Part shown: positions 1-64,000 of the stretch, piece after piece
Numbering within the stretch: position 1 is the first letter of the stretch
Layout of the letters: each line of letters begins with the position of its first letter
Origin: Xestospongia bergquistia
Lineage: Eukaryota; Porifera; Demospongiae; Haplosclerida; Petrosiidae
Reading direction: 5' to 3'
DNA: 64,000 nt
Assembly (NCBI GenBank): GCA_963965975.1
Contig: OZ014422.1
Coordinates: forward strand, 1,674,001 to 1,738,000
Position numbers and translations under genes: made by a program
The notes under the pieces: generated by a model
The model's input: the letters and a program-made list of their open reading frames with translations, nothing else
Database searches by the model: none
Told to the model about the DNA's origin: nothing

Positions 1-814
1 ATATTAAACGGAGGACATTATTTTACATAGTAAGAATAAAATCCCTAGTTAAGAAAGACAAATAAAGTGTATTACTAGTACTCGTAACATCACAGTTACT
101 TAAATAATTTAGATATAAAAGATATCACTGTAGATTGTGATGTAGTCAATAGACTCCAATGTCTAACAGCTAGCATAGCTAGGATAAACGAGTATAATAG
201 ACACTTATGCGAAAATATTGCTTTAGTAGCAGCAATTTAGAACTGTCTTTAGTTCATTATTGTAGTACACATTAACTATATACTAAATAATTATGCAGCA
301 ACTTTTTTAATAGGTCTAGCTATATATATATATATATATACACACACATATAATGTATATATATTTCATATCACTGGTTGAAACTATATTTTTAATTGTT
401 GTTCCAAATGAAACACCTGTCATTAATTGCTGATATGATGATAACAAACCAAAGCCATCCCATTTGGCAATGTATGATGGTACATATTGTGTATTGATTA
501 TAGTATCATACATTAGAACAAAATCACTGGAGCCACTATATCAATGCAATATGGTTTGTTCTTATAATAACTTTCCCTTCTATAGCTACACGAATAAACT
601 CAACTGTAGCAAATGATGTCAAAACAACCATTGAGATCTAGATTAGATTAGGTTGATGGTAACATATGGTCTTCAAATTAGCAGATAAAATACTATGGAA
701 TTTGCAGGCTTGATTGACACTCACTTATTCATGTCAATTTACTATATGAATCGTACATTTCATAGTATCCACAATTTCCACAAATATACATGATGTATAA
801 CATTACTACTTCAA

Positions 815-1058
815 CACTGTAAAAATTGATTAGTTAATTTAACCAATACATGGTTATGTGGGTTGCATATGTAAAATGTAACCTTAATACTACTTTGATT
901 ACTAATGTGCTATGAAATTATTGGCTATGTACCTACATAAACAGTAGGACATTAGTAATGAAAACAGTATTATGCTTACTTTTCTAGCAAAAATAAGTTT
1001 GTAATTGCAACCTGTATAACCAAATAATGGTTAAATCAACCAATCATTTTTTACAGTG
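815..1058. mobile_element. MITE-like element, copy 1, about 50-bp terminal inverted repeats
   Basis: The left end (CACTGTAAAAATTGATTAG...) and the reverse complement of the right end (CACTGTAAAAAATGATTGG...) match over roughly 50 bases, including GGTTGATTTAACCA-like and GGTTATRYRGGTTGC-like blocks. The interior is about 140 bp, AT-rich and non-coding. I find no clear target-site duplication. Short length, long inverted repeats and no coding capacity fit a non-autonomous DNA transposon. The superfamily is unassigned; the CACTG termini are only suggestive. Confidence 0.65.
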
Positions 1059-1710
1059 AATGATATGGATAGTATCCCAGATATATATTGAAAAATAAGC
1101 TATGGCAATTACAATACCACACACATACGCGCACATCATTCTGCATAGACCATTCATTTTAATGTCAACCTAATTCTGTTCTGATAACTGTCCAATATTA
1201 GCATTAAGGAAAGTATATTTTGACCATACTTAAACTCTACACCATACAGTAGTAGTGAAATCGAGCTACTATATCTATCCATCCATCCATCTATATATCT
1301 CTCTATCTATATCTAAACAAGACCAGATTTATATGGTATTCTTGCTTACTTAGCTATATAGCTCTACAACAGATGATAATTGATGTGTACATGTCAATAT
1401 GTTTTAATTGCAATCTGCCAGATGTATATTATCTTAGTTAATTATGCCAGATACTTAATTAAATAATTATTTCATCAATCTAAGATTACCGTTATATATG
1501 GACATTTATTGTAAAATAAAGTGTATATTTATGGCAATTTAAGAAGTAGTAGTACCATCAAGTTCAAATATAATTTGTTTTGTGGGTCATTTGCTTGTAT
1601 AATATTATTAAACAGGAAATATTATCATTTCCATAACAAAAAATATGATAACTAACCTTATACTTTAAATTGTAATAAGACTAGAATAAACATTATTACA
1701 TAATACTTGA

Positions 1711-1977
1711 CACTGCACGCTATAAAAAGTAATTGGTTGATTTAACAATATAAATGGTTATACAGATTGCATATACGCAGCAAATTATTTGATGCAAACT
1801 GAAAATAAATATCATACTGTTTTCATTTCTAACATACTATTATAATAAATGATTGTTTAGTCATTCTGATAGTATACACTAGGAATAAAAAATGTATGAT
1901 GTTTAGTTTAAACGCATGCAACCTGTATAACCATATTTTGGTTAAATCAACCAATTTATTTTTCAGTATGATTATCT
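1711..1977. mobile_element. MITE-like element, copy 2, same family as 815-1058
   Basis: The terminal blocks repeat those of the copy at 815-1058. The left end contains AATTGGTTGATTTAAC and GGTTATACAGATTGCATA. The right end contains GCAACCTGTATAACCATA and GGTTAAATCAACCAATTT. The termini are more degraded: the left end reads CACTGCACGC and the right end TTTTTCAGTATG. It is probably an older copy. No open reading frame is visible inside. Confidence 0.6.
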
Positions 1978-2010
1978 ATTATATTTTTTCCTAAATAAAA
2001 GAAGAGTGTG

Positions 2011-2012
<2 letters not shown>

Positions 2013-2074
<62 letters not shown>
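2013..2074. repeat. (GA)n microsatellite
   Basis: An uninterrupted run of about 31 GA dinucleotides lies roughly 190 bp upstream of the gene A start codon. A pure run of this length is expected to be length-polymorphic. GA/TC tracts near promoters can exclude nucleosomes or bind GAGA-type factors, but nothing here proves a regulatory role. Confidence 0.95.
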
Positions 2075-2076
<2 letters not shown>

Positions 2077-2165
2077 ATATAAAAGATATCATTAATATCA
2101 GTACATGCTATGAATAATCAACGTATAGTATCAGATTTAAATATTATCAAGCCCCCGAAATGGAA

Positions 2166-2222
2166 TAACGTCATACTTTCAGCTGTAACAGGAAATCCTG
2201 TTCCCTATTTTTATAAAAAAAG
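2166..2222 (+). promoter_or_regulatory. Candidate core promoter of gene A
   Basis: The stretch holds a CRE-like block (AACGTCAT, about 2167-2174), a palindrome AACAGGAAATCCTGTT (2187-2202) whose centre resembles a kappa-B half-site pair, and a TATA-like TTTTATAAAAAA (2210-2222) about 45-55 bp before the start codon. Spacing and order fit a TATA promoter. The assignment rests only on motif position. Confidence 0.35.
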
Positions 2223-2266
2223 TCGTCGCTCCCATACATCGCTCAACTGTCAACGAACTGCCTGTA

Positions 2267-2439
2267 ATGGATTCTACTGATTCTGAAGACTCAGACAACA
2301 AGTTTAAGTAAGGATATATATAACTAGGACACATGACTGTATATACAGTGAAACTGAATCCGAACAGGGACTGCCAGATCCCAAAAAATTGCCTTTAGTG
2401 GCTCTGAACTAAATGATGTATATATTTGATGAATTTGTG

Positions 2440-2492
<53 letters not shown>

Positions 2493-5400
2493 CACTATTG
2501 AATATGCACCACACACACCTATATAATTTTACAAAACTTTCACAAGATTAAACAATGCGCTCAAGCAAAAATTAAATTATGCATATAACAATTGTTAGCA
2601 ATGCTGTGAATGGGAGAATTGAAACATACCCTTAATATTTAGTATAATATTTCTTTTGTGACCTAGCACCATACTTTTGCACACTACTTTAATTGTAGCT
2701 ATTAGAGCAATTGCTATTTTAATGATAATTTTCTTATTATCCACGCCATATCACTCCTATCTTATGGGGCGCCGTTTGTGTCAAAATTGGAAATTTTTTA
2801 TGATATAATAAATAAGTCATTATTTATTAAAATATACGGAAGCTTCAGACGGACGTTCCAATTTCAATATAACGGTAGTTTTAATGTCCGTCCTTGACTT
2901 CCCTAAATAATAGACCTACAATATACAACAAAAGTCAGGGACCCAACCTAACTGGAAACATCTCGCTGATGCTCGATTCTAAGAGATGTCTCGTGGTACT
3001 CGCGCTCCGCGTTTTATTAAGTAACAATAAAAAGTAAATCATAACATGTTAAATGTACCATTGAATGTATTTAATTTTGACACAAACGGCGCTCCACAAA
3101 TAAGAAGTAAATCAACAATAATCTGATAAATAATGACTCTTATTTATTATATCATGATAATTTTTCAATTTTGACACAAACGGCGCCTCATACTATCTAG
3201 CTTGTGTACTTTTATCAGGTATTATTTAGATATACAGCTGCATAAACTTGCATGCATGCATCATGCATATGCATAGTCATATGTCCATTTCAACTTCAAA
3301 GAAAATTAATATATAGTATGGTTTTACAAATCATTATTATTGTTCATTCATGCATACATGCAGTTTGCAGAGTACAAGCAATTTTAACTTGAGCAAGAAC
3401 AACCATGGGCAATCAACAGGTGGTGAAGGTTTGTTTCACTAATAAAAGCTGTTGGATATATAGATATATCTGTATCATGTTAGACGAGACTGAAGATTCA
3501 AAACTAGATGAAATTGATCAGCCAACAGGTAGCTTTAGAAAAGCTTAAGGCTAATGCCTTTATTACATATATTTGTGAATATTTCTTAGGAGTGCCTCCC
3601 AAACTAAGTGTCAATAACTCAAAGTTTGATGGAGGTTTGTTTTAAAATATATTAAAAAATATAATGGATGTGAAAAAATTATAGAAAAAGGTAACTCAAT
3701 TGATCATGGGAATAACCAATCAGTGGGTTGGAAAGGTTTGTTGCAAAAAATATTAGCAGCAAAATGTTTAGGAATGTTTTGCTAGGTAAATCTCCACAAC
3801 CAGACAAGAATGATCAGCCAACAGGTGGTGAAGGTTTGTTGTCAAAATATTAATATCACATGTAAATGAACATTTGTTAGGTGAATGTCCTAAAGTAGAC
3901 AAGAATGACCAGGGAACAGGCATTGAAGGTTAAAGATGAAAAACAATTAATAGTATACGGAAATAAATATATATTTGTTAAATCATAGGTGAAACTCCTA
4001 AAACAAATGAGAAGAACCAGCCAACAGGTGGTGAAGGTTTGTTATCCAAAAAGTTTTAATAGCACATATAAATGGAAGTGTATTAATTAGGTGAACCTAC
4101 TAAACAAGGCAAGAATGATCAGCCAACAGATGGTGAAGGTTTGTTATCCAAAACATTTTAATAGCACATATAAATGGAAGTGTATTAATTAGGTGAACCT
4201 ACTAAACAAGGCAAGAATGATCAGCCATCAGATGGTGAAGGTTTGTTATCCAAAACATTTTAATAGCACATATAAATGGAAGTGTATTAATTAGGTGAAC
4301 CTACTAAACAAGGCAAGAATGATCAGCCAACAGATGGTAAAGGTTTGTTATCCAAAACATTTTAATAGCACATATAAACGGAAGTTTATTAATTAGGTGA
4401 ACCTACTAAACAAGGCAAGAACGATCAGCCAACAGATGGTAAAGGTTTGTTATCCAAAAAATTATAATAGAACATAAGTTTATTAATTAGGTGAACCTAC
4501 TAAACAAGGCAAGAACGATCAGCCAACAGATGGTAAAGGTTTGTTATCCAAAAAATTATAATAGAACATAAGTTTATTAATTAGGTGAACCTACTAAACA
4601 AGGCAAGAATGATCAGCCAACAGATGGTGAAGGTTTGCTATCCAAAAAATTATAATAGAACATAAGTTTATTAATTAGGTGAACCTACTAAACAAAGCAA
4701 GAATGATCAGCCAACAGATGGTGAAGGTTTGTTATCCAAAAAATTATAATAGAACATAAGTTTATTAATTAGATGAACCTACTAAACAAGGCAAGAATGA
4801 TCAGCCAACAGATGGTGAAGGTTTGTTATCCAAAAAATTATAATAGAACATAAGTTTATTAATTAGGTGAACCTACTGAACAAGGCAAGAATGATCAGTC
4901 ATCAGATGGTGAAGGTTTGTTATCCAAAACATTTTAATAGAACATAAGTTTATTAATTAGGTGAACCTACTAAACAAGGCAAGAATGATCAGCCAACAGA
5001 TGGTGAAGGTTTGTTGCTATTAGCTGGCATACGTAAAATTAATAAATGTTTAGGTGAAATTAATAAACCAGACAAAGATGACCAGCCAATTGATGAAGGT
5101 TTGTTGTCAAAAAAAAAAACTAGTATATGTACATGTTAATTAGGTGTACCTCTTAAAAGAGGCAAGAGGGACCAAACAACAGACAGTGAAGGTTTGTTGT
5201 TATTAGCTAGAACATAATAAATAAATTATTGTTGAGTTATTCCTTTAAATCAGAGAAAAAAGATCAGTCAACAGATATTGAAATTGAAAACGATGTCCCT
5301 CTTAAAAAGCCTGATTTTAGTAAGAACTAAGATAACAGTTTCTTATAGATATTATTACTATAGCAATACGAGTTCGATTAGATTTATATGAGCATTCATT

Positions 5401-8400
5401 TGAAATTGAAGCAATGAACATCACAGAGCTGAAACCACAAACTAGACAAGATTTTATTAAGATTCTTTTCTCTTCCCAAACCACAAAACATCATTTTCTT
5501 TGTTTTAAACTGAAGGATGGTTTTCCTGATTCAAATGACTTGACACATGCATATATTGCCATAAATGACCAAGACAATTATATGTTCAGCGATCAGTGCA
5601 ATGCTGATATCCCAGTCTTCTTGATAACTTTGGAAGATGGAAAGCAACTACTAAGCAGAGATGACTTTTCGTGCATAGTATTTCCTACTTCAATATCAGG
5701 AAAAGTTATACCTGAACCTGATGGTAGTCAACAAAAAGATGAGAGTCAGCAAAAAGGATATGGCATTACAGAAAGTGAGATTTAGTTAGAACAATGAAAA
5801 AAATTATCTTTTCAACATTACATCAGAAATTGGAAGAGGAATTAAATGGATTGTAAGAGGTGGTTCACATGGTGATACTTTGTCATCACAGTTACATTTT
5901 GTTAAAAAACAAACAGAAGGTATATCATTTTCTTTAAAAGCATTTAAAGGAGATATTGAGATGTTAACGACAGCTGTGTACCAGGTAACTATTACAACAA
6001 TTATGATATCTAATTTTTATGAAAATAATTTTCAGGATAGCGAACTGAAATCACTTCTTCAAAGTTTCATACGCTCATATTTGAGAAGTAAAATGACTCA
6101 AGATTTTCCTTTTTTTTTGGTTCTTTCTTATGTTTTATGGCAATACATGTGAGTTCTTTGATTTAAATATTGCTTTATGTCATATATTACTTAATTTCAG
6201 TAAAGAAAGCAAGCCAGGTGCTACAAGTGAAATTAATAAATTCGTTAACGAGTGTCAAGATTGTTTTGATAATATTCAGCCAGCTCAAATATGTTCTGTC
6301 CTAACTAAATTCTATGAATGGTAAATAATACAATTGTCTTCTTGTCATTAAATTTCTTGTAGTAAACATTTTACCATGGAAACACTGACAGTAACAGAAA
6401 TTTTAGAGACAGATGTCTTTTCTTTGCTACATAAAGCACTGCTTTGGCATGTAAACTTTAGGAAGGGGAGACTCCCTCTTAAAAAGGAGAAAGGTCATCT
6501 CAAAATTCTTTTTTCTTGGAGTATGTATTAATTCTACTTTATGCACTTGTCACTGCTAATTTACAGTTGCTGTTTCTTTAAAATCTTCCAGCTATTCTAG
6601 CAAAGTGAATATGCATGACCTACATCAATTATGGTCTCATTTGCCATTTGTAAGTACTTTTATACAAAACCTGCATTATACATATAAATTCAGAAAGGTC
6701 TCAATATTTCTGGGAGTGTTGTTGAAGTAATTTTAGATGGAATGAAACTCTGTGAGCAGCTGGATTTAGAGGATTTGTCATTTACTATGACAGAATTTAA
6801 TAATCTTGTACTCTCTAATAAACTGCGAACATTTTATGAGATGCAGTGCGTTCATTTTCAATGTTATTTGTGATAACATGTACATTTCACATATATGCAT
6901 TAGATCTATTACCTTAACACTCCATAATGCAAACAAGATTCAAGAAGAATCTCATTTCAATTCATTTATGAGTGAAATGCGAATAGTTCATGAGGCTGAG
7001 ATGGATAAAAATCGTGGACAGTATATTCATCTTAGTTCAACTAATAATAGGAGAGTAGAAGTAATTAATGAGGTATATTGAGTGATGCTACTCTATTTGG
7101 TTTCAAGTTTTATTGACCAATTGCACTGACACAATTTGGTATTATTCATTAAGTGTTTTATACAAGCAAAAAGCTATTGTTTGGATTGTCATTATATCTA
7201 TCTATTTGTAGGGTTTAATTTTTATTGATAGCATGTGGCTTGTTATGACTGAAAGGTCATGGGAAACCTCTCAAAACATGAGAGATGAACTGCAGAAATG
7301 GGTGGAGTTCTTCCTAAAATTCGTAGATATTTTAAATGACAACTTTGAAATCTACTTAAAACCATTTCTAAGTTGCAGTATTGTATTTCTGAGAGAGTTA
7401 GCAGAGCTACATGTTAGTTCTATATTTAATGTACACATTGCTCTTTGTACTTCATCAATTCACTTTCTATAGTTTCAGCAAATGCTAGAGGAGAATCTAT
7501 TGCAAATGAAAATTACACAAATCACTCATTTGTATACTTTCACTGATATATTTTCTAGTGAGGTTAGTGCTTGTTGCACATATTCAGATTGTTAGTTAGG
7601 CCATATATTTATCATCCTTATTTACACAATCTATAGCATGCATTATATGTGTCAGAACAGCTGTAATAGCATTGCTTGTTTATCCTGTTTGCTTTTGTAG
7701 CTACTATTTTCTCTTGAATATTCAAGTTAGGTTGCATGCTTGTCGTGTATCAATATGATACATTTGTCCATAGACTTCCTTAACATTTTTAAATAACACT
7801 ATCGATATTACCTGGTTATTAATTATGCAAGTAATATGTAATATTTATAGCAGCAAGTATTATTTTTTAGCTTTTGGCCAAATATATGAAGGAGTACATT
7901 GAACAAGTTAAGTCATCACAAATATCTGTAAAGCTCTCAGATGATTTTTGGAAACCTTTACTATCCGAAGTAGTGAAAAGGTGATCAATTATTCATAACT
8001 AAGTTCATACAATATACTTTAATTACCAATACTTTAAACCATTCTTTAGGTTTCCTGGTCCCTCAAATCATGACTTTGTTTGCTTACTACTTCTTGAAGT
8101 CAAAAATAAATACTTTCAAAGAGGAGCAGTTCATCGGTATGTTTTAGATCTGATCAAACTTGATGTAAAAGGATTAATGGAGATTCAAGATGCTATTGAT
8201 GAAACAATTTTAACAAAATTTACTGATAGTCTTCAAGAGTCGTTATTTACAAGTAACTTTGGCAGACATTTTCAAATGAAAACGTTCTTGGTAAATTTAA
8301 TTAATAAGTATATAGTAACTTCAAACTTCTACCCATTCTTATTAGGATCACCTGTCACGAAAAAATAGTTTGACCACTGTAGATTCAATCCTTCTTAAAA

Positions 8401-11400
8401 TGCTTCCACCTATAGTGAGTACATTGTTTTATCGATATCATTAACATCAATTCTATAATGCTAGATTTTACAGCCAAGAAATGTAAGAGGAGAAAGTGTA
8501 GATACAATTCATTTAGTGAATGAACAGTTGAATGAACAAATTAAGTCAGCCTTTTTTAACCCAAATGAGATTCAAGTGTTTAGTTGGACTATTCTTGGCA
8601 ATGTATGCCAAAAGATGAACACTATACCACAAGAAATAATACCTATGGTGTATGAATGGTTTTGTGACAATGCTACTGTTCTTAAATCAATAGCTGAGCC
8701 TTATCAAGTTTACCTTGCCACGGTTTCCAGTGAACAGAGTGAATGTACTAATGAACTAATTGACTTTGTTAGCAATACTGATATTATTGTTGAAGACATA
8801 GAGATCCCTTTTGAAATCACTCCTCATGCAAGAGATTATCTGAAGTTACTGAGGCGTATGTTTCAACTTCTCTTGAAAGCTTACAATAAAGTTGCTACAG
8901 ATGTATTAAATATAGAAGAGCTAAAGTCTCTCCAATCTCCTGCAAAAAAGCTAACATCAATTGGAACATCATTGTGCATGTCAACATGCATCACTGAGGA
9001 GTTAATCCTTAAGAAACTTGAACGATTTGATATGATTTACAGAGAACTTAAAAAATGTCTATTGTTCTGCAAACCAACTGGTGAATGGTGAGTTATTTCA
9101 TAAAGCCAGGCTACTCTGGTACATTATTATTAGTCTATTATTCCTATTGCATGAGAGTAGTAAACAAAATTAGTAGGATGAAGGGGCTTTTCAAAAATGT
9201 GATGGGAATGTCAGGCTATAATTATGACTGATGACACCAATATATGTGCTTTACTGAAATACATATTTCACATTTTACATTAATTTCATGTTAAAGTGAT
9301 GGAATTATTTTTAGTAACATAACAGTTTTGCTATAACTAATATGAAATAAGTCTAAAGAAAAGTAGCCTCTAGTAAAGGAGCAAAAAAGGACTTTTATAC
9401 TCAATTATAAATTCAGCTATTGTCTAAAAGTTTACATCTTTAGCCAGCTGGCTAGGAAAAGAATATGATTCATTGATTATCAACTATGACTGCATGATCA
9501 GACTCATCAACTCACTGTACATTCTAGTATTATTTGTCAATATAAACAGGTTTACTATATTTAAATAATGTCATAGTGATACAAGCATAGATGTTTCACA
9601 ATGACATATCATTTTCTGGTTTCATTGTTGTACATTTTGTTGCAGTATTGGTCTTCTTTCGCTATTTCGTGATTACAATGTTGCAATGGAGCCACAATTA
9701 CTGGAAGAGCTGCAGAAATGTGTTGCTTTTCCTGATGATAGAGCTTCTGATGATTTTATTACCTGTGAAGTAAATGGTCTGAAACTCTCAAAATATCTTA
9801 GTTTAAAGTCTGCTGAAGTATTTAAGGATAACTTATGCAGAGGATTAGCAGTTGTTGAGAAAGAAATGTCTTTTTTTGCATATTTTCATACTCAACAAAG
9901 TTCCCTTTTTTCTCAATTTATGGAAAAACATCTCTGTGCTGAAAGTAATCAAACTCATAGCATTGAAGAATTTGGAGATGCATTAAGACTAACTCAGGCT
10001 ACCTTTAAGGAAATTCTGGAAGGGACTGCTCATTTCAGTGATATTACTGAAATAGCTAATATAACTTTAGCCCATATTTCTAATGAATTTGACCTTCTAA
10101 AGCATTTCTTTAAATATGATTCAAATTCTTTGAAGCATTTTGAAGATATGATAACTCTCAAAAGTCTACTACCAACTATTATGCACACTGAAACAGTTTG
10201 CCAGACATTTCACTTGGATGCTTGCTTAGAAGACCAGAATTTCCAGAGGCTTCAGAATTTAGCTAAAGAGTTAGATGAAGATAAGATTTCAACACTTGAA
10301 TTACAAGAAGCTTCTCAGTTTTTACAAAAAGCTATTCGTTGGTTTGGTGTGGACAACAGTCAAAAAGATTGGAAATTCCCTCAGGTTCTCGAAGTACTTA
10401 GTAAAAGTAATGTTTTGTACGATTTTTTAGCAGACAATAACTTTTTGGGAGAAAGAGGCCAAATACTTTTTCAACAACAATTTAGTCTAGTGAATCAACA
10501 GCTACAAGGAGAGGAGTATCAGCAAGAGATACTGAGCCATTTATCTGTTGCGTACAAATTCATTATTTCTCTAAATGTTGAATCATTTCAAGCTTTCATC
10601 AAAAAATGTGATCTCTCCCAAAATGTAGCTGAACTTAATAATGTAAATCACAAAGTCGATTCATTACGACTATGGTTCTCAAGAATTGAAGTAAGCTAAA
10701 TGCAGAGCATTAATGCGTGTTTACATTTTCATGTAGGAAGACTCTGTAAAGAACATTTCTGCTGACCTAACCTCCATTTGTGCAACAGGAGTTTTTAAAA
10801 TTGTTGCTACAACAACAGGGAGTGAACGGATAATCCTTCAATTCCAATCAGAAGCTCACAAAAAGAGTCTTGAGTGGGATATAGACAGAATTCAAGATTT
10901 TGTGAGAAAACTTGGATTTCTTGAACTTGATGAAAAAGAAAAGCAAACTGAATTATTCCTTTTCTATTATGAGGTAATACTTTTTAGATGTTTATATACC
11001 ATATACAAAAACATCAAATTCCATTATACAGACTGCAGATAGGCTCCAAAATGAAACAAAATGTCTCTATAAACTTGGACATCCAATTTATTCTATGCCT
11101 GGGCATATTGATGAGATTGAGTGCTTTCAACAGAAGGAAATAGCATCGGAAAAGGTAACATTCATAATCTTGAATTATTACAGTATGTATATTATGTACA
11201 GCTACATAAAGTCCATGATGAAGTAGAGAAGTGGATTGAACAAGCTGAAAAACTACTTGATGAATATCATTGGCTTGTACTTTTGAATAATACAAAATTG
11301 ATGAAAATGTACAAACTACTGAAGTCAAATGAAGATTCAAGTATTTTGAGTAGTGAAGTCAAGAAAGAGTTGGGTATTCTATTTGTCAATGAAATAGACA

Positions 11401-14400
11401 ATGAAAATACACTTACTGTTAATATTAAGGTATAATAACTGTAATAATTACAATTAATTTGGCTTTTGACAATATAGGCCAGTCTAAAAGAATTTGCCAG
11501 ACTAAAGCCAACATTAGAAAATGCCTTTGCTGATAAATGGACTGGAACGTTTCTCCAGATATTTTATGAGAAAAACTGTAACAAATCTCCTATACCACAT
11601 TATATCATACCTAAAAGCAATAGAAGATATGCTTTTTTTCACAAAACTCTTGATGACACTCCCAAAATGATGTTAACTTTGATATTGACTATTTTTAAAA
11701 GTATTCCGGTCTGTTTCCAAATATTTCTTTGCCATCCAACAATGCAAGAACCAGATATTAAACGATTTTTTCAATGCATTTCTAAATTTCCCGGACAGTA
11801 TGTTTTCATTGAAGTAAACAAACTCACATCACATCTTCAAGAGGTATTCTAATACTCATTAGAACCAATGTTATTATCAGAATATTAATTTGGTCATCTT
11901 AGGTGTTAATACGAAGCTACTTAGAGTTACAATCTCAATGGTCAGATGATAAAAATTGTTCAGAGATACACTTCATTGAATCAGCAGTTTCCATTGTTGA
12001 AGAAGCTCCTTGGATTATACAATATGTTAGTGTTAATACCATTGTTGTGTCTCATACAGTTAATTTGGAAAAACTTATAGCCTCATCGCATGTTGACAAA
12101 TGATGAAATACAAACCATATGTAAAGAGAAAGTAGTTAACTCTGGTGATTTTGAAACCATTGAAATCGTGCATGGTTTATCTGGTAAGTATGTATGCATA
12201 ATTATATTTGCATCTGTTTTCCATCAAATATAGGTAATGGAAAAACACACTACATTAAGAATCAAATGAAGATGTCATCTCATGCAGCTGTCATTGCTGT
12301 CCATGAGAAATTTAGTGTCGCTAAGACAATTTCTACATTGAATTCATTACCAGAGGACAGATGCTCTATACACTTTAACTTCACTCTTATACCACCTGGG
12401 GTATCATATTAATTACATAAAAATACCTTAAATTTTTTTTAGGAATCAGTAGATAAAAATGAGAAAGTTGAATTTGAAAATTTAATGCGTCATATTGGTT
12501 GGTTCCTGTTCAACTTGTTGGCTTTGGGTTATGTTGAAGACAGTAATTCAGAAGAGTCATTTAGAATGCCAAAAAAATGCTCATGGAAATTGTATATTGA
12601 AGTAAGTGTGATAGTTTATACCACAATTAGTAGAAGGTCAATGATATTGAATTTACACTAGCTCTGTATTAATGTGTTCATTTTCATGTTACTAATGAAA
12701 TGAGTTTGGTTCACCACCAGTTTAATGAGGGTAAAGTTGTACCATTATGATTCTTTTTTTATCCTAGATACCATCTCCGTCTAATTATCAAGACTCTGAA
12801 CAGTGGCTAAGAACTTTCCTTACTTTTGTTCCTATATGTGAATTTGCTGGAACAAAGAAATTAATTGATGAAAATTATCCCTATGAAGTAGATGAAGATG
12901 TCCAATTAGTTTGCAAATACTTACTTGCCTATGACACAGGAGAAATTGATAAATTATATAATGGTAAGGTGTACTGTAAGAAGTGTTTTTAAAGCAATTT
13001 TCTAGAGCGTGATATTGATGGAATAAAATATGGTAAAGGTCCTGATTTACAGCCACAAAAATGCCACGAGATATTGAACAAGTATATGGCCAGTCATGTA
13101 AAAAGGAGCAAGCTCAACCAAAAACTATACATTGGGTATGTACATAGTTATAAGTAGTACTCTATACTATAAATGCATGCAAATGATGTATAGATATATG
13201 AAGAGGAGATGTGAAGTTCTTGAGAATTTTCCTGGATTTAACTTTAATGTCACTATTGAAAAATTTGGTTCAACACTAATGAAAGCTATGATAGGAGAAG
13301 TTACTGTATTTTCAGATCCAAGGAATAAAGGAAAATGGCAATCAGAACACACTCATCAAGTACAATGATGCACTGATATATAATGATTATATCAATAATT
13401 ATGTAGCTGATTTATGACTTTCAAGACAGAGGTGCAAGCATTGATTTAATTAGTTCTCATCCAGAAAGCATAGCACCTCCACTGAAGAAGGAATTTGAAA
13501 AGATTGGTATTCAAATAAAGCATGCAGAGTAAGTGATAAAAATAAAATGGTATAACTACAAATTAAATTATTCTTTATATATAGGGAAATGTATGAACGA
13601 GGTGTATTAGATGTATACCTTGCTCGTGCCCTCAGTATTCCTGAACATACACTTGTGGAGAAAGAGTTATCACATTACGGAGAAGAAAAGAAACTTTGTA
13701 AGACACTCAGTCTCATTGATGATCACAATTATGTCCTAACCCTGGATTACACTCTCAAAATGTTGAACATTAATGAGAGATATGAGTGTGGTATACCAGT
13801 GATTATTGAAGGAGAAACTGGAGTTGGAAAGACTGCACTTCTTGAGATGTTATCTAAATTATGGAATCATTCGTGGACAGTACAATGGAAGAACAAGAAG
13901 ACAGATTTGCTCCATTTAATTAAGACATGTAAGTTCAATCATATCTTAGATTTTACTTCTACATTATAATCAATATTTATTAGGCCTATCTATTACTGAA
14001 TCTGACCAATATGATGAAGGAGATATAATTGAGACTATAAATCAGAAATTTGAACAAGATGTTGATATTAACTCTATGAAGGAATTGACAGAGAAACTCA
14101 AACAATTAATGAGTGATCCTGTCTTTGCTGTATTACATCCATCAGATAGAAGTATTACTCAAGAACAGTTATGGAGTAAATTGGAAGAATCTTTAGAAAA
14201 TACACATGATAAAAAGGTATAGTCACAATTTTTTTCTTTGTGTTATGCTATATGTCTATTCATTCATAGTTAGTAAAAGACACTATTTTGCTGATTATCA
14301 CAGCTAAAATATCCACTTTTCACAAGTTAGATGTTCATGCTGGTATGTCACTGTCAGGATGATTATAACTTTTAAGTAATGATAACATTTGCTTATATTT

Positions 14401-17400
14401 TTAGGATTGACACCTAAAGATGTCATTGAATTCTTTAGTGTGGTAAATTTCCAAGCTGCAAAAATGAAAGAATGCTATAACTTATGTCACGAACGTCTAA
14501 TTCATCGTATTCCTCGTGTAATAGTATGTCAATTAATAAAACAAAAATATTTAATTGTTAATGTGAATAGATTATCTATCCATCATAATAATTATTTTCA
14601 TAGGCTTACTTGGATGAAATAAACACTTCATCATGTTTGGGTTTATTTAAAGAAATTGTAGTAGATGGAACTGTTGAAGGCATTGTTAGTGTTATAAACA
14701 TATTATGCAGTGATGTTAATTATTAATTAATTTTATAGAATCTCCCCACAAATGTGTTTATAGTAGCAGCATGTAACCCTCAAAGAGATGCAAGTCTTTC
14801 TATGCTATCTGACAATTGGCATAAACCTACTTATTATGTTCGTGCTCTTCATCCAACACTTGAGTTTCTTAAATGGGACTACGGTTCATTAGATTCAACA
14901 CAAGAATCAGAATATGTTAACGTTAAAATGAGGATGGTGTCAACAGATATTCATGGAGTAGATGTAATAGGATTGTCATATTTGATAACTGAAAGTCAAA
15001 ACAAAATTCGAAGTTTCTCCAAGAATGCCTTGAAAAGAAGTCCAGATATCACTGATGCTGCTGCTGAAACGTATTCTAAAAGCTCAGTTAGTCAGCGAGA
15101 CATGCAATGAGTTTTTGATTTCTACAAATGGTTAATAACTACATACAAAGATCTTAACCTCCATAACGAAAGTGAACGTCCTCAAAGAGCAGTTCTTGTA
15201 GCATTGGGCCTAGTTTATTATATGAGGTTAGACAAAACATTTCGAAAAGAATATGCTGACTTTATTGACAAAGAGAGCATTAGGATAGGACAAATTAAAT
15301 TTAAAGAAGCTTTCAATGATGATCTTAACTGGTTTGTTGACAATATCAACATACCACCTGGTATAGCAAAAACAAGAGCCCTAATGGAAAATGTTTTTGC
15401 TAATATTATCTGTTGTGAAACACGTACACCATTGATAATCCTGGGTGAACCTGGCACATCAAAAACACTTTCCTTTAATTTAACTGTAGAAAATTTAAAA
15501 GGAAAAGAATCAAAGAGAGAAGTATTTAGATTGCCTACTTTCCATTCTCTTGAGCCTTTTTTTTATCAGTGTTCTCGTCATACTACCTCTGCTGAAGTAG
15601 AAAATGTGTTTAAAACAGCAATTGAAAGACAAGATACATATAATAAAGCAAAACTACATGTACGATCTGTTGTTTTTATGGATGAAGCAGGTCTTCCTGA
15701 AGAACGACATGAATCTCTTAAAGTTCTTCATTACTTTCTTGATCGGAGATATGTGTCTTTCGTTGCCATTAGCAACCATGCTCTTGATGCTGCTAAAAGT
15801 AACCGTGCATTATGTTTGTTTCGACCTAAAACTTCAAAAGAGGACTTACAGGTGTTAGCAATAAGTTCAGCTGATATGAATCTCAACCAATCCGAAGAGC
15901 AAATGGTTTTAGGATTTTGCTCTGTTTTTAGTGAAATTATGGAAAATGCTGAATTCAAAAAATTTTATGGACAGAGAGATTTTATTCACTTTGTCAATTT
16001 CCTTCGGCGTTGGTGTGGTAGCAGTGGTCTTTCTGCACAATTGGTCCTCAAAGGACTAGAACGAAACTTCAATGGACATGAGAAATTTGAAAAGATATCC
16101 CAAATGTTTTTGTCTGAGGTAAACATGATTTAAAACATGTACACTATTGATAATCAAGGTAAACATGATTTTAATTTCATACTTACAGGTACCAAACTCA
16201 TCCTCACTTAAAAAGCAAAGAAATATCCTGCATGTTCTTCAAGATAGTCTTGAAGACAAGCCAGAAGTAACACAACAAGGAAATGTTGAAAATGGAGTCC
16301 GATACAAATTAATAATTGACAGTAGCAATGATAAATCAGCTGCTCGTTTACTATTTGCTCATGGTGTTTTAAGAAAGGAAAACACTCGGATGTATGTCTG
16401 TAGTGATTTCTTGGATGAAAGCCAAATGCATGTAAGTAGTCATCTTATTAAGTATGCTATAATTACAGTATACTTTTTGTTTTAGATTAATACTATATCT
16501 AGCATTCGTCATTCTGCTAGTCAAGGACATATTATCATTATGTGTCAAACAGATGAGATTCATGAATGTTTTTATGAATTATTCAATCAACGTTTCAGAG
16601 TTATAGAAGACCCTAAGACAAGAGAGTTGAAAATGTTTACTAACATATCAATTGGTGCACACACAAAAGCTAGTAGAGTGGACAAGAATTTCCAATGCAT
16701 TGTAGTTATATCAAAATCTGATCTCAAGAAAAATCCAGCTCCATTTCTTAATCGTTTTGAGAAATACTTCCTTTCCTATGATTCAGTGTATCAAGCTACG
16801 TGCATAGGTTTACCACCTAATTTAAAAAAGATAGTTTGTACTGCATGTTCAAAGGTAAATTCTATTGTTTCATGGCTTAATTTGTCATACGTTATAAGGT
16901 TGAGGTACTCATTGAAGAAATTGGCCTTTCAGACAGTTTATATAGTTACTCAGCAAGAACAGAAAAAAATGACAACACCACAGTTTTTATTCATGAAACA
17001 CTTTATTCTATAGTGCTTTCATTATTACCATCAGTGGATCATACTTATAAAAAAGCTGATGTGAAAGTAGCAGATGTCGAAGAAAAAGAGTTACAAATTC
17101 TGTTGACTCTTCTAAATGCCTTAAGAGATCAAGGTGGTTTTCATATTCCTCAGGTACATAATTAGATAAAGAAATTGCTAACTACAAAACAGAATGTTTG
17201 ATATTCTAATGTTGTATGTGCTATATTATTTGACTATCATTAACTAAATGACCTCACATATTTAATATTAAATTATGTGTTTATACATGCTCATTTTATT
17301 GTTGTAGGAACTTCTAACAGTGTTAAAAACAGATTCATGTGATGATATATTTAAATTTGTCCATGCATTTCCTACTTTGAAAAACATTCTTAGCCAGGAC

Positions 17401-20400
17401 ACTAACATTGCTGGTGCTGTTGGAGAAGCTTTAGACACACTCTACCATCCTACAGGACAGCTGACAGATATTTATGAGGACACTGGTTTAGTTATAACAG
17501 TTTTTATGCAGTGGCTTGTACAATTCTTGGTGAAAAAAGTGATACAACTCCTCACACCTGAAGGCTTAGTTATAAATCATTTGAAGATCCCACAAAACTT
17601 TGTGTATTCATATCTAAAGTCTCAAGAACATTTCAGTCTTAAAGAAGTTATTCAAAATCAACTAAAAAAACTTGAAGAAAATAATTGGTAAGTATTATAA
17701 AGTCCATTATACTGTTTTTAAATCCTTTATAGGGATTCATTGTTATGCCCCACCAAATTATTGTGTTACACACGATCTTCTCCTCTTACAACTCAATTAC
17801 CAACTACATTTCCTTCAGATCATATAGATTCCAGCAGTGCTGTTGAAAATCTTGTCTACCCAGATGCCAATAAAGTTATGTTGTTCAAGCTTACTCGCAC
17901 ACTTTCTGAAAGGGAATTACAAAGACGCATTAAATCATTTGTAGATAACCAATCACAACAAATCCTTGTTTTTTTGGCAACAATGCACCAAGCAGAAATC
18001 ACTGGTGAAATGATCAATCATCTTCGTATTTTGGTAGAACAGAAAGAATTTCAAAACCCCAACCAACAAAAGTTATTTGTTGCATTGCTTTTGTTTCCAC
18101 ATGAATCCTTCTACTCCTCTTGCTATCAGTCATTCTTCTTAACTGGATGGGATCACATTTATCTTGATTGTATTGCCTGTGGATCTGTAGTCAATTTAGA
18201 AACTATTCATAATTTTCTAGACTTGAAAAAATGTTTTCAATGCTGTTTAAAAATTGAAGATTCTGAAAGTATGCCTTTTCAACTCCAAAATGCACTCAAA
18301 GACTCTCTACCAGCCATTGCTTCAAGAATACAAGAAGGATGTAATGGAGGACCCTTTAATGCCCAAATGGTTTTTAGCAAGAGAAAAGCAATTCTAGATG
18401 AATTATTCAATATGCCTGTAGGAGAAGTGCTTTGTGAGTCATTTCATCAATTTTGGTCAGCTAAAGTTATGAAACAGTATCTAGAAGATGCTGCCCATTT
18501 CACTGTTACCCACCAGTCTACCCTTAGCATGACAAGTTATGTTCACACTAGAGTGAAAGCTCTCTTTATAGATTTTGTTATCTACATGCTGTCTCAACTA
18601 AACAAAGATTGTAATTTAGATATTCTTTTTAAACATCAGGAAAATGAAGTAGTAAAGAGTCTCTATGCTGAAATGACCAAAACATATAGTAAAGTCAAAC
18701 TTCAAGATCTCCATGTATTGAGTAAATCCACTCCAGTACCAGAGAGCAGAAATTACTCGTTTCCCTTTTTTGGCATTATGCTTAAGACCATGGAAGAATT
18801 AATGGATGAAGTTCAAGAAGAAAGTAACAAAATAATGAATAGAAACACTGGAACTAGACAATCAAAAGAAGAGAAGGAAGAAATTATGAATAATTTAATT
18901 GTAGAAAAGCTTATTGAAGCAAAAAAGGTATGATTATTGTCTATAGGCACATACATGACTAGTTTTCTATGATTATTTAGGTCCGACTTGAGAAGTCAAG
19001 CACTAAAAGGCAGCAAATTATTGGAGCACTTGTTTACTCTGTGGAAAGGTCTGAAGAATTAAAAGAGCTATTCTATAGCGATTTTGCAAAACACAAATTC
19101 CATTTAACCTCTGAATCAATGGAGCACAATGAGCATGTACAGTTAAGTCATAGTTTACAAGAAACATTTTCTCATTCAGAAATTGAACCTTGGCTGGCAC
19201 AGCTCCATGTGTATTCTAAATCGCATCAGCTTGACTTGGCAAAATTTACCAAGATAATGCGTAACATTACCACATTTGTCATGTTACATAATTCAACAGC
19301 TGCTGGACAAAGTCTACAGCAGATGAGTATGATTGTTCATGAGCAGAAGGCACCTAGTCATTCAGCTTCGCACATTATTAATGTAACGGATGAAGCTCTT
19401 AACCTCTTATTATCATCAGAAAATGTGGATACAACAAAGCTTCAAGAGTGGTATAAAGCTTACTTTCAGATTGTAAGTCACTACTTAAATATATTAGTTA
19501 ATACAGCAATTTTTTAGGTTAATATACAGTCAATTACTGATGACATACATGAAACATGTGATTCTCCTAAATCAAAGTATAATAAGACTCTTGCTATTTA
19601 CCTGATGATTCATATTCATGGTGAAGTCACAGAAGAAGTTGCTAGTCTTGTTAAAACAGCTTATAATTCCCTATCAATGAATGAGGTTTGTTTGCTCAGT
19701 AATATAAATAATTAATAGTTTTAATTTTCACACATAGGTTTGCTTTTTAAGACATATTGCTGAGGAATGTTATAAACAGTTGAGACCTGCTCCTGCTACA
19801 AAAATATCCTACTTTTTTGAAATACTTTTTAGTCATTATTTTGCCAGTGATATAACACCAAATAAAGATGACTGTATATGGTTTTTTGAAAAAGGGCTTG
19901 CAATTGCAAACAAGCATGAAAATAACCAAGGAAACAATCAAACAGTATTACCTTTGTTAGAATATATCTCCCCTCATTATTATGGATTTTATCTGTCATG
20001 GATATTAGGATCAAACAAGGATGAAAATGGAGATATTTTTGGTTTATTTAAATCTGAAACAAGAAAATATCTTGGTGAAGTATTAAATTCCAGCAGTGTT
20101 GCAGGGTCAGTATCTCTAATGACCATTGTTGGAAATGACACACTGGTAAATAATCTATCCAAATATGCACATGATCAAATAAAACTGTTTTTAGCCTTGG
20201 CTACAAGTTCTATATGTAAAGACAATTTTGGAGAGGCTTGAGTTGTCTGATTATAAACCTCTAACAGCGACAAGGACTATGATTGCTCTGAATGAACAGG
20301 TATATGTAAATTAAATACTGCATTCCTCTTATTAGAATAAATATTTTCTTAGGTGGGTGGAGGAGATGACAGTGAGAAACTTCTTAAATCAATTGATAGA

Positions 20401-23400
20401 TTAGTTTTTCTTCAATATTTACTGAAAATTGTCATAAATGCTTGGTTTAAGAAGGTAAGACAATAATTTGAATATAAATATGGATAACAATCCAAAATGT
20501 ACAGGAATAATTAAACTATGGACAATACAAACACAAGTTCTTACATAAATAGTATATAAAACATTACACACAAAAACTTTAATAGAAGCAAGAATTATTG
20601 CAAATAAGGTATATGTACATTGATGTATATCTTAGCTATATCAAAGGACACAGTTTTCACATTTCAATAGTTGTACACCTATTCAGTGCCTCTACACTAA
20701 GTAGTTTAAATCTGTACTTCTTGGCATTGTCATCACTGTATACATTTAAAATTTAAACTTTGATTGCTTGTTTCTAAATATTACTTTTGGAATATTTTGT
20801 CTTGAGTAATAGTTAATAATTATTAACATCACACTATGCATATGCTTAATTATACATGATATTATAATACTTTTATTGCTAGGCGATACAAGGTCGTGTT
20901 ATAAAAGATCTTGATGAACTAATTCTTAAAGAGACCCCAGAGACTCAAGATGAAGCCTCGTTATTTCTTTGTGTACACTTATGGAAGTGTTTAAATAGTG
21001 TAGAGCAGTTTAGTGAGGTTTTAGTAAATGAACAAGACTTACTAAGTAATTTCCATTGTTTGGATGGATTTCGTCAAAACATACAAGTGAGAAGTAATTA
21101 GTTCATATATATAACAACAACAATTATTTAGACTTCCCGCTCTCCTGAGAGGAACTTGGCATTTGTTTTAATCAATCCAACATTGGATACCACAATAGCA
21201 AAGTTCTATAAGGATATGATTGATTTGCTACAAAAGATACATAGTGGAGAGGAATCGTCAGATAAATTGGTTGATTTAGCTAAAGAAAGGTATAATGATG
21301 TGTAAAAGAGCTGTTTAATATATATTTTTATTACAATGTAGTCATAATTCATCTGACAAAATTGAAGTGGATTTTAAACTACCAAGTGGCACATTCTTCA
21401 TACCAAAATCAAATGCTTTCTGCATGTGTCTTTGGCTGGCATGTTACTTTGAATTTTATAACAAAAAGGTATTTCATATATATGTCACTATAAAATATTT
21501 GCATTACAATAGATAATTTCTGAGTTACTGGGAGAAAAAGTAAGATTACTTAAAGATTATTTGCCAATGGGAGTTAGTAGAATTCTGAGGTGTTTCTTTA
21601 ACATTCGATTGGCAACATCAATCCCTGAATGTCAAGTTGTTGGTGAAAGTGATTTTAATATGCATGAGGTGCCTGGAACTGAAGAAGATCCGATTTATGA
21701 CTTTTTCTTTTCTGATGATACTGTCAGACCAGGTAATTACATATCCATGTACATCCAGATATGCTAAATGGTGTATATTGTAGACTGGACCATACAACAA
21801 AAGAGAAATGCAATGGCAAATATGATAGCAGCTGTTATTGCTTGCCCTGAGAAAAAGTGTCACCTTTGGTATCATGTATTTAGTCCTAAGGATATGTCAG
21901 AGAAGCAAATAACAGGATTTATGGTAAGCTCATGTATTTTTTGCATGTATCTGTAATAGTAATGTCTTGAATTATAATTTTGTCAACATACATACATACT
22001 TTTGTAACATGTTCTTGTTGACTATTTTTCACAAATTTCTAATCTGACCTTTCAAGACACTAGATGGATACATATTCATTATAACTTTCAAGCTTGTGTG
22101 ACAGATACACTTCTTTAGGCTAAATATAATTTATAGTATTTTTTTGTAGAAATTATTTCTTTTTCAAAAAACTATGTAAATATCTTAGTAGAAATCTGAT
22201 AGTATTCTTATTTCCTTTTTGCAGTATGATTTCAACAATCTTTGGGGTTCATATCATTACGATTGTGGTTTGGAGTTTAATCATGATGGTACTTATGGTA
22301 GACAAGACTATGACACAAGAACCAGTAAAGGAATAATTGGAGTTCAAGGACTTTATTTCTTAATTTGGGCAAATATGTCTGCATTTTGTTTTTGTTTATT
22401 AACCCAAAAGAATGCAACACAAATGCTTAAGGGACCAGTACTTTCACACTGGCAAGCTGTTCGTCATTATTGTCTTGGACAAATGAATGCCATGTGGTGG
22501 CATTTAGAATGTAGTTTGGATCAGCCAATAGAAGAAACTTCTTTAATGGTTGTGAGGGCCATGCAAAGATTGACAATGGTAATCTGGTATAACATTCAAG
22601 TTGTCAGTATTATATAACTCATATTTTAGAATTGTTATCAACGAGACCAAATCTGTCTATTTGATACTGTTAATGATCGTGACAGATATGAGGAGAGGTG
22701 GGACAAAGAAATTTTCCTTCCATCATGTGATGATGTGAAGAACAAAGTAATGACAATAATTTTTGTTCTTAAAAATTAATGTTTTTTTCATTTAGTTTGC
22801 TGAGTATGCTAAGGCTAGTCAAAGAGAAAGTGAAATAATCAACAGAGTTAGGTAAGATGTCACTTATTTAACAAGTATGGAAATTTTCTTTCAAAACGAA
22901 GCACTTATGTAATGGATTCAAACAAAATAACAATGATGGCAATGACTCTACATGATAATGAACACACAATAGAATACAATGTTTCATGATAATATAGGGT
23001 ATCTACAAATGTGATCGCTGAATTGTCTGTGTGCTATAATTAAGAGATACTGTTGCCATCCTTTACAATTGCAAAACAAAACAAAAAGTGTTTGAAACAG
23101 ACTACACGGTTTTTATGATATTAAATTGGATTGTTCAAGGAGTTATAGTATTAACTGTAAATTTCTTCTAAATTTTTCATTCCAGCATTAATTAGCTCCA
23201 GCCTTTTAATTTTCAAAGGACTACCTGTTACTTTTTTTTCTATCTTAAACTTCAATTACACTCTAGACTAGTTTATCATACTCTGGTGAAATGCTTAACA
23301 ATTCTCCATTTTGTAGTCATTCATTTCTATATTTCTACTTATGTTGGAATTATTATTATGTACTTCTTATAGGATTTATAAGAAATTCATGTGTACTGTG

Positions 23401-26229
23401 TCACATGTGTCTGTATATCATTATAAAAATACATTTCATTAGATGTCAATAATCTGGGCCATCCTTACATATGCACTGCTATTTTATACCTGTGTGATGT
23501 TGCATTTGGATTTCTTAAATCTGTAGAGAGCTACATAAAGTTTATCCAATTTTTCCAAACATGGATACTTTTACAAGATACTTTCTTCAAGGCAGTAGAG
23601 ATTTTAAAGTTTTACAAAAATTCTTCAATGAATATTCTCGACTCAAAGCTTCTGGAGAACTCTTGCCATTGTTAATTCAGTTTTATAAATGGATACACAT
23701 GGATATGTTGTTTATTTGTACTCGTGCCGAAGCAGACAGAGTCACAATACAACAAATTGTGATTAAAGCATCAAAGAGATACTCTGAAACATTGGAAAGC
23801 CATTACATGAGTTTGTTTGAGGAATTACTTGGTAAGCTTCATGTTGCATACTATTTATCCTATTATGAATTAACATAGAGAAATACAACAAATATGTTGA
23901 GACTGTAAATAACACCATTGGTTTTGGAGGCTGTGGTCAGGTTAGAAGAGAAAACACACTGCCAAAAATAACACAAGATGCTAATTTCACTTATTTTCTG
24001 TCTGAAAAAGAGACCACTGAAGAAGGAAATGATTGTTTGTTTTTAGTGATAAGTGACATAGTAAGTTCTTCACACTTTATGTTTTACATATTACTATTCA
24101 TTTATTCATTACATTAGGTGTCCTATCATAATCAATTATTGCTGTCTATCTGTGACATTGTTCATGATGATGAATCTTACCTACACTTGAGAAAGTATCT
24201 ACTTCCTTCCGTCTCACTTTCTTCTATTCAGATTGATGAAGTAGATGAATCTGTAATGATACTAAACAGGTAATTAAATCCACGATCTTTCCATCTTAAT
24301 AAGTTATTTTTACTTTGTTTTATTTATTCAGAGACTTTGAGCCAATTATTAAAAAATGGTTTGAAGGAGGTAATACATTTAATCTGTCAAGAATTGAGGA
24401 AGATGTTGTGGCAGTATATTTTGCTGAGAGGTCTCAAATTGTAGGTGAGAAAACACTAAGGAGACTCTACAAATTCAAGGATGAACCAAAACCAGATGAT
24501 GGACTGGAGTGAGTCACTCTTTAATGTATTGTATTAATATATTCTTTGTACCATTAGTGGAGTGCTTGATATATCTGTGTTAGAGGACATAGATTCAGCA
24601 TTCAAAGTCAGTTAAAATAAATTACCAGTGTAATTATAAATAATTCTTTACAGGAAGATTTTCCTGATAATGACGACAATGTCAAAGTGTTAGAATTAGA
24701 ATTTCTTTCAGCAGACTACGAATGCTTACAAAATGTAGCAGGAGGTCTGCTTGCAATATGTAGAAATTTGGACAAAGTTAGTGAACAATATAGCATTCAT
24801 TGTTAATCTCATTAGTATGTATATAATAGGTGATATAGCCAATTTCCACACATGTATATGACTGATTCTGTAGGTAACTGGTGAAAACAAAGAACTAGCA
24901 AGTGATCTAGCCTCAAAAATGTTACCTGAAGTCATTCGTAAGACACATTTCAGTGAAGAAGAACAAACCATTGAAGTCACTTCCATTACTTTGTTTGAGC
25001 ATGTTGGAATAGAGTAAGAAAAATGATGCACATGTTTACTCTGCTGTCAAATCTTTTAATGTAATAGGCTCAAGCCATCACAGTGCCGTTGCTTAGAAAA
25101 TATACCAGCAAAGCACCTTGCCAAGCTTATCAATTACTTAGTTCAATGGATCAAAGATGGGATATATGACTTCCAAGCCCTTCCTGTAGCAATGAAAAAG
25201 CACATGTTGAAAGAAGATGAGATGAAATTTTTGAGCATAATAGAGAAATACAGAGGTGACATTATAGTTTTAATATGTTAATTATGCTTTGAATTTTGAT
25301 GTAGGGTCCTTGCAACAATTAAAGGAACAGCTTGATGGTTTTAAGCAATTATTAAAAGATGCTGAAGAGAACATAAAATTGAACATTGATGGAGTTTCTC
25401 AGGTAAATGTATGAGCATAAATTCTACTTACTTTAATTTTGATTTATATAGATTTCTATAGTTGCACAGTTGAGAGAGTATGGTTTGCTTGATGAGGAAG
25501 ATGAGAAGATAGTTGAGTTCATAAATCCTTCAGTTTTAATTGAAAATTATGTCTCCTTTCGAATTGTTTTAAGAAGGTACAAACAAAATTTTAAGAAATA
25601 ATAGTATTATATTTTATATAGAATAAATTCTGAAGTAGAAAGAAAAATTAATTCAAATGATAAAATAGCGAGAGGTCAAGCACCAAATACAAGACAGTGG
25701 AGTGCATTTGTAGATGACTTGTGGACAGCAGAAGACAAACTACTTCACCTGGGTGAAATCACTAGTGGTAAAGTCCACAAACTTGAAGAAAAGTATGGAT
25801 TGGAAGAAAGAGATCCTTCAGACGATGACAGTGATCTTGAAGATGAAAGTGGTAGAGTGGTTTGCCCAGGCTCAAGACAGGCAGCATCTACCACTGCCCA
25901 TGAAACACTGCCAGGTATTTACATATTTATAAACATTTTATTTCTGTATATTTCACAAATGACTAGACAAGAATTGGCAAACTGAAGCAAGAGTTCTCAC
26001 TCCTAGTGACATACTTGACTACCTCAGAAGTATTAACCTTGAGAAATATGCAAGCAATTTTGAAGATATTGATGGGGACATGATGCTACATGTAGTTACT
26101 GAAAAAGATGAGGATTTACTGAAAGATCTAGAAGTTAACAACAAAGTGCATCGTGTCAAAATAATGAGCAAGTTCAAGACATTTGTAGAGGAAAGAATGA
26201 AGAAGGTAGAAGGATTGGAAGCTTTATAA
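2267..26229 (+). CDS. Gene A: RNF213-like giant AAA+ protein with repeat array and SAM domain, in-frame stop inside
   Basis: Multi-exon gene with the span given first exon to stop. The ATG at 2267 opens a short acidic exon (MDSTDSEDSD..., donor at 2308). A tentative second exon is 2349-2397, whose weak GTGGCT donor restores phase 0. The next exon is 3371-3428, followed by 18 phase-1 mini-exons, an exon at 5254-5319 and a large one at 5364-5774. Dozens of exons then encode a helical stalk and AAA units. A Walker A motif GLSGNGKT is split by an intron at 12184-12233. AAA3 has GETGVGKT (13811-13834) and LDEIN. AAA4 has GEPGTSKT (15444-15467) and FMDEAGLPE. AAA5 has the TDEIHE...NRFEK block. A long C-terminal shell and a SAM domain complete the protein. 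I estimate 4,500-5,000 residues, close to vertebrate RNF213. No RING or RZ finger is visible. TGA at 15108-15110 replaces a conserved Arg codon, so the gene may be a null allele or young pseudogene. Confidence 0.8.
2398..3370 (+). other. Large early intron of gene A
   Basis: Non-coding stretch between the first acidic exons and the repeat array. It holds a (TA)n run at about 2442-2487, a DNA transposon with terminal inverted repeats and a target-site duplication (2763-3192), and nothing that reads as an exon. The donor that opens it (GTGGCT) is weak, so the true first intron may be arranged differently. Confidence 0.5.
2763..3192. mobile_element. Non-autonomous DNA transposon with TIRs and 6-bp TSD
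   Basis: The left terminus TATGGGGCGCCGTTTGTGTC is matched in inverted orientation by the right terminus, ending GACACAAACGGCGCCTCATA. The match continues inward through CAATTTT and an ATATAATAAATAA-type block. The element is flanked on both sides by CTATCT (2757-2762 and 3193-3198), which reads as a target-site duplication. A second, degenerate right-end copy lies inside at about 3043-3095, suggesting a nested or rearranged element. There is no coding capacity. A solo right end of the same family is at 52519-52569. Confidence 0.75.
3484..5191 (+). repeat. Tandem array of 18 phase-1 mini-exons coding a 16-residue repeat (gene A)
   Basis: Eighteen exons, each opening after TTAG or TAG and closing before GTTTGT-type donors (a few differ), all start and end in phase 1. 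Fourteen are exactly 48 nt; the others are 45, 45, 51 and 45 nt. The dominant unit translates as GEPTKQGKNDQPTDGE, hydrophilic and probably disordered. Exon starts: 3484, 3590, 3685, 3786, 3881, 3989, 4091, 4193, 4295, 4397, 4491, 4585, 4679, 4773, 4867, 4961, 5054, 5144. From 4091 the period is 102 bp (54-nt introns) for three steps, then 94 bp (46-nt introns) for six steps, showing duplication of exon and intron together. No unit contains a stop. Any number of units can be skipped or gained without changing frame. Confidence 0.85.
5364..5984 (+). other. Gene A, domain between repeat array and stalk
   Basis: Exons 5364-5774 and 5827-5984 encode a segment of mixed beta and hydrophilic character (for example FLCFKLKDGFPDSNDL and CIVFPTSISGKVIP). 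The first exon most likely ends at a GTGAGA donor (5775), which keeps phase 1 and joins to IGRGIKWIVRGG. It sits where gene B has the exon region 47761-48417. I do not recognise a named family. Confidence 0.5.
12085..12402 (+). other. Gene A: first AAA unit with a Walker A motif
   Basis: The P-loop reads G-L-S-G-N-G-K-T and is interrupted by an intron (12184-12233) right after the codon base for its second glycine. Downstream is IAVHEKF...SIHFNFTLIPPG. Gene B has the same unit (GLQ-GDGKT) with its intron at the same codon. By order this is AAA1 or AAA2 of RNF213; I cannot fix the number without an alignment. Confidence 0.7.
13589..15107 (+). other. Gene A: AAA3 unit
   Basis: Walker A is GETGVGKT at 13811-13834 in the context PVIIEGETGVGKTALLEML. 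Walker B is YLDEINTSSCLGLF at about 14605-14645. Sensor 1 is FIVAACNP at about 14757. The following WHKPTYYVRALHP block is shared with gene B. These match the active AAA3 site of RNF213, where ATP is hydrolysed. In this gene the reading frame meets TGA directly after SQRDMQ. Confidence 0.8.
15108..15110 (+). other. Premature in-frame TGA in gene A
   Basis: The exon is open from 14754 to here and from here to 16120 in the same frame. Gene B reads SQRDMQRVFDFYKW at this point; gene A reads SQRDMQ, stop, VFDFYKW. Arg CGA to TGA is a single C-to-T change at a CpG. Conserved residues on both sides and no usable splice pair rule out an intron. Translation would end between AAA3 and AAA4. It could be a null allele, a sequencing error or a real loss. 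Confidence 0.85.
15300..16120 (+). other. Gene A: AAA4 unit
   Basis: Walker A is GEPGTSKT (15444-15467). Walker B is VVFMDEAGLPE (15669-15701). A sensor-type block VAISNHALDAAKSNRA follows at about 15756-15810, and the unit closes with ALERNFNGHE-type sequence. These blocks are hallmarks of the second active ATPase site of RNF213. The unit lies downstream of the premature TGA, so it would not be made from an unmodified message. Confidence 0.8.
16190..18100 (+). other. Gene A: AAA5 and AAA6 region
   Basis: AAA5 shows GVRYKLIIDSS, MCQTDEIHECFYELFNQRF and LNRFEKYF, with no P-loop, as in the RNF213 family. The next exons (17309-17690 and from 17733) carry INHLRILVEQKE and TGWDHIYLD blocks that align with genes B and C and by order correspond to AAA6 and the start of the C-terminal shell. 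A pair CIAC...CFQCC near 18170-18245 is not conserved in B or C. Confidence 0.65.
20458..20881 (+). other. Intron of gene A, about 420 bp
   Basis: A longer intron within the C-terminal shell. I see no exon, repeat family or RNA gene in it. Confidence 0.6.
22858..23526 (+). other. Intron of gene A, about 670 bp
   Basis: A long intron separating the exon ending in QRESEIINRV from the one starting at RELHKVYPIF. AT-rich; no coding or repeat structure recognised. Confidence 0.6.
25967..26229 (+). other. Gene A: C-terminal SAM domain exon
   Basis: The terminal exon encodes LTPSDILDYLRSINLEKYA, then DIDGDMMLHV, EDLLKDLEV and HRVKIMSKFKTFVEE, ending at TAA 26227-26229. The pattern of a short helix, Y-x-x-x-F, a D-G-x-x-L/M turn, L-x-x-L-G/E-V and a final R-x-K-I helix is that of a SAM domain. 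SAM domains mediate homotypic polymerisation and protein binding. Vertebrate RNF213 has no SAM domain, so this is a lineage-specific fusion shared by genes A, B and C. Confidence 0.75.
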
Positions 26230-26924
26230 GCTCTATATGCATAACTCTATACTTTATTTTGCTGCCTATACTTTATTTTATATAGTTTACTGCAGTTGTA
26301 CATGTACACGTGTGTAGATTATAGCATTAATTAATACAATATAGTCAAATGTATAATTTATTTAGTTGAGTTTGTAGCAATAACACTTGAGTTAATTAAA
26401 TTTCTGGTTTATACTTATTTTTCCCTTTTTTTTGATTAAACTTTTATTTGAGTTTGAGGTTTAAAAAAAGTTCAATGGTCTTATCTACTAATTTTCCATG
26501 GTTTTAATTTTGTTGTTTGGAAGATTTCAGTATCACCATGTGAGTTAATTATAATGTATGAGTGAAATTAAAGCAATAATTTAAAGTTGTACTATATATA
26601 GCTCATTGAGCACCAAAAGTTGTAATTCTTAACACACAGAACTGATCTGGAATAATAATTTGTAGGTGTTGTTCAAAAAGGACGGTTAGTCCAGCATATC
26701 GTATTGGCTGGCTGTCATTTGAATTTAAGTTTTACCATTTTACTTATAAACTTTAACAAATAAAAGATAATAACAAAAATTTATAATCAAAATTTTAGAA
26801 GAAATCTAGCCACCCACCTCCTAATAAATGCATCACATAAAACAACTAATATATTGGTTCAATAGTTGTCAATAGTACATGTCTCTATAAAAGGTATAAA
26901 AAGCTACATAATCCTTACTATATC

Positions 26925-27620
26925 TACTTTTTACAGGTGCATACTGACAATACATGTACTTTATTTTTTTGAGCCAGCTTCTTGCGTAGTAGTCACTGCC
27001 TGATTTTGTCTTAATCTTGAGCCCATCTTTGGTTATATCCACACCCAGTACTGTTTCAAGTGTATCATCATCAATGCCATCAAACATCATATCTCCATCA
27101 ACATCATTTAGCTTCAAAAAATGTAGATAATCTGCAATGTTTTCTGGTGTAAACTGACTGGCAGCTTCACTCAAATCATCTGTGAACACATCAGAAGGGA
27201 TAATACACAATGATTAACTTCTATGACTAACCTCCAGCTGCAGTAGGAGCTAATACTTGTTCTGGGGACTGTGATTGACCAGTAGGTTGTTCTTCATCTT
27301 TCTCTTCTGCAAGATCTTCTATATTTTCATTATTTGTTGGTACATCCTCTTCTAGTACTTGAAATACATAGAGACCTGTAGTTGGATCAAAAATATCTTC
27401 TAGAGGCTGGGGAGCAGAACTGCAGAAGCATCTCCCAATTCTTAAGTTTACATTCAGACCACGAATCACTTCGACTTGTCCCTTTCTCCTTGTGATTTGC
27501 CTTATTCTAATTTATTCATTAACCTGAGATGATAAATCACTTACAATTGATTTTGGTGAACAATTAGACACTAACTTCTAATTCTCAGTTCTCTATAATT
27601 CCCCAGTAATATCAAACAGA
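26925..27620 (-). pseudogene. Decayed 3' stub of a fourth RNF213-like paralogue (last two exons)
   Basis: This closely matches the 3' end of gene C (55385-56100), including the intron between the last two exons and the acidic exon (SAPQPLEDIFDPTTGLY, PTAAGG). Compared with gene C, about 30 nt are missing from the SAM exon, removing the central helix that reads DEYIEKFMEN in C. The SAM exon then breaks frame near 26990. The upstream KWFE-VHDLWSE part is also lost, while the intron upstream remains recognisable to about 27615. Nothing of the stalk or AAA core is nearby, so this is a relic left by deletion or a partial duplication. Confidence 0.8.
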
Positions 27621-27963
27621 TAGAGAGATGAACAGGTACATCACAAGGTCACCAACAATATTGTGAATTGTTCTGGACTGTAGAAAAACAAACCTAGCTA
27701 CTGGAAATAGACTGAGATGACTAGCTCATCTGTCACCATTTTATGACAATACAACCATGTGTCTATTAGAATAATTTTTTAATTAACATAATTAAATTAG
27801 AAGAGCAATATAATAATTAAAACAGCAAAATTAGAAGAGCAATATTAATATTAGACAGTGCAATAGCTATGTATTATGAGCATAAAGCTCTACAGTATAA
27901 AACACACTATAATAAACTATTATTACATAAATATCAACTAATTATTACACATATTATAACAAT
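27621..27963. other. Non-coding spacer downstream of gene B
   Basis: AT-rich sequence between the 3' stub and the gene B stop codon. A short repeated phrase (TTAGAAGAGCAATATTAAT-like) occurs twice near 27800-27845. No gene is seen. Confidence 0.5.
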
Positions 27964-28205
27964 CTAATTTAAACCACTTTTTTTCCATAGCCATTGCTTG
28001 AATTTTGTCTTAATTTTGACTCTATCCTTCTTTGTGTCCACACCTAGTACTGTTTCCAGGGTGTCATAATCAATGTCAAACATCATATCACCATCCACAT
28101 CAATTTCTTTGAAATTTTCAATGTAATCATCCAATTTCAAATCACGAAGATAATCGGCAATATCTTCTGATGTGAGCTCACTGGCTATTTTTCTCAAATT
28201 ACCAT
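27964..28205 (-). other. Gene B: C-terminal SAM domain exon
   Basis: The acceptor is followed by LRKIASELTSEDIADYLRD, then DDYIENF, DVDGDMMFD, LETVLGV and a KIKTKFKQWL final helix. This is a full SAM fold with the usual helix 1, mid-loop and long helix 5. It is close to gene C and more distant from gene A. The exon before it encodes an acidic, Gln/Glu-rich linker (about 28253-28575) with an SKWFEYVHDLWSE block shared with gene C. Confidence 0.75.
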
Positions 28206-31200
28206 CTAAAAAGGTTTAGAGATGTGCAAAGAATTAATGTAACTAACCTCCTCCAACAGACATGGCTTGATCTTGTATCAGAGGCTGTTGTTGAGAAGGC
28301 ACTTCTTTGTGTTTCTCCACACTGGGCTCTTTTTTATTTTCCTCATCTTGTAGCTGCATATCATCTACTACTTGAAATCCATAAAGACCTGTTGTTGGAT
28401 TGTTGACCTCATCAGAGCTCAAGGGAGCAGAAATGTCTCGCAGATGTTGGAGTTTATGTTCAGACCACAAATCATGAACATATTCAAACCACTTTGACTC
28501 CTCCCCTTCTCCTTGTGATTTGTCTTCTTCTAATTTACTCATTAACCTGAGATGATAATTATGGTTAACATTCATTCAACAATTTTTCAACTAACTTTCT
28601 CAGACATATTCGCAGTTCCATATAATTATTGATTAGTACTTGTCCTGGGAAGTGTTTAACAACTTTACCTTCTTCATCACCAAGAATATTGAGATCACTT
28701 CTCAGATATTCAAATATGTTTTTCTAGGAGAAGATCAAACTATATATTTATACATCAATTAAAAATCAAACCTCTTTGATTCTGTCAATGTTGTTAATAA
28801 AGTGTTGTTGATTGCTTAATAGAGCTTCAACAATGACTTTAAGTCTGTCAAGCAGTTCATCAGGATATGCTATTTTGAAGAATGATCATGTACCATTGTG
28901 TCTATAGTCAAAATACTCACTTTGATCATAAGTTTGTTGCAAAGCCATAATGTCTAGCTTATCTCTTTCCCTCAATGGTCTTTTCATTGCTTTAGGTAAA
29001 GTACAAAAGTCATATATTCCATCTTTGATCCATTCTACAACTAGCTCAAGAGTTGGAAACAATTTCTTCATTGGTATGGCAGCAATATGTGTACGATGAG
29101 AATCTTGAAGTCTAAATTGTTAAACATCTCAATAATTAATTAAAAATATATAACTTAAATAAATTAATCTAATCTCGTCACCTTGTCATTCCTAGATGAT
29201 CAAAAGTTTGCATAATTAAACCATCATGGTGAGCCTCATCCTGGTCATATACTAGTTTCGGAAGTGCTTCTCCGATTGTATCATTTATGATCTCTTCCTT
29301 TTGTACTTGATTTTGATTGAGACTCTGGAATAAGTGATTACAAAAAGTATAATTATATTAAAATTTGTAACTGACCTGTTTCACATGTTCAGTAATAGTT
29401 TTTAAACCTTGAGCTACTTCTATCAATTTTTCATAATCCATTGATAGTAGTTCATATTTCAATGCTACTAGGAAATCATCTTCTTTAGATATTGGAACCT
29501 AACAAATCCGATCAATGATGACTATAACATGGCTATTTTAATAGCATAAACTACCTTAAAGTCATCATCTATGTTATCAGCTAATAGCAGTGTTAGCATT
29601 AGCCTTGTGTTACAAATAAAATTATCAATTTTATTATCAATAAGCTCTTACTCTGTAGGGTGCTCCAACTTCACTGGCTCATTTTGTAAGTCACTTTTGT
29701 AGTGAAAAGTTTTCTTCAATTTTAGCCGACAATCAGCAATCTTCAACTTTCCAGCAATATAAGTGACTATAATGTCTTCTTGTATCTTGTCTAAATCATA
29801 ACCTTGTTCACTTTGGTGTTTGCAAATTAGTTGTACAAGAGATCTAGTGAGTATATTAAAACACATAATGTAAAGTTTATATAATCATTATTTAGTTAAC
29901 CTCGGCTGTCCTGTCACAATACATGAATATTCATTAACTGCTGCTGGATGTAGATCTGGTAAAGAAGAATTACAAATATACTTTTGCAGACTTGGATAGC
30001 TCTGAGCCAAAACTTTTGTCCTTTCTATGAAGTGATTATGAAGGTTGATCTGTCAACAAAAGTAATATTGATCATAAAATCAAGATCACACTCACAATGT
30101 CTTCAATAACTAGAAATAAAGAATCTCTTCCTTCTTCTTCAGTAGTTTGTTTAGGTAGAATATGAAACAGAGGAGTTTTTCCACTAATACAAAGTACATC
30201 GCTCTCTCTATTTATATCATCACAATCTTTAGCACGAATAACATAACCTATAGTTTCCACATAATGGTTGTAGCTCTCTGCGAAATGTAGGAAATGAGTT
30301 CTTTACAATAACAATTATATATACCTACCAGTAACTCTCTCGTATAATTTAGTGTAGTATTTTTCAAGTTCTTTTGAGTACTTTCCAGCAGCTAATTCTA
30401 CAGCATCATCAACAGTCATTTCATTAGCTTGTTTCTTAGTAATAATGTAAGAAAGATCAGTATGTATCCATTGATAGAACTCAATAAGAGAGGAAAGAAG
30501 AGCACCTCCAGCTTGGAGAAAAGGGTAATGATTTACAAACATCACTAGAATATTATATGGCCCTCTCTCTTGGTTGGACAAACAATGTTCTTGGACATAA
30601 TGTGAGAAATCTTGCAATGTTGGAGGAAAAGATAGACATTTTGTAAATCCCTACATGTGGAAAACAATTTAAATCAACACATAAAGACAATATTATAATT
30701 ATACCTTAAATCCTTTAGTAATTGATTAGTTTGTAGTACTTGAAAATACTGGTCAATCTATAAGACAATGTAAACTATAATTATATCATTTAATATTATT
30801 AACCTTAGTTCTGACTTCATCTAATGAAGGAACAAACACTTCTTTATGCCACATTTCTTCATAATCATCTCTTTGTTCTGAAGTGTTTAACAAACCACTC
30901 TTCGGATTTTCACAGCATATCTTTAAAATTAATATAATGATTACAACTCTCTTAATATTAACATAATACCTGTATCATTCTTTGCATAGACTGTACTATT
31001 AATAGTGATAGTTGTTCATCAGTTAGTCCAAGATTAGTACTCATATGTAACCACATTACATTCATTTGTGATTTACAATAGTGACGAACAGCTTGATACT
31101 CAGAAATAACAGTTCTTTTAATAATTGATCCTCTTTGAGTCAGTAAACTGACACAAAATGCTCCAAAATTACACCAGAGAAGTAAATAAAGTGAATGTAA

Positions 31201-34200
31201 ATTTAAAATTCCTTTTTCAGCTCGTTGTAAATATTCTGGTCTGCCATATTCTCCTTGTTCATTTAAAACAACACCACAGTCATAAAGTCTTCCTTCTTTG
31301 ATCTCTGAATCCAACTAATTTATTCATGAGAAAGATGTATGACAAATATAGACTACACATACCAAGAATCCAGTGACATAAGTTCCTAGAAGTTCGTCAG
31401 GAGAGAAAATATGATACCACAAATGTGTGGTTTGTTTTGAACAAACTAAAGTGGCAGCTACTACACTTGCCAATGCATTACAAATTTTTTGGTCATGAGT
31501 GTCTAATACATTATATGAAATACAAGTACATCCAAGTACATAGAACATTAATTACCTGTAGAAAAAAAGAAATTGTATATAGGATCAATGTGTCCAGCAC
31601 AAGAATGTGAAGACATGTCAAAATCATGAACAAGATCTTTGTTCAGAAAAGTGATTATTAGTCTGATAACTTTGTCAGAAAAGTGTTTTTCTAGCTGTTC
31701 ACTTATAGCTTTTGAAAGACGTTCAGATTTTACCTGTGTTTACAAACAAAGTTGATTTTAATGCAAAGGAGTGCTTACATTTTTCTGATAGTATTCATAA
31801 TAAGCTATTAACCAAATACACATGCAAAATGCATTAATCTTTTGTATCCGGAATGTTTTGTCTGTTGAGAAATCCATTTCTATAAATTCACCTTGGCTTA
31901 TTGTAAATAAAGAGCAAGATAAAGGATATAGGATAAATTAATTACTAATACTAACCATTTATTTGCCATTGTTTTCAATTTACTGCTATCTTTTTTTTGA
32001 TCATGAATTTGTTTCATTAATTCGCAAATTCTTGTATAGAACTGTGTTAATTGACTTTCTTTATTAAAAAAACTTAGGAAAAAGAACTTAAAGTTAGCAT
32101 CATCACGACATTCCTAACGATGTAGAAGTTAATTTAGAAAATATCAAATAGATTTTAGTTATTATCTCTAACTTTTAGTTGATCTTTGTATCTTTTTAAG
32201 CAATATATTTTATCCTGAGGAAGATTTCTTATTACTCTGACAAGTTTTTCAGTGCTCTTTAACTCTTTCCACAAATGCATAATGAGAACAAGTCCTCTCT
32301 TATCCTCTAATCCTTCCTTTTGTAAGAGAGTATTAATTTTGGGAAACAGTTGAGCAAATGTCATCTATTGTGTATGTTCATATACAAACATTGAAATAGT
32401 TATGAAATATTATTACTTCTTGTAAGCCAGCAGTCCGAGATAAATTTACTGCCACAAGATACAAACATCTTTGCATAAATGCCTCTCTTTCTAAAATCAG
32501 TAACTTATGTCTTGCACCATCAGGAGAGGTTTCCTCAACCTTTGAATACACTTAATATGAATAATATTTTGTATTTCTACCTTCTTGAAGAGAGTCTCCA
32601 GTTTTGTAATAGCAACAAGTAGACTCATGTCAGTTGTAGTATTGCAGATTTGTTCATAAGCTGCCAGTAAGTACATCTTGACTAATACACACTGTATAAC
32701 AAAGATCATTACAGTTATCATTAATTAATGATTATTTATACCATTTCACTACTGTTTGTTGGTTTATCAGAAATAAACACGTTTGCACATTGTTCAGGAT
32801 CAACTGTTGATATCATTTCTCCCAGTAACTGTAAAAGAATCATAATTAACAATACTATATGATATACTGACATTTGATTGAAATACATTCAGAACATTAT
32901 CAGAGTCCGTCTGGTCATCTTTTGCTAAAATATAAAGTAGGTAATATTTGTATTGAGCGGGAGATATATACTCCAGCAATGGAACTGAGTCAGGAGTACC
33001 AGGTAAAGCTGCTCGGAAAAACCACTGACATATTGCTGATTCCGTTCTATGAAGATTAACTGTGTGAAACATGAATCGCAATATATTATCCACAACAGAG
33101 TTTATGAAGAATCTGCCTTGGTTTGTACTTGATAGTGCTGAAATACATTTTGAAGCAAAAGTTTCAATGCAGACATTGGACATCTATTTCAAAGATTACT
33201 AAACAAAGATTAGTATGAACTCAATACCTTTGCAATGTGATCTTTGTAAAATGTTATGGTAAACTTCAAGCTATTAGGTGTCAGACTCTCACTACATGTA
33301 ATTAGAATGTACACCATATGAGTTTTGAAAAAAAGCAATCTTAGATTGATGTCTTCAACATCATGAAGAGAGTTATAAAGGGATGTCATTTGTATCTATG
33401 ACAACAAATATGAAATTCAGACAAAAATTATAAATATATAATTTATGAATGCACAACTCACAATGTCTCGATATGTTAAATACCATTGTCTTAATTTTTT
33501 TTCTTTCTCATCACTAGTGCTCTGGTCACAAAAGATATTATTTAGAGAATGGAAGCTTTTCTGGATGACAAAACTGCCTAGCTCTTTCTTGAGTAGACAC
33601 ATAGCAGCTTCAGAGAGAGCATCATTCAATTCATCAAATAGAAATGGTTCTAATCTCTGAATTTGGTTAATTGTTTGAGTTAAGTCTATTTTATGAACTT
33701 CAGAGCGAACATGGACCCAGGCTAAAAGAGAGACATACTCCTTTGATTTCACATTATGATTAAAATCAAAGTAAGCATCAACAACTGGATTCAGGTAAGT
33801 AGAATCAGTAGTCTCATTGTCAGATGTACACTTGTATTTAATAAAGTCTCCTAAATATCTTTGCCAGAGTTCATCATTTAATGCTTTTATAATTAAGGAT
33901 AAAATTAGCATCATAGAATCGCCTTTTTCAGTTAACTAAAACGGCAAAAGTTAAGTGTAATGATCATAAAGATATAAAAGTGCAAAAAATGACTTACATC
34001 AACCACTTCTTGTAGCTTTTCCTTCATCACTTCAAATAGCATCTTTTCTTTAGAATTGACACTAGTTTGTGATTTAGGTGATTCAGAACTTTTTTTATTT
34101 AGAGTTTCTTGGCTACAATCCAGCATTTCTTCTAAATAGCAATAGACCATATGAAAAAAAGGAAAGCGATAACCCTTGTTCTTAGGAGGAGAGAGAGCAC

Positions 34201-37200
34201 GGCAAACATGTGGAAGAGATAATAAACTTGGTACTATGAAAAAAAGATTTTTAATGATGTTACCAAACAGTGCTTCCATTGGACTACTATTTGAAATGTA
34301 GTAACAATCCAAGTTACAATCTTCGTTAATTTTCCACAGCATATAAACAACAAACTCAAAAAACAAAGCTTTTATTCTTGTCTGAATATAACTGGTAATA
34401 CTGAGAGTGGATTGATGATGAAATGTGAAGTGAGCAGAAGCTTGAAGAAATTTTGTAACAGTCAAATTATCCCAGTATTGAGTGAAGAGAAAGCAGAGAG
34501 CTTCACCTACAGCAGTACATAAAGACTGTTCTTCATGATGTGCATTATCTTTTAGTAACAATTCTTTGAGCAAGTTTTGTCTGTCAATGATAGACATTGG
34601 TTTATTGTAGATCATACTAGGAAAATCTCCCACGACCACTCTGGAAGATATAACTGGAATAGCTTCTATTAAAAGAGGTTCAAGACGTAGAATAACAGAA
34701 CTATTTGAATTAGGAATACCAAGTGCAACATGAAAACATTGTCTTATGTCAACAATATTTTGTAGAGGTTTAGGAAGACCACATAAAGAAATATTTGTTG
34801 TGAGAGAGTCCAGATAAAAGTGGTCCCAGCCACTTAAAAATAAAGCCGGGTAGCAGTGTGTGAAAATTTGTTGTCCTTGGAGAAGAAATACAATAAGCTT
34901 GTCATCATTTGATGATTCGTTCTCCTTCTGTTCAATAAGAATTCGAAGATGATTAATTGTTTTAAGAGTAAGTTCCTGCATATTAGCTATGATGAGAAAA
35001 ATGGTTTGATCTGCACTTTCCATAAACACCTGGATTTCTCTTTCAACTTCCCTCTCTGATGTATCAGGAGTAACTTTATACACCTTTAGAACCCCTAGAT
35101 CATCATTAACAATACTCTTTAATAGTGCTATTGTGTCTTCCTTTATTCCTTCCAATGGGTAACTTGATGGTAAAAATCCAAACAAATGTGATTGACGAGT
35201 ATACACAAGAACTTTTGTTGCACACAAGATAGACTTCCTATATATTAAAAAACAATATTTGTATATAAATAATAATAATTTAACTTACCAATGATTTCTC
35301 TTTAGGTTTTCAAGATGTGAATTGATCAAGATTTTCAAATTAAAGTGCTCTTGAAATTCAAAGTAAGATTTAATCAAAATATTGGGTATATGCTTAGCAT
35401 TGATAATTAATGCTTCAGGAGTTAGAAGATGCATCAAATGTTTTGTTAGATATCGTATAAGCCACTGCACAATCAATGCAACAATGAGACATGAATTTTC
35501 ATCCATGGGTCGAATGTTAATCTTGGAACTATGTAGAGCATCAAGTGCTTTACAAATAGCGCCTTTGAAATCAAACTCAGGTTTTTTAAGAATCTCAGAA
35601 AATCTTGTATCTTTCAAAAGCATATCAAATAAGATTTTGCTTTCCATCTTCATTTCGTAATCAGAGAGCTGTTACAGAACATAATATATAAAGTACACAT
35701 ATATTATATACAAGCAATATATACATATACATACATACATACATGTATTCATATACGTATATAGACATAATTATATATAATGAGATTCATAACAATATAT
35801 TTTCACTTCCTCCTATATAGCAGGTTTATATTTGAAAATATAGAATTTGTGAGTTTAAAAGGCTGCTTCCTTCTTCAAAAATGGCATAGTAGCAGGTTAG
35901 TGCAGATCTCATGACAAGGTATATTAGCTTTGTCATTGTTGATGCATACAAACCTGCCAACGTTAACTGTGACTTTGTTCAACAGCTATGTACTATTTTA
36001 TGGAGCAATATTGACAGGTTAGTATGAATCTCATGATAAGTTATATCAGATATATCATGGTTCATCAGTCTACATGTGTTATATAAAACTTCCAACTTGG
36101 AATTTTGTAAAAATATTGTCACTTGGGCTTATAGTGCTCAGCAATATCTTTTACAACTTCCTTTGTTGCATTTGGTAGGTATTATGTAACATACAGAGTT
36201 CCAAACTATGATATATGTAACACACACACACACACACATTATAATCAATGACATCACCCATATAAACTGCAGGTAGTATATTTGATTAATACACTTTGTT
36301 ATGTACATAATGAAGATGAACACAATCACATTGAGGTGAATACCTTCACATACACTTCATTGTGGTTGCAACGGAGACTATTACCTAATTAAATATACTA
36401 TATATCTGCAGAAAATCTCATTAATTATAATGTGTGTGTGTGTATAATATATACATTATATGTATAAATTATATATATGTATATAAGCATTACATATCAA
36501 AATAATTAAACAAATACAATACCTGAGATATATTCCATCCAGCTTTAGTCTGTAAAGCTCTTAAAGTTGTGGAAAGAATTGTCAAATACTTATCATTGTC
36601 AAAAGACATAATATCTATTTCACTAGTAATCTGATAGTTATGATTAAGTGAGGAGGGTAGTAAGGTCAGAAAAAGAGAGCATAAAGTCTCATGATTAAGC
36701 TTGTCAACATTGCAATTTATAGCATTTTGATCAGAAGTCATAGCAACAGATGTTTTATCATGTCTGATAATGCTTTCTTGTAGTTGAGGTATGTAACCAT
36801 AAAAACTTCTTGAGCATCCAAGTAAATTCACTAATGAGGTTACCTATATCACAAGTGGTACATCATGAAATTTAAAGAATTTACTATGTGGAATACCTTG
36901 TCAAAAGTAGTTTTAAAAATAATTTGTGTATTGGGATATGCAGTCTCACATAAACTGGAAAAAAGTATACTATGAGAGAACAAAAACTTTTCAAATCGAT
37001 TCAAGAAAGGCTGAGGTGTCTTTTTCAGCTCAGATCTCTTCACAACTACAATACATTGAAATTCTGGATGAACTTTGCATGGTTTAGTGTGAGCTCCAAT
37101 TGAGATATTAGTGAATAATCTCAATCCTTTCTTTGGATCATCTAAAATTCTAAAACGTTGATTGAATAATTCATAAAAACTCTCATGAATTTCATCTGTC

Positions 37201-40200
37201 TGGAACATGATGATAGTATGACCTTGTTCTACTGAGTGAATGATCCCAGCAATTGTGTTAATCTATAAAAACATTAATGAACATACTAGCTGTCTACAAT
37301 GATACTTACATGCATGTGACTTTCTTCTATAAACTCACTACAAGCAAACATTCGAGTCTTCTGCTTATCAAGAGCACCACAAGCAAACAGATATCTAACT
37401 GATGAGTCATCTTCACTTCCATCTATGATAAGTTTGTATCGTACACCATGTTCAGTGTATGCTAGTTGATCTGGTCTACTTTCAGTTTCCATGGTCGCTT
37501 GACTGTGACTGGAAGGTAAATCCTTTAAACTAAGATTAGTAATTTTAAGAACATTTTGATGAGTCACATCATCATATGTCACACCCATCTATACAATAAA
37601 AATTCTAATAATAATATTATAGCTTATAAGTTATAAGCTCTCACCTCATTCAAAAAGTAGTTACATACATTTGGAAAGTCTTCATGACCATTGAAATTGC
37701 GTTCTAAAGCTTCAAGTACTATTTCCTCATTAAGAACTCCATTACCTCGTCTCTTTCGCAAGAATCTCACAAAATGCAAGAAATCTCGTAGTCCAAAAAA
37801 AGATTTGAATTTGTGCTCTTCCATTAATCTACTAAAAGCTGAACAAAACTTTTTAACAGTGTCACTTTCCAGTTCAGTAATAGGTTTTTCAGAATGAAGC
37901 AAATCGGTGGCTAAAATCTCAAGGTCCTCAGTAGATGTTTCTGGACGATAAAGACTGATTGCTCGATTAGTCTTAGCAGCATCTAGTGCATGATTAGTGA
38001 TAGCTACAAAAGAAAGTTCTCTTTTATCAAGATGATAATGGAGCACTTTTAATGACTCATGTCGCTCTTCAGGAAGACCAGCTTCATCCATGAAAACAAC
38101 ACAATATGTAGGGACAGACGACATCTCATAAATATTTTGCCGCTGTTTAGCTTGTTTAAAGAGACTCTCAATTTCATTTGAATTTGTATGTTGAGAACAT
38201 TGATAGAAATAAGGTTGAAGTCCTTTAAAGAGTTTTATAACTCTAAAGTCCTCATCTCTGGAAGCTCTTCCCTTGAAAGTATTTGCAACTATGTTAAAAG
38301 ACAGTGTTTTTGACGTCCCTGGTTCTCCAATAATAATAAGAGGTGTATGTGTTTGACAGCAGACAATGTTAGCAAAGACATTTTCTTTAAGAGCAGTTGT
38401 TTTTGCTATTCCGGGTGGCAGGTCTACTCGCTCCATGTACCAATTTAGTTCCTCATTAAAAGCAGTTGTAAAATCCACGTTTCCTAAGTCCCTACTCTGA
38501 ATGTTAAGGAACTCACTGTAACTCTTTCTGTCCTTATCTCCCAGTCGAAGATAATATACAAGTCCTAATGCCACTAACACTGCTCTAACTTGCTGTTCGT
38601 TAGTTGTTTGTTCTTTAGTTGTAAATTCCACTTGCTGTCCTTTTGTTGCAGCAAATCGACTAAATTGGCTATAAGTGCTAAGCAGCCACTTATAAAAGTC
38701 AAATACTCGCTGCATATCTCTTTGACTAACACAACTTCTTGCACACATTTTTGCTTCTTGTGGTAAACAGCCTACTCTTTTTAATGCCCTTTCAGCAAAT
38801 TCCCTAATTTTGGTCTGGCTTTGAGTTATAAGATAAGTTAACTTTCCAGTTTTAAAACCAGAGACATCTTCTGTAAGCATTTTCATTTTAGCGGTGACAT
38901 ATTCAAGTTCTTGGAGATCATTCAAAGCCCCATAGTCCCACTTCAAATAATTCATTGTAGGATGAACTTTGCGTACATAGTAACTTGGTTTGTGCCACAC
39001 ATTCTTCATATTACGTAGTACAGCTGTACTATCACCTCGTAATGGATTACAAGTAGCAATAATGAACACATTGTCTGGTAGTTGCTATATATTAAAGATC
39101 AATTAATTATACCTTTATTTGAGAAGCCATGCCTAACCTTTCCATCAATTGTTCTATCTACAACAATTTCTTTAAACAGACCCATACAAGATGATGTATT
39201 GATCTCGTCAAGATATACCTGTAGATTTACAATGTGACAATACTAACAATAATATTACTAATGCCTTACAATCACTTGTGGAAGTGTGCCATTAAAATTG
39301 TTAAAGAACTTGTAAATGTGTTGTACTTGTGCATTAACTTCATCAAAAAAGCTAATTACATCAGTAGGCTTAAGTCCTTTAAGGAATAATACTATAAAAG
39401 AATACTTACTGAGCTGTACCTGAATGTACATCCAACTTATGAAAGGTAGATATCTCTGCAGTAAGAAATGCTCTTAGAAATTTGAAAACATCCTGTTATA
39501 AAGCAAATTACTTAGTAAAATATATTGTAAATCTAGATATATTATGTACATGTTTAAGATCATGATAAAACATTTTATATTTGTTTGAGCTTTTCTAAGT
39601 TCCTATGATTTAAATGTCAAAGCAACCTATCAAACCTGAACCAGTATCATCCTGTCTGCAACTCATGGAACCTGTTGTCAGCTCTGTCATATGAATATAT
39701 ATATAAATGGCTAAACTAGTTTAGGTTGGATAGGCAATTTCTGTGCTTCTCTGTTTTAAGAATATTTGGGAGATGGGAAGTTTAATTATTTACTGTTTTA
39801 GTACTCCCTCTTCCCGGTATGAATTATAATTATAACCACAAACAATGTCTCTTTTTGGTTTATCTCTCTCTTTCTCTCTCTAAAATTTGATACAATGCAT
39901 ACTAAAATAAATAGCTATATTTAACACGTACTCTAACTTACTTCTGTTTCAATGGTGAGTTGATCTAAAACCTCCCAGAAGTTATATCTCATATGTTTTG
40001 GTTGCAGAAGGGACACTAAAGGATTCTTTTTAAATCTTATTAATGTTTCTACTATAGCCTCTCGATCACTACAATGTCCAGCAACCAGATCTTCCTCAAC
40101 AGAGGAATTAATGGATGTATCAAGAGCAGCTAATTGCTGTTCCAAGGTTGATTCTGATGTCATCTCTCTCCCTACATAAAAAACTTAAATCAGCTTTTCA

Positions 40201-43200
40201 TCCATACATCTATTTGATTACTTTTCTGTATATCCACAAGTAATGTTTGTAGTTCCTCTTTCTGTTTAGACCATTGAACTTCCCAGGAGTAGTTCCAAAG
40301 TTTAGATAACATCTTCAACAATTCTGTTTTTCCAACTCCAGTTTCTCCCTCAATGATAACAGGCATACCACACTCACGTCTCTCATGAATATTGATCATT
40401 TTCAGAGTATAATCCAATGTGAGGACATAGTTATTGTCATCAATAATCTTTAACCTTTTATATTGTCTTTCTTTAATTGGTTTACCCATTTTGTCAGTTC
40501 CTACTTGTACAACTTCAGTTACTTCTGATAAAGGTAAACTGAGAGCTTTTGCTAAGTACTCATCCAAAGTACTCCGTTCATAAAGTTTTCTATAACACAA
40601 TAAGTAATTTGCAATGTAACATTTTAAAAGATCAACTCACTCCATTTCTGGAATGTTTAAACCAAGTAACTCTAAAGCATTAAAGATGTTTACAGAATTC
40701 TCTTCCTTGTCTTCACTGTGCTGCATTTTATCAGGACACAAAGTAATCAAAGTAATACTACCGAGACCTCCATATTGCTCATAAATCAACTACATATAGT
40801 GAAACATCAAAGTAAGTAACTATATTATATTGATCATTATTACCTGTTGATGTGCACGTAATGACCAATCTTCTTTTGTAGAGGGATCACAAAATTGTTC
40901 AACTTCCTTCAACATTACTTGCATTAGAGTTGAACCCAACTTCTTTGTATTTTCTCCATTTGGACCAATTCCTTGATTGTAATTGTATCCTGGAAAGCTA
41001 TCAAGAAACTGGCAACGTCTTTTCATATACCTACAGAGGTAATGATAACAAAAAAACAAAGAATTCTTTCTTACTTAATAAACAGCTTTTGACAGATTTT
41101 ACGTTCTTTTATATAATCACACATATACTCATTTAGCAAAGTCAGACATTCAGAATTGTCAATATTATCTTCTTTACCAATCTTAACTGGTGCTCCACCT
41201 ATATAGCACAATAGCATAATTCAGAGTAATTATACTAACCCTTTTTATAAAGACGATCTATCCCTCTCCCTGGTTTTCTCTTCTCTTCATTAAGAGCTCT
41301 CAAGTACTTACACACTAGTTGTACATCATCATCAACTACATAAGGTATACTGGAATCAATGTGTTTCTCAGTACCAATAAAACAAAATGTGGGAATTAGT
41401 TTTCGGAATGTGGAAAGATTTTCCTGAGGACTATCACTAATTGAAGGAACCTATATATGTGAATATTAATATTCTCACTGTCATTAATCAGACCTCAATG
41501 TAAGCTTTCCAGTTAAGTCCCTCTGGAACAGCAAAAGTCATTCCAGTATGTGAGTCTTGTACATATCCCAGTATAAACAGATCAAACATAAACCATCCAA
41601 TTTTGTCCATCAGTTGAGTGAACTGTTTCCTTTCTTCATCTGCTACAATGTCCTGAAATATTAATGATCATAATCATAATAGTAATGATGCTAACAAAAC
41701 ATGAACAAATGTATAGAGTATATATTGACATACCCCTGGAGGTAAAACAGTGAAGTTAAAGTGAATAGAGCAATCAACGTTATCATTCAAGGAGTTCAGC
41801 TTGGAGAGAATACGACCAACAGAGAATGCTTCGTTAATAGCTAATATTATATTGGACTGACCAAGTTGATTATTAATGTAATGAGTCTTTCCATCACCTA
41901 GTTAATAGAAAGGTACGAATGTTATAATGCAGGGATGGTGGTAATTACAGTACTAGATCTATATACATTTCCTTCATTTTGTAAATTTTTAAAATATTGG
42001 TTAGAGTCTTTGTTTTGGAAACATCAAAGTGGATTTCGATTTTATGTATCATTCTGGTTATATTAATTGTTTTACTAAGGATAGATAATTAATCACATTA
42101 AGAGATAAAGAAACTTGAAATTAAAAAAATGTTATGATTGTTTTATCTTTTGTTTTGCTATATGTAATGATGCTACTGTTATAACATTCATTATTGAATT
42201 GACAGAGTCATTCTGCATTTTTGAAGCCACAAAAAATTCATATAATTCCCAGGTCTATGTAAAATGCATATACTATAAGCCTCATTCTTAATAGGTCATA
42301 AATTATAGTATTCATTGTCTGTGTGCTATTGATTGTATTCTTTTTATTTAGGGATGACTTGATGTGTTATTGTTTAACTATCTAATCTGCAGATTTTATA
42401 ATTGACAGGTATAGGATAAGCACATAGCATGTGTAATCAATACCTTGTAAACCATAAACCAGCTCAACAACAGAAAAAAAGATATTTTTAAGAGTTCTTT
42501 CTGCATCTTTCTTTAACTGAAGTGTCTGTAAAATATATATATATATAAATAAACAGGATGTCACTAAATGTATTATATTACAGTAGTGTTGATACAGGGA
42601 GCATCATATAACAGTGAAGAGGAAGTCTCAATAAAGTGAATAGTAGAACAATTTCCAGATTTTAATATTTTTTCAAAAATACCCATGTATTGTTGTAACA
42701 AGTTCTAATAAATATAAGAATTATTTATTGTGTTATTTTGTTGATAATTCACCTCTTGTAGCTTTGAAGGTAACTTATTTATTTCAACAAAATAGTAGTG
42801 TCTGCAAAAAAAACCAATTCTCTGGAAAAAGAGTTTAACATCACTTTCTGTTGTGCCAGAATGACATCGTAAAATTTCATAAGGTTTAGGTATCTGGTCA
42901 TTAATGGAGACAAGATACACAATGAGTTGTTTGGGAGAGAACTTGTGACACTGATGAAGAACAGCATGACTACAAAAAGCTGAGCTATGAGGAGGTGGAG
43001 TTGGTAACTGTAATTCAAGGGACCGGAATAACTTATCAAGAAATAATCCAACAACTTCTGTTGGGGCTTCAATAGGACCTACAGAATTTGACAGCATCTC
43101 AGGCTCCTCCTATCAATGGTAAAAGTGAATATTCCCAAAATATAGTGAAAACTTACAAAATTTGTTATGACACTATCCCTGTGGTGAACTGGTATGAGAA

Positions 43201-46200
43201 AACGAAGTTGTGTGGAAATTTTCTGAGAGTTTAATGTCTTTTTTGATAGGTCAACAGAATGCATCAATTTATATAGTTCAAGAACACTTTCATTAGTTAG
43301 AAAAGATAGCCATTTAAAATTCTCTCTGTCATTTGATGCTTTATCAAACCATTCTGTTTTATCTTTCTCTACTCTCTTTACCTAGTAAATAAGTCATTGT
43401 TTTATTACTAATTTTAGCAACTTACTAGTTCTTGTAGTTTAGAAATTCCATCAGAACATTTAATTTTGTACGGAAAAATGGTTTTAGAATAGTTTGGATG
43501 TCCCATCTTGTTTAGAGATTCCATCACACTCTGTACTGTACTCATTATCTTCAGAAAATGGAATTATGAAATGAATGGAATAAAAATTCATTTACTTCAA
43601 ATAGTTCCATAAATGTTGTCATCATACTAGTATTTTCCTCACCAGCTTCAGCAAATCCAAGTCGACGAACAAAGTCTTCAATTTCAGTCATATTCCAAAC
43701 AAAATATACCTCTTCTTTTGGATGACAGGTAAGACTTGCACTAGCTTCATGCCCAGACATTTGATATGAACTTGACTCAGGTTGGAACTTCAAAATAATT
43801 CTCTCTTCATTAATTTCGACCAAAGATGAGACTCTAATATGAAAAGTGCCATTAGCAATAATGCTGTGTAGTTCGTTAGCAGTATTAGCAACTGTGTCAC
43901 CCTAAAAAAAGAGGAATATTTTGGAATTTGTTAAAAATAAATATTTATTGTACATACTTCTGCTCTTGAAAACCACATTGTAATCAAGTCAATATTATTG
44001 TTGACTGCCCGCAATTGAGACAAACAAGTGGATATTTCTAGCCGAGACACAGTCTCAACAACTTTATGAAATGAAATATCTGGATTATTTAATGGAGCAA
44101 GAACATAGAACACAGCATACAGCTTTGTTAGAATTTCTGCATTATACTCTTCATGTTGAAGCTGTTGAGTTACAAGAGCTAACAATTGTTCAAATTGGAC
44201 TTGCCCTTTCCCCCGGAAGTTGTTCTCGTTAAGAAAGCGTCGGAGTTCTTTAGTATGTGTATTAAGAGGTTCAAAAAGTGAAAGAAACTGAAATTTCTCA
44301 GATATGTCTTCTAGAGTAGATTGAATGTCAAAAATATTCTGGATTTCTGTTAAAATCTCAGTAATATTTTTTAAGATCTTTTCTTTCCGTGATTTCTCAT
44401 TTGTGTGTTCATCTACTATTTTCCTCAATCTTATCATCTCCCAACTCTTCAAGCATTCTTGAAGTCCAAAGTCTTCACAAAATACAAACAAAGAATCAAT
44501 GTGCTCAAGAATGTGGTGAAGATTTATCATATTCTCAAAATAGACAACAGCATCAGTGCTACCAAGCTTCATGAAGTCTGGAAAATTGGTCATAATTTCA
44601 ATCTCTTTCTTAACATATTTGAAGTTCTTTGTAGCATCTGCTATAGGCTCAATATCTAAAAATGTTACATCCCCTGTCAAAATGTTAATCAATTTGGTTT
44701 TCACCCTCTTCAATATCTCTGCTAACTGTTGAGGTGTGACACTTTCATCACCTGATAACTCAGATTTGATAATAGCTTTGAAGATGTCACTGCCATTTAG
44801 GTGGAAATGATCAAGCATAGGCATCATATCCAACAGAGTACCAAGAAACTCTTTAATATCACAAACTAGTTTGTTCAGGTTTCTTAATGTAACATTTGCT
44901 TTAACTTGAAGACATGGTGAATGACAAGACAACTGTTGAACAGTAGCACCATCTGGTTTTGAATTTGGAAAGTACACAGAATCACGAATACCTTTAGAAA
45001 TATTTTCAGGAAATTCAATATTGTAAGTTAACAAGATATCATGGCGACTATACCTATGTAATATAAAAAAACTTAAAATTATAATATTATGTTACCAGTC
45101 TGAATTATTCTTCAATGATTGAATTAACAGTTCCGTAAGAAATTCTTGATGTTTCAAGAATATTGTTTTCCTATTTTCTACTTCCAACTTTGGCACTATT
45201 TCTGAGTTTATCTCAAAATTGCCAGCAACCTTCAAAATAATGTCATGCATGACAAGATAGGTATTTAGTTCATCAGAGTTCACTTCATTACTCAAAATTT
45301 GTGTCTTAAAATTCCTCAAAACTTGCATTAATGCATCTGCCATAGACATGTAAGCTGTAACCTGCAGAAAGTTAGCATCATCTTTTGTAGGAGCACCTCT
45401 TTCTTTGAGTTCACAATATAGAGGACTAACTCTACATAGGATGTCATGATATTGATAAATCTCAGCAATGGTAGACTCTGCAGATATTTTGATTCTTTTA
45501 CAAATTCCACCAAAAAATTTCCAGTAAAAGCATAGAGAATGTTTATTTCCTTCTTTCATAGTGTCACAGAGAGTCTGGGTCATAGTGGTCAACATATTTA
45601 GCCACTTTTGACCTGTCATACTTCCAGCTAATAATTTCTATAGAAAAATAATAAAAAACAGATTGTTACTTGCATTTATATAGGACAGATTGATTACTTC
45701 AGCAATGACATCTATTACAATGTTCTTGAACCATGTCACTCTTTTTAATTGCATCTATTTTGATTAAAAATAATTAGAAAAAGGTAATTAATGCACAAAC
45801 AACCCACATTAATTATCTGGAAATGATTTGGGAGTATAATCTCAATGTCATGTTGAGAAACATATGTTTTTAAGAAAGCTTTAAAATCATCAACGACTTT
45901 AAAATCATCTTCATTATTTTCACGAGTGATCAAAAGACAATCCACATCAACTTGAACAAGATCTAAAATAAACTTTGTAGATTCATTCCTTTTGACATAA
46001 CATTCAGATAAGGGCTTTAAGAGATGATCAATCAAAAATTTGTGAGCAGAGGCACCTCTAAACCTATACATTAGTTTTCTTTTAATCAATGGGCTACAAA
46101 TTTGAAGTACCACCAACCTATTTGAGAAGTGTTCCAATGCTTTAACATGTAGGTCATCAAGATATTGTTCAGATATAGGAATTTTTGTACCATAATTCTT

Positions 46201-49200
46201 AAAAAAATCAATAACAACCTGAGATGGGGAAATTGGTAAAGAGAGTTATGAAAATATTTACCACTGTATTCCATAGATCTTGACAAGATAATTCAACAAA
46301 ATGCTTTAAGCTAAAGTTGAGCAAGTTTTCCTTTCCCTTCTGCTGTATCTAATAATTTATAATTATGTACAAATAATATAAAAATAGTTGAAATTGTTAC
46401 CTGCTTCATGTAGTGGGACAACAGATTTTCTTCGCTAAGTAAATATTTAGAGGATGCTTTGAGCTCTTTAATGATATTAATATTCTGTTCATCAGACAAT
46501 TCTAAAAATTGCAATAAAAATGTCATCCAATGTTGTAGGCCCTCTTCAATCTTTTCATCATAAAATCTTTTGGAACATTCAAAAACACAATCAAGATATT
46601 GGAATCCCTGTAAGTATTAAAATCAAGTGTAACAAATCTATAAGCAAATATAAAGTGCTTACTTCTACTACAACATTCTTTCCTACAACAGATGAAATGT
46701 TTGCAGTCTTCTTCTTGTGCTTAGCTGTTTCTACATTAAAAGCTTTTGCATGAATAGCTAACGTTTGCTGACAAAAGTGATCATAGAATTCATCAGCTGT
46801 TTTTATCCACTTATGCATATGCACAACAATATAACTGGTATGATACAATCACCAACAATTTAAACAGTATAAGACAAACCTCAATTCAGGGAAAGTACGT
46901 GGGTTTCCATTTTTTTGAATCAACAGTTGAAGACCACCACAACCAATAAATGTTTGTCTATACTCTAATTCAATATCATCCCCATAAGGAAAAATTAAAG
47001 CAAGGCTTGCTAAAATTTTTGAAGTCAAAGTAACAGGTGTCAATAACTACAAATGTTAATATTAAATATTAAAATTCTGAAATAAAATATTAAATACCTT
47101 TATAACATTATCATTCCATACATCCAATGGTTTAGTAAAATAACTACTTGTAGAGCAATCTGTAAACTTAAGTGCTACAGTAACTAAATAATAGCATAAG
47201 ATAACAAAGTATATCAGAATTTAATGCTTAACATACTCCATATCATTAATATCGTTAAATGTTTGCACAAACTGTCTTCATGAGTATCTTCATGTTTCAA
47301 GTCATTTGTATAATCTTTCATCAATCTAAGTATACCATTGTGTATTTTATGATAGACTGGGAAAACAGAAGAGTTGTAGTCCATGACATCAAAGTTTCCC
47401 CTATTAAATAATAAATAGTACTCAATTTAAAAGTTAACCATTGCAGAAAACTAGTACCAGTTTACCTTTTACAAAAATCATTCACGGTCGAGATAATGTC
47501 TTCAATCTCAAGATTAACCATATAGTTGATGAATTTTTTACTGAATGCACTAATAACTAATGATCCTTTGGTATTTGACTTTGTTCTGACAATTTTTGGT
47601 TTAAAGTAATGATTTTCTGCATCTAGCAACAAACATACAAGATGAATAAGAAAGATAAAATCTTTCCTATAAATTTTTTGTAAATAATCGGACAATCTAT
47701 TCACTGCCTCATTTAGATTTTGTTCCTGTTGAATAACTATTAAAGATTAAAATAAGTTAATTACATTACCGTCAGTAAGTCCTTTTTCACAAAGGCACTC
47801 GTTATTATCATAAATGCTCCTGGATTCTCACTAACAGTAACTGGGTTTTTTCCATCAGGGAAAAGATATGTTTGTAAGTGCTCTAGCAGATGATTCCTGT
47901 GTGACACAGTTTTGTCAGCTGCAAAAATGCAAATAGATGTAAAATTAATGATCATAATTAACATACAATTTCTCTGAATGTCCTGATCATGACCATCTTC
48001 TGATGTTACAATGGCTTCCCTAAATATTAATTGACCTTCACAAGAATCCATGGTGTCAGCAAGAGAAGCTATTGTTTCCCCATTCTTAGATGAAGTAACA
48101 TACACTGGTATATTAATGAAAAATTTTGAATCAGATATCTTAAACTCTGATTGAAGATCTAAATCTGATGATGGGTTGATTAAGAGGATGGCTATTGTTG
48201 ATTTTATGCCCTCAAACTTCTCCAGAAAACTCTTTAGCTTTCCTTGATCCTCATGAGTTAGAAAATGGCATCTAATATGTTGAATTGATGGTTTTTCATT
48301 AAAAGATATTGCAAAGTTTCCTTCCAAAGGTTTCAATCTTTCACTTCGAGCAAGTTGAAATGGTGCTTCAGCAATGTCAATGTATTTACATTCTCTTGAT
48401 TGATTCCAAACACACAAACCTGTTTAATATTATTAAAGTATATTGTTGATATCAATCATACCATTGTGAAATTTTTTGGGTGACAGTCCTCCTTGAAAGT
48501 CAAAATCTATTGTACATTCTGATGATATATGTACATAATCATCTATCAGAAATGATCACATTATCACATTAAAATATTTAGTATTTGATTACCTTGTGTT
48601 AAAGGTGAAGATTCGATAAAATAGTCATCACAAAGTAACTGATCATCATTGTCTTCTGCAAGTGTGGAGATAACTAGTCAAAAATAATTATTAAAGAAGT
48701 TTAGCTGACCAATAGAAGGGAAAGGTTCACCACTACTTTTATTTGGTTGAATGGAGAGTGGTGTCTGGTCATTTACCAGGTTGCAAGAAGCTTGATTAGA
48801 AAGTAAAAAGCTATTGGAAGTAGCAGCAGCTTGGACTTTACTATAAATCAAAGATAGAAGTGTATTAATATCATTTGGGTGATGATAAAAACAAGAGTAC
48901 ATTACATGAACAAGTATGGCTATCACAGTATGAATATCATAACCTGTAATAACAGAAAGAATGCTATTATCCAAACATTCCCATCAAGTTTTTATATTAC
49001 ATTATAAGGTATCTCAAGGAGGAATTGGTAGACTGATCATCATGGAATGCCTAAATTATATATTATATACAGGTAGCATGCCACTGTTATGTAGCTTGGT
49101 TGTTCAATTGATTAATTCATAGGAGTCAATTAAGATGCTCTAAAAATGAATTAAGCTTATACTGGTTTGATTTGGAATTAAAGTTTATTTAGCTCAACAA

Positions 49201-52200
49201 ATAAAAAGGATGTGGTGTGGTATTTTATCATAACTTCAATAGTAATAGCATCACACAAAGGTTTAGCACTCATATTCTAACTATACAAGCACAACAATTA
49301 GAAACTTACAAAAAAGTAGTCAAATCAACAGTGATTTTATAAGCTCCTCTTGAAGATTGCCACTCTAAGTGAACACATTCTGATGGATCAAATGATGGAG
49401 TGTTGACTATAAAAAATAATTCAAAGCACCCCTCTTGATAAGATTGGAAATGAAGGTTGTAAAGGCTGAGGCCCAACAATTTCGCAAGTTTCCTCTGAAC
49501 AGTTTCAACATCAATGCCAGTTAACAATATATTTTCAATGACTTTGAGAAAAAGACTAATTGAGTGCGATTGAGAACTGCAAGGAGAAAATGACTGGGAA
49601 GGTATCTCGAAAATACAATGTTTAAGATATGGTAGGAATGTTTCTTCCTGCCATTGCTGTAACATCTTCTTTTCAATTGGATTGCCAATGACGTCAATAG
49701 TAACTGTAAACAATTGATGGTTAAACCAAGAACTATGCTTTGAAAGCATTAGAAATACAGCTCTCATGTCGCTATTCTCATTACAATTACTCCCTTCAGG
49801 AATACCATAATTTATGGCAATTGCTAATACATCTATTGGATTGACATTACGACTTGCAAAAGAGTCTCGTAGTTTGTGAACAAGAGATGCAAAAGCTATA
49901 CGAACATGTTCATTTTCTTCAATAAGATCATTTTTCATCTTTTCTTTATCAGATTCTGACATTTTATCCCAGTTAGGATAACATTTTTCAGGAAATATTT
50001 GTGATGGTTTTTTTACTAGAGGTACAGCTAGGACATCTTTGGCATGCTTCAAAATAGATTCTGCCACTAGACGATCTTCCATAGCTAAAAAAGCCCTTAC
50101 AAGTGCAAGATAGTTGGCATCGCTACCCAGTTTTCTCTTCCAAGCCCATAGTATAGCAAGTTTTCGATCTGAATCACTAGGTTTCTCTCTAATGGACTTC
50201 AACTTCTGTTCAGAGACATTCAAATGATGACCAACTTCTTCGTAGTCATCAATTTTCATTGCAATTTCAATAAAGAGACTGTCAACATCTGAGCATTCCT
50301 TTTCAATATCTTCAATGGTCATGTTATGTTTCTTTAAGAGCTGTGACAGTTCTAAATTAAGATATATGACAATAATCTTAAGTATTTGTTGCAGGATTAT
50401 TAAACTAAGTCTGTTTTGTTTACTTTGACCTTGTAAATCACTTTAATATAGCTTCTTTGCATTTTTAACACACAAGTTTATGTGTTCTTATGGCAAGTCT
50501 TTACTTATATGGGGTAATACATTTAACTTTGGAACTGTTCAACATATTGATTTCAGACTTGCACTACATTAACAGGAAGATTTGGTACCTTGTATAGTTA
50601 GAAATTTGACAAGAAAAGACTAAGTTATGGTAGAACACAAAGATCAAAGATAACATAAACAGACTTTAATAAGATTCATTTATAGTCATTTGTTATTACA
50701 TACCTTTAGAACACTTTAATTTCAGCTGGTTACATAATCCAGATAGTGTAGGGTCTTTTTCTAGGACCTCAATAAACAGATAGAAATTGTCAGTACTAAT
50801 TTCTATTTGTGATTGCACACATTGCAATAGTTTATTAACTTGATAGCTATGTTCTAAACCAGGGCTGCACACATCTTTATGAACACTAAAACCAATTAGC
50901 TCTGCTTGAAGTAACTCTTTAGACAAATCGGTAGGATTTTGTATTGCATTACTAATATCAGCAATGTGAGAATTTAAAACTTTATATTCTTCAGTGGTAC
51001 ATCCAGAATAACACCGATGTGAATACATCTAGAGTGAACAATTAATAAACTAAGTACAACAATATCATCAATGCACAAAATACATAATTCAATGTGAATA
51101 TTATTAGCAAGGTGTTATGATTATAATTTATATAGTTAGGAACAGATTAAATTTATAGTTAGTTTCAGCTTTATATATTAAAGTTGGAAGGATGATCACC
51201 TTACACTTAATACTAACATTGCACATTTACAATAGAACATTTCACTTCCTGGATACTTCCAACATCCTATTCAACTGACAAAAATGCATTCTCTTCTGTC
51301 TTGGTTAACCCTTTGCTGCTCACTGCGTGGGCGTGGTTACAGTACTTGGTTAATGTGCATGTATGTGTGTGCGTCTGTTAGCCGGCAATGCACTTTGAAC
51401 TGCTTCAACTTGGCAATGACAGCATCTACAGCTACAAAGCCTCACAGAGAAACAGTAAAAGTTAAGCAAATCATTCTGGATAAAGTTGAAATGTCAGGAA
51501 CAAATTCAAAAAGCATAGGCACTGGTGTTTGCTCCAATAAAACCACTATGGATACAAAATATAATTATCTACAATTTCAACCTGGGAATTTTCATTAAAA
51601 TGTTTCATTTTGGACTTTTGGAAAATTTTACTCACTTGCTAACAGCAGTAGATACATCTAGGAGGAGCTGTTGTTGTTGTGAAATTGCCGATATAGTAGT
51701 ATACAAAAGCTACATTACATCAACAAAATATGCAAGTTAGCAAAGAAACAGTCTTACAAAACTACTGTGACTGTTATTGCCACACCCATTATGGTTAAGC
51801 TGGTACTTGCCACACCCATAGTTTTAGCATACTAGCAACAATTGCATAATTAAAGTAAAGAATTTTCATACAATCCTGTTGCTTCTTTATTCTAACTATT
51901 TATTGGTAAGTTCTCCTGTAGTTGCAACATGGCAATTGCAAATGAGCATCACCTTGGAAACTGCGGAGGAGGTTCTGCACTTTTAGTTTAGTGCTAACTT
52001 ATTATTTTATTCAGTCATTAATTAATTATTAAATTAAACGATACGCAGCTCGTATTTATTCACCCAGACATGTAAAAGAAGTTAGCATTTAAACACTCTG
52101 TTTAGGTTCAGAATTAGGCCATACATAGGGCTTAGCATTAAAACAACAATTAGGACCTTTCTGTCTTCATCACCGTAGGCATGCAGTACTAGTGTCAACT

Positions 52201-52332
52201 GATGCATGACGAGCGCTCCAATTGTAATACAATGCATAAAATCAATATTACAACAAGGTATATGCTTACACTACCACAATGCATTATCATAATATGAATT
52301 TATAAAAGATCGCTCACCTTTTGATCAGCCAT
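27964..52332 (-). CDS. Gene B: CARD-like/Death/RNF213-core/SAM giant protein
   Basis: Complete multi-exon gene, about 24.4 kb, TAG at 27964-27966. The start ATG at 52332 opens a 15-nt exon (MADQK, donor GTGAGC at 52317), joined in phase 0 to 51028-50704 (six-helix CARD-like fold). Exon 50351-49310 carries a Death domain and a conserved module. It joins in phase 2 to 48840-48710, then phase-1 mini-exons lead into the RNF213-like region. Visible motifs include split Walker A GLQ-GDGKT, AAA3 GETGVGKT (40325-40348) with LDEIN, AAA4 GEPGTSKT (38305-38328) with FMDEAGLPE, the AAA5 TDEIHE...NRFEK block, AAA6, a C-terminal shell and SAM (28205-27964). I estimate about 5,000 residues or more, like vertebrate RNF213. 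No RING or RZ zinc cluster is visible. Reading frames are intact through every exon I checked. It probably forms an ATP-driven signalling scaffold; the function is inferred. Confidence 0.85.
34000..35660 (-). other. Gene B: AAA6 and start of C-terminal shell
   Basis: The exons encode LTPEALIINAKHIPN, VLVYTRQSHLFGFLPSSYP, INHLRILIEQKE, SGWDHFYLDSL and SYIQTRIKALFFEFVVYML. The order and blocks match genes A and C and fall where RNF213 has AAA6 and the base of the ligase shell. No zinc-binding Cys/His cluster is present. Confidence 0.65.
35675..36530 (-). other. Large intron of gene B with microsatellites
   Basis: About 850 bp of non-coding DNA. It contains an imperfect tandem duplication of a CAGGTTAGT...ATCTCATGA phrase (about 35891 and 36012, period about 121 bp), a (CA)n run near 36220-36238 and a (GT)n run near 36432. 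No exon is seen. Confidence 0.6.
36850..37600 (-). other. Gene B: AAA5 unit
   Basis: Exons with HGVRYKLIIDGSEDDSS, CSEFIEESHMH, FQTDEIHESFYELFNQRF, FTNISIGAHTKP and FLNRFEKFLFS. The TDEIHE and NRFEK blocks are among the most conserved RNF213-family segments. There is no Walker A here, as in other family members. Confidence 0.75.
37645..38500 (-). other. Gene B: AAA4 unit
   Basis: Walker A GEPGTSKT lies at 38305-38328 and Walker B FMDEAGLPEERHE at about 38060-38095. VAITNHALDAAKTNRA follows. The unit is intact in frame with AAA3 in one long exon (39069 to 37645), unlike gene A, which has a stop in the matching exon. Confidence 0.8.
38700..40600 (-). other. Gene B: AAA3 unit
   Basis: Walker A GETGVGKT is at 40325-40348, Walker B YLDEINTSSCMGLF at about 39180-39218 and sensor 1 FIIATCNP at about 39045-39068. 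The exon continues through SQRDMQRVFDFYKW, giving the intact reference for the gene A nonsense site. An intron of about 400 bp (about 39500-39940) with only CT-rich tracts lies inside the unit. Confidence 0.8.
41700..42525 (-). other. Gene B: first AAA unit with a Walker A motif, split by an intron
   Basis: One exon ends ELVYGLQ plus one base (about 42433). After an intron of about 530 bp, the next exon begins with the rest of the glycine codon and reads DGKTHYINNQLGQ, then SIHFNFTVLPPG. The intron lies inside the P-loop at the same codon as in gene A, showing that this position predates the A/B split. The 530-bp intron holds no visible gene. Confidence 0.75.
42700..47750 (-). other. Gene B: helical N-terminal stalk of the RNF213-like region
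   Basis: A series of exons rich in Leu, Glu, Lys and Ile encodes long helices. The largest ones are about 45037-43960 and 45619-45096. Sequence blocks such as WFSRAEV and FLNENNFRGKGQ align with gene A (WFSRIEV; FLADNNFLGERGQ). In vertebrate RNF213 the matching region is an alpha-helical arm joining the N-terminus to the AAA ring. Short 45-60 nt introns separate the exons. Confidence 0.6.
48709..49309 (-). other. Gene B: junction between death-fold module and RNF213-like region
   Basis: The Death exon ends in phase 2 at a strong GTAAGT donor (49309). The only acceptor that keeps an open frame is at 48841-48842. It joins to KVQAAATSNSFLL...SSGEPFPSI (48840-48710), which ends in phase 1 and leads into further small phase-1 exons. 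Without this splice the frame stops at 49308-49306, so a short CARD-Death-only product is also possible; an AATAAA lies downstream within the intron on the minus strand. Confidence 0.6.
49310..50036 (-). other. Gene B: conserved module after the Death domain
   Basis: This part follows the Death domain in the same exon and includes SVLIDVIG-like blocks (SSWFNHQLFTVTIDVIGNP), a helix ending LPYLKHCIFEIP, and a C-terminal part with LAKLLGLSLYNLHF and GCFELFFIVNTPS. I recall the same layout next to death-fold domains in predicted sponge and cnidarian proteins, but I cannot name an established family for it. A role in linking or autoinhibition is only a guess. Confidence 0.45.
50037..50290 (-). 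other. Gene B: Death domain
   Basis: The segment reads LFIEIAMKIDDYEEVGHHL, then KLKSIREK, KLAILWAWKRKLG and LALVRAFLAMEDRLVAESIL. Helix spacing, the conserved L-x-x-W pattern (ILWAWKRK) and the final A/E-x-I-L helix are those of the Death domain family. Death domains form helical assemblies with partner Death domains in immune and apoptotic signalling. The domain lies between the CARD-like exon and the post-Death module. Confidence 0.7.
50352..50703 (-). other. Intron between CARD-like and Death exons of gene B
   Basis: A 352-bp intron with a GTATGT donor and a TTTAG acceptor. Phase 1 is kept. No other feature is seen. Confidence 0.6.
50704..51028 (-). other. Gene B: CARD-like death-fold exon
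   Basis: The exon encodes about 108 residues with six predicted helices: EYKVLNSHIADISNAI, PTDLSKELLQAELI, a short GFSVHKDV, HSYQVNKLLQCVQSQI, DNFYLFIEVLEKD and LCNQLKLKC. The spacing, with a hydrophobic LL-x-x-V helix followed by F-x-x-F/I-x-x-x-L, resembles CARDs, as in metazoan adaptor proteins. DED is an alternative. It occupies a single exon, starts in phase 0 and ends in phase 1. Confidence 0.55.
51029..52317 (-). other. First intron of gene B, about 1.3 kb
   Basis: This separates the 15-nt start exon from the CARD-like exon. The opposite strand carries an open stretch at 51284-51598 (including ETVKVKQIILDKVEMSGTN), continuing in another frame to about 51690 (FGLLENFTHLLTAVDTSRR). It looks like a decayed mobile-element coding fragment, but I cannot name the family. 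The rest shows no gene. Confidence 0.45.
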
Positions 52333-52420
52333 TCTAGAAAAGGCTCTCACGCATCACTGCACTCTTATCGCACGACCGATTGCTAAATCTGATTGGTCGG
52401 TCGTTTAAGGTTTGGTTAGG
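52333..52420 (-). promoter_or_regulatory. Candidate proximal promoter of gene B
   Basis: Upstream of the gene B ATG is an imperfect inverted repeat, ACGACCGATTGC ... GATTGGTCGGTCGT (about 52371-52411). The minus strand therefore carries a CCAAT box flanked by CGACCGAC. No TATA element is obvious. The assignment rests on motif and position only. Confidence 0.3.
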
Positions 52421-52518
52421 GATATCCCAAAGTGGCTAGTGACAGGAACGAAACCTTAATATTCATAATATTCATTTGATTATTTTGGTCGATCACATGA
52501 ACTCTACTTTCAGAGTCA

Positions 52519-52569
52519 TCTAACATGTTAAATGTACGCATTCAATTTTGACACAAACGGCGCCCCATA
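52519..52569. mobile_element. Solo right end of the TATGRGGCGCC transposon family
   Basis: AACATGTTAAATGTAC...TTTTGACACAAACGGCGCCCCATA matches the right-end sequence of the element in gene A's early intron (2763-3192), including its internal degenerate copy at 3043-3095. The interior would lie to the left. I find no matching left end between 51030 and 52500, so it appears truncated. Confidence 0.6.
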
Positions 52570-53385
52570 CATTTATACTTGTGTATACAAAAGTTGCATT
52601 CTTTGCATCATATGTGGCAATTTTGACAAATTTTTTGTTGTTTCTTGATGATGTAGTGGTTTTTCAGGTTTTGATGTAGAGGTAATTGTCCATTCATTAC
52701 ACTGAATTTCTGTTACAGCTCGTATTGAAAACTTTATACTATGTACATGTAGGTTGTTAATGGTACCTATTCGATAAGATGTCTTCCCTTTCCCTAATTT
52801 TATTAGTCTTTTAAAAGCTTTCTCTTTTGCTATCTTCATGAGCAGATGAACACATTTATTAACACATTGATTGATTTGCCTTTCATATACTAATACTTTA
52901 GTGTTTGATGGAATGCTTTAACGTGTTGGTGTTGATACCAGCTGTTTTTCCATAATATGTAGCCCAGTGATATTTGCGTTGACTGTACTCTAGCTTGAAG
53001 TACTTAACAAAACATTGTGTACTCTTGCTATTGTCAATACGTGTTATAAACTTGTTGAAAAGTAGTTCAAAGTTTTTGTCATCCTCTTCGTCAAGATGTG
53101 TATGGAGAGTGTGATAGGTTTGACACTTCTGTTCTTTGTCACTGATAAATTTCAAGGCACCTCTCCAGGCACAATCAACATGCCATGAACATATTTTTTT
53201 GTGGATGTCTATTGAATACCAATATCCATGCATTATAGAACCTATCAACGTCATCAGACATAAACCACTTTAGAGATATTGTTCTGGAATTTTTCTTAAG
53301 GTGTTTAAAGTGATGTGTCAGTAGTATTTGATCCTCTCTGTTATTTAGGCATCACGAACTGGATGGCCCTCACCATATATTACTA
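52570..53385 (-). pseudogene. Decayed MULE-type transposase
   Basis: In three reading frames the minus strand gives, in order: QILLTHHFKHLKKNSRTISL, KWFMSDDVDRFYNAW (53226-53270), ICSWHVDCAWRGAL, QRKYHWATYYGKTAGINTN, AKEKAFKRLIKLGKGKTSYR and EIQCNEWTITS. It ends in a CQNCH...CKECNFCIH zinc-binding pattern broken by a stop. This order is that of the DDE transposases of Mutator-like elements found in sponges and cnidarians. Frameshifts occur between the MSDD and WHVD blocks and before the zinc motif, so it cannot be active. Confidence 0.75.
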
Positions 53386-54245
53386 TATCAGTATATAGGC
53401 CTGCTTTTGTTCAATATCATAATATCCATTACTTGAAGTAATTGTATTTTGTTATCATCACTTGTATAGCCTACCAAGGAGTCATCCATCTTGAACCACC
53501 TTTTATTGTTTAAAATGTTGGAAACATAATGACCTAGTGTAGAAGGTGGTCCAATGTGCTCTATCATGCCACCAGGCCAAACATAACTATAACCCTCTGA
53601 ATTGTATGTGTTATGATAACTTGTAATTTTGCGTAATTCTTCAGAAAAGGGTCCGGTACTAGTGATGTACATTTTTGTGCTTGGCCATTCTTCCAAAAGA
53701 ATCTATATATGTAATTTGTTCTTTCATATATTAATTGTTAAACAATGAGAAGGGTATACCTTTGTAATTGAAGTATTAGAATTAATGGCAATGAATGCAG
53801 ATCTTTTACTGTTGTTCGAGTTTTTTGTTGCATCTATTGTTTGTAATGGAACTAATTATATTAGGCTAGTTGAAAATGTATGAATCACTTCAGACATCAT
53901 ACCTCCTCTTTTTCAAGTAACATCTCTTTTGGAGTGAATTCATCTAGCTCCCTGCATGATATGTGCAATGTATTATCGACACATTAATAGTACTGTTTAT
54001 GTCATACCTTCACAGCTGCTTGTAGATTTGATTGATTACTTTCAGAAGATCTGGATAATACATATTTTAGACATTCAACTGCATTATGTTAATATTTACA
54101 TTTTATGTACATACGTGTTCTTACTGTAGTAGTATTGCTTATGATTAAATTAATATATCAAAAGCACTAAATTCACTATAAATACCTCTCTTCAATTTGA
54201 GGAAGAACTTAGTAAGAAACTCATGGGCATCTCCTGATAACCTGC
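53386..54245 (-). pseudogene. Decayed ubiquitin-specific protease (USP/UCH) fragment
   Basis: Reading right to left: SGDAHEFLTKFFLKLKR at about 54190-54240 (the DAxEF box of USPs), NLQAAVKELDEFTPKEM-type sequence (about 53945-54050), then TVKDLHSLPLILILQLQR (about 53765-53820). Next come GMIEHIGPPSTLGHYVSN with the catalytic GHY, RWFKMDDSLV and, after a frameshift, NGYYDIEQKQAYILI. At least three frame changes and the absent Cys box show it is broken. It ends about 15 nt before the MULE transposase remnant on the same strand, so the two may be one composite element or a captured host gene. Confidence 0.7.
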
Positions 54246-54249
54246 ATTG

Positions 54250-55392
54250 AGACCAGTGTGGAATGAATTCTATAAAATATGTAATTTGCTTCACATTAGT
54301 TTTGTCAATTACTGTTCAGGTGATTGTAGATCTCTGTTTGTTGTATCACCTTAGTCCCCTCCTACATGCAGAGATTCTTCAATCTTTTTATCAAGCATAT
54401 GTAGTATAATGTAGTAGCTAAGACTAAGAGTACATTATGAAACTGTTATTACAATTGCCACGTGCCTGGGTTGGATACGTCCGCGCACTTCTGTACATTC
54501 TAAGTGTATTATATCAGCATATTATATTGTAATAATGGGTAAATGGCTAAAATAGAGTTTACAATTATGCATAATAAATAAATAATGAAGCTAGTATAAT
54601 GAAGTATAATATACAATAATGCTTCATTATTTAATACATAACTGAATTGCTGGACTGTGTGGTTTGCTACAAGTTCTAGAGGGCCAAAAGTATGAGCACC
54701 TGAGTGACCTTTCCAGTGGATTTATTATTAAGTGAAAAGATTTACTTCAAAGTTATTGGCTTAAACCCACACATAGTCTATACAATCTATGGTCCAACCA
54801 ATCAAATTCATCTTAGATAGCTATTCAACATGTAACTCAATATTTTATATATTTTTATATACTTTGCTGAACTAGTAGTGATTATTTGATTAAAGAACTG
54901 TTGTCATTTTAAAATTTAATTGAATTTGTAGCAATGAGTGATATCTTACCAATATGCTGGATACATATTTATTATTATTAATTTATATTTTTCTAACTTT
55001 GCTGCTTAATTGTTAATGGAGATAATTTGTTAGAGTTTATTATAAAATTTGACGCATGTTGAGTACAGTCAACTTCATGATGGGAGGTGTACATCTCACT
55101 TTGATCACCAGCTGTACATACCATATCTATATACCTAATAAGTCATGATCAATTAGTTAACTCAGTTCAACATTTAACTTGTCTGTTATATTGTGATATG
55201 TAATAAACATTAATGCTTAATTTTGAAATAACAAACACTATAATCAGAAGATTAGGAAAGTCTATTCATTTTACTACTTGTTAAAGTCACATACCACTAA
55301 CTACATATAATAATGATTATATAAGGTAGTACAAAAATTAATACCAACTAGTCATTACATATGCACTCTACACTAACTAATAGTAATTTTTA
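54250..55392. other. Intergenic region downstream of gene C
   Basis: AT-rich spacer between the USP remnant and the gene C stop codon. I see no exon, RNA gene or clear repeat. An AATAAA lies directly after the gene C stop on the minus strand. Confidence 0.55.
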
Positions 55393-55637
55393 TTATTTTT
55401 TTGGAGCCACCTTCTTGCGTAGCCACTGCTTGAATTTTGTCTTAATCTTGAGCCTATCCTTGGCTGTATCCACACCCAGTACTGTTTCAAGTGTATCATC
55501 ATCAATGCCATCAAACATCATATCACCATCAACATCATTTTCCATAAATTTTTCAATGTACTCATCAAGCTTCAAGAAACGCAGATAATCTGCAATGTCT
55601 TCTGATGTAAGCTCACTGGCAACTTCACTCAAATCAT
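55393..55637 (-). other. Gene C: C-terminal SAM domain exon
   Basis: The exon reads LSEVASELTSEDIADYLRF, DEYIEKFMENDVDGDMMFD, LETVLGV and LKIKTKFKQWL. It is a full SAM domain, with a helix and mid-loop that are partly deleted in the stub at 26925. Phase 1 joins it to the upstream linker exon that ends PTAAGG. Confidence 0.75.
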
Positions 55638-58600
55638 CTGTGAACACATCAGAAGGGATAATACACAATGATTAACTTCTATGACTAACCTCCAGCTGCA
55701 GTAGGAGCTAATACTTGTACTGGGGATTGTGATTGACCAGTAAGTTGTTCTTCTTCTTTCTCTTCTGCAAGATCTTCTATATCTTCATTATTTGCTGGTG
55801 CATCCTCTTCTAGTATTTGAAATCCATAAAGACCTGTAGTTGGATCAAAGATGTCTTCTAGAGGCTGGGGAGCAGAAACATCACGTAGATGTTGGAGTTT
55901 ATCTTCAGACCACAAATCATGAACAAATTCAAACCACTTTGACTCCTCCCCTTCTCCTTGCGATTTATCTTCTTCTAATTTATTCATTAACCTGAGATGA
56001 TAAATTTACTTACAATTGATTTGGTGAACAATTAGATTACTAACTTCCTCAAACATATTCTCAATTCCATATAATTCTCCAGTAGTATTTGTCTTGGAAA
56101 ATGTTTAATGATTTTGTCATCTTCTTCACCAAGAATATTGAGATCACTTTTCAGATATTGAAATATGTTTCTCTAAGAGAAGATCAAATTTAATTCAATA
56201 CAAGATATCTAACCTCTTTGATTTTGTCAATATTGTTAACAAAATGTTGCTGACTGTCTACAAGAACTTCAACAATGACTTTAAGTCTATCAAGGAGCTC
56301 ATTAGGATATGCTATAAAATGATGAGGATTATATACTAATAATATATATTAGTTAAATATATACCTTGATCATATGATTTATGCATTTCCACTATCTTTT
56401 CCTTATCTCTCTCTCTCAAAGGCTTTTTCATAACTTTAGGTAAAGTGTAAAAGTCATATATTCCATCTTTGATCCATTCTACAACAAGTTCAAGAGTTGA
56501 GAATAAATTCTTCATTGGTATGGCACCAATACGTACTCGATGAGAATCTTGAAGTCTATAAATTGTCAACACTACATCATAAAGTAATTTAAACATACTT
56601 TGTCATTCCAAGATCATCAAAAATTTTCAACGAATCATCAGGGTAAACCTCCTGCTTGTCATACACAAGTTTTGGTAGTGCTTCTCTAACTGTATCATTT
56701 ATAATATCTTCTTTGTGTACTTGTCCCTGATCCAATCTCTGAAATAATTAAACAGTTAATAAATATATGTATTAAAAACATTACCTGTTTCACATGTTCA
56801 GTAATAGTTTTTAAACCTTGAGCTACTTCAATTAATTTCTCATAATCCATTGACAACACTTCATATTCTAGTGCTACTAAGAAATCATCTTTTTTAGATA
56901 CTGGAACCTACAAAATACAATCAAAGATCTCTGTTTAATCATTAACAAAATTACCTTAAAATGATCATCTATGTCATCAGCTATGTGCAATGTCAGCATT
57001 AATCTTGTATTAGAGATAATAACATATTTGATATATTCTATAAGCTCTTACTCTGTAGGATGTTCCAGTTTAATTGGCTTATTTTCTGTATCACTTTTAT
57101 AGTGAAATACTTTTCTTAATTTCATTTGACAGTCAGCAATCTTTAATTTTCCAGCAATATAAGTGACTACAATATCTTCTTGTATCTTGTCTAAATCATA
57201 ACCTTGTTCATTTTGGTGCTTACAGACCAGTTGTAGCAGAGATCTAGTATGTGAATAGTTATAAGCTATAAGGATCTCAATAAAGTTAACCTGCTGTGTT
57301 CAGATACAATAGATGAATATTCATTAATTGCTGCTGGATGAAGATCTGGTGAGGATGTATCAGAAATATACTTTTGAAGAACTGGATAATTTTCAGCTAA
57401 AAATCTCATTTCATCTAAGAACTGATTATGAAAGCTGACCTGTCACAGAATAAATAATCATGTCAATTGCAAATCAAAACCCTACTTACAATATCTTCAA
57501 TAACTAAGAATATAAAGTCTCTTTGTTCTTCTTTCTCATCACTAGTCTCTCCAGGTAGAAAACGAAATAAAGGTGTTTTTCTTGTAATACGAGGTGTAGT
57601 ATTCTCTCTTCTAACATTAACACAAGCTCCAGCACCAATAGAATGACCTATACTTTCCAAATAATGATTGTAGCTCTCTGTGAAATAGAGGATATAAACT
57701 ACAGTATATATCAATACACTTACCAGTAACTCTCTCAAATAGTTTTGTGTAGTGTTTTTCAAGCTCTTTTGAATATTTTCCAGCTGCTAAATCCACAGCA
57801 TCATAGATAGTCATTTCAATGGCTTGTTTCTTAGTAATAACATAAGAGAGATCAGTATGTATCCATTGATAGAACTCAATAAGAGAGGGAAGAAGAGCAC
57901 CTCCAGCTTGGAGACGAGGGTAACGATTAATAAACCTGACAAGTAGTTCATGTGGCCCTCTCTCTTGATTAGATAAACAATGTTCTTGGACATAATGTGA
58001 GAAATCTTGCAATGTTGGAGGAAAAGGATAGATACTCTTTAAATCCCTACATATGGAAAACAATTTAAATCAAAACATAAAGACAATTACTATAATTACA
58101 CCTTAAATCTTTTAATAATTGATTAGTTTGTAATACTTGAGAATACTGGTCAATCTACAAGACATTGTGAATTATAATTATATCATGTAATATTATTAAC
58201 CTTAGTTCTGACTTCATCTAATGAAGGAACAAACACTTCTTTATGCCACATTTCTTCATAGTCATCTCTTTCTTTTGAAGTGTTTAACAAACCACTCCTT
58301 GGATTTTCACTTGGATTTTCACAGCGTATCTATAAAATTAATGTAATGATTACACAACTCTCTTAATATTAACATAATACCTGTATCATTCTTTGCATAG
58401 AACGTACTATTAATAGTGATAGTTGTTCATCAGTTAGTCCAAGATTAGTACTCATATGTAACCACATTACATTCATTTGTGATTTACAATAGTGACGAAC
58501 AGCTTGATAGTCAGAAATAACACTTCTTTTAATAATTGATCCTCTTTGAGTCAATAAACTGACACAAAATGATCCAAAATTACACCACAAAAGTAAATAG

Positions 58601-61600
58601 AGAGAATGTAAATTTAAAATTCCTTTTTCAGCTCGTTGTAAATATTCTGGTCTGCCATATTCTCCTTGTTCATTTAAAACAACACCACAGTCATAAAGTC
58701 TTCCTTCTTTGATCTCTGAATCCAACTAATTTATTCATTACAAAGATGCATCCACAACAAATATAGATAACACATACCAAGAATCCAGTGATGTAAGTTC
58801 CTAAAAGTTCATCAGGAGAAAAAATATGATACCACAAATGTGTGGTTTGTTTTGGACAAGCTAAAGTCACAGCTACCACACTAGCTAATGCATTACAAAT
58901 TTGTCTGTCATGAGTGTCTAATATGGAGTAATGCAAAAAGTACTAACACAAGGAGACACTTATTACCTGGTTTGTCAGGAAAAAAGAGTTTGTAAATTGG
59001 ATCTACTCGTCCACCTTGACGTTGTTGCACTGGTCTGACCTGTAAACTCTCTGTAACATTAAGTAGAGGAGCATTAAGATCTGAAGGTGTGTCCAACTCA
59101 GGATGTTTCTGAACTAGATCTTTGTTCAAGAAACAGATGATTAGTTTAATAACTTGGTCAGAAAAATATTCTTCAAGTTGCTCATTAATAGCTTTTCTAA
59201 GAGACTCTGATTTTACCTAAACACATACAATCTTAACAATTAATTTTATACAAACAGAAACACACTCACATTCTTCTGATAATATTCATAATAAGTACAT
59301 AACCAAATACACATAAGAACTGCATTTATCTTCTGTATCTTGAATATCGCTGCTGAGAAGTCCACTTCTAGAACCTCTTCTTTACTATTATAATATTTAA
59401 TGGAGTAACAGTACATACATACAGTCAATAATACTAACCAAGAATCAGATAATGTTTTCAACTCCACTGGTTCACATTCTTTTTTATGTATTTTCTTCAT
59501 TAATTCACAAATTTCTACATAAAGTTTTTGTAATGCACTGTCTTCTTTCAAAAGACTTGGGAGAGAGAACTGCAAATTGTTATGATCTTGAGATTCCTAA
59601 TAATGTGTTCATTAAGGGTTCATTGGTTTATTACTTACTCTCAGTTGATTACTGTATTTGTTTAAACAAACTATTTTATCTGGAGGTCGCTCTGTCATTA
59701 TTCTGATCAGTTTTTCAGTACTCTTTAACTTTTTCCACAAATGCATAGTAAGGATTAGTCCTCTCTTATCCTCAAAACCCTCTTTTCGTAAGAGAGCATC
59801 TATTTTTAAAGGAAGTCGACCTAATATCATCTACATCAATGATAATAAAAGCAGTTATTAAAATCATTATTATACTTCTTGTGAACCAGCTGTCTCAGAT
59901 AAATTTACTGCCACAAGTTGCAAACATCTTTGCATGAATGCTTCTCTTTCTAAAATCAGCAATTTCTTTTTTGTGTCATTAGTAGAGCTCTCCACCTATT
60001 GATATATGCAGGAATACTATTAACAAATAGAGACAGTATATCTTTACCTTTTCAAAGAGAGTTTCTAGTTTTGTAATGGCAACAAGTAGATTCATGTCAG
60101 TTGTAGTATTGCTGATTTGTTCATAAGCTACCCATAAGTACATCTTGGCTAATACACACTGTATAACAAAGATCATTACAGTCTTCATTTATAACAGCTG
60201 TTTATACCATTTCATTACTGGACATTGATTCATTTGTTAAAAATATCTGAGCACATTCTACAGGATCAACTGTTGATATCATCTCTCCTATTGCCATACG
60301 TAACTGTAGAAATAATAAATCAAAAAATAATTCCCTCAGTAAATAACAATGTTTACATTTGGTTGGAATAAGTTAAGTACGTCATCTGAGTCTTTCTGCT
60401 CTGTGTTAAGATGGTCATCTTTTGTTAGTATATGAAGTAGGTAGTATTTATATTGAGCAAGAGATATGTAGTCCATTAGTGAAACTGAATCAGGACTACC
60501 AGGAAAAGTTGCTTGAAAAAACCACTGGCATGATGATAGAGCACTTGGTAAACTGACTGTGTGAAATATAAAACTCAGAAGTTTATCAACTACAGAATGT
60601 ATGAAAGGTTTGCTTTGATTTGTAAGGGCAGAAATATATTTTGAAAAAGAGCTCTCTATGTTCACATCAGATATCTATAGGTAGAAGTCATTAATATTGA
60701 TTGATGTAAAATTATAGCATGATGTTTTATACCTTGGTAATATCTCCCCTGTAAATATCAGCAGCAAATTTCACACTGTCTGTTGTCAGGCCCTCACAAG
60801 AAGTGATTAATATGTACATCATGTGAGTCTTAAAAAAATTCAATGTTAGGTGACCATCTTCAACATCATGAAGAGAATTATAAAGTGATGTTATTTGAAC
60901 CTATAAATATCAAATAAGTACACAATATTTAAGTATATAAATAATAATACTTACAATATCTCGATATGCTAAATACCATTGTCTTAAATCTTCTGTTTTC
61001 TCATCACTCCATTGAAATACAATGTTATTCAGTGAATCAAAGCTTCTTTGGATAACAAAACTACCTAAATCTTTTTTTGTTGGACTGAGAAGACTCTCAG
61101 CAGCTCCAGAAAGTGTATCTTGTGGCTGATTACGGAGAAAAGGTTCTAATCTCTGCATTTGGTTAATAGTTTGAGTTAAGTCCATTTTGTGAACTTCAGA
61201 GCGAACATGGACCCAGGCCAAACGAGACATGGGGTCTTTTGATTTCACATGATGATTGAAATCAAAGTAAGCTTCAATAACAGGACTTAAAATGATCTTG
61301 AAAGTAGCTTCAGGTAAAGATTGTGTTATGGCAGTAGTCTGACTGTCAGACATACACTTGTGTTTTATGAAATCTACCAAATATTTCTGCCAAAGATTTT
61401 CATCTCTTAATGCCTTTATAACTGGAAACAATATATGGTCATCCCCTGTGGTTTCAATAGTACTCACATCAACCACTTGGTGTAGTTTTTCTTTCATCAC
61501 TTCAAACAGCTCTTTTTCTTCACATTGTTTAGTTGCTTTAGAACTGATACTAGATTGTGGATTGATTGCTTTGGAACTCATCTTTTTGTTAACTATTTCT

Positions 61601-64000
61601 TGACTGCAATCTAGCATTTCCTCTAGACAATGATAGACCATACCAAAGAAAGGAAACTTGAAACCTTTGTTCTCAGGAGGAGGAAGAGCACGGCAAGCAT
61701 GTGGAAGAAATGACAAACTTGGTACTAATAGACTTTTTGTCATACTACCAAAAAGCTCTTCCACGATGATGGTACTGCAAGATTCTGAAAATTCATAACA
61801 ATCCAAGTTGCAATCTTCATTGATTTTCCACAGCATGTAAACAACAAACTCAAAAAACAAAGCTTTTATTCTTGTCTGAATATAACTGGTAATACTGAGA
61901 GTGGACTGATGATGAAATGAAAAGCTTGCAGCAGCTTGAAGAAATTTTGTCACAGTCACATTATCCCAGTATTGAGTGAAGAGAAAACAAAGAGCTTTTC
62001 CAAAAGGGGTACACACACTATGTTCTTCTTGCTCTGGAGTGCCTTTCAGTAACAGTTTCTTGAGTAGTTTTTGTCTTTCTTTGATAGACATTGGTTTGTT
62101 GTAGATTTTACTAGTTGATCCTACAATCACTCTAGGAGATATAACAGGAATAGCTTCCTTTAAAAGAGGTTCTAGACTTAGACTAACAGAATCATCTGAA
62201 CTAGCAATACAAAGTGCTACACGAAAACATTGTCTTATGTCAACAACATTTTGCAGAGGTTTAGGAAGACCGCACACAGAGAAATCTGTTGTGAGAGAGT
62301 CCAGATAAAAGTGGTCCCAGCCACTTAAAAATAAAGCTGGGTAGCAGCGAGTGAAAAGTTGTTGTCCTTGAGGAAATTGAAGAAGAAATACAATGAGCTT
62401 GTCATCATTTAATGATTCATTCTCTTTCTGTTCAACAAGAATTCGAAGATGATTTATCATCTTAAGAGTTACATCCTGCATATTAGCTATGATAAGAAAA
62501 ATAGTGTGATCCATGCTTTCTGAAAATGTTTGCACTTGTTTTTCGATTTCCCCATGTAGTGTGTCTGGAGTGATTTTGTAGATTTTCAAAACCCCTAGAT
62601 CATCATGAACAATACTCTTTAATAGTGCTAATGTATCATCCTTCACTCCTTCTGATGGATAGCTTGATGGCAAAAATCCAAATAAATGAGATTGTCGAGT
62701 ATAAACAAGAACTTTCATTGCACACAATCTAGGATTCCTATAAAACAATATTTGTATGTGAACAGTGGTAATTTAACTTACCAATGATTTTTTTCCAGCT
62801 TTTCTAGTTGTGAATTAACCAAGATTTTCAAATTAAAGTGCTCTTGAAACTCAAAGTAAGATTTAATTAAAACACTAGGTATATGCTTAGCATTGACAAT
62901 TAATGCTTCAGGAGTTAGAAGATGCATTAAATGTTTTGCTACATATCGTACAAGCCATTGTACAGCAACTGTAATAATGAGACATGAGTCTTCATCCATA
63001 AACCGAACTATTCCAGTGGAACTATGTAGAGCATCAAGTGCTTCACCTATAGCACCTTTGAAATCAAACTCGGGTTTTTCAAGAGCCCCCCAAAAACCTG
63101 CATCTTTCAAGAGCATATCAAATATAATCTTACTCTCTGCCTTTAATTCATATTCTGAAATCTGTTAAGAGATATAATTTGTGATCTAACAAATTAAACA
63201 ATACCTGAGGTATGTTCCATCCAGCTTTAGTCTGTAAAGCATTTAAAGTAGTAGTAAGAATTGTCCGGTGCTTATCATGAGTGAAACGTTTTTCTTCTAT
63301 TTCACAACCAATTTCATATTTATGATCAAGTGAAGGCAGTAAAGACAGAAGAAGAGAATAAAGAGTCTCATGATTAAACTTATCATTATTAACACTGACA
63401 TCAGAAGGCATATCAAGATAAGCTTTACTATGTCTGTCAGCTGCAATAACTTCTTGTAGTTGAGGTGTGTAACCATAAAAGCTTCTTGAACAGCCTAACA
63501 AATTTATCAATGAGGAAACCTATAACAATATAGATGTCATTATTATTGCTACTTAACAAATACATTACCTTCTCAAAGACAGTTTGAATGATAATTTGAA
63601 TATTGGGAGGTTGAGTTTCACACACACTGGAGTAAATAGTAGAGTAAGAGAATAAAAACTTTTCGAATCGGTTCAGAAAAGGTTGAGGAGTTTTAAGTAA
63701 CTCAGATTTCTTCACAACTACAATACATTGAAATTCTGGATGAACTCTGCATGGTTTAGTGTGAGCTCCAATTGAGACATTAGTGAATAATCTCAATCCT
63801 TTCTTTGGATCATCTAAAATTCTAAAACGTTGATTGAATAATTCATAAAAACTTTCATGAATTTCATCTGTCTGGAACATGAGGATAGTATGACCTTGTT
63901 CAACTGAGTGAATAATACCAGCAATAGTGTTAATCTAATATAGAATAAACTATAACAAAACATACTAAACAAATAACTTACATGTATATGACTTTCATCT
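55393..64000 (-). CDS. Gene C: RNF213-like protein with SAM domain, 5' part outside window
   Basis: The window holds AAA5 to the C-terminus. The AAA5 exons at the right edge include ESHIH (cut) and FQTDEIHESFYELFNQRF (63880-63820). AAA6 and shell exons follow, including one of about 612 codons (62748-60950), then the shell segment from 59830 to 57460, the acidic linker exon (55991-55690) and the SAM exon (55637-55393, TAA at 55395-55393). All visible exons are open. It is much closer to gene B than to gene A: 114 of 118 residues match by eye in the LDSEIKEGRLYDCG exon (B 31314-30961, C 58725-58372). No RING or RZ cluster is visible. Whether it starts with CARD and Death domains like B cannot be seen here. 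Confidence 0.85.
60950..63510 (-). other. Gene C: AAA6 and C-terminal shell
   Basis: Blocks LTPEALIVNAKHIPS, VLVYTRQSHLFGFLPSSYP, INHLRILVEQKE, SGWDHFYLDSL and SYIQTRIKALFFEFVVYML match gene B almost word for word. No zinc-finger pattern is present. The large exon is intact. Confidence 0.7.
63550..64000 (-). other. Gene C: AAA5 unit, cut by the window edge
   Basis: The exon at 63880-63560 carries FQTDEIHESFYELFNQRF, FTNVSIGAHTKP and FLNRFEKFLFS. The upstream exon is cut at 64000 after DESHIH with a GTAAGT donor. The AAA3 and AAA4 units of this gene lie beyond the window. Confidence 0.8.

What the first reader, a model, noticed from the sequence alone, without database searches (positions are those of the whole stretch)
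27964..52332. CARD-like/Death/RNF213/SAM fusion: a possible RNF213-based immune receptor or scaffold
Gene B joins two death-fold domains, a post-Death module, an RNF213-type AAA core and a SAM domain in one open multi-exon frame. I know of no vertebrate RNF213 with this layout. By architecture it resembles NLR/STAND receptors, with the RNF213 motor in place of NACHT. The domain order is read from the sequence; the signalling role is inference.
Basis: partly seen in the sequence, partly recalled or inferred. Interest (0 to 1): 0.9.

Follow-up and report, generated by a model that had tools for sequence, protein, structure and literature searches.

The report
Sponge RNF213 relative with Death domain
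In what looks like a sponge genome, a giant motor protein related to human RNF213 appears to lack the ubiquitin-tagging fingers, to end in a SAM domain and to carry a cell-death-type signalling domain at its front, which suggests an unusual signalling scaffold whose function is still unproven.

Summary
Gene B holds up at sequence level. On the minus strand, 52332-27964, one open 70-exon model can be built (5,860 residues): CARD-like exon, Death domain with conserved tail, RNF213 AAA core with both Walker pairs, C-terminal SAM. The Death exon's apparent stop lies inside a GT[AG]AGT donor in the 20 best-scoring copies of 20 checked. Gene B's donor fits in phase an exon whose acceptor phase is the same in 5 of 5 Death-less sister genes read. 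No transcripts were available.

Corrections: SAM is a group feature. Of 24 genes of its group, 18 have SAM and 0 an RZ finger downstream; a second group of 12 has 9 RZ and 0 SAM. An Oscarella protein has RNF213 plus SAM too. No RING or RZ was found, so gene B is probably not a ubiquitin ligase. The Death exon is rare: 3 of 24, one of them frame-shifted, and 0 of 120 listed related proteins.

The same Death module also lies upstream of SF1-helicase and LRR exons. The CARD-like fold and an immune role remain unproven.

The parts
52318..52332 (-). possible first coding exon (M-A-D-Q-K), phase 0; weak, the gene may start at the ATG at 51028
   Evidence: sequence and model
50704..51028 (-). CARD-like helical exon, donor phase 1 (AAG|GTATGT)
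   Evidence: 13 genome matches including itself; dN 0.28 / dS 0.78 against the C12:1785895 copy; fold unproven
49310..50351 (-). Death domain plus conserved post-Death tail; donor phase 2 at TT|GTAAGT
   Evidence: PF00531 36.3 bits; 106 genome matches, pieces included; donor kept in 20 of 20 copies checked; dN 0.28 / dS 0.73 against L010
48710..48840 (-). Ser-rich linker exon, acceptor phase 2 (TTTATAG|T), first exon shared with Death-less sister genes
   Evidence: same acceptor phase, read by eye, in L049, L052, L053, L054, L055
48593..48655 (-). linker exon, phase 1
   Evidence: model; weak similarity in L054 (E 0.01)
48462..48542 (-). first well-conserved exon of the RNF213-SAM family part (DDYVHISSECTIDFDFQGG...)
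   Evidence: E 3e-10 to L054, 7e-5 to L055, 0.002 to L049, 0.006 to L052, 0.05 to L053
47770..48419 (-). N-terminal RNF213-SAM family exon
   Evidence: 11 matches (pieces and itself included), all on C12 upstream of RNF213-SAM AAA exons; none at the paralog with AAA at C12:1763477
40844..47725 (-). N-arm/stalk exons, including the long exons 45637-45096 and 45053-43958
   Evidence: homology-supported model; database relatives align from about residue 1341 on
39138..40789 (-). AAA3 region; P-loop exon 40589-40208 with GETGVGKT; Walker B IVYLDEIN
37645..39084 (-). AAA4 exon with GEPGTSKT and VVFMDEAG
   Evidence: E 2.2e-36 to solved RNF213
28248..37588 (-). rest of the AAA core and C-terminal part; no RING or RZ found; low-confidence small exons at 36377-35807
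27964..28205 (-). SAM domain exon and stop codon
   Evidence: PF07647 32.6 bits, PF00536 32.2 bits

Best explanation
Gene B is one gene of an RNF213-SAM group without detectable RZ and RING fingers, which has gained, in frame and upstream, a Death-domain module (plus a CARD-like exon) that this genome also has in front of helicase, LRR and probably Roc-like exons. Shown here: domains, order, open frame, matching splice phases, group-wide SAM and lack of RZ, constraint on the N-terminal exons. Inferred: it binds ATP at AAA3/AAA4 as RNF213 does, changes shape or self-associates, and passes the signal on by Death (and CARD-like) and SAM contacts to adaptor proteins, not by attaching ubiquitin. 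It would thus work like an NLR, with the RNF213 motor as switch, in intracellular defence. Likelihood: one-gene architecture about 0.8 (lowered from 0.85 on rechecking, because the C2 parallel has a frame-shifted Death exon and the test for a missing continuation is not very sensitive); non-ligase scaffold about 0.6; defence role about 0.5.
For: Open 70-exon frame. GT[AG]AGT donor at the end of 20 of 20 Death exons checked, 18 GTAAGT and 2 GTGAGT, with the stop falling inside the donor. Phase-2 acceptor at the first shared exon in gene B and in the 5 Death-less sister genes whose 5' ends I read. The continuation seen by eye after 16 of the 18 Death exons not upstream of RNF213 (RSYSEKPEV-like) gave no hit in gene B, L010 or the C2 gene, so no whole separate Death gene is seen; of 7 control loci in that test only 4 were found at E 0.005 or better. 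A C2-cluster RNF213-SAM gene has a phase-2 donor at the end of its Death exon and a phase-2 acceptor next (by eye), followed by an exon with 11 matches in that cluster, itself included. 3 of 24 group genes have a same-strand Death exon within 20 kb upstream against 0.10 expected. dN/dS about 0.39 (Death) and 0.36 (CARD-like) against the tandem copy. SAM 18 and RZ 0 of 24; SAM 0 and RZ 9 of 12 in the other group. ATP binding at AAA3/AAA4 switches RNF213 on, and deleting the RZ domain abolishes its activity (PMC12075652, passages seen). P0001 (2,941 aa, 9,129-base contig) covers residues 2842-5856 in one alignment including SAM, so AAA4 to SAM is one reading frame there.
Against: No transcript. 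The A-T-rich intron 49309-48841 contains an AATAAA-like string near 49190, so a separate short Death gene cannot be excluded. The Death exon of the C2 gene changes frame near C2:9890907, so that parallel may be a broken copy or an assembly error. In the tandem copy with AAA at C12:1763477 the exon 48419-47770 is mostly missing and I could not phase-match Death to its next exon. No protein with the N-terminal module was found in two database searches. The CARD-like fold is unproven. RING/RZ absence rests on profile and motif scans; a diverged centre, or a finger split between frames, could be missed. The immune role has no direct evidence. The chance estimate treats tandem copies as independent, which they are not.
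Confidence: 0.5

Rival explanations
1. Two adjacent genes: a small CARD-like/Death protein ending at 49306 and an RNF213-SAM gene starting near 48905, duplicated together in tandem.
For: In-frame TAA follows the Death exon; AATAAA-like string near 49190; 21 of 24 group genes have no detected Death exon within 20 kb upstream; the Amphimedon protein P0028 starts, by eye, near the first family exon without Death; the C2 parallel is frame-shifted.
Against: The 'stop' is part of a GT[AG]AGT donor in 20 of 20 copies checked; splice phases fit, with the same acceptor phase in 5 sister genes; the ORF 48983-48678, which holds the alternative start, has no other copy at E 0.1.
Confidence: 0.18
2. Gene B keeps a ubiquitin-ligase role through an unrecognised catalytic module, with the Death and SAM domains as targeting parts.
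For: The AAA core is intact and the RING is dispensable in mammalian RNF213 (PMC12075652, passages).
Against: No RZ match within 20 kb downstream of any of 24 group AAA exons; no full RING pattern in any minus-strand frame 27000-52400 and no half pattern in the spliced model; no RING by Pfam in the C-terminal 1,413 residues; RZ deletion abolishes RNF213 activity.
Confidence: 0.15
3. The Death module is a neutral, shuffled exon with no signalling role in this gene.
For: The module occurs at about 60 places in the genome; only 3 of 24 group genes have it and one of those is frame-shifted.
Against: dN well below dS for both N-terminal exons against the tandem copy; no frame break in gene B.
Confidence: 0.15

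Closest known systems
RNF213 (vertebrate giant AAA+ E3 ligase)
   Same: AAA3/AAA4 core with Walker A and B pairs; homology E 2.2e-36 in the AAA4 exon; similar overall length
   Different: no RZ and no RING detected; C-terminal SAM; N-terminal Death and CARD-like exons
RNF213-SAM proteins of the database (6 of 120 listed carry SAM, among them Oscarella lobularis P0004)
   Same: P0004 aligns over residues 1411-5711 and has a C-terminal SAM
   Different: no Death module (0 of the 120 listed of 427)
Amphimedon P0028 and Oopsacas P0030 RNF213 relatives
   Same: align over about 1430-5593 and 1534-5714
   Different: no SAM among their precomputed domains; no Death module
NLR/STAND receptors, including sponge NLRs with Death or CARD (PMC12909245, passages)
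   Same: N-terminal death-fold domain before an AAA+ type NTPase in one protein
   Different: RNF213-type AAA core in place of NACHT; no LRR found in the pieces scanned; SAM instead
FADD/FAS death domains
   Same: the Death profile's best solved matches
   Different: adaptor or receptor tail, no motor

Membership tests
RNF213 E3 ligases | RNF213-type AAA core with intact AAA3 and AAA4 Walker motifs | tested here: met
RNF213 E3 ligases | RZ finger carrying the catalytic cysteine | tested here: not met
   12 RZ matches genome-wide at E up to 1, none in the window; 0 of 24 within 20 kb downstream
RNF213 E3 ligases | RING finger | tested here: not met
   Pfam on the C-terminal 1,413 aa; motif scan of minus frames and model
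RNF213 E3 ligases | ATP-stimulated ubiquitin transfer | not testable with these tools
   needs protein
NLR/STAND receptors | NACHT or NB-ARC domain | tested here: not met
   pieces scanned: only sub-threshold NACHT, 21.0 against 26.7 bits, on the AAA3 P-loop exon; the whole protein was not scanned in one go
NLR/STAND receptors | C-terminal LRR or other repeat sensor | tested here: not met
   SAM is the only significant family in the C-terminal 1,413 aa
NLR/STAND receptors | N-terminal death-fold signalling domain | tested here: met
   Death; linkage in one transcript not shown
NLR/STAND receptors | nucleotide-driven oligomerisation | not testable with these tools
   needs biochemistry
CARD proteins | CARD fold | tested here: inconclusive
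   no Pfam CARD; sub-threshold HSR in 2 of 11 copies; poor model
SAM domain proteins | SAM profile above cut-off | tested here: met

The most novel reading that the evidence does not exclude
A second, non-ligase branch of RNF213 (RNF213-SAM, RZ lost) exists in sponges, and gene B shows it turned into a death-fold receptor: an ATP-gated RNF213 motor that signals through Death and SAM, an independent counterpart of NLRs, built by plugging in an N-terminal Death module that the same genome also plugs onto SF1 helicases (HELZ2/MOV10-like, recalled), LRR and Roc-like proteins.
Probability: 0.35. Interest if true: 0.88.

Novelty: new variant of a known kind. Interest (0 to 1): 0.7.

Why it matters
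RNF213 limits bacteria, viruses and parasites in mammalian cells, and its ATP-controlled AAA core has been likened to NLRP3 (PMC12075652, abstract start and passages seen). A natural protein that joins the RNF213 core to a Death domain while lacking the ligase finger would separate motor function from ubiquitin transfer and would make the idea of the RNF213 motor as an immune switch directly testable. It would also show death-fold modules being attached to several effector NTPases outside NLRs in an early animal lineage.

Tried and rejected
The first gene model without homology support skipped known exons and was replaced. The automatic model's two micro-exons between CARD-like and Death, and a GC donor at 48785, were dropped by hand because direct in-phase joins exist. 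AlphaFold without an alignment was poor for both N-terminal exons (pLDDT 54 and 40); Foldseek on the first gave no match at E 0.001; the Death exon model was not searched. Profile search of the CARD-like family against solved structures: best E 0.024, an odorant-binding protein. ORF 48983-48678 as a whole exon was rejected: its only match at E 0.1 is itself; only its part after 48840 fits. The AAA4 dN/dS control failed (4 and 13 codons aligned) and is not used. Direct comparison of the C2 exon with gene B's exon 47761-48423 gave no similarity. Protein searches for the N-terminal module found no relative at E 0.001 in lengths about 1,881-5,985 (833 candidates) or 474-1,508 (only the 7,994 candidates sharing most words were scored).

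Paper searches (PMC open licences only; only the listed titles and starts of abstracts were seen, not every hit): RNF213 with sponge (15 of 42 listed), sponge/death domain/Amphimedon/NLR (28, 15 of 25), RNF213 with invertebrate/evolution/AAA+ (57, 1 of 1), sterile alpha motif (58, 10 of 23), death domain (59, 12 of 31), choanoflagellate (70, none), ZNFX1/ancient/phylogen (71, 3 of 3), sponge/death domain/RNF213-like with at least 2 of 3 terms (75, 6 of 566), RNF213-like or cnidaria (76, 3 of 9,850). None of the listed titles describes RNF213-SAM or a Death-RNF213 protein. Passages were seen of PMC12909245 and PMC12075652.

Full report
The window is C12:1674001-1738000 of an unnamed 146 Mb assembly, G000.

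Observation. On the minus strand I rebuilt gene B with a small splice-aware program, first from coding statistics alone, then with protein similarity to sister genes in the window and in fetched loci, then cleaned by hand. The result is 70 exons and 5,860 residues with no internal stop from 52332 to the SAM exon, whose frame ends at the stop at 27964. Small exons around 36377-35807, the 36-base exon at 39879 and the 5-codon first exon are weakly supported.

Domains. Pfam finds Death in the ORF 49306-50442 (36.3 bits) and SAM at 27964-28215 (32.6 bits). The ORF 37624-39084 matches solved RNF213 over its residues 35-473 at E 2.2e-36. Both Walker pairs are present: GETGVGKT with IVYLDEIN and GEPGTSKT with VVFMDEAG. 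The profile of 9 Death copies best matches FADD (E 2.2e-4) and FAS (8.9e-4) among solved structures, and 9 of 9 copies hit Pfam Death. The CARD-like exon has no Pfam hit and no solved-structure match below E 0.4. Of 11 copies, 2 have sub-threshold HSR hits, best 21.5 bits, cut-off 24.9; gene B's own copy has none. That HSR belongs with CARD-type folds is recalled, not tested. A single-sequence model is five helices at low confidence.

One gene or two. The Death exon appears to end in TAA. In the 20 best-scoring copies (gene B included, of 106 matches) the stop lies inside GTAAGT (18) or GTGAGT (2); a real stop would not need the bases beyond it. The donor leaves two bases of a codon. Only a phase-2 acceptor fits, and 469 bases downstream lies CTATCTTTGATTTATAG|T at 48840. 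The same exon in five sister genes that have no detected Death exon (L049, L052, L053, L054, L055) has an acceptor in the same phase (read by eye). CARD-like to Death also fits in phase (AAG|GTATGT to TTTAG|AA). After 16 of the 18 Death exons that do not lie upstream of RNF213 I could read a continuation like RSYSEKPEV (L014 and L020 not). That continuation gave no hit in gene B 47000-49310, downstream of L010 or in the C2 gene; the test is only moderately sensitive, since 4 of 7 control loci were found at E 0.005 or better and 3 only at E 0.1-0.4.

Parallels. In the C2 cluster one RNF213-SAM gene (AAA at 9906281) has a Death exon 15.4 kb upstream, ending in a phase-2 donor with a phase-2 acceptor next (by eye), then an exon with 11 matches in that cluster, itself included. 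But its Death exon changes frame near 9890907, with no obvious intron, so this copy may be broken or mis-assembled. The tandem copy of gene B (AAA at C12:1763477) has CARD-like and Death exons in the same order, but the family exon 48419-47770 gave no match there and I found no clear phase-matched next exon. In all, 3 of 24 group genes have a same-strand Death exon within 20 kb upstream; 0.10 would be expected for random placement, with the caveat that two of the three are tandem copies. Also against one gene: an AATAAA-like string in the intron and no transcript.

Group. RNF213-like AAA exons gave 52 matches. Using one row per gene, 24 genes with strong similarity (gene B included) have SAM downstream within 20 kb in 18 cases and RZ in none; 12 more distant ones have RZ in 9 cases within 25 kb and SAM in none (rows left out are told under Tried and rejected). 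Chance would give 0.14 SAM neighbours. So this genome holds an RZ-bearing RNF213 group and an RZ-less RNF213-SAM group, and gene B belongs to the second. No full RING pattern occurs in any minus-strand frame from 27000 to 52400 and no half pattern in the spliced model; SAM is the only significant Pfam family in the last 1,413 residues. The C-terminal 1,945 residues have no match to solved RNF213 at E 0.01.

Elsewhere. A search with the AAA4 part gave 427 proteins, 120 listed. Six of the 120 carry SAM among their precomputed domains, among them an Oscarella protein of 4,928 residues (P0004) and a eukprot protein of 5,642 (P0006, species not shown); the Amphimedon and Oopsacas entries P0028 and P0030 show none. 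P0001, 2,941 residues on a 9,129-base contig, aligns with residues 2842-5856 in one piece and has SAM, so AAA4 to SAM is a single frame there. A profile of the Death module hits 0 of these 120. Searches with residues 1-480 and 1-461 found no protein at E 0.001 in two length ranges. P0028 begins, by eye, close to the first family exon without any Death part. The simplest history is RNF213-SAM first, Death added later in this lineage; two clusters carry it, so it is either older than their split or was added twice.

The Death module as a plug-in. It has 106 matches in the genome, pieces included. Of 61 rows that I chose, 15 have an SF1 helicase exon (AAA_11 and AAA_12) within 20 kb downstream on the same strand (0.8-9.4 kb), 3 an RNF213 AAA exon, 43 neither. 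Of the four stretches downstream of other copies that I read, L062, whose gene also has the CARD-like exon (C4:592107), has LRR_6 repeats (41.4 bits); L061 has a sub-threshold Roc hit (19.0 bits, cut-off 27); the one ORF scanned of L059 and the two of L060 gave nothing above cut-off. HELZ2/MOV10 as the helicase's nearest named relatives is recalled. I did not model those genes, so fusion there rests on order, strand and distance.

Selection. Against the tandem copy, dN and dS are 0.285 and 0.729 for Death, 0.282 and 0.775 for the CARD-like exon: both are constrained.

How it most likely works. In mammals ATP binding at AAA3 and AAA4 switches RNF213 on; deleting the RZ domain removes the activity; the RING is dispensable; the authors compare ATP control with NLRP3, while noting that they saw no ATP-dependent oligomerisation themselves (PMC12075652, passages seen). 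Gene B keeps the switch and lacks a detectable RZ. The most economical reading is an ATP-controlled scaffold whose output is death-fold and SAM contacts. This is inference beyond the anatomy. It may work like an NLR; it is not an NLR by domain content (no NACHT above cut-off and no LRR in the pieces scanned), and it is not a member of the RNF213 ligases by the RZ criterion.

Known literature. Sponge NLRs with N-terminal Death or CARD are described (Dysidea avara, PMC12909245, passages seen; the term RNF213 has 0 occurrences there). The paper searches named under Tried and rejected listed nothing on RNF213-SAM or Death-RNF213; the library holds only open-licence papers and only part of each hit list was shown.

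Noticed in passing
window 9674-26181 (+ strand): A second RNF213-SAM gene on the plus strand, AAA4 exon at 14742-16124 (55% identical, one TGA inside the match) and SAM at 25996-26181.
   Followed up: partly
window 55426-64000 (- strand): The 3' half of the next tandem RNF213-SAM paralog (AAA4 exon at C12:1738303) with its SAM at 55426-55608.
   Followed up: partly
C3:1.70-1.77 Mb, C3:3.71-3.86 Mb, C13:1.20-1.27 Mb; L057: The same Death module lies 0.8-9.4 kb upstream of SF1 helicase exons (AAA_11/AAA_12) on the same strand in 15 of 61 Death rows compared: probable Death-helicase fusions.
   Followed up: partly
L062 (C4:583001-590800) and L061 (C6:8441301-8447300): CARD-like plus Death exons upstream of LRR_6 repeats, and a Death exon upstream of a Roc-like GTPase exon (sub-threshold): more combinations of the same N-terminal module.
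   Followed up: partly
C12:852-975 kb, C12:2.44 Mb, C15:0.80 Mb, C7:7.37-7.44 Mb, C2:10.10-10.19 Mb: A separate, more distant RNF213 group: 9 of 12 AAA exons have an RZ finger within 25 kb downstream, none a SAM.
   Followed up: partly
L056, C2:9890296-9891353: The Death exon of the C2 RNF213-SAM gene changes frame near 9890907: broken copy or assembly error.
   Followed up: partly
L049, C12:1748919-1750403: A 495-residue Pro/Gln/Asn-rich repeat ORF (PPPENQ-type) just upstream of the first conserved exon in a Death-less paralog.
   Followed up: no
L049, L052, L053, L055 (5' regions of sister genes): A conserved coding piece that looks like a transmembrane helix plus tail (VILAVIGALTFCVVEWQYHQ...), shortened by a stop in L053, present upstream of several tandem RNF213 units.
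   Followed up: no
L054, C12:1609149-1610854: Looks like a THAP/DDE-type transposase (recalled resemblance, no scan) upstream of a tandem paralog.
   Followed up: no
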